Shown here: piece by piece, positions 1 through 64,000 of the stretch
Position numbering within the stretch: the first letter of the stretch is position 1
Layout of the letters: the number at the start of each line of letters is the position of its first letter
Source: Roseburia hominis
GTDB taxonomy: Bacteria; Bacillota; Clostridia; Lachnospirales; Lachnospiraceae
NCBI GenBank assembly: GCA_040702975.1
Contig: CP159990.1
Coordinates: 1,550,001 to 1,614,000 of the forward strand
Reading direction: 5' to 3'
Length of the DNA stretch: 64,000 nucleotides
The notes under the pieces: model-generated
Seen by the model: the letters and a program-made list of their open reading frames with translations, nothing else
Database searches by the model: none
What the model was told of the DNA's origin: nothing
Position numbers and translations under genes: made by a program

Positions 1-1747
1 CATGCAGAAGCTGAATATTACACTTCCGGTCATACGGGCACTGGAAGAGAGAGGTGTGCTGGAAATCAGCCTCAGGCAGGTATACCGCAATCCTGCCATG
101 CACGGGGAGCAAAAAGAGGAATGGTTTTCGCTTACCCCGCAGCAAAAGCAGGCGGTAGATACCTTTTGCAGAGACTATGAGTCGGGCGTTCGCCGGACCT
201 ATTTGATACATGGAGTGACGGGGAGCGGGAAGACGGAAGTTTATATGGAAATGATCCGCAAAGTGGTGGAAGCGGGGCGGCAGGCGATCGTACTGATTCC
301 GGAGATTGCCCTGACGTACCAGACGGTCATGCGGTTCAGGAGGAGATTCGGGGACCGGGTGTCCGTCATGAATTCCCGTCTTTCGGCGGGGGAGCGCTAC
401 GATCAGATGATGCGGGCAAAGGCGGGAGAAGTGGACGTGATGATCGGGCCGAGATCGGCTCTGTTTACGCCGTTTCCCAATCTGGGGCTCATCGTGATCG
501 ACGAGGAGCATGAGGCGGCCTATAAAAGCGAGCAGACCCCGCGGTATCATGCCCGGGAGACGGCTGAGGAGAGGGCGCGTCTGGAAGGAGCAAGCGTGGT
601 CTTAGGGTCGGCTACCCCGTCCCTGGAAGCATATTACAGATGCCAGAAGGGGATCTACTGTCTGCTGGAGTTGCGGGAACGGACGGCCGCGGGGCAGCTT
701 CCCGAGGTGTATGTCGCGGATATGCGGGAAGAATTAAGGAAGGGAAACCGCGGGATCTTAAGCGACAGGCTGCGGGAACTGCTGGAAGACCGGCTGAAAA
801 AAGGGGAGCAGACCATGCTATTTTTAAATCGCAGAGGTTATGCGGGATTCCTTTCTTGCAGGTCTTGCGGATATGTAGTAAAATGTCCTCATTGCGATGT
901 GTCATTATCTTCTCATAAGAATGGGAAAATGGTCTGCCACTACTGTGGCTACGAGCAGCCTGCGGTGACGATTTGTCCCCAGTGCGGTTCCCGTCATATC
1001 GGAGGTTTCCGCGCAGGGACCCAGCAGATCGAGGAGCTGGTGAAGCAGGAATTTGCGGGTGCGCGGGTGCTTAGAATGGACCTGGATACTACCCGCCTGA
1101 AGGAAGGACATGAGAAGATTCTGGAAGCATTTGCAAATGAAGAGGCAGACATTCTGGTGGGAACACAGATGATCGTAAAGGGGCATGATTTTCCCAATGT
1201 CACGCTGGTGGGCGTGCTGGCGGCGGATATGTCGCTGTATTCCGACGATTACCGTTCGGCGGAGCGCACGTTTGAACTGCTGACGCAGGCGGCGGGACGA
1301 GCGGGACGTGGCAGGAAACGCGGAGAAGTGGTCATTCAGACGTACAGCCCGGAGCATTACAGCATTCAGGCCGCGGCGAATCAGGATTATCAGGCATTTT
1401 ATGAGGAAGAGATGAATTACCGGGATCTGATGGGATATCCGCCTGCCAGTCATTTGCTGGCGGTGATGCTGTCCGGCGCCGAGGAAGGTCTGCTGGATAC
1501 GGGCGCCCACTATTTGAAGGAATACGCGCTCCGTGTTGTGAGAGGGCATAAGGTGCAGGTGATCGGTCCTGCAAGCCCTTATGTGGGCAAGGTCAAAGAT
1601 ATGTACCGCCGGGTCATTTATCTGAAGGAGGACTCTTATGAGGTCCTGGTGGAGGTAAAAAACAGGCTGGAGCAGTATATAGAGATCAATCATGGATTCG
1701 ACAAGATGTGGATTCAGTTTGATTTTGACCCGATGAAGGTGTTTTAA
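1..1747 (+). CDS. priA: Primosomal replication-restart helicase PriA (5' end cut off by the window)
   Basis: PriA is a superfamily 2 DNA helicase that recognises stalled forks and reloads the replisome. The visible 581 residues hold the Walker A motif GVTGSGKT (about residues 71-78), the DEEH Walker B box (167-170) and eight zinc-binding cysteines as CxxC pairs (286/289, 295/298, 312/315, 325/328). The helicase C-terminal half and the C-terminal domain follow. The family usually has 730-800 residues, so roughly 150-200 N-terminal residues of the DNA-binding domain lie upstream of base 1. The first ATG in the window is therefore not the true start. It heads the conserved Firmicute cluster priA-def-fmt-rsmB. 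Confidence 0.95.
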   Translation, partial: MQKLNITLPVIRALEERGVLEISLRQVYRNPAMHGEQKEEWFSLTPQQKQAVDTFCRDYESGVRRTYLIHGVTGSGKTEVYMEMIRKVVEAGRQAIVLIPEIALTYQTVMRFRRRFGDRVSVMNSRLSAGERYDQMMRAKAGEVDVMIGPRSALFTPFPNLGLIVIDEEHEAAYKSEQTPRYHARETAEERARLEGASVVLGSATPSLEAYYRCQKGIYCLLELRERTAAGQLPEVYVADMREELRKGNRGILSDRLRELLEDRLKKGEQTMLFLNRRGYAGFLSCRSCGYVVKCPHCDVSLSSHKNGKMVCHYCGYEQPAVTICPQCGSRHIGGFRAGTQQIEELVKQEFAGARVLRMDLDTTRLKEGHEKILEAFANEEADILVGTQMIVKGHDFPNVTLVGVLAADMSLYSDDYRSAERTFELLTQAAGRAGRGRKRGEVVIQTYSPEHYSIQAAANQDYQAFYEEEMNYRDLMGYPPASHLLAVMLSGAEEGLLDTGAHYLKEYALRVVRGHKVQVIGPASPYVGKVKDMYRRVIYLKEDSYEVLVEVKNRLEQYIEINHGFDKMWIQFDFDPMKVF

Positions 1748-1822
1748 GTGTTAGGATTAGGAAAGTCGCGGGAGATCCGCGGATGTCAGAGGCAGTAAAT
1801 ATAGAATTGGGAGGAAAAGAAG

Positions 1823-2293
1823 ATGGCAACAAGAAAAATCCGTGAAATCGGAGATGAAGTGTTAACAAAAGTATGTAAAGAGGTTCCGAAGATGACCATT
1901 CGGAATCACATTTTGATCGGCGATATGCTGGATACGATGTATGAGGCGATGGGCGTGGGACTGGCGGCTCCCCAGGTGGGAGTCCTGAAACGGATCGTCG
2001 TGATCGACGTGGGGGAAGGACCGCTGGTGATGATCAATCCGGAGATTTTGGAGACGGACGGCGAGCAGACCGGAGAGGAAGGCTGTCTCAGCGTTCCGGG
2101 GAAAGCCGGCGTGGTGACCCGGCCGAATTATGTGAAGGCAAAAGCCTTCGATGAAGATATGAAGGAATTCGTGGTAGAAGGGGAAGGACTTCTTGCCCGG
2201 GCGATCTGCCATGAATTGGAGCATTTGGACGGACATCTCTATGTGGAAAAGGTAGAGGGCGAGCTTCACGATACGGAGTATGAGGAGGAGTAA
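1823..2293 (+). CDS. def: Peptide deformylase
   Basis: Removes the N-formyl group from nascent proteins; a cytoplasmic metalloenzyme. All three signature motifs are present: GLAAPQ (residues 46-51), EGCLS with metal-ligand Cys88, and HELEH (130-134). At 156 residues it has normal size for a type 1 enzyme. The start is supported by GGAGG at 1811-1815, just upstream of the ATG. It lies between priA and fmt. Fmt catalyses the opposite chemistry (formylating initiator tRNA), so the two neighbours form a formylation/deformylation pair. Confidence 0.97.
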   Translation: MATRKIREIGDEVLTKVCKEVPKMTIRNHILIGDMLDTMYEAMGVGLAAPQVGVLKRIVVIDVGEGPLVMINPEILETDGEQTGEEGCLSVPGKAGVVTRPNYVKAKAFDEDMKEFVVEGEGLLARAICHELEHLDGHLYVEKVEGELHDTEYEEE

Positions 2294-2349
2294 GGACGCG
2301 GGGAAAATGCCGGGCGTATTCCGGGTGAAGGAAAGGAAGGATAGGAACA

Positions 2350-3303
2350 ATGAAGGTTATTTTTATGGGAACTCCGGATTTTTCCGTGGGGACGTTGGAA
2401 GCGCTGGTCGAAGCCGGGCATGAGGTGGTGCTGGCGGTGACACAGCCGGATAAGCCGAAAGGGCGCGGCGGGAAGATGCAGTTTACCCCGGTAAAGGAAT
2501 GTGCTCTGTCTTTTGGGATTCCGGTCTATCAGCCGAGAAAGATCCGGGAAAAAGAGTGCGTGGAGGAATTGAAAAAATATCAGGCAGATGTGTGTGTAGT
2601 CGTTGCATTTGGCCAGATTCTTACGAAGGAACTATTGGAAATGACGCCCTATGGCTGTATCAATGTCCATGCGTCCCTTCTCCCCAAATATAGGGGAGCG
2701 GCACCAATTCAGTGGGCGGTCATTAATGGCGAGGAGGTGTCGGGCGTTACCACCATGCAGATGAATGAAGGGATCGATACCGGAGATATACTGGAAAAGG
2801 TGGAGGTTAAGCTGCGCCCGAAAGAGACCGGGGGAAGCCTTTTTGACAGGCTCTCGGAGGAAGGGGCGAAGCTTTGTGTGCATACCCTCGCCGGTCTTGA
2901 GGCAGGGAAGATTACCCCTCAGAAGCAGGGGGAGAGCCCTACGGAATATGCGAGAATGCTGGACAAGAAGGCCGGAGAGATTGACTGGAACAAACCGGCT
3001 GTCATGCTGGAACGTCTGGTGCGCGGCCTGAATCCGTGGCCAAGTGCCTATACCTTGTGGGAAGACAAGGTGATGAAGATCTGGGAGTCTGAGGCAGCCG
3101 GTGCAGAAGCTGGAGAAGGACTTGCCGGGGAGAAGGAAGCTGCGCCCGGGACGGTCGTGCTGGTGACGAAGGAAGCATTCTATGTACAGACCGGGGACGG
3201 GCTGCTTAAGATCAGATCCCTTCAGATTCCGGGAAAGAAGCGAATGGACGCCGATGCATTCTTAAGAGGCTACAAGATAGCAGAAGGAACAAAACTGGGT
3301 TAG
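2350..3303 (+). CDS. fmt: Methionyl-tRNA formyltransferase
   Basis: Transfers a formyl group from 10-formyl-tetrahydrofolate to Met-tRNA(fMet). The N-terminal formyltransferase fold carries NVHASLLPKYRG (residues 105-116), which holds the catalytic Asn and His, and GIDTGDIL with the catalytic Asp near residue 144. The C-terminal third matches the tRNA-binding domain of the family. The length, 317 aa, is normal. The start is preceded by GGAAGGATAGG. The 10-bp gap to rsmB indicates one transcript. Confidence 0.97.
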   Translation: MKVIFMGTPDFSVGTLEALVEAGHEVVLAVTQPDKPKGRGGKMQFTPVKECALSFGIPVYQPRKIREKECVEELKKYQADVCVVVAFGQILTKELLEMTPYGCINVHASLLPKYRGAAPIQWAVINGEEVSGVTTMQMNEGIDTGDILEKVEVKLRPKETGGSLFDRLSEEGAKLCVHTLAGLEAGKITPQKQGESPTEYARMLDKKAGEIDWNKPAVMLERLVRGLNPWPSAYTLWEDKVMKIWESEAAGAEAGEGLAGEKEAAPGTVVLVTKEAFYVQTGDGLLKIRSLQIPGKKRMDADAFLRGYKIAEGTKLG

Positions 3304-3312
3304 GATAGAAGA

Positions 3313-4611
3313 ATGAAGAAACAGATAGGTGAACGGGAGCTGGTGCTTGCCGTGCTGCTGGCGGTGGAGCAGGGAGAGAAGAGCCACATCGCGCTTGGGC
3401 AGGTTTTGGAAAAATACCAGTATCTCGAAAAACGGGAGAGAGCGTTCGTGACCCGGGTGGTCCAGGGAACGCTGGAGAGGCAGTTGGAGCTGGATTATCT
3501 GATCGATCAGGTGTCCAAGGTGAAGACGGCAAAGATGAAACCGGTGATTCGGTGCATTCTGCGAAGCGCCCTGTATCAGATCAAATATATGGACAATGTG
3601 CCGGATTCGGCCGCCTGCAATGAGGCGGTAGGATTGGCGGTAAGAAAGGGCTTCGCTTCCCTGAAAGGGTTTGTGAACGGGGTGCTGCGCAATCTGGCGA
3701 GGAGGATTGAGCAGATTCCGTATCCTCAAAAGGAGCGGACGGAGGAATATTTATCGGTCGCGTATTCCATGCCCCGTTGGATCGTGAAGATGTGGATTTC
3801 CGATTATGGTGAGGAACGGACAGAGCAGATGCTTGCAGGTTTCTTTGAGGAGCGCCCTACGGTGATCCGGGTCAATGAAAATAAGCTGACGAAGGAAGAA
3901 CTAAAGAAGGTACTTGAAAGCGAAGGCGTGACGGTGGAGGAACATCCGCATGTTGCGTCGGCACTTCTGATTTCCGGTTACGATTATCTGGGAAGCCTTG
4001 GAAGCTTCCGGGAGGGGGACTTCCAAGTACAGGATGCCGCGTCGATTCTTGTGGCAGAGAACGCGGGGATCAGGCCGGGGGATTATGTGCTGGATGTGTG
4101 TGCCGCGCCGGGCGGAAAAGCGCTGCATGCCGCGCAGCTTCTTGCGGGGACAGGCCATGTGGAGGCCAGAGATCTGACAGAGTATAAGGTGGCTTTGATC
4201 CAGGAGAACATTGACAGAATGGGATTTTCCAATATTGAGGCTGTACGGTGGGATGCGCTTGAGCCTGACGGAAGGTCCCGGGAAAAGGCAGACGTAGTTC
4301 TTGCCGATCTTCCCTGTTCGGGCCTTGGCGTGCTTTCCAAGAAGGCGGATATCAAATACCGGGTGATGAAGGAGAGTATACAGGAACTGGCACAGCTTCA
4401 AAGACAGATTTTGGAAGTGGTCAGGGACTATGTGAAGCCGGGGGGAAGCCTGGTATACAGTACTTGTACGGTATGCCGTCTTGAAAATGAGGAAAACGCC
4501 CGCTGGTTCGCAGAGAATTTTACGGAGTTTTCGTTGGAGGAGGAGAGACAGATCTTCCCTGCGAGAGATACCGATGGATTTTATATTGCCCGTTTCAGGA
4601 GGTGCAGATAG
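3313..4611 (+). CDS. rsmB: 16S rRNA (cytosine-967-C5) methyltransferase
   Basis: A SAM-dependent m5C rRNA methyltransferase (Sun/RsmB family, 432 aa). The N-terminal ~130 residues form a NusB-like RNA-binding domain. The C-terminal Rossmann domain has the SAM motif VLDVCAAPGGKALH. The two catalytic cysteines are in LADLPCSGLG and YSTCTVCRLENEEN. The stop codon abuts the rlmN ATG directly, so the two rRNA-modification genes are probably translationally coupled. Confidence 0.95.
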   Translation: MKKQIGERELVLAVLLAVEQGEKSHIALGQVLEKYQYLEKRERAFVTRVVQGTLERQLELDYLIDQVSKVKTAKMKPVIRCILRSALYQIKYMDNVPDSAACNEAVGLAVRKGFASLKGFVNGVLRNLARRIEQIPYPQKERTEEYLSVAYSMPRWIVKMWISDYGEERTEQMLAGFFEERPTVIRVNENKLTKEELKKVLESEGVTVEEHPHVASALLISGYDYLGSLGSFREGDFQVQDAASILVAENAGIRPGDYVLDVCAAPGGKALHAAQLLAGTGHVEARDLTEYKVALIQENIDRMGFSNIEAVRWDALEPDGRSREKADVVLADLPCSGLGVLSKKADIKYRVMKESIQELAQLQRQILEVVRDYVKPGGSLVYSTCTVCRLENEENARWFAENFTEFSLEEERQIFPARDTDGFYIARFRRCR

Positions 4612-5649
4612 ATGGAAAAAAAGGATATTGCCTCATATGATCTGGAAGAACTGAAACTGGAGATGGGCCTGCTTGGAGAAAAACCGTTTCGTGCCGGGCA
4701 GATCTACGAGTGGCTTCACCGGAAGCTGGCAGATGATTTCGCGGAAATGACGAATTTATCCAAGGCGCTCAGGGAGAAGCTGGCCGCGGCTTACGAGATA
4801 CGGAAGGTGGAGATGGTAAGGCGGCAGATCTCAAGGCAGGACGGGACGAACAAGTTCCTGTTCTGCCTAAGCGACGGCAATATGGTGGAGAGCGTACTGA
4901 TGAAATACAAGCATGGGAATTCGGTGTGCATTTCCTCACAGGTGGGCTGCCGCATGGGCTGCCGGTTCTGCGCGTCCACGATTGACGGGCTGGAGCGGAA
5001 TCTGACGCCTTCCGAGATGCTGCGTCAGGTGTATCAGATTCAGAAAATCTCCGGGGAGAGAGTTTCCAATATCGTTGTGATGGGAAGCGGGGAACCCCTG
5101 GATAATTATGAGAATTTTTTGAAATTTATCCGGATGGTAAGCGATGCGAACGGACTGAATATCAGCCAGCGAAGTATCACGGCCTCTACCTGCGGGATAG
5201 TGCCGAATATCTACCGGCTGGCAAAGGAGAAGCTGCAGATTACACTGGCGCTCTCCCTTCACGGCTCGACGCAGGAGAAGAGAAGAGAGCTTATGCCGGT
5301 GGCCAATAAATACGCGCTTCCGGAGGTGCTTGAGGCCTGCGACGTTTATTTTCAGGAGACGGGACGGCGCATTACCTTTGAGTACAGCCTGGTTCACGGA
5401 GTCAATGATACCGAGGAAGATGCACGGGAGCTTGCGGCACTCTTAAAAGGACGGCAGTGCCATATTAATTTGATCCCGGTCAATCCGATCAAAGAGAGAA
5501 ATTATGAAAAACCGGACAAAAAAAGTGCGCTGAATTTCAAAAATAAACTTGAAAAAACTGGGATTAATGTTACTATTAGAAGAGAAATGGGCTCTGATAT
5601 TGACGGGGCCTGTGGACAGCTAAGACGTAAGACATTGCAAGGAGAGTAA
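4612..5649 (+). CDS. rlmN: Dual-specificity 23S rRNA/tRNA (adenine-C2) methyltransferase, radical SAM
   Basis: Methylates A2503 of 23S rRNA and A37 of some tRNAs. The radical-SAM cluster motif CxxxCxxC is at Cys113, Cys117 and Cys120. The second catalytic cysteine is in the C-terminal GACGQL (about residue 334). At 345 aa it is full length. The last two features could also fit the Cfr resistance enzyme. The housekeeping position directly after rsmB, and general resemblance, favour RlmN. Confidence 0.95.
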   Translation: MEKKDIASYDLEELKLEMGLLGEKPFRAGQIYEWLHRKLADDFAEMTNLSKALREKLAAAYEIRKVEMVRRQISRQDGTNKFLFCLSDGNMVESVLMKYKHGNSVCISSQVGCRMGCRFCASTIDGLERNLTPSEMLRQVYQIQKISGERVSNIVVMGSGEPLDNYENFLKFIRMVSDANGLNISQRSITASTCGIVPNIYRLAKEKLQITLALSLHGSTQEKRRELMPVANKYALPEVLEACDVYFQETGRRITFEYSLVHGVNDTEEDARELAALLKGRQCHINLIPVNPIKERNYEKPDKKSALNFKNKLEKTGINVTIRREMGSDIDGACGQLRRKTLQGE

Positions 5650-5651
5650 GA

Positions 5652-6395
5652 ATGAAGACATTTTCCATGACAGATGTGGGGAGAAAACGCGAGATTAATC
5701 AGGACTATGTGTTTGCTACTGACGAGCCGCTCGGCTCTTTGCCGAACCTTCTGGTCGTGGCAGATGGAATGGGAGGACATAAGGCCGGCGATTTCGCTTC
5801 CAAATATACGGTGGAGGTTCTTACGGAGGAACTGAAGCATACATTAAAAGAGGGACCGGAGGAAACGCTGATGGATGCGGTGCAGACGGCGAACCGCAAA
5901 CTGATCGAGGCTGCCGGCAAGGATATCAAGCTGGAAGGCATGGGGACCACGCTCGTGGCTGCCACGGTGATTGATCATACTCTGTATTTTGTGAATGTGG
6001 GAGACAGCCGGCTTTATCTGGTCAATAAGGATATCAGGCAGCTTTCCAGGGACCATTCTTTAGTGGAGGAAATGGTGCGGCTTGGCGGCATCAATGAAGA
6101 AGAGGCGAAGCATCACCCGGATAAGAATATTATCACAAGAGCCATCGGGGTCAAGGCGAAAGTGGATGCCGACTTTTTTGAGCATGGCCTGAAAAAGGGA
6201 GATACGATTCTTATGTGCACGGATGGACTTTGCAATATGGTAGACGATGAGGAGATTTTTTCTATTATTAAAGGGGCAAGAGATATTGTGGAAGCGGGTC
6301 AGATGCTGATTGACCGCGCGAATGAAAATGGGGGAAAAGATAACATAGGTGTTGTGTTAGCACAGCCGTTTTCTAATGAGGTGAGTATATGGTAA
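5652..6395 (+). CDS. prpC: PP2C-family serine/threonine phosphatase (PrpC/Stp)
   Basis: A metal-dependent protein phosphatase that reverses phosphorylation by the adjacent kinase. PPM motifs are visible: VADGMGGH near residue 40 (metal-binding Asp), VGDSRLYL, MCTDGLCNMV and DNIGVVLA. The length of 247 aa is typical. It starts two bases after the rlmN stop and overlaps the prkC start by 7 bp. This is the conserved phosphatase-kinase pair of Firmicutes, which controls cell-wall growth and stationary-phase responses. Confidence 0.95.
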   Translation: MKTFSMTDVGRKREINQDYVFATDEPLGSLPNLLVVADGMGGHKAGDFASKYTVEVLTEELKHTLKEGPEETLMDAVQTANRKLIEAAGKDIKLEGMGTTLVAATVIDHTLYFVNVGDSRLYLVNKDIRQLSRDHSLVEEMVRLGGINEEEAKHHPDKNIITRAIGVKAKVDADFFEHGLKKGDTILMCTDGLCNMVDDEEIFSIIKGARDIVEAGQMLIDRANENGGKDNIGVVLAQPFSNEVSIW

Positions 6396-8530
6396 AAGAT
6401 GGGATTTTTTTAGGGGAAAGGTATGAGGTGCTTAGCAAGATCGGCACCGGCGGAATGGCAGATGTCTACAAAGGGAAGGACTGCATGTTGAACCGTTTTG
6501 TTGCGATCAAGGTGTTAAAAAAGGAGTACCGGGAAGATAAGGGATTTGTAAAGAAATTTCGTTCCGAAGCACAGGCAGCAGCGGGGCTTATGAATCCGAA
6601 CATCGTGAATGTTTACGATGTGGGGGAGGACCGCGGACTGTATTATATGGTCATGGAGCTTGTAGAAGGAATTACGTTAAAGGAATACATTCAGAAGAAG
6701 GGCAGACTTTCGACCAAAGAGGTCATAAGTATTGCGATTCAGATGTGCTGCGGTATCGAGGCGGCGCATCGGCATCATATTATTCATCGCGATATTAAGC
6801 CGCAGAATATTATGATTTCCAAAGAAGGCAAGGTGAAGGTGACCGATTTCGGAATCGCGCGGGCGACCACGTCCAATACGGTCAGTTCAAACGCCATGGG
6901 TTCTGTTCATTATGTTTCACCGGAGCAGGCGCGGGGCGGTTTTTGTGATGCGAAGAGCGATATTTATTCTGTCGGCATTACGCTCTATGAGATGGTGACA
7001 GGGCAGGTGCCGTTCGATGGGGATTCCACTGTTTCCGTAGCGATGAAGCATTTGCAGGAGAATATTACGCCTCCTTCAGAACTCGCGCCGGATATCTCGG
7101 AGGCGCTGGAGAAGATCATTTTAAAATGTACTCAGAAAAGTCCGGACAGACGGTATCAGGATATCGGTATGCTCATACAGGATCTGAAGCGTGCAATTGT
7201 GGATCCGCAGGGCGGCTTTGTGGATATCGCGCCGATTAGCAGTCTGGGCGGCACCGTCGTAATCTCACAGGAGGATATGGAGCGCCTCAAACGGGGTGGG
7301 AAGAGGTATCGTGATGAAGATTATGATGATGACTATGACGATTACGATGATAGTGACTATGATGATAGTGATTATGATGATGACTATGACGATGAAGAGT
7401 ATGATGATGGCAGGTATGATCGCCGTCGCGGTTATGACGATGAGGACGACGATTATGATGTGGATGAAAAGCGGGGAAGAAACGGGGAAGTCAATCCGCG
7501 GATGAATAAGATGATGAAGATCCTCACCATTGTGGTGGCGGTCATCATTGTGTTTGTACTGTTATTTATTATTGGAAAAGCGGCAGGAATCATCAAATTC
7601 GGACCAGGAACACAGGCGCAGGAGAATGTGGAGGCGAAGGTCGAGGTACCGAAGCTGATTGATCAGGAATATGAGGTCGCTGCAGAGATGTGCGAGAAGA
7701 AAAATCTTGAGATCAAGATCGTGCAGAAAAAACATTCCGATAAAGAAGACGGGGTTGTTCTCGAACAGAACCCGGAAGCGGGGAAGAAAGTCAAGAAGAA
7801 GACGGTAATCGAAGTCGTAGTAAGCTCTGGAGCAGAGGAAATTGAGGTGCCGCCGGTAGAGAACCTGACAGAAGATGAGGCGAGAAATGTCTTAAGGGAA
7901 GCTGGATTTGAGAAGGTAAAAATAGATGGTGATGAGTACAGCGATACGGTAGCGTCCGGTATGGCAATCAAGACATCGCCGGAGGCGGGAACCAAAACGA
8001 CCACCGATACGGAGATCACGCTGTATATCAGTAAAGGGGCCGAGAAGAAGACTGTTCCGAATCTAAAGAATAGGACAGTAGAAGAGGCGAAGGCAGCACT
8101 TAGTTCCGCAGGACTTGCTGACGGAGGCACCAGCAAAGAGGAGTACAGCGACACAGTCGAGAAGGGACACATCATTTCCCAGAGTGTGGAGGCGAATAAA
8201 AAGGTGGAGAAGGGCACTTCGGTGAGTTATGTGGTAAGTAAAGGAAAGAAACCGGCGGATACCGTTTCCATTCCTCCGGTTGCGGGCAAATCCCTGAAGA
8301 CTGCGAAATCGATGATGGACAATGTGGGACTGTATTATGAAGTGAAGGAGCTGGACAGCGATCAGCCATATGGCACTGTTCTGGGGACAGATCCGGAAGG
8401 TGGCAAAGTAGAGGTGGGAAGCACTGTTACTATTTTCATCAGTAATGCGTCTCAGGCAAATAATAATGACAGCAATAATACTTCTGATCAGAATAATAAT
8501 AACGACAACAATACAGAAACCAATGAGTAG
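6389..8530 (+). CDS. prkC: PASTA-domain serine/threonine protein kinase PrkC
   Basis: A membrane eukaryotic-type kinase that senses muropeptides or lipid II. Residues about 11-270 form the kinase domain: GTGGMADVY loop, catalytic HRDIKPQN, DFG, and SPEQARG. Residues about 307-361 are an unusual acidic Asp/Tyr-rich linker. One transmembrane helix follows at about 376-398. Four extracellular PASTA repeats come next, then an Asn-rich tail. At 713 aa it is slightly longer than the common forms because of the linker. It overlaps prpC by 7 bp. Confidence 0.96.
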   Translation: MVKDGIFLGERYEVLSKIGTGGMADVYKGKDCMLNRFVAIKVLKKEYREDKGFVKKFRSEAQAAAGLMNPNIVNVYDVGEDRGLYYMVMELVEGITLKEYIQKKGRLSTKEVISIAIQMCCGIEAAHRHHIIHRDIKPQNIMISKEGKVKVTDFGIARATTSNTVSSNAMGSVHYVSPEQARGGFCDAKSDIYSVGITLYEMVTGQVPFDGDSTVSVAMKHLQENITPPSELAPDISEALEKIILKCTQKSPDRRYQDIGMLIQDLKRAIVDPQGGFVDIAPISSLGGTVVISQEDMERLKRGGKRYRDEDYDDDYDDYDDSDYDDSDYDDDYDDEEYDDGRYDRRRGYDDEDDDYDVDEKRGRNGEVNPRMNKMMKILTIVVAVIIVFVLLFIIGKAAGIIKFGPGTQAQENVEAKVEVPKLIDQEYEVAAEMCEKKNLEIKIVQKKHSDKEDGVVLEQNPEAGKKVKKKTVIEVVVSSGAEEIEVPPVENLTEDEARNVLREAGFEKVKIDGDEYSDTVASGMAIKTSPEAGTKTTTDTEITLYISKGAEKKTVPNLKNRTVEEAKAALSSAGLADGGTSKEEYSDTVEKGHIISQSVEANKKVEKGTSVSYVVSKGKKPADTVSIPPVAGKSLKTAKSMMDNVGLYYEVKELDSDQPYGTVLGTDPEGGKVEVGSTVTIFISNASQANNNDSNNTSDQNNNNDNNTETNE
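7303..7470 (+). repeat. Low-complexity GAY/GAT-rich tract encoding the PrkC acidic linker
   Basis: About 165 bp of imperfect GATGAT/GACTATGAT-type repetition encode a run of Asp, Tyr and a few Ser/Glu between the kinase domain and the membrane helix of PrkC. Such a tract can change length by replication slippage in units of three bases without breaking the frame. It appears in another frame as a spurious Met/Thr-rich ORF. Confidence 0.7.
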
Positions 8531-8565
8531 AGTGGCGAAAAGGACTGTTTATGCAGGGTAGGATT

Positions 8566-9438
8566 ATGAAAGGGATAGCAGGATTCTACTACGTTTATGA
8601 CGTAGTAGAATTCGCTGTTTATGAATGTAAGGCGAAAGGTATTTTTCGAAAAGATAAAATTAAGCCTTTGGTGGGGGATTTCGTAGAATATGAGATTCTG
8701 AACAGAGAGGAAAAGACGGGGAATATTACGGCGATACTTCCGAGAAAAAGCGAGCTCATCCGGCCGGCCGTAGCCAATGCGGATCAGGCGATGGTGGTAT
8801 TTGCGGTGACGGACCCCAGGCCGCACTTAAACCTTCTGGATCGGTTTCTGGTGATGATGGAGCGGCAGCAGGTGCCGGTGATCATCTGTTTTAACAAAAC
8901 CGATCTGGCAAAGGAAGAACAGATATGTAAGCTCCGTGAAGTTTATGAAGGCAGTGGATATCGCACGGTCTTCTTAAGCGCAGGGAGAAAAGAGAATATT
9001 GAAGAATTGAGAGAATTGCTCATTGGAAAGACGACAGTGGCGGCGGGACCTTCGGGAGTGGGGAAATCGTCCCTTACGAATTGTCTGCAGAGGAACGTGA
9101 GTATGGAGACGGGAAGTATCAGCCGCAAAACACTGCGGGGGAAGCATACGACAAGGCATTCGGAGCTGATCGCGATTGACGAAGAGTCCTATATCATGGA
9201 CACGCCCGGTTTCTCTTCCCTTTATACCGATGATTTTGATAAAGAAGAGCTGAAACAGTATTTTCCAGAATTTGCAGGACTTGAGGATGGATGTCGTTTC
9301 CTGGGGTGCAATCATGTGAGTGAGCCGGATTGTGCGGTCAAGGAAGCGGTAGAGCGGGGAGCGATCCATCCGGTGCGCTATAAGAATTATCTGGAAATAT
9401 ATCAGGAGTTGGAACAAAAAGAGAAAAGGAGGTACTGA
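8566..9438 (+). CDS. rsgA: Ribosome small-subunit-dependent GTPase A
   Basis: A circularly permuted GTPase that checks late 30S assembly. The order is an N-terminal OB fold, then NKTD (G4) before GPSGVGKSS (G1) and DTPGF (G3). A C-terminal zinc motif with Cys, Cys, His and Cys lies around GCRFLGCNH. The start at 8566 gives MKGIAGFYYV, preceded by AGGGTAGG. An ATG at 8551 would add five residues but lacks a good ribosome binding site. It lies between prkC and rpe, as in many Firmicutes. Confidence 0.95.
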   Translation: MKGIAGFYYVYDVVEFAVYECKAKGIFRKDKIKPLVGDFVEYEILNREEKTGNITAILPRKSELIRPAVANADQAMVVFAVTDPRPHLNLLDRFLVMMERQQVPVIICFNKTDLAKEEQICKLREVYEGSGYRTVFLSAGRKENIEELRELLIGKTTVAAGPSGVGKSSLTNCLQRNVSMETGSISRKTLRGKHTTRHSELIAIDEESYIMDTPGFSSLYTDDFDKEELKQYFPEFAGLEDGCRFLGCNHVSEPDCAVKEAVERGAIHPVRYKNYLEIYQELEQKEKRRY

Positions 9439-9442
9439 TTTT

Positions 9443-10105
9443 ATGAAAAATATTTTATCCCCTTCTATTCTGGCGGCGGATTTTACCAGATTGGGAGAAG
9501 AAATCAAGATGACAGAGGAGGCCGGGGCTAAGTATCTGCACTTTGATGTGATGGACGGTGTGTTCGTCCCCAGCATTTCTTTTGGTATGCCGGTTTTGAA
9601 ATCAATCAAAAAAGCGACCGGACAGGTGATGGATACACATTTGATGATCACGGAGCCGATCCGTTATATTAAGGAATTTGCCGAGGCCGGAGCGGACCTG
9701 ATCACCATTCACTATGAAGCCTGCGAAGATGTGCGCGCGGCTTTAGAGCAGATCAGGGCGTGTCATGTAAAGACAGGAATTTCTATTTGTCCGGAGACGC
9801 CGGTCAGTGTGCTGGAGGAATATCTGGAAGAGGTGGATATGATTCTTGTCATGACGGTGCACCCGGGCTTCGGGGGACAGAAGCTGATTCCGGAGACGCT
9901 GGATAAGGTGCGGGAACTCAGAAAGCTCCTCTCAGAAAAAGGTCTTGAGACGGATATCCAGGTGGACGGCGGTATCTATGCAAGTAACGTCAGGGAAGCG
10001 CTGGATGCCGGGGCCAATGTCATTGTTGCAGGTTCGGCTGTTTTTCGTGGAAATGCGGCGGATAACACAAAAGAATTTATGGAGATATTAAAAAATTATG
10101 AGTAA
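9443..10105 (+). CDS. rpe: Ribulose-phosphate 3-epimerase
   Basis: Interconverts ribulose-5-P and xylulose-5-P in the pentose phosphate pathway; a TIM barrel. Visible signatures are SPSILAADF at the N-terminus, HFDVMDGVFVP, THLMI, MTVHPGFGGQ and VDGGI. The length of 220 aa is standard. Four bases separate it from rsgA, and it overlaps thiN by 8 bp. Its product also feeds the hexulose-phosphate chemistry encoded at 44-45 kb, but no direct link is visible. Confidence 0.96.
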   Translation: MKNILSPSILAADFTRLGEEIKMTEEAGAKYLHFDVMDGVFVPSISFGMPVLKSIKKATGQVMDTHLMITEPIRYIKEFAEAGADLITIHYEACEDVRAALEQIRACHVKTGISICPETPVSVLEEYLEEVDMILVMTVHPGFGGQKLIPETLDKVRELRKLLSEKGLETDIQVDGGIYASNVREALDAGANVIVAGSAVFRGNAADNTKEFMEILKNYE

Positions 10106-10751
10106 GACAATTATTATCAGCGGTGGTGTCATAGACGAGGCGTTTATAGGCAAGGTGCTTGCTGAGGAAGAGGGAGCATACGTGATCGGCGTGGACCGGG
10201 GCGTGGAATACCTGTATCATCACGGAATTATGCCACAGTATATCGTCGGGGATTTTGACAGCATCGATCCGAAGGTGATTGATTATTACCGGAATGAGAC
10301 GCATGTGGCGATCCGGGAGTTCAATCCGATCAAGGATGCGACGGATACGGAGATCGCAATCCGGCTTGGCATCACCCTGGGAAGCAAGGAAATGCTTATT
10401 CTCGGTGCGACCGGAGGAAGGATCGATCATTTGTGGGCGAATATTCAGACGCTTGCAGTGGCGTTGAGGGCCGGGGTGAAGGCGTATATCATGGATGATA
10501 AAAACAAGATCTATGTGATCGATAAGCCCTGCAAGGTTAGGAAAAGCGAGGCATTCGGACCGTATTTGTCCGTGTTCACGCTGAGCGGCGAGGTGTTTGA
10601 TTTCAACCTGACGGGAACGAAATGGCCGCTTCGGCATCATACCCTGAAGCCCTATGACAGCCTGACGGTCAGCAATCGTTTCGCGGAAGATACGGTGGAA
10701 ATTGATTTTTCCAGCGGGGTACTGGTCGTGATGGAGACCAGGGATAAGTAA
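10098..10751 (+). CDS. thiN: Thiamine pyrophosphokinase
   Basis: Transfers pyrophosphate from ATP to thiamine to make the cofactor TPP. The order matches the family: an N-terminal region with the conserved GVDRGVEYL and GDFDSID, then DATDTEIA and GATGGRIDHLWAN, then a C-terminal beta domain. At 217 aa it is complete. The start codon overlaps the end of rpe, implying coupled translation. It is the last gene of the priA-to-thiN housekeeping cluster. Confidence 0.95.
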   Translation: MSKTIIISGGVIDEAFIGKVLAEEEGAYVIGVDRGVEYLYHHGIMPQYIVGDFDSIDPKVIDYYRNETHVAIREFNPIKDATDTEIAIRLGITLGSKEMLILGATGGRIDHLWANIQTLAVALRAGVKAYIMDDKNKIYVIDKPCKVRKSEAFGPYLSVFTLSGEVFDFNLTGTKWPLRHHTLKPYDSLTVSNRFAEDTVEIDFSSGVLVVMETRDK

Positions 10752-10805
10752 GCAGGTAAGAGGGCGCTTACAATGAGAAGAAAAGATGGAGAGGAATAGA
10801 CAGAG

Positions 10806-11906
10806 ATGAAATTGGGAATCGTTGGACTGCCTAATGTAGGCAAAAGTACATTATTTAATTCACTGACAAAAGCGGGAGCGGAATCGGCGAACTATCCGTT
10901 CTGTACCATTGACCCGAATGTGGGCGTGGTGACTGTGCCGGATGAAAGGCTTGATGTGCTGGGAGAGATGTACCACACGAAGAAGATCATTCCTGCGGCT
11001 ATTGAATTCGTAGATATTGCAGGACTGGTAAAAGGTGCGTCCAAAGGGGAAGGACTGGGCAATCAGTTCCTTGCCAACATCCGTGAGGTGGACGCCATCG
11101 TGCATGTAGTGCGCTGCTTTGAGGACAGCAATATCGTGCATGTGGATGGATCGATCGACCCGCTGCGCGATATCGAGACCATCAATCTGGAACTGATCTT
11201 CTCAGATATTGAGATCCTGGAGAGAAGGATTTCCAAGGCAGTGCGTGCGGCCCGCAATGATAAGACGATCGCCAAGGAGCTTGCGCTGATGGAGCGGGTC
11301 AAGGCGCATCTGGAAGAAGGAAAGCTGGCGAAGAGCTTTGATGAGGTCGGTGATGAGGACGAGCAGGCGTGGCTGGAGAGCTACAACCTTCTGACCTATA
11401 AGCCGGTGATCTTCGCGGCAAATGTAGCGGAAGATGATCTGGCAGATGATGCGGTGGACAATGCGGGTGTGCAGGCGGTCCGTGAATATGCGGTCCGTGA
11501 GAATTGCGAGGTATTTGTGGTATGTGCGCAGATCGAGCAGGAGATCGCTGAACTGGATGATGATGAGAAAAAGATGTTCCTGGAGGATCTGGGACTTAAG
11601 CAGTCCGGCCTTGAAAAACTGATTCAGGCAAGCTACAGCCTGTTGGGGCTGATCAGCTATCTGACCGCGGGAGAGCCGGAAGTCCGCGCATGGACGATCA
11701 AAAAAGGGACCAAGGCGCCCCAGGCTGCCGGAAAGATTCATTCCGATTTTGAGAGAGGGTTCATCCGGGCGGAGATCGTTTCCTATGATGATCTGATGGC
11801 ATGTGGAACCTACAATGCTGCAAAAGAGAAAGGCCTTGTCAGATTGGAAGGAAAAGAATATATTGTACAGGATGGAGATATTATTCTGTTCCGGTTTAAT
11901 GTGTAG
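10806..11906 (+). CDS. ychF: Redox-regulated ATPase YchF (Obg family)
   Basis: A P-loop NTPase of the Obg/YchF group that binds ribosomes and prefers ATP. The G1 motif is GLPNVGKST. The G4 position reads NVAEDD where a GTPase would have NKxD, as expected for YchF. A coiled coil lies mid-protein and a TGS domain is C-terminal, ending [11 protein letters not shown]. It is 366 aa, full length. GAGAGGAATAG lies before the ATG. Confidence 0.95.
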
Positions 11907-11944
11907 TTTAAAGCTGCCGTCCGGCAGGAGAAAGTGAGAGGATT

Positions 11945-12871
11945 ATGACAGAAGCAATTCATTTCCCGCATTTGGGAATTCATTTGAAACATGTTGGAAA
12001 GGCAATTTCGATATTCGGATTTGATATTGCCTATTATGGAATGATCATAGGTTTTGGAATTTTGATTGGAATCGCGATCGCGGTGTATGAGGCGAAGCGG
12101 ACAAGACAGAATCCGGAGGATTATCTGGATTTTGCGATTTATGCTATCATCTTTTCCATCATCGGTGCGAGAATTTATTATGTGGTCTTTGCGTGGGATA
12201 TGTACAAAGGGCACCTGCTCAGCATTTTCAATATCCGTGAGGGCGGCCTTGCCATATACGGCGGTATTATTGCGGCAGTGATCACACTTCTCGTATTTGC
12301 ACATCTGAAGCAGCTTTCGGCGCTTAAGATGCTGGATACGGCCTGCCTTGGACTTGTGGCGGGACAGATGATCGGCCGCTGGGGGAACTTCTTTAACAGG
12401 GAAGCGTTTGGCGAATACACGAACGGACCTTTTGCCATGCAGCTTCCGCTTGATGCGGTACGGGTATCGGATGTCACGGATCGTATGAGAAATCATATTG
12501 AGATCATTGATGGGGTGCGGTATATTCAGGTACACCCTACCTTCCTCTATGAGTCCGTCTGGTGCCTGGCGCTTTTGATTCTTTTACTGGTATGGCGTTA
12601 CCGTAAGAAATTTACCGGCGAGATATTCTTCCTCTACCTTTGCGGGTATGGCCTTGGAAGATTCTGGATCGAGGGACTCAGGACGGATCAGCTTTTGCTT
12701 CCACTAGTCAAACTTCCGGTGTCCCAGGTGCTTTCCGGTGTTTTGTTTGTCGGATCGCTGGCCCTTATCATTTATCAGAGAATGCAGGCGGACAGGAACC
12801 GTATGAGGAGAATGCGGGAAAGGGAAGCACGGCGGGCGAGTACCCGCAGATCCCGGGATCTTTATGATTAG
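11945..12871 (+). CDS. lgt: Prolipoprotein diacylglyceryl transferase
   Basis: A polytopic membrane enzyme that adds diacylglycerol from phosphatidylglycerol to the lipobox cysteine of prolipoproteins. The family signature GRWGNFFNREAFG is present, followed by HPTFLYES and GLGRFWIEGLR. About seven hydrophobic segments can be traced. The length of 308 aa includes an Arg-rich cytoplasmic tail. A separate promoter for the next gene follows, so lgt probably ends its transcript. Confidence 0.95.
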   Translation: MTEAIHFPHLGIHLKHVGKAISIFGFDIAYYGMIIGFGILIGIAIAVYEAKRTRQNPEDYLDFAIYAIIFSIIGARIYYVVFAWDMYKGHLLSIFNIREGGLAIYGGIIAAVITLLVFAHLKQLSALKMLDTACLGLVAGQMIGRWGNFFNREAFGEYTNGPFAMQLPLDAVRVSDVTDRMRNHIEIIDGVRYIQVHPTFLYESVWCLALLILLLVWRYRKKFTGEIFFLYLCGYGLGRFWIEGLRTDQLLLPLVKLPVSQVLSGVLFVGSLALIIYQRMQADRNRMRRMREREARRASTRRSRDLYD

Positions 12872-12918
12872 AGAAGGCAGTTGTTCATGAAAAGGAACAA
12901 TCTAGGTGCAAGAATTAC

Positions 12919-12947
12919 TGGACTTTTTAAAATGGACAGACTATAAT
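12919..12947 (+). promoter_or_regulatory. Probable promoter of the pyruvate:ferredoxin oxidoreductase gene
   Basis: TGGACT (12919-12924), a 17-bp spacer and a perfect TATAAT (12942-12947). A strong AAGGAGG ribosome binding site lies just ahead of the ATG at 12995. A 6-bp hairpin (TTGTTC/GAACAA around 12881-12900) lies just upstream and may be a weak lgt terminator. Confidence 0.6.
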
Positions 12948-12994
12948 AAGAATAAATGTGAAACTATTGACACAGTTAAGGAGGAAAACAAGAA

Positions 12995-15900
12995 ATGGCA
13001 AGAGCAATGAAGACCATGGATGGTAATCATGCAGCCGCACATGCATCTTATGCATATACAGACGTAGCTGCTATTTACCCAATCACCCCTTCATCAGTAA
13101 TGGCTGAAGCTACCGATGAGTGGGCAACTCAAGGAAGAAAGAATATTTTTGGACAGACTGTTCAGGTTACAGAGATGCAGTCTGAGGCAGGTGCAGCAGG
13201 TACCGTACACGGCTCCCTGTCAGCAGGTGCGCTTACGACCACCTATACAGCTTCTCAGGGCTTACTGCTTATGATTCCTAACTTATATAAAATCGCTGGT
13301 GAGCAGCTTCCGGGTGTATTTAACGTATCTGCACGTGCGATCGCTAGCCATGCATTATCTATTTTCGGTGATCACTCAGACGTATATGCCTGTCGTCAGA
13401 CCGGATGCGCTATGCTTTGTGAGTCCAGCGTACAGGAAGTTATGGACTTAACTCCGGTTGCTCATTGTGCAGCAATCAAGGGACGTATCCCGTTCATCAA
13501 CTTCTTTGACGGATTCCGTACCTCTCATGAGATCCAGAAGATCGAGACATGGGATTACGAAGATCTGGAAGATATGGTAGATAAGGATGCGATCGACGCA
13601 TTCCGTAAGCATGCACTGAACCCGAATCATCCGTGTCAGAGAGGTTCTGCTCAGAACCCGGATATCTTCTTCCAGGCACGTGAGGCATGCAACCCGTTCT
13701 ACGATGCTATGCCGGCAATCGTTCAGGAGTACATGGACAAGGTCAACGCTAAGATCGGTACGAACTACAAACTGTTCAACTACCATGGAGCAGAGGATGC
13801 AGAGAACGTGATCGTTGCTATGGGATCTGTTTGTGATACGATCGACGAGACTATCGACTACTTACTTGCACAGGGCAAGAAGGTCGGCGTTGTAAAGGTT
13901 CGTCTGTACAGACCGTTCAGCGCTCAGGCACTTATCGATGCAATTCCTGAGACAGTTAAATGCATCAACGTATTAGACAGAACCAAAGAGCCGGGAGCTC
14001 TTGGCGAGCCTCTGTACCTTGATGTTGTTGCAGCTCTTAAGGGCAGCAAGTTCGACGGCGTGAAGATTAACTCCGGCCGTTACGGATTAGGTTCTAAGGA
14101 TACAACTCCGGCTCAGATCGTTGCTGTATTCGAGAACGTAGACAAAGCAGTATTCACCATCGGTATCGTTGATGACGTTACAGGACTTTCTCTTGAGGTT
14201 GGCGCTCCTCTGGTTACGACTCCGGAAGGAACCATCAACTGTAAGTTCTGGGGACTTGGAGCTGACGGAACTGTTGGTGCTAACAAGAACTCTATCAAGA
14301 TCATCGGTGACAACACCGATATGTATGCTCAGGCATATTTTGACTATGACTCCAAGAAGTCAGGCGGTGTAACAATGTCTCACCTGCGTTTTGGTAAGAA
14401 GCCGATCAAATCTACTTACCTTATCAAGACTGCTAACTTTGTTGCATGCCACAACCCGTCTTATGTAAATAAATACAACATGGTTCAGGAGCTTGTTGAC
14501 GGAGGAACCTTCCTTCTGAACTGCCCGTGGAACGCAGAAGAGCTTGACAAGCATCTGCCGGGACAGGTGAAGGCATTCATCGCTAACCATGGTATCAAGT
14601 TCTACACGATCGACGGTATCAAGATCGGGAAAGAGATCGGACTTGGCGGACGTATCAACACCGTTCTTCAGTCTGCATTCTTCAAGCTGGCTAACATCAT
14701 TCCGGAAGAAGAAGCAATCGATCTGATGAAGAAAGCTGCAAAAGCTACCTACGGCAAGAAGGGTGACAAGATCGTTCAGATGAACTACGATGCAATCGAC
14801 GCTGGTGCAAAACAGGTCGTTGAAGTAGAAGTTCCGGAGAACTGGAAAGACTGCGCTGACGAAGGATTATTCTCACCGGAAGTTAAGGGCGGAAGAGAAG
14901 ACGCTGTTTCCTTCGTTAAGAATATCCAGGCTAAGGTCAACGCTCAGGAAGGATATTCTCTGCCGGTATCTGCATTTAAGGATTATGTAGATGGTTCTAC
15001 ACCGTCCGGTACAGCAGCATACGAGAAACGTGGTATCGCAGTTGATATCCCGGTTTGGGTACCGGAGAACTGTATCCAGTGTAACCGTTGTGCATACGTT
15101 TGTCCGCACGCTGTTATCCGTCCGGTGGCTCTGACAGAAGAAGATATGGCTAAGGCTCCGGAAGGAATCAAGGCAATCGATATGGTTGGTATGCCGGGAA
15201 TGAAGTTCGCTATGACAGTTTCCGCATATGACTGTACAGGATGTGGCTCTTGTGCAAATGTCTGCCCGGGCAAGAAGGGCGAGAAGGCTCTCGTTATGCA
15301 GAACATGGAAGCAAACGCTGGCGAGCAGGTATACTTCGACTTTGGTACAGAGATTCCTGTAAAACCGGAAGTTGTTGCTAAGTTCAAAGAGAATACCGTA
15401 AAAGGTTCTCAGTTCAAACAGCCGCTCCTTGAGTTCTCAGGCGCTTGTGCCGGATGTGGTGAGACACCGTACGCTAAACTTATTACACAGTTATTCGGTG
15501 ACAGAATGTACATTGCTAACGCAACAGGATGCTCCTCTATCTGGGGTAACTCTTCACCGTCTACACCGTACACCGTAAATGCTAAGGGACAGGGTCCGGC
15601 ATGGTCCAACTCTCTGTTCGAAGATGCAGCAGAGTTCGGTTATGGTATGCTGCTTGCTCAGAGAGCATTAAGAGATGGCCTGAAGACAAAAGTTGAGGCT
15701 GTTGCAGCAGCAGAAGAAGCTTCTGATGAAGTGAAAGCAGCTTGCCAGGAGTGGTTAGACACATTTGCATGTGGCGCTACGAACGGAACAGCTACTGATA
15801 AACTGGTTGCAGCACTCGAAGGATGTGACTGCCCGACATGCCAGGATATCGTAAAGAATAAAGACTTCCTTGCTAAGAAATCTCAGTGGATCTTCGGTGG

Positions 15901-16534
15901 TGACGGATGGGCATACGATATCGGATTCGGCGGTGTTGACCACGTACTTGCAAGTGGAAAAGACATCAACGTAATGGTATTCGATACCGAGGTTTACTCC
16001 AACACAGGTGGACAGTCTTCTAAGGCTACCAAGACCGGTGCAATCGCTCAGTTCGCTGCAGGCGGAAAAGAGACCAAGAAGAAAGACCTTGCAAGTATCG
16101 CTATGAGCTATGGCTATGTATACGTTGCACAGATCGCTATGGGTGCTGACTTCAATCAGACCGTAAAAGCAATCTCTGAGGCTGAGGCATATCCGGGACC
16201 GTCCCTGATCATCGCTTACGCTCCGTGTATCAACCATGGTATCAAGAAAGGTATGAGTAAAGCTCAGACTGAGGAAGCTCTGGCAGTTGAGTGCGGATAC
16301 TGGAATAACTTCCGTTACAACCCGGCAGCTGAAGGCGCTAAGTTCACTCTTGACAGCAAAGAGCCGAAGATGGAAGGCTACAAAGAATTCCTGAACGGTG
16401 AGGTTCGTTACAACGCTCTCGCTAGATTCAATCCGGAGAAGGCAGAAGTAATGTTCGCTCAGAACGAGGCAGAGGCTAAGGCTAGATACGAATATCTGAA
16501 GAAACTGATCACACTGTACGGTGGAGAGGAATAA
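12995..16534 (+). CDS. nifJ: Pyruvate:ferredoxin (flavodoxin) oxidoreductase
   Basis: Oxidises pyruvate to acetyl-CoA and CO2 and reduces ferredoxin, a central step of anaerobic fermentation. The single-chain enzyme of 1179 aa is intact. An N-terminal pyrimidine-binding region comes first. Two 4Fe-4S motifs lie in the middle (CIQCNRCAYVCPH near residue 692 and CTGCGSCANVCPG). An isolated cluster region with CAGCGE follows, then the TPP-binding GDGWAYDIGFGG. Codon use is visibly biased compared with the neighbours, which suggests very high expression. A strong terminator follows 26 bp after the stop. Confidence 0.97.
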   Translation: MARAMKTMDGNHAAAHASYAYTDVAAIYPITPSSVMAEATDEWATQGRKNIFGQTVQVTEMQSEAGAAGTVHGSLSAGALTTTYTASQGLLLMIPNLYKIAGEQLPGVFNVSARAIASHALSIFGDHSDVYACRQTGCAMLCESSVQEVMDLTPVAHCAAIKGRIPFINFFDGFRTSHEIQKIETWDYEDLEDMVDKDAIDAFRKHALNPNHPCQRGSAQNPDIFFQAREACNPFYDAMPAIVQEYMDKVNAKIGTNYKLFNYHGAEDAENVIVAMGSVCDTIDETIDYLLAQGKKVGVVKVRLYRPFSAQALIDAIPETVKCINVLDRTKEPGALGEPLYLDVVAALKGSKFDGVKINSGRYGLGSKDTTPAQIVAVFENVDKAVFTIGIVDDVTGLSLEVGAPLVTTPEGTINCKFWGLGADGTVGANKNSIKIIGDNTDMYAQAYFDYDSKKSGGVTMSHLRFGKKPIKSTYLIKTANFVACHNPSYVNKYNMVQELVDGGTFLLNCPWNAEELDKHLPGQVKAFIANHGIKFYTIDGIKIGKEIGLGGRINTVLQSAFFKLANIIPEEEAIDLMKKAAKATYGKKGDKIVQMNYDAIDAGAKQVVEVEVPENWKDCADEGLFSPEVKGGREDAVSFVKNIQAKVNAQEGYSLPVSAFKDYVDGSTPSGTAAYEKRGIAVDIPVWVPENCIQCNRCAYVCPHAVIRPVALTEEDMAKAPEGIKAIDMVGMPGMKFAMTVSAYDCTGCGSCANVCPGKKGEKALVMQNMEANAGEQVYFDFGTEIPVKPEVVAKFKENTVKGSQFKQPLLEFSGACAGCGETPYAKLITQLFGDRMYIANATGCSSIWGNSSPSTPYTVNAKGQGPAWSNSLFEDAAEFGYGMLLAQRALRDGLKTKVEAVAAAEEASDEVKAACQEWLDTFACGATNGTATDKLVAALEGCDCPTCQDIVKNKDFLAKKSQWIFGGDGWAYDIGFGGVDHVLASGKDINVMVFDTEVYSNTGGQSSKATKTGAIAQFAAGGKETKKKDLASIAMSYGYVYVAQIAMGADFNQTVKAISEAEAYPGPSLIIAYAPCINHGIKKGMSKAQTEEALAVECGYWNNFRYNPAAEGAKFTLDSKEPKMEGYKEFLNGEVRYNALARFNPEKAEVMFAQNEAEAKARYEYLKKLITLYGGEE

Positions 16535-16560
16535 GAGGATATTCTGAATAAAGATTATCA

Positions 16561-16596
16561 GGCGGCATGGCGAAAGGCTATGCCGCCATTTTTTTG
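16561..16596 (+). terminator. Rho-independent terminator after nifJ
   Basis: A stem built on GGCGGCAT (16561) and ATGCCGCC (16580-16587) closes a short GC-rich loop and is followed by a run of seven T. The first unit of a 45-bp repeat array begins immediately after the T-run. Confidence 0.93.
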
Positions 16597-16731
16597 TTAC
16601 CGTGTATACCTAAGCGAAGGTCCAGCGGGCCTTGTTTTGGTTGCCAAGCATACCTAAGTGAACGTCCGGTGGACGTTCATCTCGGTTGCCAAGCATACCT
16701 AAGTGAACGTCCAGTGGACGTTCATCTCGGT
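16597..16731 (+). repeat. Three tandem 45-bp palindromic repeat units (site 1)
   Basis: Units 16597-16641, 16642-16686 and 16687-16731 are exactly 45 bp each. The last two are near-identical. They begin TGCCAAGCATACCTAAG, then have a stem TGAACGTCC / GGACGTTCA around a 3-base loop, and end TCTCGGT. The first unit is diverged, but its inner stem (AAGGTCC with GGGCCTT, one wobble) still pairs. The array sits between the nifJ terminator and the tetR promoter. Further units of the same family occur at 25050, 27772, 35286, 35862 and 61091. Confidence 0.93.
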
Positions 16732-16746
16732 CTCATAAAATAGTAC

Positions 16747-16802
16747 TTGACAAAAGCGACACGAGTGTCTTAAAATATAAAAAAGACATTGGTGTCGCTT
16801 TT
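16747..16802 (+). promoter_or_regulatory. tetR promoter with two overlapping operator palindromes
   Basis: TTGACA (16747-16752), an 18-bp spacer and TAAAAT (16771-16776) form a promoter. GACAC-N2-GTGTC (16758-16769) lies in the spacer. A related GACAT-N2-GGTGTC lies at 16785-16796. An 11-bp perfect inverted repeat, AAAAGCGACAC (16752) and GTGTCGCTTTT (16792-16802), encloses both. This is typical of autoregulation by the TetR protein encoded 44 bp downstream. Confidence 0.75.
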
Positions 16803-16845
16803 GAATTATCGAAGATATTGAGAAAAGAATGAAAGTGAGAACAGC

Positions 16846-17433
16846 ATGGGAAATAAAGGAGATGCGACGAGAGAGTATATCAAAGAAAAAGCATATACAT
16901 TATTTGCCGAAAAAGGTTTCAAGGACGTTACGATGAAGGATGTATGTGAAGTGACAGGGCTTAGCCGGGGAGGTCTGTATCGACATTTTGATAGTACAGC
17001 GCAGATATTTGAGGAGATCTTTTTGGAACTGACGGGAAAGACGGAGCAGGATTTTGCAGAGCGAATTGATGCGGGAGAGAATGCCAGGCAGATGCTTGAA
17101 GATATATTGGAGAAATATAAGGAGGAGATTGAGGAGAAGGAGCGGACTCTGACACTTGCGATATATGAGTATTCGCAGGCGGTCAACAGTGAATTCCTGA
17201 TTGAACTCAACCGGACGTCGAAGGTCAAATGGAAGGAATTCATTAAATACGGGGTGGACCAGGGAGAGTTTGTTGATGTCGAGATAGATGCGGTCGTGGA
17301 TTTGATCCTATATGCCTACCAGGGGGCACGAATGTGGAGTAAGATTCTTCCGGTTGACCGCGGAGTGAGCCGGCATATAGTCGATTGCATTTATGGTATG
17401 CTGCTTGAGAAAGGTGAGAAGAAGGAAGAGTAG
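16846..17433 (+). CDS. TetR/AcrR-family transcriptional regulator
   Basis: A 195-aa repressor-type protein. The N-terminal ~50 residues form the TetR helix-turn-helix, with FAEKGFKDVTMKDVCEVTGLSR and RGGLYRHF. The rest is an alpha-helical ligand and dimer domain of no recognisable specificity. The paired operators over its promoter suggest autorepression. No transporter or enzyme lies next to it in the usual arrangement, so its other targets cannot be read from context. The following Uma2 gene could be co-transcribed but is 113 bp away. Confidence 0.9.
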   Translation: MGNKGDATREYIKEKAYTLFAEKGFKDVTMKDVCEVTGLSRGGLYRHFDSTAQIFEEIFLELTGKTEQDFAERIDAGENARQMLEDILEKYKEEIEEKERTLTLAIYEYSQAVNSEFLIELNRTSKVKWKEFIKYGVDQGEFVDVEIDAVVDLILYAYQGARMWSKILPVDRGVSRHIVDCIYGMLLEKGEKKEE

Positions 17434-17513
17434 TCGTTTTTTAGGTACTTTAATTGCCTTACCATACTTCCGCTGTGCTTTTGTAAGAAGGAAGAATAGT
17501 AGTTTTTAGATAC
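17419..17513 (+). repeat. Imperfect 29-30-bp direct repeat, 66 bp apart
   Basis: AAGAAGGAAGAGTAGTCG continuing to TTTTTTAGGTAC (17419-17448) recurs with a few changes at 17485-17513. The first copy contains the last codons and stop of the tetR gene. The second lies in the gap before the Uma2 gene. It looks like a local tandem duplication. Confidence 0.6.
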
Positions 17514-17546
17514 GGAAAGCATACCAGATTATTAAGGAGGAAAGAT

Positions 17547-18323
17547 ATGAGAATAGATGAGATGAAAGAACGATCCATAGAGCTTGGATATACCTATGAG
17601 AAAGTAGCGGAACTCTCCGGAGCACCGGCTGAAGAAGTGGAAAAAGTTATAGAAGATACGGAAAAGTCCTTTGATTATAATACAATGATAGCATTGGGGA
17701 AATTCTTTGATGAGACTTATCCTATGACAGTGCGGGAGAGTTCTCCCCTTTATTGCAATAAAGTTCAGGGAGAATATACTCTGGAAGATTATCTGGCGCT
17801 TCCGGATGACAGACGGGTGGAATTGATAGACGGAGTTTTCTATGATATGTCTGCGCCTACCAGTATCCATCAGTTGATAGGCGGGCAGATATATACACAG
17901 TTAAACAATTATGTGAGCAAGAAAAAGGGGCCGTGCCTGCCATTTATCGCTCCTGTTGATGTGCAATTGGATTGTGATGAGAAGACGATCGTGCAGCCGG
18001 ATGTGATGATCGTATGCGACAGAGAAAAAGTTACCAAGGCGCGTATTTTTGGGGCACCGGATTTTGTAATTGAAGTCTTGTCCAAGTCAACGAAAAAGAA
18101 GGACAGATTGATCAAACTCCAGAAATATAAGATGGCTGGCGTGAGGGAATACTGGATGATCGACCCGGATAAAAGGAATGTGGTAGTTCATGATTTTGAG
18201 AGGGATAAGTCTCCTGTAATCTATGGCTTTGATGCAAAGGTTCCCGTTGGAATATATGGCGGTGAGTGTGAAATCGATATGAGAGAGGTTTATGAAGTGG
18301 TTCGTTTCATTTATGAGAGCTAG
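17547..18323 (+). CDS. Uma2-family (DUF820) restriction-endonuclease-fold protein
   Basis: 258 aa. The C-terminal ~190 residues match the Uma2 family of PD-(D/E)xK nuclease-fold proteins: RVELIDGVFYDM, then QPDVMIV (catalytic Asp), then DFVIEVLSKST (Glu) and a downstream Lys. The N-terminal ~65 residues are an extra helical segment resembling a small helix-turn-helix domain (YTYEKVAELSGAPAEEVEKV). Uma2 genes are numerous in cyanobacteria and scattered in Firmicutes, and their biological role is unsettled. The start is backed by AAGGAGG. Confidence 0.85.
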   Translation: MRIDEMKERSIELGYTYEKVAELSGAPAEEVEKVIEDTEKSFDYNTMIALGKFFDETYPMTVRESSPLYCNKVQGEYTLEDYLALPDDRRVELIDGVFYDMSAPTSIHQLIGGQIYTQLNNYVSKKKGPCLPFIAPVDVQLDCDEKTIVQPDVMIVCDREKVTKARIFGAPDFVIEVLSKSTKKKDRLIKLQKYKMAGVREYWMIDPDKRNVVVHDFERDKSPVIYGFDAKVPVGIYGGECEIDMREVYEVVRFIYES

Positions 18324-18443
18324 TAAAATAGATATGGCAATATAGGAATATAGCGGGAAGGATGGCAGAAAGCAGATTGTTATTGGGCATGGTTTGCGTT
18401 TAACATTTGATATTATGAAATAAAGAGAAAGGAAGAAAAAAGA

Positions 18444-18971
18444 ATGAAAACACCTATATTAGAAACAGAAAGATTGCTTTTAAGACCTATGACTGTCAAT
18501 GATTCCGAGGAGGTCTTTAGGAATTGGGCCAGCGATGCAGAAGTGGCAAAGTTTATGAGATGGAGCACACATGAGAATGTGGAGGTAACGAGGCAGTGGC
18601 TGGAGAGTGAGGAGAAAGAGATAGAAAGTGAGCAGTTGTATGACTGGGGATTTGTGCTGAAAGAGACGGGAGAGTTGATTGGTTCCGGCGGATTAAGCTG
18701 GGTCCAGGAAAAGGGGATGTATGAGCTGGGCTACAATATTATGAGAAAATACTGGAACCAGGGACTCACTACCGAGGCCGCAAAAGAGATTGTGCGGTTC
18801 GGACTGGAAGAATTAAAAGCGGAGAAATTATATAGCTGCCATGCAAAGGAGAATCCGGCTTCCGGAAGGGTGATGGTGAAAGCAGGCTTCCAGTATTGGA
18901 AGGATGCAGTCTATAGTAGTTGGGATCATACGAAGACATATGAGTGCAGGGAATATATTTTGACAAAATAA
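18444..18971 (+). CDS. GNAT-family N-acetyltransferase (RimJ/RimL-like)
   Basis: 175 aa with the pattern of the RimJ/RimL group of acetyltransferases: TERLLLRPM at the N-terminus, GSGGLSW, ELGYNIMRKYWNQGLTTEA (acetyl-CoA loop region) and ENPASGRVMVKAGF. The acceptor (protein N-terminus, antibiotic or small amine) cannot be inferred. A good ribosome binding site (AAGGAAG) precedes the ATG. It stands alone between the Uma2 gene and the lysine-riboswitch transporter. Confidence 0.85.
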   Translation: MKTPILETERLLLRPMTVNDSEEVFRNWASDAEVAKFMRWSTHENVEVTRQWLESEEKEIESEQLYDWGFVLKETGELIGSGGLSWVQEKGMYELGYNIMRKYWNQGLTTEAAKEIVRFGLEELKAEKLYSCHAKENPASGRVMVKAGFQYWKDAVYSSWDHTKTYECREYILTK

Positions 18972-18993
18972 ATCAAGAATATGCAATAAAAGG

Positions 18994-19022
18994 TTGACAT
19001 TTCTATATAAAAATGGTACAAC
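18994..19022 (+). promoter_or_regulatory. Promoter of the lysine-riboswitch transcript
   Basis: A perfect TTGACA (18994-18999), a 17-bp spacer and TACAAC (19017-19022). It lies 22 bp upstream of the lysine aptamer. Confidence 0.6.
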
Positions 19023-19043
19023 AAGTTATATGTGAATATGGAC

Positions 19044-19205
19044 CGGATAGAGGCGCGGGATTCATCAGTACGATATGACATTAAGGATAGGGAAATCTGT
19101 CATATCAGAAAGGGGAGACCGCCGAAGGAATCAGTGTATCCCAAGCTGGTTTCTGGGACGATGCAGAAGATGCAGCGTACTGTCACATTTGTGGAGCGCT
19201 ATCAA
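19044..19205 (+). ncRNA. Lysine riboswitch (L box) aptamer
   Basis: Conserved L-box blocks occur in order: GATAGAGGCGCGG, a downstream AGTA, AAGGGGAG followed by CGCCGAAGG, CTGG, ACTGTCA, and TGGAGCGCTATC closing P1 (GATAG at 19046 pairs with CTATC at 19199-19203). The spacing matches the lysC-type aptamer. A transcription terminator follows, so lysine should switch the downstream gene off. Confidence 0.93.
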
Positions 19206-19220
19206 GATATGCTATGTACA

Positions 19221-19269
19221 GCCATGAATATACCTCCGTGCGGACGATATTCATGGCGTTTTACATTTT
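19221..19269 (+). terminator. Lysine riboswitch expression-platform terminator
   Basis: A perfect 11-bp stem, GCCATGAATAT (19221-19231) with ATATTCATGGC (19247-19257), is followed by a T-rich tail. It lies between the aptamer and the transporter start. This is the arrangement of a riboswitch that terminates transcription when lysine is bound. Confidence 0.88.
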
Positions 19270-19292
19270 AAAGGAAAAGAGAGGATTTACAC

Positions 19293-20912
19293 ATGAAGAC
19301 AAAGGTAAGAAGACTGATGTGGGCTTTCATGGCGATTATATCTGCGGTACTGTGCAGTCCGTTGGTCGCATTTGCGGCTGAGGAAGCCGAAGAGTACGTA
19401 CCTGCCATGTATGCCAGTTTCTGGGCGTTGGTGCCGCCGATCGTAGCGATTGGACTGGCGCTGATCACAAAAGAGGTTTATAGTTCTCTGTTCATTGGAA
19501 TTCTGGTGGGCGGTTTATTCTATTCCGGATTCCAGTTCGAAGGAACGATCACACACATTTTCCAGGATGGAATTATTGGAGTGCTGTCTGATTCATACAA
19601 TGTAGGTATTCTGGTATTCCTGGTAATCCTGGGAACTATGGTATGTATGATGAACAAGGCAGGAGGCTCTGCCGCATTTGGGCGCTGGGCCAGCGAGCAT
19701 ATCAAGAGCCGTGCAGGTGCGCAGCTTGCGACTATCCTGTTGGGCGTTCTGATTTTTATTGATGACTATTTTAACTGTCTTACAGTGGGAAGCGTGATGC
19801 GGCCGGTAACGGATAAGCAGAATGTATCCCGTGCGAAGCTGGCATATTTGATTGATGCTACGGCAGCTCCTGTTTGTATTATCGCACCGATTTCTTCCTG
19901 GGCGGCTGCAGTTACCGGTTTCGTAAAAGGGGAAGACGGATTTTCCATTTTTATCCGTGCGATTCCATATAACTACTATGCAATTCTGACGATTGTCATG
20001 ATGGTTGCCATGGTACTGATGAAATTCGAGTACGGCACCATGAGAACACATGAAGAAAATGCGAAAAAAGGTGATATCTATACTACGCCGGATCGTCCTT
20101 ACGCCAATGCAGAGGAAGATGTCGTTGAGAACGGCAAAGGAAAAGTGATCGATTTGCTGATCCCGATCGTTGCGCTCATTATTTGCTGTGTAATCGGTAT
20201 GATCTATACCGGAGGATTCTTCGATGGAGTAGGATTCGTGGAAGCTTTCTCCGCAAGTGATGCGTCCGTCGGACTTGTACTTGGAAGCTTCTTTGGATTT
20301 ATGATCACAGTCGTTCTCTACATGGTAAGAAGAGTACTCAGCTTCAGCGATATCATGGCCTGTATCCCGGACGGATTCAAGGCGATGGTTCCTGCAATTT
20401 TAATCCTGACTTTTGCATGGACCCTGAAAGCTATGACCGACAGCCTGGGAGCTGCAGAATATGTGGCGGCTATCGTAGAGAGCAGTAAGGGCGGATTCCT
20501 GGCAATCCTGCCGGCAATCATTTTCCTGGTAGGCTGCCTTCTGGCATTCGCGACCGGAACCTCATGGGGAACCTTTGGTATCCTGATCCCGATCGTTGTT
20601 GAGGCGTTCCAGAATACGAATCCTACCATGATGATTATCTCCATCTCAGCATGTATGGCAGGCGCGGTATGTGGAGATCACTGTTCTCCGATTTCGGATA
20701 CGACGATCATGGCTTCTGCGGGAGCACAGAGTAACCATATCAATCATGTAAATACACAGCTTCCGTATGCGGTCACCGCAGCAGCTGTTTCCTTCGTGAC
20801 ATATATCATTGCAGGATTTGTGAGAAACGCATGGATCGTACTTCCAATCGGAATTGTTCTGATGATTGGAACTCTGTTCGTGATTCGCAGTATGGTGCCG
20901 CGGGAGGAATAA
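19293..20912 (+). CDS. NhaC-superfamily antiporter-like transporter, predicted lysine transporter
   Basis: A 539-aa polytopic membrane protein of the Na+/H+ antiporter NhaC superfamily. It has a cleavable-looking or signal-anchor N-terminus ending in an AFA-like site, then about 11-12 hydrophobic segments. Motifs include DDYFNCLTVGSVMRP and GDHCSPISDTTIM, typical of this superfamily. Control by a lysine riboswitch identifies it as the class of NhaC-like genes (called LysW in comparative riboswitch work) predicted to move lysine. The transport function is inference from regulation. Nothing in the protein itself proves lysine specificity. Confidence 0.85.
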   Translation: MKTKVRRLMWAFMAIISAVLCSPLVAFAAEEAEEYVPAMYASFWALVPPIVAIGLALITKEVYSSLFIGILVGGLFYSGFQFEGTITHIFQDGIIGVLSDSYNVGILVFLVILGTMVCMMNKAGGSAAFGRWASEHIKSRAGAQLATILLGVLIFIDDYFNCLTVGSVMRPVTDKQNVSRAKLAYLIDATAAPVCIIAPISSWAAAVTGFVKGEDGFSIFIRAIPYNYYAILTIVMMVAMVLMKFEYGTMRTHEENAKKGDIYTTPDRPYANAEEDVVENGKGKVIDLLIPIVALIICCVIGMIYTGGFFDGVGFVEAFSASDASVGLVLGSFFGFMITVVLYMVRRVLSFSDIMACIPDGFKAMVPAILILTFAWTLKAMTDSLGAAEYVAAIVESSKGGFLAILPAIIFLVGCLLAFATGTSWGTFGILIPIVVEAFQNTNPTMMIISISACMAGAVCGDHCSPISDTTIMASAGAQSNHINHVNTQLPYAVTAAAVSFVTYIIAGFVRNAWIVLPIGIVLMIGTLFVIRSMVPREE

Positions 20913-21011
20913 CTTTTATCGGGAATGTCAGGATTGAATTCCGTAGGATTTTTATATAACTATAGTAAAAAGAATACGTCCCTTTTTGAAGGTGCGTTTG
21001 ATAGAATGAGT

Positions 21012-21036
21012 GAGAGGGCAGATATACTGCCCTCTC
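21012..21036. terminator. Strong hairpin between convergent genes
   Basis: GAGAGGGCAG (21012-21021) and CTGCCCTCTC (21027-21036) form a 10-bp perfect stem with a 5-base loop. It lies between the transporter (+) and the histidine kinase (-). There is no immediate T-run on either strand, so termination is plausible but not certain. Confidence 0.45.
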
Positions 21037-21147
21037 GTTATATACTGTCGAATTTCACTCTTATTTTTTTATATCACTCTTACTGTTTTAGCAGCGGTAA
21101 ATGTATGTTTCTTCATTGTACTACCTCCGAATTCTTTAAGTTGATAT

Positions 21148-22506
21148 TTACCTGAGCGGAAACGTCAGTTCAACCAAAAAGTTTCCTCCCGTCTCCTGCG
21201 TATTTACCTCCCCTTCCAGCAGGCGCATCATTTTTTCAACACTCTTTAGTCCGATATTGTTTCCGGACACCTTGGAAGTATCCTGCTTGATAGAATTTTC
21301 TATCGTGACCATAATTCTCCGGTCAGATATAATTCCGTTTACCTGAACCGGAATTCCTTTATCACCGTATTTCAGGATATTGGAGAACAAATTATTAAAT
21401 ATACGTTTCAACATAGTCTTATCACTTTTCAATACCCCCGTGGTTTCGGTAAAATGAGTTGTGGCGGTAAATCCAGCCAGGTGAATGAAGTCACAGTTCT
21501 CCAGCAGGCATTGCCGGATAAAATCAGTGGAGATCCAGATAAGCTCCGGAGTCTCAGCCTCTTCGTATATCAAAGCATATTCAAACATCCGGTCCGTCAT
21601 TTCTTTGATATCTGACGTCTTTTTCAGACAGCGCGACAAATATTCTTCCTGCTTTTGTGGATTTCGGTTTAGTTTAAGCACCTCCAGATAACCGTTCAAG
21701 ATCGTGAGCGGCGTTCTGAGATCATGGGACATGGCCGTGATCAGATCCTGGTTTGCCTTCCGGCTCTGGGCCTCCCGGAGAATATTCTCGCTCAGTGTGA
21801 TGCGAAGGTTATTCAGCTCCCGCGCCAGAATTCCGATCTCATCTTCGCCGCAGCCAGGAACGGTGTGTGTCAGATTGCCTGAAGCCATCAGAAGAACTTC
21901 GTCCTCCAACACGAGAATAAGTCTTAGTTTCCGCCCGACGAAAAACAGAAGCAGCGAAATAAAAAATACGGTGCACAAAGCGATTGTAAAAATAAGGAAG
22001 GGGAAGGCGAAAAAACTACGGTAGTAGGTGTATATCATTACATCAGCATAGCCATTTTTAAATTGCATAGTAAACTTCATCATATCTTCTCCAAGGCCGT
22101 CCGTCATACTATATCCGAAGTTGAACCAACTGCGGAAGGAAGAATCGGATATTATTTTGGTAGGTCTGCCGGCCCTGTAATGTCCGTCCTCTGCTCCATA
22201 AATAAAGATACTGTAACCCGGATCAAACAGGTCGAAGAAGGGGCCAAGTTCGGCTTCAGCAGTTTTTTCGTCGGTGCCTATTTCCGGGATATCATATTTT
22301 AAAGCCTCCTCGGTGCAGCGTATCCAGAATTTGTCATCTTCATTATAGGAAGGGTGGGGGATAAGATCGAGATCCGCCAATTTTCCGTAAAACAGCCATT
22401 TATTGTACCAGAGTAATACAAATAGAAGAAAAGTCAAACAAAGGGACATCAGGAAGACGACGGCAAACTGCGTGCGGATCTTCCATTTTTTCATACGTCT
22501 AATCAC
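21148..22506 (-). CDS. Sensor histidine kinase
   Basis: 452 aa. A first membrane helix (about residues 12-33), an extracytoplasmic region of ~130 residues with no recognised sensor fold, a second helix near 165-190, and a HAMP linker. HisKA follows with the phospho-acceptor in AMSHDLRTPLTILNGYL, then an HATPase domain (NLFSNILKYGDKG and NNIGLKSVEKMM). It overlaps the response-regulator gene upstream by 8 bp. The stimulus is unknown. Confidence 0.92.
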   Translation of the reverse strand: MIRRMKKWKIRTQFAVVFLMSLCLTFLLFVLLWYNKWLFYGKLADLDLIPHPSYNEDDKFWIRCTEEALKYDIPEIGTDEKTAEAELGPFFDLFDPGYSIFIYGAEDGHYRAGRPTKIISDSSFRSWFNFGYSMTDGLGEDMMKFTMQFKNGYADVMIYTYYRSFFAFPFLIFTIALCTVFFISLLLFFVGRKLRLILVLEDEVLLMASGNLTHTVPGCGEDEIGILARELNNLRITLSENILREAQSRKANQDLITAMSHDLRTPLTILNGYLEVLKLNRNPQKQEEYLSRCLKKTSDIKEMTDRMFEYALIYEEAETPELIWISTDFIRQCLLENCDFIHLAGFTATTHFTETTGVLKSDKTMLKRIFNNLFSNILKYGDKGIPVQVNGIISDRRIMVTIENSIKQDTSKVSGNNIGLKSVEKMMRLLEGEVNTQETGGNFLVELTFPLR

Positions 22507-23200
22507 AGCGGTACCCCTTTCCCCAGATGTTTATTATAAGCTCCGGATTTTTTGGATCTTTCTCGATCTTGCGGCGCAGGTTTCGGATATGCACCATGAC
22601 CGTATTGTTTGCGCCGTAATAGTATGGCTCGTTCCATACGGCTTCGTAGAGCCGCTGGGCTGAGAAGGTTTGGTGCTTGTTTCTGACGAGGAGGGCAAGG
22701 AGGGCGAATTCGGTGTCGGTCAGTTCCAAAGGTTTGCCGCCAGCCAGAACCGTTTCCTGTTCTTCGTCGATCTCAAGATGGTGGTAGGTGAGCTTTTGTG
22801 GCGGCTGAAAAACATTTTCCTTACCCTGGTAGACCTGATACCGCCGGATCAGCGCTTTGGCGCGGCTGATCAGTTCGTTATAGGAAAACGGTTTTGACAG
22901 GTAGTCGTCCCCGCCGCTGGAAAATCCCAGAGTCTTGTCGCTGTCTTTCGTGAGCGCGCTCAGGAACAGGATCGGAGCATTGCTGCTCTTTCGGATTTCC
23001 AGGCATGTCTGGTAGCCGTTCATGCCCGGCATCATGATATCCAGAATGATAAGGTCGAATTCGCAGGAGGAGAGAAGCTCAAGGGCGACCGTACCGTTCG
23101 GCGCCTCCGTGACGAGAAATCCCTCCCCTTCCAATAAAATATGTATGATCTCCCGGATTTCCGGGTTGTCGTCTATTATGAGAATGCGCGATTGGTCCAT
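22499..23200 (-). CDS. OmpR/PhoB-family response regulator
   Basis: 233 aa. The N-terminal receiver domain has acidic pocket residues in IDDNPE, phospho-acceptor Asp in LIILDIMMPGMNG, and the conserved Lys in YLSKPF. The C-terminal winged helix ends in VMVHIRNLRRKIEKDP and GKGYRC. It is the first gene of the pair and is followed with overlap by the kinase. TTAAG repeats in its upstream region suggest self-regulation. Confidence 0.95.
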   Translation of the reverse strand: MDQSRILIIDDNPEIREIIHILLEGEGFLVTEAPNGTVALELLSSCEFDLIILDIMMPGMNGYQTCLEIRKSSNAPILFLSALTKDSDKTLGFSSGGDDYLSKPFSYNELISRAKALIRRYQVYQGKENVFQPPQKLTYHHLEIDEEQETVLAGGKPLELTDTEFALLALLVRNKHQTFSAQRLYEAVWNEPYYYGANNTVMVHIRNLRRKIEKDPKNPELIINIWGKGYRCD

Positions 23201-23226
23201 AAGATAAATATCTCCTTATTCTAAAA

Positions 23227-23317
23227 TGTTGCTATGTTCTTATTATAGCGGAATTTTAGAAAAAATCAGACCTTCTTAAGAAAGTTTAAGATTTATTTTT
23301 GGCGTTTCTTAAGAAGG
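23227..23317. promoter_or_regulatory. Divergent control region with paired TTCTTAAGAA palindromes
   Basis: On the minus strand a TATAAT (complement of 23243-23248) serves the response regulator. Beyond its -35 area lie CCTTCTTAAGAAA (23271-23283) and TTTCTTAAGAAGG (23305-23317), a 13-bp perfect inverted repeat. Each half contains the self-complementary TTCTTAAGAA. TTAAG also recurs 10 bp apart (23276 and 23286), the spacing expected for an OmpR-family dimer. The region could control both the regulator pair and the gtrA operon on the other strand. Confidence 0.55.
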
Positions 23318-23435
23318 AGGGAGTAAAGTATGGGAAAGAGAGGGAAAACTAGGAAATAGAGAAACAATGCGAAAATAAAAACAGTAAGAACTATGTGAAA
23401 AGCTAAGAATGAAATTAAGAAAGGGCGGGGAGCAT

Positions 23436-23858
23436 GTGAAAAAAATGTGGAAAAAAGCAGTGGGAAGCCAAGTGGCGCGGTATTTGTTTTTCGGAGGCTG
23501 TACGACATGCGTGAACCTGGGGATATTTACAATTCTGCACTATCTGGCAGGTATGGGAACAAATCCTGCGAACCTGCTTTCCATTATCATATCGATTTTT
23601 TTTGCCTTCTGGGTGAACAGGAGATTTGTATTTCAAAAAGCGCAGGAGGGCACCAGACAGATAACGGAGGAATTCGTAAATTTTACGGGAATGCGGTTTG
23701 TGACTATGCTGATTGAATTCTGGGGCGTAGTATTGCTGGCGGGGCCACTTAAAGTCCCGGCGCTTGTAAGTAAAGTAACCATTCAGATTGTAGTGATTTT
23801 GTTGAACTATATTATCAGTAAATTTTTCGTGTTTCGGGAAAAGGAGGTATCGCTATGA
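23436..23858 (+). CDS. GtrA-family membrane protein
   Basis: A small four-helix membrane protein of the GtrA/DPMS3 family (140 aa from this start). It is thought to flip polyprenyl-phosphate-linked sugars or assist the partner glycosyltransferase. The pattern YLFFGGCTTCVNLGIFTIL at the start and NYIISKFFVF near the end is typical. A GTG at 23436 follows a GGGGAG box. An ATG at 23409 would extend it by nine residues but lacks a clear binding site. It overlaps the downstream glycosyltransferase by 4 bp. Confidence 0.85.
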   Translation: MKKMWKKAVGSQVARYLFFGGCTTCVNLGIFTILHYLAGMGTNPANLLSIIISIFFAFWVNRRFVFQKAQEGTRQITEEFVNFTGMRFVTMLIEFWGVVLLAGPLKVPALVSKVTIQIVVILLNYIISKFFVFREKEVSL

Positions 23859-24943
23859 GTAAAATTACAGTTGTAGTTCCATGCTTTAATGAGGAAGAGG
23901 CGCTTCCGGTCTATTATGAGGAAATGTGCCGGATCATGGAACAGATGCGGGAGGAAGAGTTTGAACTCTTGTTCGTGGACGACGGTTCCTCGGACGGGAC
24001 TCTGGAAATTTTGAAAAATATGAACGAGAAGGACAGGCGGTGCCGCTATCTGTCTTTTTCCAGAAATTTTGGAAAAGAAGCGGCGATCTATGCGGGGCTG
24101 CAAAATGCGACCGGCGATTATGTAGCGACGATGGACGTGGATCTTCAGGACCCGCCCGGGCTTCTGCCGGAAATGTACCGCATTTTGACGGAGGAAGAGT
24201 ATGACAGTGTGGCGACGAAGCGTTCCACAAGAACCGGGGAGCCGCGGATCCGTTCTTTCTTGTCAGAGAGCTTTTATAAATTCATCAACCATATTTCAAA
24301 AACAGAGATTGTAAATGGCGCCAGGGATTATCGCCTGATGAAGCGGAAAATGGTGGAGGCGGTCCTTAATATGAGCGAATATAACCGTTTTTCCAAAGGA
24401 ATCTTTGAGTGGGTGGGATTTCGGACCAAATGGCTGGAATTCCAGAACGTGGAGCGGTCTGCGGGGGAGACAAAATGGTCGCTTCGGAAGCTGTTCGTGT
24501 ACTCTTTGGAAGGAATTACCGGATTCTCGGTCGCGCCGCTTTCTCTGGCGTCGGTGGTGGGAGTAGCGTTTTGCCTTCTTTCCTTTTTGATGATCGTGTT
24601 CATCATCGTGCGGACCTGTATCTGGGGAGACCCGGTCTCAGGCTGGCCGTCGCTGGTGTGTATTATATTTATGGTAAGCGGAATTCAGCTTTTTTGTACG
24701 GGAATCGTGGGAGAATACCTGTCAAAAACGTATCTGGAGACGAAGAAAAGACCTATCTTTATTTTGAAGGATTCCAGCGAGGAAAAGAAGGCGGAAGGGA
24801 AGGCAAAAATGTCCCTGATCAAAGGCGGAAAACGAGTGCCGCTGCATGGCCCGCAGGACGAGGAATATATGGGAAAGAATACGATGGAACAACAGGAAAA
24901 ACAGATGGACGAAAGGCCGGATTTGCAATATGAGAGGAAATAA
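23855..24943 (+). CDS. GT2-family dolichyl/undecaprenyl-phosphate glycosyltransferase (GtrB/DPM1-like)
   Basis: 362 aa. The GT-A catalytic domain begins with VVPCFNEEEALPVYYEEM, has DDGSSDGT and DVDLQDPP, and carries the KxxxRDYRLM region. Two C-terminal membrane helices (about 225-300) are followed by a long charged tail. The family moves a sugar from a nucleotide donor to polyprenyl phosphate. With GtrA and YfhO it makes a three-gene set that probably decorates a wall polymer. The donor sugar is unknown. It overlaps yfhO by 14 bp. Confidence 0.9.
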   Translation: MSKITVVVPCFNEEEALPVYYEEMCRIMEQMREEEFELLFVDDGSSDGTLEILKNMNEKDRRCRYLSFSRNFGKEAAIYAGLQNATGDYVATMDVDLQDPPGLLPEMYRILTEEEYDSVATKRSTRTGEPRIRSFLSESFYKFINHISKTEIVNGARDYRLMKRKMVEAVLNMSEYNRFSKGIFEWVGFRTKWLEFQNVERSAGETKWSLRKLFVYSLEGITGFSVAPLSLASVVGVAFCLLSFLMIVFIIVRTCIWGDPVSGWPSLVCIIFMVSGIQLFCTGIVGEYLSKTYLETKKRPIFILKDSSEEKKAEGKAKMSLIKGGKRVPLHGPQDEEYMGKNTMEQQEKQMDERPDLQYERK

Positions 24944-27689
24944 TAAAGAAAGCAGGGGACGGAAAAAGCACGCTATCGAATCAGCCAGGAGTTTCGCGCC
25001 GTATCTGGCTCTGGGGGTGGCGGTCCTGTCCTTCTGCTGGCTCTTTTGCTGCCAAGCATGCCTAAGTGAACGTCCAGTGGACGTTCATCTCGGCTGCCAA
25101 ATGAACCTAAGTGAACGTTCGGTGGATGCTCATCTTGGCCTGGGACAGGTGGTGTTTGGGGCAAAAGTGGACTGGCTTAGCCAGCACAGCGTATTTCCGG
25201 AGTATTTCCGGCAGCAGTTTTATGAGACCGGACAGCTTTTCCCGGAGTTCGCGGCCAATATTGGTGGCGGGCAGAATATATATCATTTTGCGTATTATGG
25301 ATTATATAACCCGATCATTCTGATTTCCTACCTGCTCCCTTTTGTGAAAATGTCGGATTACCTGATGGCGGCACAGATTTTATGCCTGATGGCGGCTGTT
25401 CTTTTGTTTTACCATTGGCTGAGGCGCAGGGGCTTTGAGACGGGGGTCAATCTGGGCTGTTCGCTGATGTTCCTCTTTGCAGGACCGATGATTTTTCATT
25501 CCTATAGTCAGATCATGTTCGTGAATTATATGCCGTTTCTGGTACTCGCGCTTATGGGGGTGGACCGGTATTTTGAATCGGATGGCAGGCTGCTTACGGT
25601 CGGTACATTTTTGATGATCATGACCAGTTTTTATTTTAGTATTGGCGGAATACTGGTTCTGGTGTTGTATGGGGTATATCGATATTTGCAGAAAAAGGAA
25701 GAGGCGGGACTGCGGGTGACGCTTCGGGGCTTTTTGACCGATGGAATTTGCTTTTTGTTTCCTATGCTGACTGCCGTTTTGCTCAGCGGAATCCTGCTGG
25801 TGCCTACGGCCATGGCGCTCATAGGGCAGGGAAGAGGCGGCGCTAAAGGGGTGAGCCTGGGCGAATTATTTCTTCCAGAGCTGTCATGGAACCGGTTTTT
25901 CTATTCGCCTTATGGAATCGGGCTCACCACGCTGGTGCTAGTGGTGCTTCTTACGGGACTGACCTATAGGAATAAGGCGGACAGGGCCTTGTATCTGTGT
26001 ACATTGGGAATTCTCTTAATTCCGGTATTTGCGTGGGCCTTAAACGGAGGACTTTATATTCGCGGCAAAGTCATGATTCCGTTTCTTCCGCTTTTGTGTT
26101 ATATGATAGCGGATTATTTGAAAAGACAGAAGCGAAAAGAAATCTCACTGGCATCCGGGGCGGTTCCCTACCTGCTTGTGGCGTTTCTGATTTTCGTGGG
26201 AAGGCAAAGTGGGAAAATAGCGGCCGGGCGGAAGCTGCTTGTGGCAGATTGCATGATCATGTTGTTTTGTTATGGCATATTTTGGAAAAGAAGAAAGGCA
26301 AAGATTCTGTTAGTTCCGGCAGTGCTGTTTTTGACGGTATTTAATCTTGTGTGTCACACGCAGGCGGGAAGAATATTGGAGACGGAATTCTATGAGAAAA
26401 TCACCGACGAACAGATTGGAGCGATAATCGCGCAGGTGGAAGAGGAGGAAGAGGGCTTCTACCGGACAGAACAGTTGGGAACGGATCGGGAAAATGAAGC
26501 GAATCTGAACCGGGTGTGGGATATGGGCCAATACATTTCATCTGTTTATTCCTCTACATATCATGCGGGATATGCAGATTTCCGGAAAAATGTATTTGGT
26601 CTGGAGGAGCCCTTCCGCAATATTTTAATGCAGTCGGCTTCCAAAAATCCGATATTTCAGCGTTTTATGGGAGTGAAATATGTCGTTTCGGAAAATCCGG
26701 TGCCGGGGTATGAAGTTTATTTTGACGGTGGAAAACAGAAGGTCTATGTGAGTAGCGAGGCCCTTCCCGTTGCTTATGCGACCGACCGGGTGATGTCCGG
26801 GGAGGAGTATGAGAAGCTGGAGTTTCCCTATAACCAGTTGGCGTTGCTTGAATATGCCGTGGTGGATGAGGAAAATCAGGGGAATGTGGCGTGTGATGAG
26901 AAGGAGATAACCGGGAAGAATGGGGGAAAGAAGGCGGGGAAGAATGAGGAAAAATGTTTTCTGGATACGTGTCAAGTAGAGCGGATTAGTGTCGGCCTGT
27001 CAGCAAAGGAAGATACGAAAAAGTATGATAAAAATAACTCTGTAAGTGAAACAGAAAATGGATATAGTATCAATATCAAACAGAAAATCCAAGCAAAGCT
27101 ATCCCTTCCTGGAACCATAAATAAGGGAGAAATCCTGTTCCTGCGTTTCCGGGTAAAAAACAGAAATACTTCTAAGGATGTAGCCATTTGGGTAAATGGC
27201 GTGCGCAATAAATTGAGTGCAGGAAGTCACATTTACTATAACGAAAATGAAACCTTTACTTATGCCATTTTGCCGGAAGTAGAGGAAAATGCGTTGGAGG
27301 TCGTGTTGGGAGAAGGAGATTACGAGATTGCAGATGTGGAATGCCTGATCGGGAAAATGAGCGGGACCAGGCAGGAATTATGCCAGTCCGAATTTGTGCC
27401 GGATCAGATGCGGACGAAAGGGAATCAGATAGCCGGGGAAATTGAAGTTTTGGATGATGGATACTTTATTACTTCCATTCCTTATGATGAAGGGTTTGAA
27501 GTGCGGGTAGATGGGAAAGCTGTCTCCTATATGAAGGTGAATACGGCATTTCTTGGATTTTCAATCGAAAAAGGGGAGCATAAGATTGAACTCATTTATC
27601 ATGCACCGGGAGCGACAGCAGGGAAAATCGTATCGGTCGTAGGCATTTTATTGTTTCTTTTTGTCTGTATCTCATCTAAAAAGGGGTGA
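24930..27689 (+). CDS. YfhO-family polytopic membrane protein carrying a 30-residue repeat insertion
   Basis: 919 aa from the ATG at 24930; a longer upstream reading frame is only overlap with the glycosyltransferase. It has about 12 membrane helices and a large C-terminal extracellular domain. It belongs to the YfhO family, GT-C-like proteins that glycosylate lipoteichoic acid in other Firmicutes. The motifs VDWLSQHSVFPEYFRQQFY and GGGQNIYHFAYYGLYNP follow the first helix. Between that helix and this motif, residues 41-70 are two copies of the 15-residue repeat peptide (CQACLSERPVDVHLG and CQMNLSERSVDAHLG) encoded by the 45-bp element. The insertion leaves the frame intact. Confidence 0.9.
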   Translation: MRGNNKESRGRKKHAIESARSFAPYLALGVAVLSFCWLFCCQACLSERPVDVHLGCQMNLSERSVDAHLGLGQVVFGAKVDWLSQHSVFPEYFRQQFYETGQLFPEFAANIGGGQNIYHFAYYGLYNPIILISYLLPFVKMSDYLMAAQILCLMAAVLLFYHWLRRRGFETGVNLGCSLMFLFAGPMIFHSYSQIMFVNYMPFLVLALMGVDRYFESDGRLLTVGTFLMIMTSFYFSIGGILVLVLYGVYRYLQKKEEAGLRVTLRGFLTDGICFLFPMLTAVLLSGILLVPTAMALIGQGRGGAKGVSLGELFLPELSWNRFFYSPYGIGLTTLVLVVLLTGLTYRNKADRALYLCTLGILLIPVFAWALNGGLYIRGKVMIPFLPLLCYMIADYLKRQKRKEISLASGAVPYLLVAFLIFVGRQSGKIAAGRKLLVADCMIMLFCYGIFWKRRKAKILLVPAVLFLTVFNLVCHTQAGRILETEFYEKITDEQIGAIIAQVEEEEEGFYRTEQLGTDRENEANLNRVWDMGQYISSVYSSTYHAGYADFRKNVFGLEEPFRNILMQSASKNPIFQRFMGVKYVVSENPVPGYEVYFDGGKQKVYVSSEALPVAYATDRVMSGEEYEKLEFPYNQLALLEYAVVDEENQGNVACDEKEITGKNGGKKAGKNEEKCFLDTCQVERISVGLSAKEDTKKYDKNNSVSETENGYSINIKQKIQAKLSLPGTINKGEILFLRFRVKNRNTSKDVAIWVNGVRNKLSAGSHIYYNENETFTYAILPEVEENALEVVLGEGDYEIADVECLIGKMSGTRQELCQSEFVPDQMRTKGNQIAGEIEVLDDGYFITSIPYDEGFEVRVDGKAVSYMKVNTAFLGFSIEKGEHKIELIYHAPGATAGKIVSVVGILLFLFVCISSKKG
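25050..25139 (+). repeat. Two tandem 45-bp palindromic repeat units inside yfhO (site 2)
   Basis: Units 25050-25094 and 25095-25139 start exactly on a codon boundary. The first has the perfect TGAACGTCC/GGACGTTCA stem. The second has drifted to one mismatch and two wobbles. The preceding bases are TCTTTTGC, again a T-run. The reading frame used is the only forward frame of the unit without a stop. Confidence 0.93.
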
Positions 27690-27728
27690 ACTTTAACCTG
27701 TTATTTGAAACTTGATTTGCTAAAAAGT

Positions 27729-27767
27729 GAACGGTATTTATCATTTAGATAGATACTGTTCTTTTTT
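27729..27767 (+). terminator. Rho-independent terminator after yfhO
   Basis: GAACGGTATTTATC (27729-27742) pairs over 14 bp, with two wobbles, to GATAGATACTGTTC (27748-27761) and is followed by six T. A diverged 45-bp repeat unit starts five bases after it. Confidence 0.9.
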
Positions 27768-27771
27768 CGGT

Positions 27772-27816
27772 TGCCAAGTATACCTGAAATAAGGTCCAGT
27801 GGATCTTGTTATGGGA
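27772..27816 (+). repeat. Single diverged 45-bp palindromic repeat unit (site 3)
   Basis: It begins TGCCAAGTATACCTGA and keeps the length and position of the hairpin. ATAAGGTCC pairs with GGATCTTGT using two wobbles around loop AGT. It lies just after the yfhO terminator in the gap before the peptidase gene. Confidence 0.8.
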
Positions 27817-27884
27817 AAGTCATTAACAGAGAAAAATTTATAAAGACAGAATGTGTGGGAGCGCATTCTATTTTAGAAAAGCCC

Positions 27885-27913
27885 TTGTATCAGAGCCGGG
27901 AAATGTGTAAAAT
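27885..27913 (+). promoter_or_regulatory. Probable promoter of the M16C peptidase gene
   Basis: TTGTAT (27885-27890), a 17-bp spacer and TAAAAT (27908-27913). It lies 72 bp before the ATG, which has a GCGGAGG ribosome binding site. Confidence 0.55.
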
Positions 27914-27984
27914 AGAGTTTATGAAGTAAGAGCCAGGATATCATAGTATATATGCTGGCAAATTAGTTTGCGGAGGAAAATGAA

Positions 27985-30909
27985 ATGGATTTAACAAAAC
28001 TGACTGCATATGAGATCATAGAGCAAAGAGAGCTTCCTGATTTGAAATCAGAAGGGGCCTTGCTGCGCCACAAAAAGAGCGGTGCCAGAATACTTCTGAT
28101 CTCTAACGACGATGACAATAAGGTATTCAACATTGCGTTTCGGACGCCTACGACGAACAGTACCGGAGTTCCGCACATCATGGAGCATACAGTGCTCTGC
28201 GGTTCCGAGAAATTTCCGGCGAAGGATCCCTTTGTGGAGCTGGTAAAGGGGTCTCTCAACACATTCTTGAATGCCATGACCTACCCGGATAAGACGGTAT
28301 ATCCGGTTGCAAGCTGTAACGACAAGGATTTCCAGAATCTGATGGACGTCTATATGGACGCAGTTCTGCACCCCAATATTTACAAGCATCAGGAGATCTT
28401 CCGTCAGGAAGGCTGGAGCTACGAGTTGGAGGAGCCGGATGGAGAACTGATCTATAACGGCGTGGTATATAATGAGATGAAGGGAGCCTTCTCCTCGCCG
28501 GACGGAGTGCTCGACCGGGTGATCTTAAACTCCCTGTTCCCGGATACCACTTATGCGAACGAATCCGGCGGTGACCCGGAGGAGATTCCGAATCTGACAT
28601 ATGAGGAATACCTGGATTTCCACCGGACCTATTATCACCCGTCCAACAGCTATATCTATCTCTACGGAGATATGGATATGGAGGAAAAACTGGAATGGCT
28701 GGACAGCGAGTACCTGTCTGCCTACGAGAAAAAAGAGGTGGAATCTACGATTGGATATCAGAAACCATTCGACAAAATGATTGATATTTCCAAGGAATAT
28801 TCCATAGCAAGCAATGAATCTTTGGAGGACAATACCTATTTATCCTACAATAAAGTGATTGGAACCAGTCTGGACCGCGAGCTGTATCTGGCTTTCCAGA
28901 TTCTGGATTATGCACTCCTTTCTGCGCCGGGGGCCGTTCTTAAGAAGGCTTTGCAGGAGGCAGGAATCGGCAAGGATATTACCGGGTCTTATGATAACAG
29001 TACCTATCAGCCGATTTTCTCGGTCATTGCGAAAAATGCCAATGCGTGCCAGAAGGAAGAATTTGTAGGGATCATTGAAGATACCCTTCGCTTGCTTGTG
29101 GAGAAGGGAATCGACAAGAAATCACTTTTGGCGGGAATCAATTATCATGAATTCCGTTACCGGGAGGCTGATTTCGGAGGATTTCCCAAGGGACTGATGT
29201 ATGGACTTCAAATCTTCGACAGCTGGCTGTATGACGACAGCAAGCCATTTATCCATGTAGAAGCGCTGGATACCTTTGCATTCTTAAAGGAACAGGTGAA
29301 TCAGGGATATTTTGAAGGTCTGATCCAGACCTATTTGCTGGACAATACGCATGGCTCTATCGTGACGGTCGTGCCGGAGCGGGGAAGAACGGCGCGGATG
29401 GATGCGCAGCTTCGGGAGAAATTAAAGGCATATAAGGAATCCTTGACAGAGGAAGAGATTAAGAAGCTGGTGGAGGATACGAGGGCGCTGAGGGCTTATC
29501 AGGATGAACCGACGCCACAGGAGGATCTGGAGAAGATACCGATGCTGTCCCGGGAGGACATTTCCCGCGAGATCGCGCCGGTCTATAATGAAGAGATGCA
29601 GATCGCAGGCATTCCGGTCGTGTTCCATGAAATCGAGACGAACGGAATCGGATATCTGGATCTGATGTTTGACCTGTCCGATGTTCCGGCTGAGATGCTG
29701 CCCTATGTGGGAATTCTGCAGGCCGTGCTCGGCATCATTGATACAGAGCATTACGAATATGGAGAATTGTTTAATGAGATCAATGTAAATACAGGCGGAA
29801 TCGGAACCTCTCTGGAGCTGTATCCGGATGTGACGAAAGTCAGGGAAAAAGAGTTCAAGGCGACGATTGAGATGAAAACGAAGGCTCTTTATGATAAGAT
29901 TCCATTTGCGCTTCAGATGATGCAGGAAATCCTGGTATGTTCCAAACTCCGCGATGAAAAGCGGATCAAGGAGATCCTGGATATGACCAAATCCCGCCTG
30001 CAGACCCGTTTCCTTACGGCAGGCCATTCGGCGTCGGCGCTGCGTGCGATGTCCTACAAATCCCCGCTGTCCAGATTCAAGGATATGACGGCAGGAATTG
30101 AATATTATCAGTGTGTGAGCCGTCTTACCAGCCGGTTCGAGGAGGAGAAGGAGCAGCTTATGGACGCCCTGGAATCTCTTACGCACCTGTTGTTCAGGAA
30201 AGGCAATATGATGGTCAGCTATACGTCTGCAAGGGAAGGCCTTGGCGTTTTGGAGGAAGGTCTTCGTAAGTTGAATGCGGCATTGTTTGAGGAGAAGACG
30301 CCGGGAACTGCCTGCGTGATTCAGTGCGAGAAGAAGAATGAAGGATTTAAGACGTCCTCCAAGGTACAGTTCGTGGCCAAGGCCGGGAATTTCATAGACG
30401 CAGGATGTGAGTACAGCGGAGCCCTTCAGATTCTGAAGGTGATCATGAGCTACGAATACCTTTGGGTAAATATTCGTGTAAAAGGCGGCGCTTACGGTTG
30501 TATGAGCAGCTTTAACCGAATCGGAGAAGGATATTTCGTTTCCTATCGCGATCCGAACCTGGCAAAGACACTGGAGGTCTATGACGGCGTGCCTGAGTAT
30601 CTGCGGAATTTTACGGTCAGCGACAGAGACATGACAAAATACATCATCGGAACGATCAGTAATATTGACCAGCCGATGACGCCTGCCGCAAAGGGAGACC
30701 GTTCCATGAACCTGTACATGAATCATGTCAGTGAAGAGGTGATCCGAAAGGAGCGTATGGAAATCTTAAATGCAACCCAGGAGGATATCCGTGCGCTGGC
30801 AGATGTTGCGGAAGCAGTTCTTTCCCACGATCAGATCTGCGTCATTGGAAATGAAGCGAAGATTGAGGAGGATAAGAGCGCATTTACAGAAGTGAAGGAT
30901 TTGTTTTAG
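27985..30909 (+). CDS. M16C-family (presequence protease-like) zinc metallopeptidase
   Basis: 974 aa, the usual size of the single-chain M16C clamshell peptidases. The inverted zinc motif HxxEH is in PHIMEHTVLCGS (about residues 65-76), with the distal Glu expected near GVVYNEMKGAFSSP. Four homologous alpha/beta domains can be followed. It probably degrades peptides in the cytoplasm, since no signal peptide is seen. It stands alone, with its own promoter. Confidence 0.92.
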   Translation: MDLTKLTAYEIIEQRELPDLKSEGALLRHKKSGARILLISNDDDNKVFNIAFRTPTTNSTGVPHIMEHTVLCGSEKFPAKDPFVELVKGSLNTFLNAMTYPDKTVYPVASCNDKDFQNLMDVYMDAVLHPNIYKHQEIFRQEGWSYELEEPDGELIYNGVVYNEMKGAFSSPDGVLDRVILNSLFPDTTYANESGGDPEEIPNLTYEEYLDFHRTYYHPSNSYIYLYGDMDMEEKLEWLDSEYLSAYEKKEVESTIGYQKPFDKMIDISKEYSIASNESLEDNTYLSYNKVIGTSLDRELYLAFQILDYALLSAPGAVLKKALQEAGIGKDITGSYDNSTYQPIFSVIAKNANACQKEEFVGIIEDTLRLLVEKGIDKKSLLAGINYHEFRYREADFGGFPKGLMYGLQIFDSWLYDDSKPFIHVEALDTFAFLKEQVNQGYFEGLIQTYLLDNTHGSIVTVVPERGRTARMDAQLREKLKAYKESLTEEEIKKLVEDTRALRAYQDEPTPQEDLEKIPMLSREDISREIAPVYNEEMQIAGIPVVFHEIETNGIGYLDLMFDLSDVPAEMLPYVGILQAVLGIIDTEHYEYGELFNEINVNTGGIGTSLELYPDVTKVREKEFKATIEMKTKALYDKIPFALQMMQEILVCSKLRDEKRIKEILDMTKSRLQTRFLTAGHSASALRAMSYKSPLSRFKDMTAGIEYYQCVSRLTSRFEEEKEQLMDALESLTHLLFRKGNMMVSYTSAREGLGVLEEGLRKLNAALFEEKTPGTACVIQCEKKNEGFKTSSKVQFVAKAGNFIDAGCEYSGALQILKVIMSYEYLWVNIRVKGGAYGCMSSFNRIGEGYFVSYRDPNLAKTLEVYDGVPEYLRNFTVSDRDMTKYIIGTISNIDQPMTPAAKGDRSMNLYMNHVSEEVIRKERMEILNATQEDIRALADVAEAVLSHDQICVIGNEAKIEEDKSAFTEVKDLF

Positions 30910-31024
30910 GGCGACAGAATACGGTATAGGGGAAAGTGTATATCTTAAGGCGATGGATAAAATATAAAAGAAATCATATGACAAAAAGATTATATAAACG
31001 ACATATATTACAGAAAGGGAAAAT

Positions 31025-31924
31025 ATGAGAGCAGATTACAAATCAGGATTTGTAACCTTGATCGGGCGGCCGAACGTAGGGAAGTCCACGCTTATGAATT
31101 ATCTGATCGGGCAGAAGATCGCGATTACGTCCAACAAGCCCCAGACGACCCGCAACAGGATCCAGACCGTCCTTACGACGGAAGAAGGGCAGATCGTTTT
31201 CGTGGACACGCCGGGAATTCACAAGGCGAAGAATAAGCTGGGGGAATATATGGTAAATGTTGCCGAGCGTACCTTAAATGAGGTGGACGTGGTGCTTTGG
31301 CTGGTAGAGCCGACCACGTTTATCGGGGCGGGAGAGCAGCATATCGTGCGGCAGCTTGAGCGCGTCAGGACGCCGGTCATTTTGGTGGTAAATAAAGCGG
31401 ATACCGTAAAAAAAGAGGAAATCTTACCGTGTATTGCAAAATACAGTGAGGTCTATGATTTTGCGGAGATCGTTCCGCTGTCTGCGAGAACGGGGGAGAA
31501 TACGGACGAGCTGCTTAAGGTCATTATGAAATATCTGCCCTACGGCCCGCAGTTTTATGACGAGGATACCATCACGGACCAGCCGGAGCGCCAGATCGTG
31601 GCGGAACTGATCCGGGAGAAGGCGCTGCACTGCCTGAATGAGGAGATTCCGCACGGAATCGCGGTGTCCATTGAGAAGATGAAAGCACGCAAAAAGGTGA
31701 TGGATATTGAGGCGACGATCATTTGTGAGCGGGAGTCTCATAAGGGGATCATCATCGGGAAACAGGGTGCGATGCTGAAAAAAATCGGCAGCACGGCGCG
31801 GTTCGAGATCGAAAAGATGCTGGATATGAAGGTGAATCTGCAGCTTTGGGTGAAGGTAAAGAAGGACTGGAGAGACAGTGATTTCCTGATTAAGAATTTT
31901 GGGTATCGGGAAGAGGACGAGTAG
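31025..31924 (+). CDS. era: GTPase Era
   Basis: A Ras-like GTPase plus KH RNA-binding domain that binds 16S rRNA during 30S maturation. G1 is GRPNVGKST, G3 DTPGIH and G4 NKAD. The C-terminal KH domain has the GKQGAMLKKIG loop. It is 299 aa, full length, with AGAAAGGGAAA before the ATG. The order era, yqzL-like, recO is the common Firmicute arrangement. Confidence 0.97.
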   Translation: MRADYKSGFVTLIGRPNVGKSTLMNYLIGQKIAITSNKPQTTRNRIQTVLTTEEGQIVFVDTPGIHKAKNKLGEYMVNVAERTLNEVDVVLWLVEPTTFIGAGEQHIVRQLERVRTPVILVVNKADTVKKEEILPCIAKYSEVYDFAEIVPLSARTGENTDELLKVIMKYLPYGPQFYDEDTITDQPERQIVAELIREKALHCLNEEIPHGIAVSIEKMKARKKVMDIEATIICERESHKGIIIGKQGAMLKKIGSTARFEIEKMLDMKVNLQLWVKVKKDWRDSDFLIKNFGYREEDE

Positions 31925-31936
31925 ATTTTTGAAGAG

Positions 31937-32125
31937 TTGTGGCTTTCACAAAAGAGATTCAGCGAGGAAGAAGTCTGTGGACTTTGGGAACTTTGTGTGA
32001 CGATAAGGACAGGTTTTTATGAAATGTCAAGGGATAGGGCTGAAAAAATGCTGGCAGATTTTATACAGTATAGCTTTTTAGTTCCGGGAAAACCTAATCT
32101 TATACAAAAAGCCCAGGTGTCATAA
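31937..32125 (+). CDS. Short ORF of unknown meaning between era and yqzL
   Basis: A 62-codon reading frame starting 12 bp after era (MWLSQKRFSEEEVCGLWELC and onward). No family is recognised. There is no strong ribosome binding site. The remaining 100 bp to the next gene hold nothing obvious. It may be a gene fragment or chance. Confidence 0.2.
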   Translation: MWLSQKRFSEEEVCGLWELCVTIRTGFYEMSRDRAEKMLADFIQYSFLVPGKPNLIQKAQVS

Positions 32126-32230
32126 AGATTGGTGCAGGATATTCTTTTTGCTGCGCTTGTCGGGTAAGAAAGTAGTTTAGCGCTGTATATGACACAGAGG
32201 CGAATCAGAAGAAAAGATGAGGTGGCCTTG

Positions 32231-32407
32231 ATGGATCAGCGATACTGGGAGCAGTTTGCAAAAACGGGAAAGGTAGAAGATTATCTCTTTTATAAGGGCA
32301 TGGAAATCTGCCAGAATATTATGAAAAAGTACGGGGACGAATGCAGTGAGTCAGTTGATAACGGTGACGGGAATGGTGCTGTCGGCATCACCGATTGGAG
32401 AATATGA
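32231..32407 (+). CDS. YqzL-like small protein
   Basis: 58 aa. The N-terminal half, MDQRYWEQFAKTGKVEDYLF, fits the YqzL pattern (aromatic, F, TG, acidic, YL) seen in the small protein between era and recO in Bacillus. The ATG at 32231 follows GAGGTGG. A longer frame opening at 32189 is less likely. The 3' end overlaps recO by 62 bp, so its last 20 residues are constrained by that gene. Function unknown. Confidence 0.65.
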   Translation: MDQRYWEQFAKTGKVEDYLFYKGMEICQNIMKKYGDECSESVDNGDGNGAVGITDWRI

Positions 32408-33098
32408 TAAACGGATCGTCATACTGACGAAGGAGCGGGGAAAGTTGTCGGCATTTGCCAAGGGGGCCAGGCGTCCCCAGAGCCATCTGGCAGGCGTGAC
32501 GACGCCCTGCTCTTTTGGCACGTTTGCACTCTATGAGGGCAGGACTTCCTACACGGTACAGTCTGCGGAGATTTCGAATTATTTTGCAGAGCTGAGAGGC
32601 GATGTGGAAGCGGCGTATTATGCATTTTATTTCCTGGAATTTGCGGACTATTATGCCCGGGAGGCAAATGACGAGAGGGAACTTCTGAAATTACTCTATC
32701 AGACCATGCGGGTGCTGACAAAAAGAGTGGTTCCACTAAAGCTGGTGCGTTACATATATGAACTGAAAGCCATCAGTATCAATGGCGAGGGCCCCCAGGT
32801 GTTCCAGTGCGTGGTCTGTGGAAATCGGGAAAGAAGCAGTATGTTCAGCGTGAAAAAGGGCGGTCTGGTGTGCGGGGAGTGTGACCGGGATGTATACGAC
32901 GGAATGCGGCTGAATACGTCGACCCTCTATGCGATGCAGTATGTGGTGTCATCGCCGGTCGAGAAGCTGTATACGTTCCGGCTAAGCGATGAGGTACAAG
33001 GCGAGTTCGGACGGGTGATGGAACGGTATATGGACGTCTATGTGGACCGGCGGTTCAAATCGCTGGAGATTTTGGAGCAGATTGTGGGTATGAAGTAG
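32346..33098 (+). CDS. recO: DNA repair protein RecO
   Basis: Works with RecF and RecR to load RecA on SSB-coated gaps. 250 aa, with an N-terminal OB fold ([22 protein letters not shown]) and a C-terminal helical domain. That domain carries a four-cysteine zinc site (CVVCGNRE and CGEC). The start is a GTG. It overlaps the yqzL-like gene. Confidence 0.94.
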
Positions 33099-33120
33099 AA
33101 AAGGTAGAGGAGAAGGGAAA

Positions 33121-33639
33121 ATGGAATTGACGCATTTTGATGAAAATGGAAAGGCTTTGATGGTGGATGTCACCGCAAAAAACGATACGGAGCGTGTGGC
33201 TACAGCGACGGGAAAGATTACGGTAAGTAAAGAGGTATATGAGGCAATCGAAAATGGTACAGTTGGGAAAGGCGATGTGCTGGGGGTGGCGACGACCGCC
33301 GGAATTATGGGAGCGAAGCGGACTTCGGAGCTGATTCCTATGTGCCACATTCTTCTTCTGACGAACTGTAGGGTGCGGTTTGAGATGGTTCCGGAGGAGT
33401 CTGCGATTTATTGCTTCTGCACCGTGAAGGTGACAGGGAAGACCGGAGTGGAAATGGAGGCTTTGACCGGAGTCAGTGTGGCGCTTCTGACGGTTTACGA
33501 TATGTGCAAGGCAATCGATAAATCTATGGAGATCGGGGATATTTATCTGATCAGGAAGATTGGTGGTAAGAGCGGAGAGGTGAAGAATGCGAATCATCGA
33601 AAAGTGCAGGAACTTGCCGAAAAATTAAATATTTTGTAG
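33121..33639 (+). CDS. moaC: Cyclic pyranopterin monophosphate synthase MoaC
   Basis: Second step of molybdenum-cofactor synthesis. 172 aa, with [20 protein letters not shown] at the N-terminus, [15 protein letters not shown] in the middle and [23 protein letters not shown] near the end, all standard MoaC blocks. No other moa or moe gene is in the window. It follows recO by 22 bp with GGAGAAGGG before the ATG. Confidence 0.95.
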
Positions 33640-33740
33640 TACGAGGAAGCGGGAAGAGTTTTCTACACACCGGGAGGCAGAGAATACGTCCATAAATCGG
33701 GCAAAAACGGAATGCATCTGGGAAAAAACAAGGATTCTAC

Positions 33741-33769
33741 TTGCAAAATATGGAATCTATCTGTATAAT
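33741..33769 (+). promoter_or_regulatory. Promoter of glyS
   Basis: TTGCAA (33741-33746), a 17-bp spacer and a perfect TATAAT (33764-33769). It lies 66 bp upstream of the glycyl-tRNA synthetase start. No T-box elements are seen in the short leader. Confidence 0.65.
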
Positions 33770-33835
33770 AGGATAATCATACCTTGTGACGGGGTGTTGA
33801 TTAAAAATTAAGAAGAGAATGCGAGGATTGGTATT

Positions 33836-35227
33836 ATGGTAGAAAAGACAATGGACAAAATTGTAGCTTTGGCAAAAAACAGAGGCTTTGTATATCCGGG
33901 GTCTGAAATCTACGGGGGACTTGCAAATACGTGGGATTACGGTAATCTTGGGGTAGAACTCAAGAATAACGTAAAGAAAGCCTGGTGGAAGAAGTTCGTT
34001 CAGGAGAATCCTTACAATGTAGGCGTCGACTGTGCGATTCTTATGAATCCCCAGACATGGGTTGCATCCGGTCACCTGGGAGGATTCAGTGATCCGCTTA
34101 TGGATTGTAAAGAGTGCCATGAGCGTTTCCGGGCAGATAAATTGATTGAAGATTATTCCAAAGAGCATGGAATCGAGCTGGAAGGAAGCATCGATGGCTG
34201 GACGCATCAGCAGATGGCTGATTTCGTAAGAGAGCACGAGATTCCGTGTCCGACTTGTGGTAAACATAATTTTACAGATATTCGTGAATTTAACCTGATG
34301 TTCAAGACATTCCAGGGCGTGACCGAGGACGCAAAGAACGTTGTATATCTTCGTCCGGAGACTGCACAGGGAATTTTCGTAAACTTTAAGAATGTACAGC
34401 GTACTTCCAGAAAGAAACTTCCGTTTGGTATCTGCCAGGTTGGTAAATCCTTCCGTAACGAGATTACACCGGGTAACTTCACATTCCGTACCCGTGAGTT
34501 CGAGCAGATGGAGCTGGAGTTCTTCTGCAAACCGGATACCGATCTTGAGTGGTTCGATTACTGGAAGAGCTACTGCCTGAACTGGCTGTTCACCCTGGGA
34601 CTTAAGAAAGAAGAAGTTCGTTACAGAGATCATGATAAAGAGGAACTTTCCTTCTACAGCAAGGCTACGACTGACGTAGAATTCCTGTTCCCATTTGGAT
34701 GGGGCGAGCTGTGGGGCATCGCAGACAGAACCGATTATGACCTGACTCAGCATCAGAATACGTCAGGACAGGATATGACCTACTTTGATGATGAGACCAA
34801 AGAGAAATATATCCCGTATGTAATCGAACCGTCACTTGGAGCTGACCGTATGGTACTTGCGTTCCTCTGCGGCGCTTACGATGAGGAAGAATTAGAGGGT
34901 GGAGACAAACGTACTGTTCTTCATTTCCACCCGGCTCTTGCTCCAGTCAAGATTGGTGTGCTTCCGCTTTCCAAGAAGCTGAACGAGGGAGCTGAGAAGA
35001 TCTATACCGAGCTTAGCAAATACTACAATTGTGAATTTGATGACCGTGGAAATATCGGTAAGAGATATCGTCGTCAGGACGAGATCGGAACTCCGTTCTG
35101 TGTAACGTATGACTTCGAGTCTGAGGAAGATGGCGCAGTGACCGTGCGTGACCGTGATACGATGGAGCAGGAAAGAGTTAAAATTGAAGATCTGAAGGCT
35201 TACTTTGAGAAGAAATTTGAGTGGTAA
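33836..35227 (+). CDS. glyS: Glycyl-tRNA synthetase (single-chain type)
   Basis: A class II synthetase of the alpha2 (archaeal/eukaryal-like) type, 463 aa, unlike the two-subunit enzyme of many bacteria. Visible features are [18 protein letters not shown] (motif 1 region), [33 protein letters not shown] (motif 2) and [12 protein letters not shown] (motif 3). A C-terminal anticodon-binding domain has [20 protein letters not shown]. Codon use is biased, as in the highly expressed nifJ. A terminator follows. Confidence 0.96.
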
Positions 35228-35245
35228 GATTTAAAGGAAGAGGTG

Positions 35246-35283
35246 CTGCTGTTCGTGGAAAAATCCATGGGCAGCAGTTTTTT
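35246..35283 (+). terminator. Rho-independent terminator after glyS
   Basis: CTGCTG (35246) and CAGCAG (35272-35277) close a 14-bp stem that includes several G-T pairs, followed by six T. A 45-bp repeat unit begins three bases after the T-run. Confidence 0.88.
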
Positions 35284-35285
35284 GC

Positions 35286-35330
35286 TGCCAAGCATGCCTA
35301 AGTGAACGTCCGGTGGACGTTCATCTCGGC
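35286..35330 (+). repeat. Single 45-bp palindromic repeat unit (site 4)
   Basis: A consensus unit: TGCCAAGCATGCCTAAG, a perfect stem TGAACGTCC/GGACGTTCA with loop GGT, and tail TCTCGGC. It sits directly downstream of the glyS terminator. Confidence 0.93.
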
Positions 35331-35381
35331 TTTGTGAATACAACGGATAGGAAAAGCATACGACAGACAAAAAACGGCCAG

Positions 35382-35416
35382 TTCCTCTTTTTTATTTGAG
35401 GGATATGTGTTAGAAT
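35382..35416 (+). promoter_or_regulatory. Promoter-like 35-bp module (copy 1)
   Basis: TTCCTCTTTTTTATTTGAGG followed by GATATGTGTTAGAAT. It contains a small CCTC/GAGG inverted repeat and an extended -10 (TG-T-TAGAAT). The same module occurs at 54606-54640 with 34 of 35 bases identical. It lies 95 bp upstream of the DUF4869-like gene start. Confidence 0.5.
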
Positions 35417-35510
35417 CTATACATATTATTGTGTTTGCGTTTAAAGATTTTTACAAATTGGCAGGAATTAATCCTGCAAGATGAGTGCTTCCAGAAAGGA
35501 GGACTGCACC

Positions 35511-36050
35511 ATGTTAAAGATTATATTTGGAGAAACTGCAGGGGCAGTTTATCATCCCCCTACCTATTTTGACAACCGATACGAAGACGAGTGGATTACT
35601 GATCCGCTGTCGATTGAAATGATAAAAGACATTGATAACTCAGATGTGATCAGTGCCCACTTAATTCAAAGCCCGGTACTTGGCGCAATACCTGTCAAGG
35701 ATATTTCCGGAGGTGTAAAAACGTTGATTTTGATGGCATTTGATGAAAGCGGAAAAGTGTTCAATGCGTCTGCCTGTGGAGACAACTGTGCCAAGTGGAT
35801 CGTGAAGCTGGGTAGGCAGAAAGATTTGACCATCAATCTACATCATGTGATGGATTTTAGCTGCCAAGCATGCCCAAGTGAAGGTCCGGTGGACCTTCAT
35901 CTCGGCTGCCAAGCATGCCTAAGTGAAGATCCGGTGGATTTTCATCTTGGCAAGGCCATTGACTTTGAGGCCCTGATTGTGAATACTGGTAAGACTGTTC
36001 ATAGCTATGAAGAGTATTTGAAAGAAGCTTTGACCATAAAGGAGCGTTGA
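35511..36050 (+). CDS. DUF4869-like protein carrying a 30-residue repeat insertion
   Basis: 179 aa from the ATG at 35511, which follows a perfect AGGAGG. The pattern (LKIIFGE, DNRYEDEWITDPLSIEMIKDID, SPVLGAI, SGGVKTLILM, CGDNCAKWIVKLG, and IVNTGKTVHSYEEY near the end) agrees with what I recall of DUF4869 proteins of gut Firmicutes, which are about 150 aa. Residues 118-147 are two tandem copies of the repeat peptide, CQACPSEGPVDLHLG and CQACLSEDPVDFHLG. They interrupt an otherwise continuous region just before the conserved C-terminus. Function unknown. It is followed after 3 bp by a P-loop ATPase. Confidence 0.75.
   Translation: MLKIIFGETAGAVYHPPTYFDNRYEDEWITDPLSIEMIKDIDNSDVISAHLIQSPVLGAIPVKDISGGVKTLILMAFDESGKVFNASACGDNCAKWIVKLGRQKDLTINLHHVMDFSCQACPSEGPVDLHLGCQACLSEDPVDFHLGKAIDFEALIVNTGKTVHSYEEYLKEALTIKER
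35862..35951 (+). repeat. Two tandem 45-bp palindromic repeat units inside the DUF4869-like gene (site 5)
   Basis: Units 35862-35906 and 35907-35951 start on a codon boundary, in the same frame as in yfhO. Stems are TGAAGGTCC/GGACCTTCA (a paired C-G to G-C change relative to the consensus) and TGAAGATCC/GGATTTTCA (one wobble). The bases before them are GATTTTAGC. Confidence 0.93.
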
Positions 36051-36053
36051 TGT

Positions 36054-37019
36054 ATGAAGGGAAAATACCATATTGTTGTGCAAAATAACAGGCTCCGTTA
36101 TGAGTTGACTGTTTGCAGGAACATCACCATCATTCGTGGAGACAGTGCTACCGGGAAAACTACGCTCATCAACCTGATTGAACAGGCGGCTGAACTGGGT
36201 GAGAATTCTGGTGTAGATGTGGTCTGTGAACGGCCATGTCGTACTTTGAGTGGAAAGGACTGGAACCTGATTTTGCCACACATTCATGAGCAGATCATTT
36301 TCTTCGATGAGGAAAACCAGTTCATAAAATCTCAGGAGTTTGCAGCGGCAGTAAAAGCCTCGGACAATTACTTTGTGATTATCACGCGAGAGGATTTGCC
36401 AAACCTGCCTTATTCGGTGGAGGAAATTTACGGCATTCATATATCCGGCAAGTATCACGACTTACGGCGTACCTACAATGAGATGTATCGTATCTACAGT
36501 CCAGAGACATTTTCCGGAAAAGTGAAACCGGATTTGATTGTGGTTGAAGACTCTAACTCCGGCTATGAGTTTTTCAGTGCGGTATGTTCGGAGCATAATA
36601 TCAACTGTCTGAGTGCTAAAGGGAAATCAAACCTGAAACAGGTGGTTCCCCAAAGAGAGGGACAGATTTTGGTAGTGGCAGACGGTGCGGCTATTGGTTC
36701 TGAAATGAATGAACTGTATCAGATGATGAAGATCAATTCATGCATGAAATGTTATCTGCCGGAGTCTTTCGAATGGCTGATTTTGAAATCCGGCCAGATT
36801 GACGGCAAGGCTGTTCAGGATATTTTGGAGCATTCGGAGGATTTTATTGAAAGCCAGAAGTATTTTAGCTGGGAGCGTTTTTTCACTGCGCTTCTGGTGG
36901 AATATACGCAGAATTCTTATCTTAAATATAGCAAAAGCAAGCTGAATGAAGCCTATTTACGGGGCAAGTTGAAGCAAGCTATGTTGGCTGTGATGGAAGG
37001 CATTTGTTGGGAAAAGTAA
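36054..37019 (+). CDS. P-loop ATPase partner of the DUF4869-like protein
   Basis: 321 aa. The Walker A motif is RGDSATGKTT near residue 30. A Walker B-like EQIIFFDEEN lies at about residues 80-89. After that the protein has IVVEDSNSGYEFFSAV and, about 40 residues on, ILVVADGAAIGSEM. This order (ATPase then an acidic-residue domain) faintly recalls ATPase-TOPRIM proteins of the OLD type, but the resemblance is weak. It begins 3 bp after the DUF4869-like gene, so the two are a unit. Function not known. Confidence 0.7.
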   Translation: MKGKYHIVVQNNRLRYELTVCRNITIIRGDSATGKTTLINLIEQAAELGENSGVDVVCERPCRTLSGKDWNLILPHIHEQIIFFDEENQFIKSQEFAAAVKASDNYFVIITREDLPNLPYSVEEIYGIHISGKYHDLRRTYNEMYRIYSPETFSGKVKPDLIVVEDSNSGYEFFSAVCSEHNINCLSAKGKSNLKQVVPQREGQILVVADGAAIGSEMNELYQMMKINSCMKCYLPESFEWLILKSGQIDGKAVQDILEHSEDFIESQKYFSWERFFTALLVEYTQNSYLKYSKSKLNEAYLRGKLKQAMLAVMEGICWEK

Positions 37020-37087
37020 TTTCTCTGATATTGGATTGGGCCAGGCAAAAGCATGACAAAAATGATTAATAAAAACGTTTGATCAGA

Positions 37088-37160
37088 TAATCTTTTGAAT
37101 AAAAGGACAGAGGCAGATAAAAGAAATTTTTAAAAAGTTTCTTTTATCTGCTTTTTTCGT
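37088..37160 (+). terminator. Orphan glycine-riboswitch tail plus terminator
   Basis: TAATCTTT, then TAAAAGGACAGAGGCAGAT, then a 14-bp perfect stem GCAGATAAAAGAAA / TTTCTTTTATCTGC and six T. This closely matches the end of the true glycine riboswitch at 46347-46422 but has no aptamer in front of it. It can still act as terminator for the ATPase gene. It forms one end of a direct repeat around the catabolic island. Confidence 0.8.
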
Positions 37161-37252
37161 TTCAAAGGAAAGTACGCTATATGCAGTAGAATCCTGCAGA
37201 GCAGTATTCTATTTCGCATAAATGAGTAATATATTATTATATACAAAAAATA

Positions 37253-37266
37253 TGATAGCGCTTTCA
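37253..37266 (+). promoter_or_regulatory. Upstream LacI/CcpA-type operator
   Basis: TGATAGCGCTTTCA differs from the cre consensus at one position. Its centre is 153 bp upstream of the second operator, a distance that would allow DNA looping. Confidence 0.5.
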
Positions 37267-37285
37267 TATAATTCGCTAAAAATAC

Positions 37286-37335
37286 AATTTGTGCAAGAAA
37301 AAAGTTCACAAATTTGAGAAACGAAATTTGTGCAA
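37286..37335 (+). promoter_or_regulatory. AATTTGTG inverted and direct repeats in the island promoter region
   Basis: AATTTGTG (37286-37293) and CACAAATT (37307-37314) form an inverted repeat. AATTTGTGCAA recurs at 37325-37335. It is a possible binding site for a second regulator; no candidate protein can be named. Confidence 0.35.
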
Positions 37336-37369
37336 TATATCAGAAATAGTAAAAAAATCCAAAAAACAA

Positions 37370-37419
37370 TTGACATTTAGCCCAAAAAAACTATAATCAA
37401 AAATATGAAAGCGCTTGCA
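37370..37419 (+). promoter_or_regulatory. Island promoter with overlapping LacI/CcpA-type operator
   Basis: TTGACA (37370-37375), a 16-bp spacer and TATAAT (37392-37397). The palindrome TGAAAGCGCTTGCA (37406-37419) covers the expected transcription start. It fits the cre consensus perfectly, so either CcpA or the LacI-family protein encoded at 42254 could repress here. Confidence 0.75.
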
Positions 37420-37447
37420 GAAAAAATAAAAATTAAGGAGGTCTATT

Positions 37448-38803
37448 ATGGAATATGTAATAGGAATTTTGTTACTGGTTTCTTTCTGTGGCTTGGTTGT
37501 ATATGCCGTGCGAGGTGGAAATCTTATGCTTGGAATTTTTGTGATGGCTATTATCTGGACGGTGCTCCCGATGCTCGGTAATATGTTTGTTACAAATCCA
37601 GAATTTATAGCAGCAAATCGGGAGGCAGTTAGTGTCACATGGACAGAGGCACTTCAGAAGGTATTTCAGAGCGGCCCGGAAGGCTGGGGTTCGGTGCTTG
37701 TCAATGTGGTATTCGGTGCATGGTTTGGAAGAGTTTTGATGAATACGGGAATTGCTTCCACACTGATTCGTACAACAACAGAGCTTGGCGGAGACAAGCC
37801 GGCAATTACATGTATTTTGCTTTGCGTAGTAACAACGGCATGTTTCTCGTCTATTTTCGGAGCCGGAGCAGTTGTGGCGATTGGAGTTATTGTACTTCCG
37901 ATTTTTATGTCGCTGGGTATTCCGAAGGTAGTAGCAACGTGTTCCTTCATGCTGAGTGTTGGAGCAGGAATGTTTGTAAATCCAGTTCTCTACGGACAGT
38001 ATTCTGCATTCTTCTTAGGAGAAGACGGAAAGACATTATATCCGTATGAGCAGCATGTATCCTGGGGAATATACGCACTGGCTATTCAAGTTGTTGTCGT
38101 TATTATTATGATTCTGGTCATGACAAGACAGAAAAAGGTACATAGCTGGGCGGCTACTGCACCAGTATCAAAGAAAAGCCGGCGTGGAGATAATGCACCG
38201 GGAATTGCCTTAATTGCACCGATCATTCCGGTTGTACTTCTTATTGTATTCAAGGTTCCGATTATTTTAGGGTTCATTATCGGAAGTTTCTACGCACTGT
38301 TTACTTGTAGAAAGATTAAGGGGTGGGCACAGACTTGCCGTATGATTAATAAAGATTTCTTTGATGGTGTTGTAGATACGGCTCCTCTGGTTGGATTTTT
38401 GTTAATGCTTCCCATGTTTAATAAAGCAGCAGAGCTTTGTGTTCCTTACTTTAATGCATTGCTTGGAGGGATTATTCCGAATAATACGCTGGTCATCAGC
38501 ATTGTATTTGCAGTGTTGGCACCGATTGGAATGTTCCGTGGACCATTTACACTGTTTGGCTGTGGTGCAGCAACACTTGGTATCTTAAAAGGTATTGGAT
38601 TTGCAACATCTTATCTTGCACCACTTATTATTATCCCGAGTACCGTTATGAACGTATCCTGCTGCATTACACAGTCCTGGATCGTATGGGGTGTAAATTA
38701 TACAAAAGTATCTACAAAAGAATATTTGAAGATCAGTACGGCTGTTGGTTGGATCATCTGTGTGATTCTCCAGGTTATGGTATATTTTATGTTCGGGCAA
38801 TAA
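37448..38803 (+). CDS. Polytopic permease, ion-transporter superfamily (substrate unknown)
   Basis: 451 aa with about 11-12 hydrophobic helices and no soluble domain. The layout, with conserved small-residue loops such as SSIFGAGAVVAIGVIV and MFRGPFTLFG, resembles GntP/CitMHS-type organic-anion symporters. It is the first gene of the island, behind the operator-promoter, with AAGGAGG before the ATG. It is therefore likely to import the substrate that the downstream enzymes use. Which compound that is cannot be read from sequence. Confidence 0.65.
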   Translation: MEYVIGILLLVSFCGLVVYAVRGGNLMLGIFVMAIIWTVLPMLGNMFVTNPEFIAANREAVSVTWTEALQKVFQSGPEGWGSVLVNVVFGAWFGRVLMNTGIASTLIRTTTELGGDKPAITCILLCVVTTACFSSIFGAGAVVAIGVIVLPIFMSLGIPKVVATCSFMLSVGAGMFVNPVLYGQYSAFFLGEDGKTLYPYEQHVSWGIYALAIQVVVVIIMILVMTRQKKVHSWAATAPVSKKSRRGDNAPGIALIAPIIPVVLLIVFKVPIILGFIIGSFYALFTCRKIKGWAQTCRMINKDFFDGVVDTAPLVGFLLMLPMFNKAAELCVPYFNALLGGIIPNNTLVISIVFAVLAPIGMFRGPFTLFGCGAATLGILKGIGFATSYLAPLIIIPSTVMNVSCCITQSWIVWGVNYTKVSTKEYLKISTAVGWIICVILQVMVYFMFGQ

Positions 38804-38828
38804 GTAGTCTGCGATGGAGGAAAAGAGA

Positions 38829-40958
38829 ATGAGTGATAGAAAAGTAAGAATGGGAATTGATGTCGGCGGTACGCACACGAAAGCAGTTGCTATCGACAAT
38901 GCAACACAGCAGATTATCGGGAAATCTTCTGTAAAAACAACACATGATGATAAATATGGTGTGGCAACAGGTGTTGTGCAGGCATTTAAGAACTGCCTAA
39001 AAGAGAATCATATTGATCCGGAGGATGTTATCTTTGTGGCTCATAGTACAACTCAGGCTACCAATGCATTGATTGAAGGAGATGTGGCAAAGGTTGGAGT
39101 GATCGGAAGCTCTTTGGGTGGCTTAGAAGGTGTTTTGGCGAAAGCTCAGACGAAGCTTAAAGATATTGATTTGGGATCCGGAAGAAAGATCAGCATTTGT
39201 AATGCATTTATTAAAGAAAAGGATATGAATCATGATTCTATAAAAAAAGCAGCAGAAAAGTTAAAAGCAGAAGGAGCTCAGGTATTTGTTGCATCAGAAG
39301 CCTTTGGAGTAGATGATATGTCAAGTGAGAAGGCAATCTATGATGTAACAAAGGGCGAGATGGGTATGGAGACAAGTATTGCATCTGAAATTACTAAATT
39401 ATATGGCCTCACGAGAAGAACGAGAACTGCGGCAATTAATGCGAGTATCCTGCCTAAAATGCTCAACACTGCTAATTCTACGGAAGAAAGTGTGCGTTCC
39501 GCAGGAGTTAAAGTTCCGCTTATGATTATGCGCGGTGATGGCGGCGTTATGGAAATTAATGAGATGAAAAAACGTCCGGTATTAACAATGCTATCGGGAC
39601 CGGCAGCTTCGGTTATGGGGTCTCTTATGTATCTAAGAGCTTCTAATGGAGTCTACTTTGAAGTAGGAGGAACGACGACCAATATTGGAGTTATTAAAAA
39701 TGGACGACCGGCGATCGATTATTCTATCGTGGGAGGGCACAGAACGTATATTACATCTTTAGATGTGCGTGTCCTTGGAGTAGCGGGCGGAAGTATGATT
39801 CGTTTATCGAAGAATGGAGTTACAGATGTGGGTCCTCGCTCTGCACATATTGCAGGACTTGACTATGCAGTATTTACTCCGGAGGAGGAGATCGTTGATC
39901 CGCAACTTGAGTTATTCTCACCAAAAGAAGGTGATCCTGCAGATTATGTGGCAATCAGGTTAAAGAGTGGTAAGAGAATTACAATTACCAATTCATGTGC
40001 GGCAAATGTCCTTGGACTTGTAAAACCAGAGCATTTCTCTTATGGTAATGCAAATGCGGCAAGAAAGGCAATGAAACCAATTGCTGATTATCTTGGAGTT
40101 GCAGTGGAAGAGGTTGCAACGCAGATTCTTACAAGAGCGTACGAGAAAATCAGCCCGGTTATCCTGGAACTGGCAGAAAAATATAAATTAGAGCATGATC
40201 AGATTTCTTTGGTCGGTGTCGGCGGAGGCGCAACCTCTCTGATCGGTTTCTGCGCGCAGAAGATGAACATTAATTACAGTGTTCCTGAGAATGCGGAGGT
40301 TATTTCCTCCATCGGCGTGGCACTTGCTATGGTAAGAGATGTTGTAGAACGTGTTGTTCCGAATCCAACACCGGAAGATATCAGAAGCATTAAGCGGGAA
40401 GCAATTGATAAGGCAGTAGAAAGCGGGGCTTCTCCGGATACAGTGGAAGTGCATATTGAGATTGACCCGCAGACTTCAAAGCTCACTGCGATCGCGCTTG
40501 GTTCCACAGAAGTAAAGACTGCAGAGTTGATGTCTGAGTGCAGTGAAGAAGAAGCAAAAGAATTGGCGGCGGCAGATTTGAGAAGAGATAAAAAAGAGAT
40601 TGAACTTGTATGTCAGATTCCGAATTTTTATGTATATCAGGCAAAGGAAAAAGACAGAAATCCGCTTCGTATTTTAGATAAAAAGGGATTTATTAAAGTA
40701 CAGCGTACAGATGGAACAGCAGTTATAACAAAAGTTGCCTCCTATAGGAGTGTAGTGTCAAGATTATGGGAGGAACTGGCGATTTACAAAGCGGATGCAA
40801 TCTTAAGACCTGATTATTATGTGTGTGCTGGCGCTAGAGTAATGGATTTTAACGGCTCTGGTGAGTTGGAACAAATACTTATGCTTATGGATGTAGAGAT
40901 GCAGTCTATTGATCCGAACGAAGAAGTAGTCATTGTAGGTGCAAAGAGTCAGATATAA
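38829..40958 (+). CDS. Hydantoinase/oxoprolinase (HyuA) family protein
   Basis: 709 aa from the ATG at 38829, placed behind GGAGG. The N-terminal actin-like ATPase block is RMGIDVGGTHTKAVAID. The hydantoinase A core includes GDGGVMEINEMKKRPVLTMLSGPAASVMG and FEVGGTTTNIG. HyuA-type proteins open hydantoin or 5-oxoproline rings at the cost of ATP, or act in related carboxylases. The usual HyuB partner is absent here. With the permease it may process the imported compound. The actual substrate is unknown. Confidence 0.8.
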   Translation: MSDRKVRMGIDVGGTHTKAVAIDNATQQIIGKSSVKTTHDDKYGVATGVVQAFKNCLKENHIDPEDVIFVAHSTTQATNALIEGDVAKVGVIGSSLGGLEGVLAKAQTKLKDIDLGSGRKISICNAFIKEKDMNHDSIKKAAEKLKAEGAQVFVASEAFGVDDMSSEKAIYDVTKGEMGMETSIASEITKLYGLTRRTRTAAINASILPKMLNTANSTEESVRSAGVKVPLMIMRGDGGVMEINEMKKRPVLTMLSGPAASVMGSLMYLRASNGVYFEVGGTTTNIGVIKNGRPAIDYSIVGGHRTYITSLDVRVLGVAGGSMIRLSKNGVTDVGPRSAHIAGLDYAVFTPEEEIVDPQLELFSPKEGDPADYVAIRLKSGKRITITNSCAANVLGLVKPEHFSYGNANAARKAMKPIADYLGVAVEEVATQILTRAYEKISPVILELAEKYKLEHDQISLVGVGGGATSLIGFCAQKMNINYSVPENAEVISSIGVALAMVRDVVERVVPNPTPEDIRSIKREAIDKAVESGASPDTVEVHIEIDPQTSKLTAIALGSTEVKTAELMSECSEEEAKELAAADLRRDKKEIELVCQIPNFYVYQAKEKDRNPLRILDKKGFIKVQRTDGTAVITKVASYRSVVSRLWEELAIYKADAILRPDYYVCAGARVMDFNGSGELEQILMLMDVEMQSIDPNEEVVIVGAKSQI

Positions 40959-40995
40959 AACAGACAGATTGAAATTGTCCTGTCAGGAGGTATTT

Positions 40996-41678
40996 ATGGA
41001 ATATTCAATGAAAGAAATGATTCATACATTGATGAAACTCAATGAGATACAGTGGGGCGGGTACGCATTTTATCATGAACCTCTGGAGAGAAAATTTACG
41101 GCAGAACAGAAAAAAGAATATATCTGCCGTGCAAATAGATGCGGCAAGGTGGAGGCAGAAAAACTCCGGGAGGAATATGCGGGATATTCCGTAGGTGAAA
41201 TGGCAAAGGCTCTTGGGTTTGACGTAAATACTCCTGACTTTCCTACGGGAGGGGGACATGTGGTATTCGCTCAGTATGTGGAGCCTGGAGAGATTACTAT
41301 ATTCAGAGACTGTATAGAAAAGGCTGAGATACTGATAAAGGAAGAAGGGCTGGAACATTTTTTAAAGAGATCAGTCTTGAAGATGTTCTGATCGCTCATG
41401 AGCTGTTTCACGGGATTGAGTATAAGAACAGAAAGCAGATTTATACCCAGATAGAAAAAGTAGAACTATGGAGAAGACCATTTTCTAATAAATCAAAAAT
41501 ATTGTGCTTAAGTGAGATGGCAGCGATGGCATTTGCAAAAGAATTGCTGGGAATGAGCTTTTCGCCGTATGTACTGGATGTGCTTCTGATGTATGGCTAT
41601 CATGCAGAGGCGGCACAGGCTTTATACGAAGAAATATTAGAAGCAGCAGGTATAAGGGAAAGGGGAAAAGAATGCTAA
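40996..41678 (+). CDS. HExxH-motif protein split by a -1 frameshift (programmed or mutational)
   Basis: The zero-frame product from the ATG at 40996 (good AGGAGG) ends at a TGA at 41389-41391. The -1 frame continues without a stop to TAA at 41676-41678. Joined at 41358-41364 they give a smooth 226-aa protein, reading LEHFL then KEISLEDVLIAHELFHGIEY, with a zinc-peptidase-like HELFH motif. I do not recognise the family. The junction TTTTTTA is in the correct phase for -1 slippage and is followed by a stem-loop. A lost T from a T7 run would look the same. Confidence 0.6.
41358..41393 (+). other. Candidate -1 ribosomal frameshift signal
   Basis: The heptamer T TTT TTA (41358-41364) is in the zero-frame phase required for tandem slippage. 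Four bases later GATCAG (41369-41374) can pair with CTGATC (41388-41393) around a 13-base loop. Slippage continues translation into the frame encoding HELFH. Confidence 0.45.
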
Positions 41679-42133
41679 CAGAAAGAAAGGATCAGCAAAG
41701 GACATATGATTATCTTGCACCCAAATTTCAAACGGCACTGACATTTCTGAGAGAGACAGATTTTTCGAAAATCTCTGAAGGGAAAATAGAAATTGACGGT
41801 GAGAATATCTTTGCTGAAATACAGGAATACACGACAAAACCACAAGAAGAATGCAGGTTTGAGTCGCACAGGAAATATTTTGATATTCAGTATATGGCAG
41901 AAGGGGAAGAATATTTTGGTTATATACCGGTAAAGGAACTTAAAGAGGATACGGGGTATGATGAGGAACGTGATCTTGAGTTCTATCAGATGCCAGAAAT
42001 AAATGGCAGAATTCATTTGAAAAAAGGTGACTATGCGATTGTATCACCGGATGATGGACATCGGCCAAGATGTATCGGAACAGCGCCATGTAAAGTAAAA
42101 AAAATTGTGGTAAAGGTAAAAGTTGATTTATAG
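41672..42133 (+). CDS. YhcH/YjgK/YiaL (DUF386) family protein
   Basis: 153 aa of the cupin-like DUF386 family, whose members include the beta subunit of evolved beta-galactosidase. The family is associated with sugar and sialic-acid catabolism, possibly as anomerase or isomerase. Visible blocks: ESHRKYFDIQYMAEGEEYFGY and FAIVSP-like YAIVSPDDGHRPRC with likely metal ligands. It overlaps the end of the frameshifted gene by 7 bp, supporting translation of that upstream frame to its end. Confidence 0.85.
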   Translation: MLTERKDQQRTYDYLAPKFQTALTFLRETDFSKISEGKIEIDGENIFAEIQEYTTKPQEECRFESHRKYFDIQYMAEGEEYFGYIPVKELKEDTGYDEERDLEFYQMPEINGRIHLKKGDYAIVSPDDGHRPRCIGTAPCKVKKIVVKVKVDL

Positions 42134-42253
42134 CTCAATTACATAAAAAGGACTCTTTTTAAATACCGTGCACCCTTTGAAATGATTGAAAATAATTGAA
42201 AATTTGTGTATGATAGTGACAAAGAAAACATGTACAATAGGGGACGGTAAATT

Positions 42254-43234
42254 ATGAATATATATGATGTGGCAAAAGAAGCAGGCGTGTCAATTACCAC
42301 TGTATCAAGAATGATCAATAATAAAGGTTATGTGAGCGAGAAAACAAGGAAAAAGATTCAGGATGTATTGGATAAGAATGAATATCAGCCGAGTGCTATT
42401 GCCAGAGGACTTGCTACAGGTTCCATGAAAACAGTGGCAATTGTTGTTGTGGACGTAAGAGTTCCGCATTATGCATTGACTTCCTATATTATGGAACAGC
42501 AGCTTTCTGAACTTGGGTATATGGTCTTAGTATGCAATACAGGAGAGGATAAAGAAGAATGCAGAAAATATCTGCATATATTGGCAGAACGAAAGGTAGA
42601 TGGCATTATTCTGGTGGGATCGGTGTTTAACCGACTGTGTGATGACGATACCTTGAATCTTTTAGAGGATATTCCGATTGTGATGGCTAATGGGAAAATT
42701 GATCGTCCTAATATTTATTCGGTGTTTGTAGACGAAGCTTACGGCATAGAGCTGGCGGTGCATCATATGTATGAAAGAGGACGCAAGAAAATTGCTTATG
42801 TGATAGATAAAGATACTGAGTCAGCCGAGAGGAAGCGGGAAGGGTTTTTAAGGGAGATGAAAAAACTTGGATATAACACCCCGGAAAAGGATGTGTATCA
42901 GACACCGTACGGGCTGGAAGGAGGAGCAAAGGTCGCAGAAATATTAAGGGAAAAAGGGTATGATGCGGCTGTGTTCGGAGAGGACCTTACAGCTGTAGGC
43001 GCTATGAATGCATGGAGAAGGATGGGAATAAGAATTCCAGAAGAGATGGCACTGTCAGGATGTAATAATTCTGAGTATTCTTATATCTGTAATCCACTTC
43101 TTACGACTGTAAATAATAAGGGAGAAGTATTGAGCAAACTTACAGTTCAGCTTCTCCGGGATGTAGTATTAAAGAAGAAAGAGCTGGCAACTTTGGTTGT
43201 GCTTCCCGAACTTGTTGTGAGGGAGACGACCTGA
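42254..43234 (+). CDS. LacI-family transcriptional regulator
   Basis: 326 aa. The N-terminal helix-turn-helix is YDVAKEAGVSITTVSRMINN with a hinge helix, followed by a periplasmic-binding-protein-like sensor domain. It sits in the middle of the island, between the substrate-processing genes and the KDG-kinase segment. It is the natural candidate for binding the TGAAAGCGCTTGCA-type operators ahead of the permease. A -10-like TATGAT 30-40 bp upstream of the ATG hints at a promoter of its own. Confidence 0.92.
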   Translation: MNIYDVAKEAGVSITTVSRMINNKGYVSEKTRKKIQDVLDKNEYQPSAIARGLATGSMKTVAIVVVDVRVPHYALTSYIMEQQLSELGYMVLVCNTGEDKEECRKYLHILAERKVDGIILVGSVFNRLCDDDTLNLLEDIPIVMANGKIDRPNIYSVFVDEAYGIELAVHHMYERGRKKIAYVIDKDTESAERKREGFLREMKKLGYNTPEKDVYQTPYGLEGGAKVAEILREKGYDAAVFGEDLTAVGAMNAWRRMGIRIPEEMALSGCNNSEYSYICNPLLTTVNNKGEVLSKLTVQLLRDVVLKKKELATLVVLPELVVRETT

Positions 43235-43256
43235 CCTTACCGGAAAGGGAAGGATT

Positions 43257-44195
43257 ATGTCAGAAGTGATTTTATTTGGAGAGCCAATGGCGATGTTTGT
43301 AGCAAAGACGCCAGGAGCGCTTCACGAAGTAGAGGAATTTACAAGACTTCTTGCAGGAGCAGAAGTGAATGTAGCAATTGGACTTACAAGGCTGGGACAT
43401 AGCGTGTCCTATGTTACAAAATTAGGATATGATCCATTTGGGACTTATATTGAGAATAAACTGAAAGAAGAGGGAATTTTTGCACAGGTTACAAAAGATA
43501 AGAATCATTTTACAGGATATCAGTTAAAGAATAAGGTGTCCGAGGGAGATCCGGAAGTGTTTTATTTCCGCAAGAATAGCGCCGCTTCCTGCCTGTCTGA
43601 GGAAGATGTTGAAAAAGTAGATTTGGAAGGAGCGAAGGTACTGCATGTTACGGGGATACCGCCGGCTTTATCAAAAAGCACTAGGAGAGCCACATACCGC
43701 TTGATTGAGCGTGCAAGAAGGCATGGGATGTTAATAAGCTTTGATCCGAACCTTCGTCCGTCTTTGTGGGAGAGCAGGGAAGAGATGATTGAGGTGATTA
43801 ATGATATAGCTTCTAAGGCAGATATTGTTCTTCCGGGAACTGGGGAAGGCCTGGTGCTTATGGGAAGTGAGGAGCCAGAGAAAATTGCACAGTACTACCG
43901 TGAGAATGGAGCAAAAACTGTGATTGTTAAAGCGGGTGAAAAAGGAGCATATGTTTCATCAGAAGAAAAATGTGGCTATTATGAAGGATATAAGGTAGAA
44001 ACGGTGGTAGATACTGTTGGAGCCGGAGATGGATTTGCAGTAGGTGTACTGAGTGCATATTTGGAAAACATGACAATTGAGCAGATGGTGGACCGCGGAA
44101 ATGCAATTGGTTCTATCCAGGTCTCTGTAGCAAGTGATAATGAAGGGCTTCCCACAAAGGAAGAGCTTGAGCGTTACATGAAGGAGGCGAGATAG
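43257..44195 (+). CDS. kdgK: PfkB-family sugar kinase, probable 2-keto-3-deoxygluconate kinase
   Basis: 312 aa ribokinase-fold enzyme. FGEPMAMFVA at the start, the mid-protein SFDPNLRPSLW and the catalytic GAGDGFAVGVL near residue 258 fit the KDG-kinase subgroup. The KDPG-aldolase gene in the same operon strengthens this reading: phosphorylation of KDG, then cleavage to pyruvate and glyceraldehyde-3-P. Other ketose substrates are possible. It is 22 bp after the LacI gene and abuts the next gene. Confidence 0.8.
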   Translation: MSEVILFGEPMAMFVAKTPGALHEVEEFTRLLAGAEVNVAIGLTRLGHSVSYVTKLGYDPFGTYIENKLKEEGIFAQVTKDKNHFTGYQLKNKVSEGDPEVFYFRKNSAASCLSEEDVEKVDLEGAKVLHVTGIPPALSKSTRRATYRLIERARRHGMLISFDPNLRPSLWESREEMIEVINDIASKADIVLPGTGEGLVLMGSEEPEKIAQYYRENGAKTVIVKAGEKGAYVSSEEKCGYYEGYKVETVVDTVGAGDGFAVGVLSAYLENMTIEQMVDRGNAIGSIQVSVASDNEGLPTKEELERYMKEAR

Positions 44196-44822
44196 ATGAG
44201 ACTTCAGGCAGCGATTGACAGAGTGAGCGCGGAACGTGCGGATGAACTTATTGATCTGATAGATGGATATGCAGATATTATTGAAGTCGGGACCTCCCTT
44301 ATTAAGGATTTTGGATTAGAAGGAAGTGTAAGGTATTTAAAGAAAAAGCACCCGGAGCAGTGTATTCTTGCAGACCTGAAAACATGTGATGAGGGAGAGT
44401 ATGAATTTCGCAAAGCATATGAAGAAGGGGCGGATATTCCGACTGTTATGGGATTTTCTTCTATCCCGACATTAAAAGCATGTCAGAAAGTGGCAGCAGA
44501 ATATAAAAAAGAATATATGATTGACCTCCTTGAAATTTCCGATGAGAAACTTAAGCAATTAAAAGAAGGATTTCCAGAGGCGATTTTTTGTGTACATCTT
44601 CCATCAGATAATGGGGGAGAGGGTCTGAAAGAGTTGACCGCGCATATGTGCGGTCAGCTAAAAGGAATTCAGAAAATTGCGGTTGCGGGCGGCATTACAT
44701 TGGATACGGTAGAGATTATGAAATGTGCAGGTGTAGATATTGTTATTGTCGGCGGAGCGATAAATAAAGCGAAAGACATTCAGGAAGCGGCAAAAGCATT
44801 TGCTGATGCAATTAGGAGGTAA
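44196..44822 (+). CDS. hxlA: 3-hexulose-6-phosphate synthase (orotidine-decarboxylase superfamily)
   Basis: 208 aa TIM barrel of the OMP-decarboxylase suprafamily. Active-site block ADLKTCDEGEYEF, with IIEVGTSLIKDFG before it and VAGGITLDTVEIMKCAGVDIVIVGGAI after. The family also contains 3-keto-L-gulonate-6-P decarboxylase. The SIS-domain isomerase next door favours hexulose-phosphate synthase, which condenses formaldehyde with ribulose-5-P or runs in reverse. Its ATG lies directly after the kinase stop. Confidence 0.78.
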   Translation: MRLQAAIDRVSAERADELIDLIDGYADIIEVGTSLIKDFGLEGSVRYLKKKHPEQCILADLKTCDEGEYEFRKAYEEGADIPTVMGFSSIPTLKACQKVAAEYKKEYMIDLLEISDEKLKQLKEGFPEAIFCVHLPSDNGGEGLKELTAHMCGQLKGIQKIAVAGGITLDTVEIMKCAGVDIVIVGGAINKAKDIQEAAKAFADAIRR

Positions 44823-44827
44823 ATGAT

Positions 44828-45370
44828 ATGGTTGATGTGTTACAGACCATTATGGGAGAAATCCATGATGTTATTGATAAAGTTAGTGAAGAAGAATTAC
44901 AGAAAGTAATCGGAAAACTGGAGAAGACGAAGAGAATATTTGTGGCAGGAGAGGGTCGGTCCGGTTTTAGTGCAAAAGGATTTGCGATGCGGCTTATGCA
45001 TCTTGGTTATACAGTATTTGTGGTTGGCGAGACGATTACACCCGCAGTTTCCGAAGGGGATATATTTATTGGTGTATCCGGTTCTGGTAAGAGCGCAAAT
45101 GTTGTGAATGATACAAAAAAGGCTGCAGAAAAAGGTTGTACGGTTATTGCAGTTACAAGCAAACCGGAATCGCCGCTGGCACAGCTTGCCGGGACAGTGC
45201 TTGTAATTCCGGGAACAGTAAAAGGTGATACGGGAGATGAAAGAGGTTCTGTGCAGCTTTTAAGTTCTCTTTTTGATCAGAGTCTTCATATTACGCTTGA
45301 TGCAGTGTGCTTATTGATCAGTTACCGGGATAATACGGCAAATGAGACAGCTACAAAGGCGCATTGGTAG
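44828..45370 (+). CDS. hxlB: 6-phospho-3-hexuloisomerase (SIS domain)
   Basis: 180 aa single SIS domain. Features: FVAGEGRSGFSAKGFAMRLMHLG, FIGVSGSGKSANVV and GSVQLLSSLFDQSLHI. It converts 3-hexulose-6-P to fructose-6-P, pairing with the gene 5 bp upstream. Together they can detoxify formaldehyde or link pentose and hexose phosphates. Which direction applies here is unknown. Confidence 0.82.
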   Translation: MVDVLQTIMGEIHDVIDKVSEEELQKVIGKLEKTKRIFVAGEGRSGFSAKGFAMRLMHLGYTVFVVGETITPAVSEGDIFIGVSGSGKSANVVNDTKKAAEKGCTVIAVTSKPESPLAQLAGTVLVIPGTVKGDTGDERGSVQLLSSLFDQSLHITLDAVCLLISYRDNTANETATKAHW

Positions 45371-45382
45371 GAGGCAGGGGAT

Positions 45383-46036
45383 ATGGAGAAGATGATAGAA
45401 AAGCTTCGCAGGTTGAGAATAATACCAGTTGTGAAGCTGGATGATGCCGAGGCTGCTGTACCTTTGGCAAAGGCGCTTACAGAAGGCGGACTGGCTTGTG
45501 CAGAGGTAACATTTAGGACGAACGCTGCTGTGGAGTCCATACGCAAAATGAAAAAAGCTTGCCCGCAGATGCTTGTAGGAGCGGGAACAGTGCTAAGTTT
45601 TGCACAAGTAGATGCTGCGATAGAGGTGGGAGCTGAGTTTATCGTAAGTCCCGGTCTCAATCCAAAAACAGTGCGCTATTGTCAGAAAAAGAATATACCG
45701 ATTTTTCCGGGAGTTGCAACTGCCAGTGAGATTGAGCAGGCATTGGAGTTAGGCCTTGATGTTGTGAAGTTCTTTCCGGCAGAGCCAAATGGAGGAATAA
45801 AAGCAGTGAAAGCATTAGCGGCACCTTATACGATGATGCAATTCATACCGACAGGTGGTATTAGTCCGGAAAATGTCAAGGAATATTTGGAGTTTGACAG
45901 AATTATAGCCTGTGGAGGTACATGGATGGTGAAGGAAAGTCTTGTAAAAGCAGGCAAATTTGATGAGATAAAAACTTTAACCCAGAATGTCGTCCGATTG
46001 TGCAGATTATATTCCGAAAATCAAGACAAAATTTGA
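45383..46036 (+). CDS. eda: 2-keto-3-deoxy-6-phosphogluconate aldolase
   Basis: 217 aa class I aldolase. RIIPVVKLDDAEAAVPLAKAL, then ACAEVTFRTNAA, then GAGTVLSF and DVVKFFPAEPNGG, where the Schiff-base lysine lies. It splits KDPG into pyruvate and glyceraldehyde-3-P, completing the route begun by the kinase at 43257. It is the last gene of the island; the glycine riboswitch promoter begins about 70 bp later. Confidence 0.9.
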   Translation: MEKMIEKLRRLRIIPVVKLDDAEAAVPLAKALTEGGLACAEVTFRTNAAVESIRKMKKACPQMLVGAGTVLSFAQVDAAIEVGAEFIVSPGLNPKTVRYCQKKNIPIFPGVATASEIEQALELGLDVVKFFPAEPNGGIKAVKALAAPYTMMQFIPTGGISPENVKEYLEFDRIIACGGTWMVKESLVKAGKFDEIKTLTQNVVRLCRLYSENQDKI

Positions 46037-46103
46037 TTCTGTTGCAAAACACATATAGATAAAATGAATAAGCATGACATTTTATTCAAAATAATTTCCC
46101 GGG

Positions 46104-46132
46104 TTGACATTTGGTTGTGCAATTTATATAAT
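46104..46132 (+). promoter_or_regulatory. Promoter of the glycine-riboswitch operon
   Basis: A perfect TTGACA (46104-46109), a 17-bp spacer and a perfect TATAAT (46127-46132). The first aptamer begins 22 bp later. Confidence 0.85.
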
Positions 46133-46153
46133 ACAATCAATAGTTGTATGAAG

Positions 46154-46372
46154 AACCTGTGAGATACCACCATATTGTACAAGGGGTACAATACGCAAGG
46201 ATGGAGCCGAAGGGGCAGCGCAAAAACTCTCAGGCAAAAGGAACAGGTTTTGACAACACTCTGGAGAACAATATGATTGCATCGTGAAGAGCAATGGCAT
46301 TGTACCGAAGAAGTAATCCATCTGGCGAGGCGCGCAGCCAGTTGGGTAATCTTTCAGGTAAAAGGACAGAGG
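46154..46372 (+). ncRNA. Tandem glycine riboswitch
   Basis: Aptamer 1 (46154-46249) is closed by AACCTGT/ACAGGTT and has GGAGCCGAAGGGGCA followed by CTCTCAGGCAAAAGGA. Aptamer 2 (about 46253-46372) has CTCTGGAGAA and CTTTCAGGTAAAAGGACAGA. The tandem layout upstream of glyA and gcvT is classical. Glycine binding is expected to turn the glycine-cleavage operon on by preventing the terminator that follows. Confidence 0.95.
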
Positions 46373-46422
46373 CAGATAAAAGAACTTTTTTGAAAAGGTT
46401 TCTTTTGTCTGCTTTTTTTCGT
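46372..46422 (+). terminator. Glycine riboswitch terminator
   Basis: GCAGATAAAAGAA pairs over 13 bp (one wobble) with TTCTTTTGTCTGC and is followed by seven T. It is the expression platform between the aptamers and glyA. A near copy lies at 37088-37160. Confidence 0.9.
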
Positions 46423-46485
46423 CCCTGTTAAAAAAATGTCTATCAGGGCGTAAAAAAGCAAGAATATTGACGAGGAGGAAAACAG

Positions 46486-47733
46486 ATGAATAAGATTACA
46501 GATGTAATGGACTACATCAGGGACTATGACTTGGAGGTGGGAGAAGCTCTTTACCTGGAACTGAATCGCCAGAGAAGAAATCTGGAGTTGATCGCATCGG
46601 AAAATATTGTAAGCCCGGCAGTGATGCTGGCGATGGGAACGGTGCCGACGAACAAATACGCCGAGGGATATCCGGCAAAACGATACTATGGAGGCTGCGA
46701 AAACGTAGATATTGTGGAAAATCTTGCAATCGAACGTGCGAAGAAATTGTTTGGCTGCGATCATGTGTGTGTGCAGCCGCATTCCGGAGCGAATGCGAAT
46801 ACAGCGGTTTACCAGGCTTTCCTGAAACCGGGAGATACGGTGATGGGCCTTAACCTGGCTCACGGCGGACATCTGACTCACGGCTCACCGGTGAACCTGT
46901 CAGGAATTCTCTACCATTTTGTACCTTACAATGTAAATGATGAAGGTTTTCTTGATTATGATGAGATTCGGAAGATCGCAAAGGAATGTAAGCCGAAGAT
47001 GATTGTTGCAGGAGCATCTGCTTACCCGCGGGGAATCCGGTTTGATATCTTTGCAGATATTGCAAAAGAGGTGGGTGCGTACTTGTTCGTGGATATGGCG
47101 CATATTGCAGGACTTGTGGCAGCAGGACTTCATCAGAGTCCGGTTCCCTACGCAGATGTAGTGACGACGACGACCCACAAGACTCTGCGCGGACCGAGAG
47201 GCGGCATGATTTTATGTAAGGAAGAGCACGCAAAGGCAATCAATAAAGCCATTTTCCCGGGTACCCAGGGAGGCCCGCTGATGCACGTGATCGCGGCTAA
47301 GGCAGTCTGCTTTGGGGAGGCGCTGAAGCCGGAATTCAAAGCATATCAGCAGCAGGTTCTGAACAATGCAAAAGCGCTGGCGGAAGCTATGGTAGAGGAA
47401 GGCTTTAAACTGGTAAGCGGTGGTACGGATAATCACCTGATGCTAGTCGATCTTCAGAACATGAACATCACCGGAAAAGAGTTGCAGAACCGCTTGGATG
47501 AGGTGTACATCACGGTAAATAAGAATGCGGTGCCGAATGATCCGGCAAGTCCGTTCGTGACCAGCGGTATCCGGATTGGAACTCCGGCTGTTACTACCCG
47601 CGGATTAAAAGAAGAAGATATGCGCACGATCGCAAAACTGATCAAGATGACGGTAACGGATTTTGATACGAAGGCAGATGAGATCCGCGCAGCAGTAAAT
47701 GATATTTGTGAAAAATATCCCTTATATGAATAA
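46486..47733 (+). CDS. glyA: Serine hydroxymethyltransferase
   Basis: A PLP enzyme interconverting serine and glycine with tetrahydrofolate. 415 aa, full length. N-terminal [12 protein letters not shown]; the PLP lysine lies in [15 protein letters not shown]. It is first in the glycine-riboswitch operon, so excess glycine should raise its level together with the cleavage system. GAGGAGG lies before the ATG. Confidence 0.97.
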
Positions 47734-47754
47734 AAAAAGAAGGAGGAGAGGATC

Positions 47755-48843
47755 ATGGAACTTAAGACACCACTTTACGATGCCCACGTACAGGCAGGAG
47801 GCAAGATCGTACCCTTTGCAGGATATCTTCTGCCGGTGCAGTACCAGACAGGCGTGATCAAAGAGCATATGGCAGTTCGCACCCAGGCAGGACTTTTTGA
47901 TGTGTCCCACATGGGAGAAGTACTCTGCGAGGGCAAGGATGCCCTGGCGAATTTGCAGATGCTGCTTACTAATGATTTTACGAATATGGTGGACGGACAG
48001 GCAAGATACAGCCCGATGTGCAACGAAAAGGGCGGAACTGTAGATGACCTGATCGTCTATAAAAAATCCGATGACCATTATTTCATCGTAGTCAATGCTG
48101 CAAATAAGGATAAAGATTATCAGTGGATGCTGGACCATCAGTTTGGCGAAGTGATCTTTACCGATGTCTCTGACCAGTATGCGCAGATCGCTCTTCAGGG
48201 ACCGAAAGCGATGGAAATCCTGAAAAAGCTGACCTCCGAAGAGAATATACCGAAAAAATACTATCATGCAGTATTTGACAGTGAGGCTGCCGGGATCCCC
48301 TGTATCATTTCCAAGACCGGATATACTGGAGAGGACGGCGTTGAACTCTATCTGGCAAGTGAGAATGCCCGGAAGATGTGGGATGCACTTCTTGAGGCAG
48401 GAAAAGAAGAGGGGCTGATTCCCTGTGGACTCGGAGCAAGAGATACCCTGCGTATGGAGGCAGCGATGCCGCTCTATGGACACGAGATGGATGACGAGGT
48501 ATCACCGCTTGAGACCGGACTTGGATTCGCAGTTAAGATGGCAAAAGAAGATTTTATAGGAAAAGCAGCAATCGAAGAAAAGAAACCGAATAACAGAAAA
48601 CGTGTCGGACTCAAGGTTACGGGAAGAGGAATTATTCGCGAACATCAGGATGTATATGCAGATGGGCAGCTTATTGGCCACACCACATCGGGAACCCATT
48701 GCCCGTATCTGGGATATCCGATCGCTATGGCCCTCGTCGATGCAGGACATGCCGAGGTGGGAATGAAGGTCGAAGCAGATGTCCGCGGACGCCGAGTGGA
48801 AGCGGAAATCGTGGCACTTCCGTTTTATAAGAGAAGCAAGTAG
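47755..48843 (+). CDS. gcvT: Glycine cleavage system T protein (aminomethyltransferase)
   Basis: Transfers the methylene group from aminomethyl-lipoyl GcvH to tetrahydrofolate and releases ammonia. 362 aa. N-terminal TPLYDAHVQAGGKIVPFAGYLLPVQY; DVSHMGEV and GYTGEDGVELY are standard. A 157-bp gap to gcvH holds no gene. Confidence 0.96.
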   Translation: MELKTPLYDAHVQAGGKIVPFAGYLLPVQYQTGVIKEHMAVRTQAGLFDVSHMGEVLCEGKDALANLQMLLTNDFTNMVDGQARYSPMCNEKGGTVDDLIVYKKSDDHYFIVVNAANKDKDYQWMLDHQFGEVIFTDVSDQYAQIALQGPKAMEILKKLTSEENIPKKYYHAVFDSEAAGIPCIISKTGYTGEDGVELYLASENARKMWDALLEAGKEEGLIPCGLGARDTLRMEAAMPLYGHEMDDEVSPLETGLGFAVKMAKEDFIGKAAIEEKKPNNRKRVGLKVTGRGIIREHQDVYADGQLIGHTTSGTHCPYLGYPIAMALVDAGHAEVGMKVEADVRGRRVEAEIVALPFYKRSK

Positions 48844-49000
48844 AAAGTGATTTTATAGCGGTGGATTTAAAGACCCTATAAGAGAAGCAAGCGGAAAAAG
48901 ATTTCATATGGAGATATGGCCGGAAAGGATTTGCTTTGACAGAGAAAAGAAAATCCTGGTCAGTCATTAAGAGCAAATAAGGAAAAGGAGAACAAAGATC

Positions 49001-49384
49001 ATGGAATTAAGAGAAGAATTAAAATACGCAAAATCACACGAGTGGGTAAAAGAAGAGGGAGAAGAGTGTACCATCGGACTTACCGATTATGCGCAGTCTG
49101 AGCTGGGAGAGCTTGTATTCGTAAATCTGCCGGAGGTAGGAGACGAAGTAACTGCAGGGGAAGTGTTTGGCGATGTAGAGTCCGTAAAAGCGGTTTCCGA
49201 CATTTATTCACCGGTCACAGGTGTAGTAAGCGAGATTAACGAGGAACTCCTTGACGAGCCGGGCCTGATCAATGAACAGCCTTATGACGCATGGCTCATC
49301 AAAGTGAAGGACGTGACTGAGAAAGAAGAATTGTTATCTATAGAAGAATATGAAGCGTTTGTGGAGAGTGAGAAAAATAAATAG
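49001..49384 (+). CDS. gcvH: Glycine cleavage system H protein (lipoyl carrier)
   Basis: 127 aa carrier that shuttles the aminomethyl intermediate. The lipoyl-lysine lies in [15 protein letters not shown] (about residue 63). N-terminal [13 protein letters not shown] is typical. It follows gcvT and precedes gcvPA; lplA in the same operon can attach its lipoate. Confidence 0.97.
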
Positions 49385-49401
49385 AAAGGCGGTGGACTGT
49401 T

Positions 49402-50713
49402 ATGGGAAGCTATGTTCCAAATACAGTAGAAGAACGTCAGGAGATGCTTATGGAGATGGGATTTTCCTCCATTGAGGATCTGTTCGTAAATATTCCGGCC
49501 GAAATGCGGCTTACGGACGGTCTTCAGATTCCGGAAGGCATGTCCGAGCTGGAGGTGCGCCGGAAAGTGGAAAAAATCGCCGGCAAAAACAAGGTGTTCG
49601 ACAGTGTATTTTGCGGCGCGGGAGCATACCGGCACTATATCCCCTCCATTGTAAAAAGTGTGATTTCAAAGGAAAATTTGCTGACAGCCTATACGCCGTA
49701 CCAGGCAGAGATCAGCCAGGGAATCCTGCAGTCTATCTTTGAGTATCAGACGATGATCTGCGATCTGACGGGAATGGACGTTTCTAATGCGTCCGTATAT
49801 GATGGGGCGGAAGCTCGGAGCCGAAGGAATCGCTATGTGCCAGGATAGAAAACGTAAAAAAGCGTTGATTTCAGCGACAGCGATGCCGCAGGTGGTGGAG
49901 ACCGTTAAGACCTATTGCTATGGAAATGGAATGGAACTTGAGATCATACCGGAGAAAAATGGTCTTACGGATGTAGAATACCTGAAAGAACATATCGATG
50001 CAGGAACTGCATGTGTTTATATCCAGCACCCGAATTACTACGGAAACCTGGAGGAAGCAAAGAAGATTGGGGAAATCGTACATGCCGCAGGAGCAAAATA
50101 TATCATGGGCGTCAATCCAATCTCTCTGGGCGTACTTAAAACACCGCGGGAATACGGCGCGGACGTGGCGGTAGGAGACGGCCAGCCGCTTGGACTTCCG
50201 ATGGCTTTTGGAGGTCCGTATCTTGGATTTATGGCCAGCACGCAGGAAATGATGAGAAAACTTCCGGGAAGAATCGTGGGACAGACCACAGACCACAACG
50301 GAAAGACCGGTTATGTGCTGACCCTGCAGGCAAGAGAGCAGCATATCCGAAGAGAGAAGGCGTCCAGCAATATTTGCTCGAACCAGGCACTCTGCGCTCT
50401 GGCGGTAGGCGTATATTTGGCAGCCATGGGAAATGAAGGGCTTCGCGATGCGGCAATGCAGTGTACATCCAAAGCGCATTATCTGGCAGAGGAGCTTGCA
50501 AAGATCGGGTATAGCACAGAGAATCAGGGTGCATTTTTCCATGAATTCGTGACCGTATCAGATACTTCTTCTGAGAAGGTGTTAAAAGCATTGGAAGAAA
50601 AAGGAATCCTGGGAGGATATCCGCTTGATGAGAGAAGAATTCTGTGGTGCTGTACAGAGATGAATACAAAAGAAGAGATGGACGAGGTAGTCCGGATCTT
50701 AAAGGAGGTGTAG
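49402..50713 (+). pseudogene. gcvPA: Glycine dehydrogenase (decarboxylating) subunit 1, interrupted by a single-base frameshift
   Basis: N-terminal half of the P protein, split as usual in Firmicutes. Frame 1 runs 49402-49848 and then stops. The remaining ~300 residues lie in the next frame up to 50713. Omitting one base, the C at 49816, gives DGAEAGAEGIAMCQDRKRKK across the joint, which fits the conserved family sequence; the full protein would then have about 436 aa. A real mutation would disable the glycine cleavage complex, although gcvT, gcvH, gcvPB and lpdA look intact. A sequencing error is a realistic alternative. Confidence 0.85.
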
Positions 50714-50716
50714 TGC

Positions 50717-52147
50717 ATGTTAATATTTGAAAAGAGCAGGCCGGGACGCGGATGCAGCACACTTCCGAAGTGTGACGTTGCTGTGGTACTGCCCGGTGAC
50801 AAGGATAAACGGGAATTAAAATTACATATGCCGGAACTTTCTGAGATAGAGCTTGGCAGGCATTACACGGAACTTGCCAAGAAATCACATGGTGTCAATG
50901 ACGGCTTCTATCCGCTTGGTTCTTGTACCATGAAATATAATCCCCGGATCAATGAGGAGATGGCAGCGCTCAAAGGTTTTACGGATATTCATCCGCTTCA
51001 GCCGGAGCATACGGTGCAGGGCTGCCTGGAAGTGCTTAAGACCTTAAAGGAATATCTGTGCGAGATTACCGGTATGGACAGTATGACCTTTCAGCCGGCG
51101 GCAGGTGCGCACGGAGAGTTTACAGGCCTTCTTCTGATCAAGGCTTACCACGAGAGCAAAGGCGACCATGGACGTACGAAGATTCTCGTGCCGGACTCCG
51201 CACATGGAACGAATCCGGCCAGCGCGGCGATGGCAGGCTATAAGGTCGTCAGCATTCCGTCCAATGAAAATGGCGGCGTAGATTTGGAGAAATTAAGAGC
51301 TCGAACCGGCGATGATGTGGCAGGACTTATGCTGACCAATCCGAATACGATCGGATTATTTGATGAAAATATTCTGGAAATTACCAATATTGTACATGAG
51401 TGCGGCGGGCTTTGCTACTATGACGGAGCAAACTTAAATGCGATCATGGGCGAGGTGCGTCCGGGAGATATGGGCTTCGATGTGATTCATCTGAACCTGC
51501 ATAAGACCTTCTCCACCCCGCATGGAGGCGGCGGTCCGGGAAGCGGTCCTGTGGGCTGCAAGAAGATACTTGCAGACTTCCTGCCATCTTACCAGGTAGA
51601 GGGAGAAGAAACTTTAAAATTAACTAAAGCAGAAAAAAGTATCGGAGAAATGAAGAGCTTCTATGGAAATTTCCTGGTAGTCGTGCGTGCACTGGCTTAT
51701 GTCATGACTCTGGGAAAAGAAGGTATTCCGGAGGCGAGCCAGAATGCGGTGCTGAATGCAAATTATATGATGTATAAGCTGAAAGACATTTACCATATGG
51801 CGTATGACAGGACCTGCATGCATGAATTTGTCATGAGTCTTTCTGAACTTAAGAAGGAGACCGGAATTTCTGCCATGGATATTGCGAAAGGTCTTCTGGA
51901 TCACGGAATTCATCCACCTACAATGTACTTCCCGCTGATTGTGGACGAAGCGCTCATGGTAGAGCCGACAGAGACGGAGTCCAGAGAAACGCTGGATATG
52001 GCGGTTCAGGTGTTCAAAGAGCTTTACGAAACAGCTAAAAAGGATGCGGAAAGTCTGCATAATGCTCCGGTGACCACACCGCTCACCAGGCTGGACGAGG
52101 TCGGTGCGGCGCGCCACCCGGTACTTCGGTATGTGTTTGAGGAGTAA
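50717..52147 (+). CDS. gcvPB: Glycine dehydrogenase (decarboxylating) subunit 2
   Basis: 476 aa, the PLP-binding half of the P protein. The PLP lysine is in HLNLHKTFSTPHGGGGPGSG. GSCTMKYNPRINEE and PDSAHGTNPASAAM are typical blocks. It forms a heterotetramer with GcvPA. It starts 3 bp after the gcvPA stop, with AAGGAGG inside the end of gcvPA. Confidence 0.96.
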   Translation: MLIFEKSRPGRGCSTLPKCDVAVVLPGDKDKRELKLHMPELSEIELGRHYTELAKKSHGVNDGFYPLGSCTMKYNPRINEEMAALKGFTDIHPLQPEHTVQGCLEVLKTLKEYLCEITGMDSMTFQPAAGAHGEFTGLLLIKAYHESKGDHGRTKILVPDSAHGTNPASAAMAGYKVVSIPSNENGGVDLEKLRARTGDDVAGLMLTNPNTIGLFDENILEITNIVHECGGLCYYDGANLNAIMGEVRPGDMGFDVIHLNLHKTFSTPHGGGGPGSGPVGCKKILADFLPSYQVEGEETLKLTKAEKSIGEMKSFYGNFLVVVRALAYVMTLGKEGIPEASQNAVLNANYMMYKLKDIYHMAYDRTCMHEFVMSLSELKKETGISAMDIAKGLLDHGIHPPTMYFPLIVDEALMVEPTETESRETLDMAVQVFKELYETAKKDAESLHNAPVTTPLTRLDEVGAARHPVLRYVFEE

Positions 52148-52164
52148 AGCTGAAGGAGGCGGCT

Positions 52165-53163
52165 ATGGTAGAAAAGATTACTTATATAGAAAGTATGCAG
52201 CCAAATCCATATAGAAATCTTGCAGTGGAGGAATATTTATTCCTCCACTGTGAGGATACGGAGTGTATTTTGTACCTGTGGCAGAATCAGAATACAATCG
52301 TGATCGGGCGGAATCAAAATGCCTGGAAGGAATGTCTGGTCAGCAGTCTGGAGGCGGACGGCGGCCATCTGGCAAGAAGACTGTCCGGAGGCGGTGCAGT
52401 TTACCATGACCTCGGTAATTTGAACTTTACTTTTTTGGTAAGTAAAGAGAATTATGATCTTGAAAAACAGTTGGAAGTCATTAAAAGAGCGGTGCAAAAG
52501 CTGGGGGGCAACGCAGAAAAATCCGGAAGGAATGATATCCTCATTGACGGACGGAAGTTTTCGGGCAATGCTTTTTATGAACATGGAACTCACTGCTATC
52601 ATCACGGGACGCTTATGGTAGATGTGGATATTGAGAATTTGTCGAAATATTTGACAGTCTCCAAAGAAAAATTAAAATCCAAGGGCGTGGATTCTGTGAA
52701 ATCCAGAGTCGCAAATTTAAAAGAGTATATTCCGAATCTTACGATTGAAGCATTAAAAGCAGCACTACGGGCAGCTTTTGAAGAGGTATATGGCCTGAAG
52801 GCAGGGGAACTTAGGGTCTCTGCTCTGAAAATGGAGGAAGTGGAAGAAAGCGAGAAACGTTTTTCTTCCTGGAAATGGCTCTATGGAAGAAAATTGGATT
52901 TTCAGCATGAGCTTTCCTATCGTTTTCCCTGGGGACAGCTCACACTGCAGTTCATGGTGGAAGAAGGGAAGGTGGCGGACGTGAATGTGTATTCCGATTC
53001 ACTGAAACCGGAGCTTATGGGAGAATTGCCGAAATACTTAAAAGGAATCCGTTATCACAATAAAAGTCTGGCTGTAGAACTTGGATTATATTGGTCTGAG
53101 GATCAGGATCAAATGCGGATGATGAATGATATCGTAGAATGGATTCGGTCAGTGGAACTATAA
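52165..53163 (+). CDS. lplA: Lipoate-protein ligase A
   Basis: Activates free lipoate with ATP and attaches it to carrier lysines. 332 aa with the biotin/lipoate ligase fold: VIGRNQNAWKEC, RRLSGGGAVYHDLGNLNFTF (R/GGG loop) and GRKFSGNAFYE. A C-terminal accessory domain is present. Location between gcvPB and lpdA fits lipoylation of GcvH. Confidence 0.95.
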   Translation: MVEKITYIESMQPNPYRNLAVEEYLFLHCEDTECILYLWQNQNTIVIGRNQNAWKECLVSSLEADGGHLARRLSGGGAVYHDLGNLNFTFLVSKENYDLEKQLEVIKRAVQKLGGNAEKSGRNDILIDGRKFSGNAFYEHGTHCYHHGTLMVDVDIENLSKYLTVSKEKLKSKGVDSVKSRVANLKEYIPNLTIEALKAALRAAFEEVYGLKAGELRVSALKMEEVEESEKRFSSWKWLYGRKLDFQHELSYRFPWGQLTLQFMVEEGKVADVNVYSDSLKPELMGELPKYLKGIRYHNKSLAVELGLYWSEDQDQMRMMNDIVEWIRSVEL

Positions 53164-53173
53164 GGAGACAAAG

Positions 53174-54580
53174 ATGGAAAATAGATATGATTTAACGATA
53201 ATCGGTGCGGGACCGGGAGGTTACGTAGCAGCGATCAAGGCGGCAAAGCTGGGGATGAAGACCGCGCTGATCGAGGACAGAAGAGTAGGCGGGACCTGTT
53301 TGAACCGAGGTTGTATTCCGGCTAAGGCGATGATTCATGCCTCTTCCTTATATCGGGAAATGCTGGAGGGCGGTCGGTTTGGAATTTTTGCAGACGATGT
53401 ACAGTATGATTATGAAAAAATTCTGGCCTACAAGGAGGGCACGACGGAGAAGTTGGTACAGGGGATAGAGCAGCTCCTGAAATCCAACGGAGTCACATTG
53501 ATTGAAGGAAAGGGAATGCTCCTTGGCTGCGGGAAGGTGAGAGTAGCAGCAGGGGAAGAAGAATTGCTGATTGAAGCGGAGAAGGTGATTCTGGCGGCAG
53601 GGTCCAAACCGCTGGTTCTTCCGATTCCTGGAATGGACCTGCCCTGTGTACTTACAAGTGACGAGCTTTTCCAGCTGCGTGATGTACCGGAAAGTCTGGT
53701 AGTGATCGGCGGCGGTGTGATCAGCGTGGAATTTGCGACCGTATTTTCTGCGCTGGGCTGCAAGGTGACTATTCTGGAGGCAATGCCGAGATTGGTACCC
53801 AATATGGATAAAGAGATTTCCCAGAATCTGAAATTAATCTTGAAAAAGCGGGGGATTGACATTCATACTTCGGCGACGGTTCAGATGGTGGAAGCGGAAG
53901 AAGGCGGCTGCATCTGCCGTTTTATCGAGAAAGAAAAGGAAGAAGCGGTCAGCGCGCAGTATGTTCTCTGTGCGGTGGGACGCTGTCCGAATACGGATGG
54001 ACTGTTTGCCGATGACGTCTCTTTGCAGACGGAGCGTGGGCGCGTGATCGTAGATGAGCATTTCCGTACAAGCATGGAAGGAGTCTATGCGATCGGAGAT
54101 CTGATTCCGGGAGCGCAGCTCGCTCATACGGCATGTGCCCAGGGAATCGCCCTCGTAGAGGAGCTGGCAGGAAAAGAAGTTTCCGTTGATCTTAAGGCGG
54201 TTCCGGGATGCGTGTACACTGATCCTGAGATCGCGTCGGTGGGACTTACGGAAGAGGGAACTAAGGAGCAGGGAATCCCAGTAAAGGTTGGAAAATTTAT
54301 TATGAGTGCCAACGGAAAATCTCTGATCACGCAGGAAGAGCGTGGATTTATCAAGGTGATCGCAGACGAAGAGACCGGGGTGATTCTGGGTGCGCAGATG
54401 ATGTGTGCAAGAGCTACGGATATGATAGGGGAATTTGTGACTGCTGTGGCCAACAAGATGACGGTTTCCCAGCTTTTAAAGGGAATGAGAGCACATCCCA
54501 CTTATAATGAAGGAATCGGCGAGGCATTGGAAGAACTGGAAGGCGGAGCGATTCATGTGGCTCCGAAGAAGAGACGTTAG
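53174..54580 (+). CDS. lpdA: Dihydrolipoyl dehydrogenase (L protein)
   Basis: An FAD enzyme that reoxidises the dihydrolipoyl arm of GcvH with NAD+. 468 aa. FAD motif IIGAGPGGYVAAIKAA; the redox-active disulfide is in GGTCLNRGCIPAKAM; NAD motif VVIGGGVISVEFA; the C-terminal HPTYNEGIGEALEE carries the catalytic His. No N-terminal lipoyl domain. Last gene of the glycine operon. Confidence 0.96.
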   Translation: MENRYDLTIIGAGPGGYVAAIKAAKLGMKTALIEDRRVGGTCLNRGCIPAKAMIHASSLYREMLEGGRFGIFADDVQYDYEKILAYKEGTTEKLVQGIEQLLKSNGVTLIEGKGMLLGCGKVRVAAGEEELLIEAEKVILAAGSKPLVLPIPGMDLPCVLTSDELFQLRDVPESLVVIGGGVISVEFATVFSALGCKVTILEAMPRLVPNMDKEISQNLKLILKKRGIDIHTSATVQMVEAEEGGCICRFIEKEKEEAVSAQYVLCAVGRCPNTDGLFADDVSLQTERGRVIVDEHFRTSMEGVYAIGDLIPGAQLAHTACAQGIALVEELAGKEVSVDLKAVPGCVYTDPEIASVGLTEEGTKEQGIPVKVGKFIMSANGKSLITQEERGFIKVIADEETGVILGAQMMCARATDMIGEFVTAVANKMTVSQLLKGMRAHPTYNEGIGEALEELEGGAIHVAPKKRR

Positions 54581-54605
54581 ATTCAGGTGTGAGATAAAAA
54601 TGTTT

Positions 54606-54640
54606 TTCCTCTTTTTTATTTGAGGAATATGTGTTAGAAT
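54606..54640 (+). promoter_or_regulatory. Promoter-like 35-bp module (copy 2)
   Basis: Identical to 35382-35416 except for one base (GAGGA for GAGGG). It ends in the extended -10 TGTTAGAAT. It lies 80 bp ahead of folC, and a strong hairpin begins about five bases beyond the expected start point. Confidence 0.5.
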
Positions 54641-54651
54641 GGAAAAATCAG

Positions 54652-54702
54652 ATCAGGGCGTATCCGGAGGTTACGATTTGCGCCGGATACGCCTGATTTT
54701 TT
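54652..54702 (+). terminator. Terminator between lpdA and folC, immediately before the folC ribosome binding site
   Basis: ATCAGGGCGTATCCGG (54652-54667) pairs with CCGGATACGCCTGAT (54683-54697) with one bulged base, followed by six T. The GGAAGG ribosome binding site of folC starts right after the T-run. It can end the glycine operon, and it would also stop transcripts begun at the module just upstream. Confidence 0.9.
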
Positions 54703-54718
54703 GGAAGGAAATTACATA

Positions 54719-56020
54719 ATGTTATACGAAGAAGCAAGGGTATATTTGGATGATGCATCGAAATACGGAAGTGTACTTGGCTTAGACAGTATAAAGAGCT
54801 TATTAGGTGAGCTTGGGAATCCGCAAAACGATTTGAAATTTATACATATAGCAGGTACCAACGGAAAGGGTTCGATTCTTGCCTGTCTCTCGTCCATACT
54901 AAGCGAGGCAGGATACCGGGTGGGACGATATAGTTCCCCCACGGTCATGGGGTATCTGGAACGGTTTCAGATCGACGGCAAATGGATGGCGGAGGACGAG
55001 CTCGCTTTTTTTGTGGAGAAGATAAAAGAAGCCGTAGATCGGATGAAGGAGAAAAATCTTCCGTCCCCGACGGTTTTTGAGATAGAGACGGCGATTGCAT
55101 TTTGCTATTTTAAAAAGGAAAAATGCGATTATGTGGTACTGGAGACCGGAATGGGCGGGGAACTGGATGCCACGAATATTGTGTCCGGCACGAAGGTCTG
55201 CGTGTTTTCATCGATTAGCATGGACCATGTGGGGGTGCTGGGAAATTCGCCTAAGGAGATCGCAAAAACAAAGGCCGGAATCATAAAGCCCGGAACGCGC
55301 GTAGTCACTGCACATCAGGTGGATGCAGTATGGGAGGTTTTAAGAGGGCGCGCTAAGGAGCTGGGATGTCCGATCTGCCGCACGATGCCGGAGCGCGCAG
55401 TGGTCGTAGAAGAGGGCCTTGGCGGGCAGCGGTTTTCCTATGGCGAGTATCAGGAGCTGACACTTCATCTGGCAGGGCGCTATCAGATTGAAAATGCAGT
55501 GGTCGTTCTGGAAACAGTGCAGGCGATGCGGGAATTGGGGGCAGAGATTCCTGAGAAGGCTGTGCGCGTAGGACTTCGGTCGGTCAGTTGGCCGGGAAGG
55601 TTCCAGATGGTCTGCGAAAAGCCGCAGATTATCATAGACGGTGCGCACAATGAAGATGCCATGCTAAGGCTCAGGGAAAATATAAAGGCCTATCTGCCGG
55701 GGAGAAAGATTACTGCGGTGTTGGGAATCTTTAAGGATAAGGATTATCCGAGGATGCTGGACATCATTGCGCCGTATCTTGCCCGGGCTTATGCGGTGAA
55801 TCTGCCGAACCGGGAGAGGACACTTAAGAAGGAAGTGCTGGTACGTGAGCTGGAACGCAGGAAGGTTTCGGCAAAATCTGCAGAAAATATGCGCTTGGCA
55901 ATAGAGGCGGCCGCAGACGAGCTGCGGGAGGAAAATGAGGTAATTCTGGTATTTGGATCTTTGTCGTATTTGGGAGAAGCATACCGGACAGCCGTGAGTA
56001 TAAAAGATAGAGAGAAATAA
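54719..56020 (+). CDS. folC: Folylpolyglutamate synthase / dihydrofolate synthase
   Basis: 433 aa Mur-ligase-like enzyme that adds glutamate to folates. P-loop HIAGTNGKGS, then ETGMGGELDATN and IIDGAHNEDAM. The ATG at 54719 follows GGAAGG by ten bases; a TTG at 54701 in the same frame is less likely. It opens a folate group with folE, an HD gene, folP and folBK. Confidence 0.93.
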   Translation: MLYEEARVYLDDASKYGSVLGLDSIKSLLGELGNPQNDLKFIHIAGTNGKGSILACLSSILSEAGYRVGRYSSPTVMGYLERFQIDGKWMAEDELAFFVEKIKEAVDRMKEKNLPSPTVFEIETAIAFCYFKKEKCDYVVLETGMGGELDATNIVSGTKVCVFSSISMDHVGVLGNSPKEIAKTKAGIIKPGTRVVTAHQVDAVWEVLRGRAKELGCPICRTMPERAVVVEEGLGGQRFSYGEYQELTLHLAGRYQIENAVVVLETVQAMRELGAEIPEKAVRVGLRSVSWPGRFQMVCEKPQIIIDGAHNEDAMLRLRENIKAYLPGRKITAVLGIFKDKDYPRMLDIIAPYLARAYAVNLPNRERTLKKEVLVRELERRKVSAKSAENMRLAIEAAADELREENEVILVFGSLSYLGEAYRTAVSIKDREK

Positions 56021-56117
56021 TTGCTGGGTGCATGGACAGAAAGGCAGATATAAGGCTATACATAGAAAAGATGGCAGGGGAGGCGTATTCCCCGCATGAC
56101 GGAAAGGAAGTAGACCA

Positions 56118-56675
56118 ATGGTAGATCATGGGAAAGTGGAGCAGGCGATACGTCTGTTATTGGAAGGAATCGGAGAAGATGTAGAAAGAGAGGGACTTCG
56201 GGAAACTCCGTCCCGGATTGCCAGAATGTATGAGGAAATCTGCGGGGGAATGGACGAGTCTGCGGGGGAGCATTTAAGAAAGACGTTTACGGCTGAGAAT
56301 AATGAAATGGTCGTGGAAAAGGATATCACATTCTACTCGATGTGCGAGCATCACATGCTGCCGTTCTTTGGGAAGGTTCATATTGCGTATATTCCCGATG
56401 GAAAAGTGGTGGGCCTTAGTAAGCTGGCGAGGACGGTGGAGGTCTATGCCAGAAGACTGCAGCTCCAGGAGCAGATGACTGCCCAGATTGCGGACGCCCT
56501 GATGGAGCATTTGTGCCCGAAAGGGGTCATGGTCATGGTGGAGGCAGAGCACACTTGTATGACGATGCGCGGCGTGAAGAAGCCGGGGAGCAAGACGGTA
56601 AGTTTTGTGACCAGAGGTGTATTTGCAGAAGAAGAGAAATTGCAGGATCTGTTTTTTCATATGATCCGGGAATAG
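56118..56675 (+). CDS. folE: GTP cyclohydrolase I
   Basis: First step of folate synthesis: GTP to dihydroneopterin triphosphate. 185 aa. Zinc and active-site block [19 protein letters not shown], then [20 protein letters not shown] and [14 protein letters not shown]. Full length for the type IA enzyme. GGAAAGGAAG precedes the start. Confidence 0.97.
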
Positions 56676-56709
56676 AGAAGATTTGCGGAAAGGACGGACT
56701 GAAAATAGC

Positions 56710-57243
56710 ATGACAAATGAAGAAAAAAAGGAACAAACAGAGAACATGAGCCGGGTAAATCACATTCTCTTTCATCCTTATTACCAGGAATGTCTGGCGA
56801 AGAACCAAAAGGCGGAGGAGGGCAGGATTTTCTGCGGACATGATATGGTCCATTTCCTTAATGTGGCGCGGATTGCGTATATCTTTTCTATGGAACGGCA
56901 ATCTGGGATTCCCAAAGAGTCTGTTTATGCTGCGGCCCTGCTTCATGATATTGGGAAGTGGCAGCAGTACGAATTTGGGATTCCACACGATAAAGCCAGT
57001 GCCCAGATTGCAGAACCAATTTTGAGCGAGGCTGGATTTGAGAGAAAGGAACGGGAAATGATTTGCGCGGTGATTCTCGGGCATCGCAGCGAAGGGGCAT
57101 GTGAGCAGGTCCCGGGGGAGGCGAAAATGCTGGCGCAGATTCTGTACGATGCGGACAAGGCATCGCGGAGCTGCTTTTCCTGTGAGGCTAAGGCGGAATG
57201 CGACTGGGGACAGGAGAAGAAGAATTTGCAGCTTATGGTATGA
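56710..57243 (+). CDS. HD-domain hydrolase in the folate cluster
   Basis: 177 aa from ATG 56710; a TTG at 56683 is the other option. Metal-binding residues of the HD fold: HDMVHFLNVARIAY (His), LLHDIGKW (HD) and a distal YDADKA (Asp). Position between folE and folP is common in clostridia. A role as the missing dihydroneopterin-triphosphate phosphatase is conceivable but unproven. Confidence 0.75.
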   Translation: MTNEEKKEQTENMSRVNHILFHPYYQECLAKNQKAEEGRIFCGHDMVHFLNVARIAYIFSMERQSGIPKESVYAAALLHDIGKWQQYEFGIPHDKASAQIAEPILSEAGFERKEREMICAVILGHRSEGACEQVPGEAKMLAQILYDADKASRSCFSCEAKAECDWGQEKKNLQLMV

Positions 57244-57353
57244 GGTTGGCGGTCAGGCATACTTTGGGAAGGTGCAGGCTTTTACCGATGTGGTGGTGTG
57301 TCTGAGTGTGAAATATGTTGCAGCAATGAGGAGACAGAACAGGAGAGAGTTGT

Positions 57354-58163
57354 ATGTTAAGAGTAGGAAACAGAGAATTTGATACGGACCACCATACCTA
57401 TATTATGGGAATCTTGAATGTGACCCCGGATTCCTTTTCGGATGGTGGAAAATTTAATCATTATGATGCGGCCATGCGTCATGCAGGGGAACTGATCGAT
57501 GGCGGGACGGACATTCTGGATATCGGCGGCGAATCTACCCGGCCCGGACACCAGCAGATCTCCGTGCAGGAAGAAATCGAACGGGTGGTGCCGGTCATCG
57601 AGGCAGTGAAGAAGAACTTTGACGTGCCGGTATCCATTGATACGTATAAAAGTGCGGTGGCCCGGGAGGCGCTGCGCGCAGGTGCGGATCTGGTAAATGA
57701 TATCTGGGGATTTTTGTATGATGAGAACATGGCGGCACTGGTCAGGGAGTACGATGTGGCGTGTTGCCTGATGCATAACCGGAAGGAAGCGGTGTACGAG
57801 AATTTTCTGGAGGATATGTACCAGGATTTGGAGAAATGTATTCGGGCAGCGAAGAAGGCGGGGATCGAGGACAACAAGATCATGCTTGATCCGGGAGTGG
57901 GCTTTGGAAAGACTTATGAGATGAACCTTGATGTGATGAAGCATCTGGATTATTTTAACGGCTTAGGATATCCGATGCTACTTGGAACTTCAAGAAAATC
58001 GATGATCGGCCTGACACTGGGTCTTCCAGCAGATGAGCGGGAGGAAGGCACACTTGTGACAACGGTGATGGCAGTGCAGAGTGGCTATGGATTCGTTCGG
58101 GTGCATGACGCTGAAAAAAACCGGCGTGCCATTCAGATGACAGAAGCGATTTTGAAACGTTAA
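57354..58163 (+). CDS. folP: Dihydropteroate synthase
   Basis: Condenses pterin pyrophosphate with p-aminobenzoate; the sulfonamide target. 269 aa. GILNVTPDSFSDGG, DIGGESTRPG, VNDIWG and the C-terminal RVHDAEKNRRA are all present. The 110 bp between the HD gene and folP contain no gene. Confidence 0.96.
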   Translation: MLRVGNREFDTDHHTYIMGILNVTPDSFSDGGKFNHYDAAMRHAGELIDGGTDILDIGGESTRPGHQQISVQEEIERVVPVIEAVKKNFDVPVSIDTYKSAVAREALRAGADLVNDIWGFLYDENMAALVREYDVACCLMHNRKEAVYENFLEDMYQDLEKCIRAAKKAGIEDNKIMLDPGVGFGKTYEMNLDVMKHLDYFNGLGYPMLLGTSRKSMIGLTLGLPADEREEGTLVTTVMAVQSGYGFVRVHDAEKNRRAIQMTEAILKR

Positions 58164-58244
58164 GATAGAATAGTAAAAGTGATTTGGCATAGCGTGTGAA
58201 TAGAAAAACATAGAATTTGCCGGAATATGGGGGAGAAAAAGAGC

Positions 58245-59066
58245 ATGAGTTTGGATAAGATAAAAGTCAAGAATCTGGAAGTATTTGCAAACCACGGAGT
58301 GTATCCGGAAGAAACAAAATTAGGACAAAAGTTTCTGATATCTTGCGTTTTGCATGTGGACACCAGAACGGCCGGGAAGACGGACAGTCTGGAAGAGTCT
58401 GTAAATTACGGGACCATTTCCCATCTGATCAAGGAGAAAATGGAGAAGGATACCTATCAGCTCATCGAAGCGGTGGCGGAGCATTTGGCGGAGGAAATCC
58501 TGCTTTTTGATGAGAAGATCAGGAAGGTCGACCTGGAAGTGAAAAAACCCTGGGCGCCGGTGGGACTGCCTCTTGAGACGGTGGCAGTGGAAGTGAGCCG
58601 GAGCTGGCATGTGGCGTATGTCGCGTTCGGGTCCAATATGGGAGAGAAAAGAGAGTATATTGAAAAAGCAATCGAGGGGATAAGGCATACCGAAAAATGC
58701 CGGGTGGAAAAGGTGTCATCGATTCTGGAAACGGAGCCCTATGGCGTGACGGAGCAGGACGTATTTTTAAATGGCGTGTTAAAACTGCAAACGCTTCTGA
58801 CTCCGCAGGAATTGCTTGACAGGCTTCACGAACTGGAACAGGAGGCGGGCCGGAAAAGAGTGATACGCTGGGGACCGAGGACGCTGGATCTGGATATCGT
58901 GTTGTATGATGATCTCATTTTGGAAGAGGACGATCTTTGTATTCCGCATGTAGATATGCAGAACCGGGATTTCGTGCTGAGACCGATGGCGGAGATCGCG
59001 CCGTATAAGCGCCACCCGGTATATGGAAAGACGATGACGGAGATGCTGACAGAGCTTTTGAAATAA
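58245..59066 (+). CDS. folBK: Fused dihydroneopterin aldolase and HPPK
   Basis: A 273-aa bifunctional enzyme. Residues 1-~120 are FolB (KVKNLEVFANHGVYPEE, and ESVNYGTISHLI). Residues ~125-270 are FolK (VAYVAFGSNMGEKREYIE, RWGPRTLDLDIVLYDD). Together they do two consecutive steps from dihydroneopterin to the substrate of FolP. The ATG at 58245 is 8 bases after GGGGGAG; an ATG at 58227 overlaps that site and is unlikely. Confidence 0.94.
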   Translation: MSLDKIKVKNLEVFANHGVYPEETKLGQKFLISCVLHVDTRTAGKTDSLEESVNYGTISHLIKEKMEKDTYQLIEAVAEHLAEEILLFDEKIRKVDLEVKKPWAPVGLPLETVAVEVSRSWHVAYVAFGSNMGEKREYIEKAIEGIRHTEKCRVEKVSSILETEPYGVTEQDVFLNGVLKLQTLLTPQELLDRLHELEQEAGRKRVIRWGPRTLDLDIVLYDDLILEEDDLCIPHVDMQNRDFVLRPMAEIAPYKRHPVYGKTMTEMLTELLK

Positions 59067-59158
59067 TTGAGGGCAGGAGAGGAGTTATGGGGTAACAGAT
59101 TAAGAATTTATTATGCATCTGTTAAAAACATTTTATGAAAAGTTTATGCCGGGAAGAA

Positions 59159-59187
59159 TTGATTTACAAGGGGAAATTGAGTATACT
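59159..59187 (+). promoter_or_regulatory. Promoter of the M18 aminopeptidase gene
   Basis: TTGATT (59159-59164), a 17-bp spacer and TATACT (59182-59187). The early transcript carries AGTGCGGTGT, a 10-mer also found at the same position after the ppdK promoter. Confidence 0.6.
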
Positions 59188-59239
59188 AAAAACAGTGCGG
59201 TGTAGTACACCAAAAACTGGTAAAGGAGAGGAGACAGAG

Positions 59240-60637
59240 ATGTCAGTAAAAAATGTATGGAACACCTATAGCGAGGCTGAACTCGCGGAACTTCATGAGA
59301 TTAATGAAAAGTATAAAAAATGCCTGGATCTGGGGAAGACAGAGCGTGAGTGCGTGAAGGTTGCAGTGGAGATGGCAAAAGAGGCCGGATACCGCGATGT
59401 AAAAGAAGTGATCGCAGAGGGCAAGCCGCTGGAGAAAGGCGCAAAAGTATATGCGGTATGCATGGAGAAGATGATTGTTATGTTCCGCATGGGAGAAGAG
59501 CCGCTGTCCAGTGGTATGAATATTCTGGGCGCGCATATTGACTCCCCGCGTATCGATATTAAGCAGAACCCGCTTTATGAGAATGAAGGCTTCGCTTATC
59601 TGGATACCCATTACTATGGCGGAATCAAGAAATATCAGTGGGTAACGGGACCGCTTGCAATTCACGGCGTCGTTGCGAAACCGGACGGAACCATCGTGAA
59701 TATCAGCATTGGTGAGAAAGAAGAGGATCCGGTTTTCGTTATCACCGACCTGTTAGTACATCTGGCAGCGGATCAGCTTAAGAAAGAGGCAAGCGTAGTG
59801 ATCGAAGGCGAGAAACTGGACCTTCTGATCGGAAACTGCCCGCTGGAAGAAAGTGAAGAACTGAACAAAGATCAGAAAGAGGTACTGAAGGCCAATGTGC
59901 TGAAGATCCTGAAAGAATCTTACGGAATCGAGGAGGCTGATTTCACTTCTGCTGAGCTTGAGATCGTTCCGGCAGGAAAGGCAAGAGACCTTGGATTTGA
60001 CCGCAGCATGATCCTTGCATATGGACAGGATGACAGAATCTGTGCATTTACCTCTCTGTTCGCTATGCTTGACGTAGAGGAGTCCAGACGGACAAGCTGC
60101 TGTATCCTGGTAGATAAAGAAGAGATCGGAAGCGTGGGAGCGACCGGTATGCATTCCCGTTTCTTTGAAAATATTGTAGCTGAGCTGGTAGCACTTAACG
60201 AGGGTGAGTCTGATCTGAAGGTTCGCCGTGCAATGGCAAATTCCTGCATGCTTTCTTCTGACGTTAGCGCAGGTTATGATCCGATGTTTGCTGAAGCATT
60301 TGAAAAACGCAGTGCTGCATTCCTGACCAAAGGTCTTTCCTTCAACAAATTCACGGGAAGCAGAGGAAAGAACGGCTCTAATGATGCCAATGCAGAATAT
60401 CTCGGACGTCTGCGCAAGGTAATGGACGACGCAGGAGTTGCTTATCAGTTCGCTGAGCTTGGTAAGGTAGACGTCGGCGGCGGCGGAACAATCGCGTACA
60501 TCATGGCGAACTACGGCATGGAAGTAATCGACAGCGGCGTGGCAGTTCTGAATATGCACGCTCCGTATGAAGTCAGCAGTAAGGCAGACGTATATGAGGC
60601 AGTAAAAGGATATCGCGCATTCCTGAAGAATATGTAA
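59240..60637 (+). CDS. M18-family aminopeptidase
   Basis: 465 aa from ATG 59240, placed behind AAAGGAGAGG; upstream in-frame codons to 59135 lie in the promoter region. A zinc exopeptidase of the aspartyl aminopeptidase type: ILGAHIDSPRIDIK, LVDKEEIGSVGATGMHS and the C-terminal GVAVLNMHAPYEVSSKAD contain the expected His, Asp and Glu ligands. Codon use is biased toward high expression. Its own promoter and terminator make it a single-gene unit. Confidence 0.93.
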   Translation: MSVKNVWNTYSEAELAELHEINEKYKKCLDLGKTERECVKVAVEMAKEAGYRDVKEVIAEGKPLEKGAKVYAVCMEKMIVMFRMGEEPLSSGMNILGAHIDSPRIDIKQNPLYENEGFAYLDTHYYGGIKKYQWVTGPLAIHGVVAKPDGTIVNISIGEKEEDPVFVITDLLVHLAADQLKKEASVVIEGEKLDLLIGNCPLEESEELNKDQKEVLKANVLKILKESYGIEEADFTSAELEIVPAGKARDLGFDRSMILAYGQDDRICAFTSLFAMLDVEESRRTSCCILVDKEEIGSVGATGMHSRFFENIVAELVALNEGESDLKVRRAMANSCMLSSDVSAGYDPMFAEAFEKRSAAFLTKGLSFNKFTGSRGKNGSNDANAEYLGRLRKVMDDAGVAYQFAELGKVDVGGGGTIAYIMANYGMEVIDSGVAVLNMHAPYEVSSKADVYEAVKGYRAFLKNM

Positions 60638-60657
60638 GATTGAAAGTAAATAATCTG

Positions 60658-60693
60658 GAAGAGGACAGGCTGAAAAATAGCCTGTTCTCTTCT
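60658..60693 (+). terminator. Terminator after the aminopeptidase
   Basis: AAGAGGACAGGCT pairs with AGCCTGTTCTCTT around a short A-rich loop (60659-60692). The T-rich end overlaps the -35 of the next promoter. Confidence 0.85.
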
Positions 60694-60721
60694 TTACATA
60701 TGTGGAGAGTTTTGGTATAGT
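60693..60721 (+). promoter_or_regulatory. Promoter of the ABC-F leader transcript
   Basis: TTTACA (60693-60698), a 17-bp spacer and TATAGT (60716-60721). The predicted start is near 60728, about 477 bases before the ABC-F coding region. Confidence 0.7.
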
Positions 60722-60769
60722 AAAGGTGTTGTAAGATTTATAGAATCATATTGGAAATGAGGTGAAAGG

Positions 60770-60790
60770 ATGTATACAGTTTCTTGTTAA
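60770..60790 (+). CDS. Candidate leader peptide MYTVSC
   Basis: A six-codon ORF at the start of the ABC-F leader transcript, with GGTGAAAGG just upstream. Short translated ORFs in this position let stalled ribosomes control downstream hairpins in other ABC-F leaders. Too short for any sequence-based proof. Confidence 0.4.
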   Translation: MYTVSC

Positions 60791-60963
60791 TGACAGGGGC
60801 AGCAAAATAAAGTTGTTTGAATTGGAGTAATCTATAGATGACGAACTCCTTTATTTTACTATGCCCGGGCAGGAAAGTGATACATTCTTTGGAAGATCCA
60901 TATATCGTATCCGGTTTAAGATATCCCGAAGGGACCTGTGCATAGGTTTCTGCGTTTACCGCA

Positions 60964-61017
60964 GAAATGTGAGCGCTATAATCCCCCGGAGGGGCCACGA
61001 TTCGAAGAATCATGGTA
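60964..61017 (+). repeat. 54-bp repeat flanking the ABC-F gene (left copy)
   Basis: Starts GAAATG, includes CGCTA, CGGAGGG and GATTC, and ends ATGGTA. It matches 62789-62842 at 43 of 54 positions with no gaps and in the same orientation. It lies within the structured leader. Confidence 0.7.
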
Positions 61018-61090
61018 TACTGCGCGAAAGGCGCAGCCGGTGTCGAGGTTGTGTGCTGCAGGAAGGTATTTCTTTTCTGCGGCATTTTTT

Positions 61091-61189
61091 TGCCAAGCAT
61101 GCCTAAGTGAACGTTCATCGCGGTTGCCAAGCACGCCTAAGTGAACGTCCAGTGGACGTTCATCTCGGTTGTTAAGTACGTTTAAGTAA
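61091..61189 (+). repeat. 45-bp palindromic repeat array before the ABC-F gene (site 6)
   Basis: Unit a (61091-61124) has lost 11 bp of the hairpin tip, between two ACGT copies. Unit b (61125-61169) is a full consensus unit. Unit c is a decayed 5' part (TGTTAAGTACGTTTAAG) running into the AAAGGAGG ribosome binding site of the ABC-F gene. The array starts on the T-run of the leader terminator. Confidence 0.88.
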
Positions 61190-61204
61190 AGGAGGATATG
61201 AGAT

Positions 61205-62767
61205 ATGGCGCTGATTCATGTGATGGATTTAACATTTCGATATGATGGAAGCTATGAAAATATTTTTGAGCACACCAGTTTTCAGATAGACAGTGACTGG
61301 AGGCTGGGATTTATTGGGAGGAACGGTAAAGGGAAGACGACATTTTTGAAACTTTTGATGGGAGAATATGAGTGCAGCGGTACGATTTCCACGAATCTGG
61401 AATTTGAATATTTTCCCTATCCTGTGAAGAGGCAGGACGCGTTGACGCTGGAGGTGCTAAGTGAGATCTGTCCGTCGGCGGAGGATTGGGAGCTGATCAG
61501 GGAGTTGTCCCTCTTGAATGTGGATGCCGAAATCCTGTACCGGCCATATGAGACCTTGTCCAGCGGGGAGAAGACGAAGGCTATGATCACGGCAATGTTC
61601 CTGAAGGAAAATGCATTTCTTTTGATCGATGAGCCGACGAATCATCTGGATATGGAAGGAAGGGAACTGCTGGGTAGTTATTTGAAAAAGAAGAAAGGGT
61701 TCATCCTGGTTTCTCATGACAGGGCGTTCCTGGATTCCTGCATCGACCACGTGCTGTCGGTGAACAGGGCGGATATTGAGATTCAGAAAGGCAATTTCTC
61801 TACGTGGTGGGAGAACAGGCAGAGGAAGGATCAGTTTGAACTTGCCGAGCATACAAAGCTGAAAAAGGATATCGGCCGCCTGCAGGACGCTGCAAGGCGT
61901 GCCGGAGGCTGGGCAGCGAAGGTGGAAAAAACGAAGAAGGGGACGAGGATCGCCGGACTGAGACCCGACAGGGGTGCCATCGGGCATAAGTCGGCCAAGA
62001 TGATGAAGCGGGCAAAGTCTCTTGAAAAACGCAGACAGGGAGAAATCGAGGAAAAATCAAAACTGCTTAAGAATCTGGAGGAGAGTGAAGAAATCCGGCT
62101 TGACGGGCTTACGTTTCATACGGACAAACTGGTGGATCTGAAGGACGTGACGGTCCGTTACGGGAGTCATAGTGTCTGTGAAAATGTCACTTTTACGATT
62201 TGCAGAGGCGAGCATGTGGTGCTGCACGGAAAGAACGGGAGCGGCAAATCCAGTATTTTAAAATTGATCTGCGGCGGGGGAGGAAGCCTGGGACTGCCGG
62301 AAGAAAAGGAGCCGGAAGCTGAGATGGCAAAGGCCCCGGCAAGCGAAGGCAGACGGTGTGATGTTCTTTCTTACCTGGGGAGTATCGAGCGCCATGACAA
62401 GCTGAAAATCTCCTATGTATGTCAGGATATCGCGGGGCTTGCAGGAAATTTATCAGATTACGCTGAAACGTATGCTATAGAGGAGAGCCTGTTCAAAGCA
62501 TTTCTTCGCAAGCTGGGATTTTCGCGGGAGCAGTTTGACAAAAGGATAGAAGATTACAGTGACGGGCAGAAAAAGAAGGTGATGCTGGCGAGAAGCCTGT
62601 GTGAGAGGGCGCATCTTTATGTCTGGGACGAGCCGCTCAATTATGTGGACGTGATCTCCCGCATTCAGATTGAGGAAATGCTGTCAGGCAGTGATGCCGC
62701 TATGGTATTTGTGGAGCATGACAGGCGTTTTTGCGAGAGAGTGGCTACGAAGAGCGTATTTCTTTAG
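61205..62767 (+). CDS. ABC-F family ATPase, probable ribosome-protection (antibiotic resistance) protein
   Basis: 520 aa with two ABC domains and no membrane helices. First domain: GRNGKGKTT, LSSGEKTKA, LLIDEPTNHLDM. Second: GKNGSGKSS, YSDGQKKKV, YVWDEPLNYVD. An inter-domain helical linker (about residues 195-290) is rich in Lys/Arg. Size and layout resemble Lsa/VmlR-type proteins that dislodge lincosamides, streptogramins A and pleuromutilins. The long attenuator-like leader supports drug-inducible control. A housekeeping translation-factor role is the alternative. Confidence 0.85.
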   Translation: MALIHVMDLTFRYDGSYENIFEHTSFQIDSDWRLGFIGRNGKGKTTFLKLLMGEYECSGTISTNLEFEYFPYPVKRQDALTLEVLSEICPSAEDWELIRELSLLNVDAEILYRPYETLSSGEKTKAMITAMFLKENAFLLIDEPTNHLDMEGRELLGSYLKKKKGFILVSHDRAFLDSCIDHVLSVNRADIEIQKGNFSTWWENRQRKDQFELAEHTKLKKDIGRLQDAARRAGGWAAKVEKTKKGTRIAGLRPDRGAIGHKSAKMMKRAKSLEKRRQGEIEEKSKLLKNLEESEEIRLDGLTFHTDKLVDLKDVTVRYGSHSVCENVTFTICRGEHVVLHGKNGSGKSSILKLICGGGGSLGLPEEKEPEAEMAKAPASEGRRCDVLSYLGSIERHDKLKISYVCQDIAGLAGNLSDYAETYAIEESLFKAFLRKLGFSREQFDKRIEDYSDGQKKKVMLARSLCERAHLYVWDEPLNYVDVISRIQIEEMLSGSDAAMVFVEHDRRFCERVATKSVFL

Positions 62768-62788
62768 AGGGCGTGCCCGGCTGCTGAA

Positions 62789-62842
62789 GAAATGCAATCG
62801 CTAAAATCCCACGGAGGGCTCATGATTCAAAGCATTATGGTA
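62789..62842 (+). repeat. 54-bp repeat flanking the ABC-F gene (right copy)
   Basis: 80% identical to 60964-61017. It starts 22 bp after the ABC-F stop. The CCC-CGGAGGG hairpin core is kept. Its function is unknown. Confidence 0.7.
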
Positions 62843-62888
62843 AAAAAGTGCAGAAATATACGAAAATGGAAGGTTTGTCCAAAACCCC

Positions 62889-62917
62889 TTGACGAACTTT
62901 GATAAAACATTTACAAT
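62889..62917 (+). promoter_or_regulatory. Promoter of ppdK
   Basis: TTGACG (62889-62894), a 17-bp spacer and TACAAT (62912-62917). The early transcript has AGTGCGGTGT, as at the M18 promoter. Confidence 0.65.
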
Positions 62918-62968
62918 GAAAGTGCGGTGTTGACCGTGTGATAAGAGGGTTATAAGATGCGGGGAGTG

Positions 62969-63001
62969 ACGACTTTATTCAGAAAATATTCATAAAGTCG
63001 T
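62969..63001 (+). promoter_or_regulatory. 10-bp hairpin in the ppdK leader
   Basis: ACGACTTTAT (62969-62978) pairs perfectly with ATAAAGTCGT (62992-63001), followed by ACTTTTC. It could be a weak terminator, an attenuator or an mRNA-stabilising hairpin; the short T-run makes efficient termination doubtful. Confidence 0.45.
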
Positions 63002-63057
63002 ACTTTTCATGTTTTATATACATCTATCTCAAACAAATACGAGGAGGAAAAGTAGAA

Positions 63058-64000
63058 ATGGCAACAAAATGGGTTTACATGTTTACAGAAGGTAACGCTA
63101 CCATGAGAAACCTTCTTGGCGGTAAAGGTGCCAACCTTGCTGAAATGACCAATCTCGGAATCCCGGTTCCACAGGGATTTACCATCACAACAGAGGCTTG
63201 TACTCAGTATTATGAGGATGGAAGACAGATCAACGATGAGATCATGGGACAGATTATGGAGGCCATCACTAAGATGGAAGCAGTTACCGGTATGAAATTC
63301 GGTGACAAAGAGAATCCTCTTCTGGTTTCGGTTCGTTCCGGAGCGAGAGCTTCTATGCCGGGTATGATGGATACCATCCTGAACCTGGGGCTGAACGAAG
63401 AGGTAGTGGAAGTACTTGCTAACAAATCAGGCAATCCGCGTTGGGCTTGGGACTGCTACAGAAGATTTATCCAGATGTATTCTGACGTAGTTATGGAAGT
63501 AGGTAAAAAATACTTCGAAGAGCTGATTGACAAGATGAAAGCAGAGAAGGGTGTTACTCAGGACGTAGATCTTACTGCTGAGGACCTGAAGTGCCTGGCT
63601 AATCAGTTCAAAGCTGAATATAAAGAAAAAATCGGCGCTGACTTCCCGTCTGATCCGAAGGAACAGTTAATGGGAGCTATCAAAGCCGTATTCCGTTCCT
63701 GGGACAACCCGCGTGCTAACGTATATCGTCGTGACAACGATATCCCGTATTCATGGGGAACCGCTGTTAACGTACAGATGATGGCATTCGGTAACATGGG
63801 CGAGACCTCTGGTACAGGTGTTGCATTTACCCGTGATCCGGCTACCGGTGAGAAGAAGCTGATGGGCGAATTCCTTATGAACGCTCAGGGCGAAGACGTT
63901 GTTGCCGGTGTTCGTACACCGCAGAAGATCGAGCAGCTGAAAGAAGTTATGCCGGAAGTTTACGAGCAGTTCGTAGGAATCTGCAATACTCTGGAAGATC
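63058..64000 (+). CDS. ppdK: Pyruvate, phosphate dikinase (3' end cut off by the window)
   Basis: Interconverts pyruvate and phosphoenolpyruvate using ATP/AMP and PPi, a key glycolytic or gluconeogenic step in anaerobic gut Firmicutes. The 314 visible residues begin MATKWVYMFTEGNA and include LLGGKGANLAEMTNLGIPVP, LVSVRSGARASMPGMMDT and NMGETSGTGVAFTRDP, all from the N-terminal ATP-grasp domain. About 560 residues are missing downstream. GAGGAGG lies ahead of the ATG. Codon use indicates strong expression. Confidence 0.96.
   Translation, partial: MATKWVYMFTEGNATMRNLLGGKGANLAEMTNLGIPVPQGFTITTEACTQYYEDGRQINDEIMGQIMEAITKMEAVTGMKFGDKENPLLVSVRSGARASMPGMMDTILNLGLNEEVVEVLANKSGNPRWAWDCYRRFIQMYSDVVMEVGKKYFEELIDKMKAEKGVTQDVDLTAEDLKCLANQFKAEYKEKIGADFPSDPKEQLMGAIKAVFRSWDNPRANVYRRDNDIPYSWGTAVNVQMMAFGNMGETSGTGVAFTRDPATGEKKLMGEFLMNAQGEDVVAGVRTPQKIEQLKEVMPEVYEQFVGICNTLED

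Follow-up and report, generated by a model that had tools for sequence, protein, structure and literature searches.

The window, that is, the whole 64-kb stretch of Roseburia hominis DNA presented here, carries copies of a short palindromic unit, some of them inside genes for a YfhO-type membrane protein (24846-27689) and a DUF4869 protein (35481-36050) and one downstream of the gene for a class II tRNA synthetase (33836-35227). The original prediction had proposed 12 units at six places, and all six places do hold the listed units, with every array on the + strand. With boundaries placed at the unit junctions, the features are as follows.

16597-16730, + strand: array A, three units, junction-set boundaries
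16597-16640, + strand: first unit of array A, a decayed member of the 44-bp type, directly behind a terminator T-tract
16641-16685, + strand: unit 2 of array A, intact, 45 bp
16686-16730, + strand: unit 3 of array A, intact, 45 bp
25049-25138, + strand: two-unit array within the YfhO-type gene
25049-25093, + strand: unit 1 in the YfhO-type gene, in frame
25094-25138, + strand: unit 2 in the YfhO-type gene, in frame, partly decayed, with stem changes
27771-27814, + strand: lone decayed unit of the 44-bp type, 3′ of the YfhO gene, behind a T-rich stretch
35246-35284, + strand: terminator-like hairpin and T-tract, the insertion site of the unit at 35285
35285-35329, + strand: lone intact unit immediately 3′ of the hairpin and TTTTTTG, downstream of the tRNA synthetase gene
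35861-35950, + strand: two-unit array within the DUF4869 gene, both units with stem changes
35861-35905, + strand: unit 1 in the DUF4869 gene, in frame, compensated stem AAGGTCC/GGACCTT
35906-35950, + strand: unit 2 in the DUF4869 gene, stem AAGATCC/GGATTTT
61090-61189, + strand: three-unit array, junction-set boundaries
61090-61123, + strand: shortened unit of 34 bp behind a T run, hairpin tip gone (11 hairpin bases lost)
61124-61168, + strand: intact unit
61169-61189, + strand: third unit, of which the decayed left part alone remains (read by eye)

The unit has a 3-nt loop and ends in YTGCC on one side and mostly CTCGG or TTTTGG on the other. The stem pattern TGAACGTCC-NNN-GGACGTTCA gave seven matches at up to three mismatches in the 64-kb window, five of them exact, against an average of 0.02 in shuffles; antisense palindrome matches are the same hairpins read in reverse. 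Two types occur, a main type of 45 bp and a sister type of 44 bp, which at other places in the genome reads CCTGAAATAAGGTCC...GGACCTTATTTTGG. The 9-bp stem that had been ascribed to every unit is thus not universal: 16597-16640 and 27771-27814 are of the decayed sister type, 61090-61123 and 61169-61189 are incomplete, and 25094-25138 and the pair at 35861 carry stem changes. Similarly, the exact 45-bp tandem period applies between full-length main-type units and breaks down elsewhere, because 44-bp, shortened and decayed units occur. Units in an array abut head to tail with no spacer between them, and a CRISPR array was rejected because unique regular spacers are absent.

The repeat is real and genome-wide, and the 12 units of the window are members of one family. 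It is abundant beyond the window, with 138 copies at up to three mismatches (reversed-pattern control, 0), the individual places of pattern matches in the genome, its relatives and the family being known among the matches listed. A covariance model (CM) gave at least 162 matches at E ≤ 0.01; CM counts are lower bounds because only the best-ranked first-look candidates (150, 150 or 52 per genome) were scored. Within 545 kb of the genome (12.8%), in stretches mostly picked for holding copies, we found 164 units in 112 arrays, which are perhaps not fully independent; with genes called as our own codon-score open reading frames (ORFs), 97 arrays are intergenic and 15 lie inside predicted genes. 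When arrays were grouped by strand, 43 of the 112 comprised two to four units head to tail, and inverted neighbours at most 100 bp apart amounted to two pairs, one with a weak partner (17.9 bits). The foot of the leftmost units (n = 101) reads CCTAAG or CCTGAG in 72, CCTGAA in 11 and otherwise in 18, and never GTAG or GTGG. In an alignment of 49 units (from 59 diverse units of 92 distinct ones, ten having been dropped by hand, some of them aberrant), 93.3% of cells were paired and 34 cells showed double changes, compared with 8.6 in shuffles. All 85 distinct full 45-mers gave 884 of 935 cells paired and 32 double changes, compared with 6.8, and none of 500 shuffles equalled either result. These comparisons show that the stem is maintained through compensated changes; a small left hairpin, in which bases 1 and 12 would pair, reached only p = 0.07.

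Units sit 3′ of T-Y-T-T-N-G, as a rule immediately behind a terminator-like hairpin, with the insertion point at T-Y-T-T-N-G|Y (target logo, n = 101: T at −6, 83; T or C at −5, 93; T at −4, 82; T at −3, 68; G at −1, 76), and 83 of 84 arrays have C or T on their right flank. A terminator test covered 94 arrays. Of the 61 intergenic ones whose upstream gene runs the same way, 41 have a hairpin of −10 kcal/mol or stronger before the T-run; among control TYTTNGY sites, 27 of 271 do (p = 1e-19). For in-gene arrays, at a cut-off of −6, the figures were 9 of 14 and 70 of 400 (p = 2e-4). Arrays with an opposite-direction upstream gene had a strong hairpin in 5 of 19 cases only, and an upstream hairpin is therefore not obligatory. 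The right end of the unit, a hairpin followed by TCTCGG, TTTTGG or TTTTTTAG and then Y, resembles this target; new units can therefore land behind existing ones, and the head-to-tail arrays would be accounted for in this way. Within a unit, the foot pairs with the right end. A test for guide pairing with the target, as in IS200/IS605 elements, was negative: target bases do not covary with the foot, base −5 not tracking foot base 18. The Y bases of the two flanks agree only weakly (right C with left C in 6 of 11, with left T in 14 of 63), which may or may not reflect a 1-bp duplication. For 27771 there is no empty site to compare, since that stretch is missing from the relatives, and at 35285 the intergenic DNA of relatives is too diverged for a base-exact one.

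Array orientation matched replication in 94 of 105 arrays at ≥25 bits, a filter that removes 7 of 112 arrays (unfiltered, 100 of 112). The bias was 15:1 between convergent genes and 6:1 between divergent genes (together p = 7e-5; unfiltered, 15:2 and 6:1), and sense/antisense counts were 0/4 between two lagging-strand genes versus 52/6 between two leading-strand genes (p = 4e-4; unfiltered, 0/4 versus 56/6). The asymmetries indicate that unit orientation tracks replication, not transcription, a unit's top strand lying on the template of lagging-strand synthesis. A comparable site is described for group IIC (bacterial-C) introns, which enter immediately behind rho-independent terminators and favour the template of the lagging strand (PMC8919778). 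The 45-bp unit itself is too short for a ribozyme and a protein. Given the shared site, the reverse transcriptase of a group IIC intron, or a relative of it, could spread the units by copying short structured RNA into its landing site. However, Rfam, introns included, gave no match on units in the window or across 276 kb made up mostly of loci that carry units, which also led us to reject a known Rfam RNA; no group II intron was found in those 276 kb; and such an enzyme would account for neither the precision of the G|Y joint nor the conservation of the left linker TTGCCAWGCATR. We regard this route as unlikely.

Inside predicted genes, 11 arrays are sense, reading CQAYLSERPVDVHLG, so that one 45-bp unit puts 15 more residues into the protein, and four antisense; the common reading frame stems partly from the ORF criterion, as a copy with stops breaks the ORF and is then counted as intergenic. 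The proposed likeness to the palindromic elements of Rickettsia and Wolbachia (RPE-1, WPE), which enter genes in frame, suits these 11 arrays and not the 97 of 112 that are intergenic; only 15 of 112 arrays lie in predicted genes here, and the likeness drawn is one of in-frame entry. RPE-1 is also longer than the 45-bp unit. MtaA contains an exact 30-residue insert (119-148) that is absent from 11 aligned homologues, of 119 listed; it consists of whole units with no visible target duplication. A weak model of MtaA (mean pLDDT 63.5, 12 sequences) predicts residues 119-148 to be a low-confidence loop. An insert in the SfsA-MutY linker is absent in all seven genus relatives, and FolC also contains a unit insertion.

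Diverged cousins occur in at least 8 of 119 other sampled genomes of the Lachnospiraceae. In other genera they stand behind a hairpin and T-run at 9 of 9 readable loci, and two genomes (G004 and G143) have head-to-tail 42-bp units. Five same-genus cousin loci had no hairpin of −10 (best −8.3) in a test that read L181 and L182 from a wrong or internal start; by eye, the L181 cousin does lie behind a hairpin and T-run. Insertion at terminators and T-tracts, replication-linked orientation and these cousins across Lachnospiraceae are the main features added beyond the original prediction. Close copies by pattern were found in none of 7 genus relatives and none of 396 other family genomes. Exact unit patterns gave 0 matches in genome_contigs and 0 in viral_contigs, and blastn against plasmids and phages gave none, these collections perhaps having no near-kin records; a literature search listed no paper on the 45-bp repeat.

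The units might instead be retained because they serve the cell, as back-up terminators, mRNA 3′ ends or sites where gyrase or the nucleoid binds, with their mobility only apparent; this would suit their position just 3′ of terminators and a stem conserved by compensated changes. The exact in-frame MtaA insertion and those in SfsA-MutY and FolC, the lack of close pattern copies in relatives and family, and orientation by replication rather than transcription speak against such a role, which we hold to be very improbable. Nor need there be a dedicated enzyme, if forks that stall at terminator hairpins copied a unit from a different site by long template switching, with T-tracts as return microhomology. 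Such switching would explain the hairpin and T-tract targets, the lagging-strand bias, whole-unit steps, chimera-like units (for example, 3621771-3621815) and the missing mover. Across genera, however, the stem changes while the tip of the hairpin (TCCRGTGGA) and the left linker stay alike, and this likeness, like the sharp G|Y joint on both sides, would be left unexplained; we therefore give template switching little credence.

We favour, with modest confidence, a different reading, in which the unit is an orphan, REP-like, non-autonomous mobile hairpin; it would insert behind a hairpin and T-tract while the lagging-strand template is single-stranded. A search for its mover gave the following. 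Y1_Tnp matches in the genome come solely from one broken IS200-like locus with no unit in the 4 kb around it, on which ground an IS end was rejected. At 34 Y1 loci (95 kb, about 1.5 kb each side; all Y1 matches of the R. hominis genome, its genus and eight other unit-bearing genera), the unit model found nothing at E < 0.05 (best 0.051, L207), and a RAYT REPtron was rejected. The unit is thus not a known IS end, as far as the examined Y1-transposase loci go, none of which has a clear unit nearby. Genome G055 has CM matches and no Y1 match. Of 55 predicted genes between close arrays, one has an HUH motif and none looked transposase-like by eye over its first 60 residues.

REPs of the GTAG super-family are described as numerous short imperfect palindromes that lie for the most part outside genes, 3′ of them, with some intragenic, and as proposed single-strand movers (PMC3733652, PMC6006769). 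The unit is likewise a short palindrome in many copies, mostly extragenic with some in genes, but its foot has no unpaired GT[AG]G, no repeat-flanked cognate Y1 transposase gene was found in its own genome or at the 34 Y1 loci, and its copies run head to tail whereas pairs of those REPs are mostly inverted. For CGTC REPs, including Rickettsia RPE-4/RPE-6 and Neisseria dRS3, PMC3733652 gives no known dedicated transposase, intragenic copies whose dimers or groups add 20-30 residues, and a definition by a terminal CGTC (TGTC/CCTC) tag, a 4-5-nt loop and a CCA tail. The units share the intragenic copies, and the Y1 search found no Y1 gene with units beside it, but they have neither tag nor tail, a 3-nt rather than a 4-5-nt loop, and a head-to-tail rather than head-to-head arrangement. 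IS200/IS605 elements (IS608, ISDra2) insert into the lagging-strand template and have their hairpin ends recognised (PMC6006769). Unit orientation and the MtaA comparison would agree with lagging-strand insertion without duplication, yet the unit is gene-free (no TnpA/Y1) with a single main hairpin, and no unit lies near the sole IS200-like remnant of the genome. Members of IS200/IS605 are not known to duplicate their target on insertion, which takes place 3′ of a short fixed sequence.

For the mobile hairpin that we favour, the element would move as folded single-stranded DNA at replication forks. A trans-acting enzyme would cut 3′ of 'hairpin + T-rich + G' both at the element end and at a chromosomal terminator and join the two. 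Our leading guess is a Y1/HUH-type enzyme, now absent or broken in this genome, by analogy with REPs, for which it is proposed, and IS200/IS605, for which it is shown. More tentatively, the Lachnospiraceae may harbour a so far undescribed class of mobile orphan hairpins, for which any single-stranded intrinsic terminator is a landing site. On this view the 3′ end of the element mimics a terminator (hairpin and T-rich tail), and element end and target would be interchangeable substrates of one strand-transfer enzyme rather than of a flanking RAYT. A mobile hairpin of the favoured kind would bring a Firmicutes family into the mobile bacterial palindromes, with a well-defined rule that combines terminator hairpin and T-tract, the G|Y joint and the lagging-strand template, and the question becomes which enzyme moves a 45-bp hairpin with no REP transposase found beside it. 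In-gene copies would persist only with a stop-free frame in an insert-tolerant protein; because some sit within conserved enzymes (FolC, MtaA, SfsA-MutY), they provide a natural test of insert tolerance in proteins.

All twelve units placed in the window by the original prediction were confirmed at their positions, every one on the + strand. The main type, of 45 bp, consists of YTGCCAWGCATR, CCTRAG, a 9-bp stem around a 3-nt loop, and TCTCGG. A sister type of 44 bp has GGACCTTATTTTGG as its right end, and its foot and right end vary together (CCTRAG with TCTCGG; CCTGAA with TTTTGG); the two types are mixed in some arrays, with exact junctions. The repetitive nature first noticed in the window extends to the whole genome, a single contig of 4.26 Mb of which the window covers bases 1,550,001-1,614,000, and in which a 26-base left-part pattern (up to three mismatches) gave 138 matches, compared with none for the reversed pattern, and a covariance model gave at least 162 matches at E ≤ 0.01. 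We fetched 79 stretches (545 kb, 12.8% of the genome), chiefly around listed copies but including six arbitrary 12-kb blocks, and nhmmer found 164 units in them (E < 0.05), 4 of these in the arbitrary blocks. Of the 112 arrays that the units form, 69 have one unit, 35 have two, 7 have three and 1 has four. One 45-bp sequence recurs unchanged in seven of the fetched copies, so the spread of units looks recent or continuing. Neighbouring full-length units within an array resemble each other more than random pairs do (94% versus 88%, n = 20), so some local duplication is likely as well. The same upstream bases (atcgtatacataactta) stand before two arrays about 1 kb apart (G000:C1:1540477 and 1541516, in the genome of the window), which suggests that a local duplication carried a unit along.

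The hairpin itself is conserved. Among 49 diverse units, 93.3% of hairpin cells are paired and 34 stem cells are double-changed, compared with 8.6 in shuffles (none of 500 reached the observed count), with far fewer after sliding. The 85 distinct full 45-mers gave 884 of 935 cells paired (94.5%) and 32 double changes versus 6.8 in shuffles (again 0 of 500). A mini-hairpin, TGC-CAW-GCA, is possible in the left linker, where standard or wobble pairing is kept in 124 of 128 units; an additional pair between its positions 1 and 12 was not significant (p = 0.07). Units of 34 bp that lack the hairpin tip between short repeats (window 61090-61123; G000:C1:1688095, 1942418 and 3297679) appear to have arisen by recurrent deletion within the palindrome, and two units with stem arms that match different subfamilies (G000:C1:3621771-3621815 and 987939-987983) look like chimeras.

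The landing rule of the units in this genome is unusually clear and well supported. In the six bases 5′ of the unit, 101 left flanks show T in 83 at the first position, T in 72 or C in 21 at the second, T in 82 at the third, T in 68 at the fourth, little preference at the fifth, and G in 76 at the sixth; C or T occupies the base directly 3′ in 83 of 84 cases. A hairpin at least as stable as −10 kcal/mol stands directly 5′ of the T-run at 41 of 61 intergenic arrays with a same-direction upstream gene, compared with 27 of 271 control TYTTNGY sites elsewhere (p = 1e-19); where the upstream gene has the opposite direction, only 5 of 19 arrays have one. Enrichment is weaker within genes, where a hairpin of −6 or better precedes 9 of 14 arrays versus 70 of 400 sampled in-gene control sites (p = 2e-4).

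Orientation is likewise ordered. GC skew switches sign near 0.3 and 2.6 Mb, and the hairpin strand runs in the fork direction in 94 of 105 arrays of at least 25 bits (100 of all 112). As predicted genes share this bias (456 of 527), we used symmetric gene contexts. Among arrays of at least 25 bits, those lying with replication outnumber those against it by 15:1 where the neighbouring genes converge and by 6:1 where they diverge (combined p = 7e-5). Sense and antisense arrays number 52 and 6 where both neighbours are leading-strand genes, and 0 and 4 where both are lagging-strand genes (p = 4e-4). The unfiltered counts are 15:2, 6:1, 56/6 and 0/4, respectively. Unit orientation therefore tracks replication, a rule well supported for this genome. 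From fork geometry, the top strand of the unit would sit on the lagging-strand template.

Filled and empty sites in genes were compared for three proteins. Two units contribute 30 residues to MtaA, giving VDLS[30]TGRA; at this place the 11 homologues aligned, out of 119 listed and including three full-length ones at 90-91% identity, have VDLN|AGRA or alike. A near MtaA homologue is named Bariatricus sp. Two units in the linker of an SfsA–MutY fusion (L094:2820-4670, − strand; G000:C1:3821319-3823169) are absent from all seven genus relatives by match coordinates, with the joint read directly in two. SfsA and MutY likewise share one long open frame in genus relatives, without the insert. The N-terminal part of FolC holds two units that are absent from the nearest 10 of 35 loci, although a few residues beside the insert also differ in length; among named organisms, Coprococcus comes has the nearest FolC (60%). 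The same-strand in-gene arrays, 11 in number and including one weak array (14.4 bits) and inserts at 1257027 and 4169099 that may precede the true start, all use the frame CQAYLSERPVDVHLG, which is partly built in, the consensus having one stop-free sense frame only. Because copies in other frames break the ORF and are counted as intergenic, the shared frame is not independent evidence for selection.

The close pattern was absent from the seven genus relatives, and of 397 family genomes the 396 other than this one lacked a 38-base pattern. A combined pattern, among 392 Clostridia genomes, matched this genome and one family member only. The covariance model (E ≤ 0.01) found 3, 1, 3, 7, 1, 0 and 8 diverged cousins in genus relatives G001 to G007; several of these matches cover just the hairpin, or count a single hairpin on both of its strands. 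In G007, several 24-nt matches (loci L189, L195 and L201) comprise the main hairpin alone, without the left linker, and possibly belong to another hairpin family. In a separate sample of 119 other family genomes, 8 gave diverged cousins (E ≤ 1e-4). The unit start was readable in 9 of 10 loci fetched from other genera (the exception being L218 in G055), and all nine units follow a hairpin of −10.7 or better and a T-run. None of five same-genus loci reached −10 (best −8.3), two of them having been read from a wrong or internal start; in one of these two (L181), by eye, the unit follows a hairpin and T-run.

We conclude that the family is a real mobile, REP-like hairpin without a REPtron. All Y1_Tnp matches in this genome fall in a single broken locus, where one match contains two TGA codons and a second lies in another frame; no unit occurs in the surrounding 4 kb. 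This locus (L031, G000:C1:3717846-3718213) is a broken IS200/IS605-type transposase whose two TGA codons are in frame. Y1 matches occur in three of seven genus relatives and seven of eight other unit-bearing genera. A flanked RAYT is the hallmark of REP systems (PMC6006769); this arrangement is lacking here, because the unit model found nothing at E < 0.05 in 34 loci (95 kb) around all Y1 matches of the genome, genus and other genera (best E-values 0.051 at L207 and 0.29 at L241). The units share terminator and lagging-strand targeting with bacterial-C group II introns, for which PMC8919778 describes both features. We infer that the units move by a single-strand mechanism. The window also carries lysine and glycine riboswitches, at 19040-19209 and 46148-46255.
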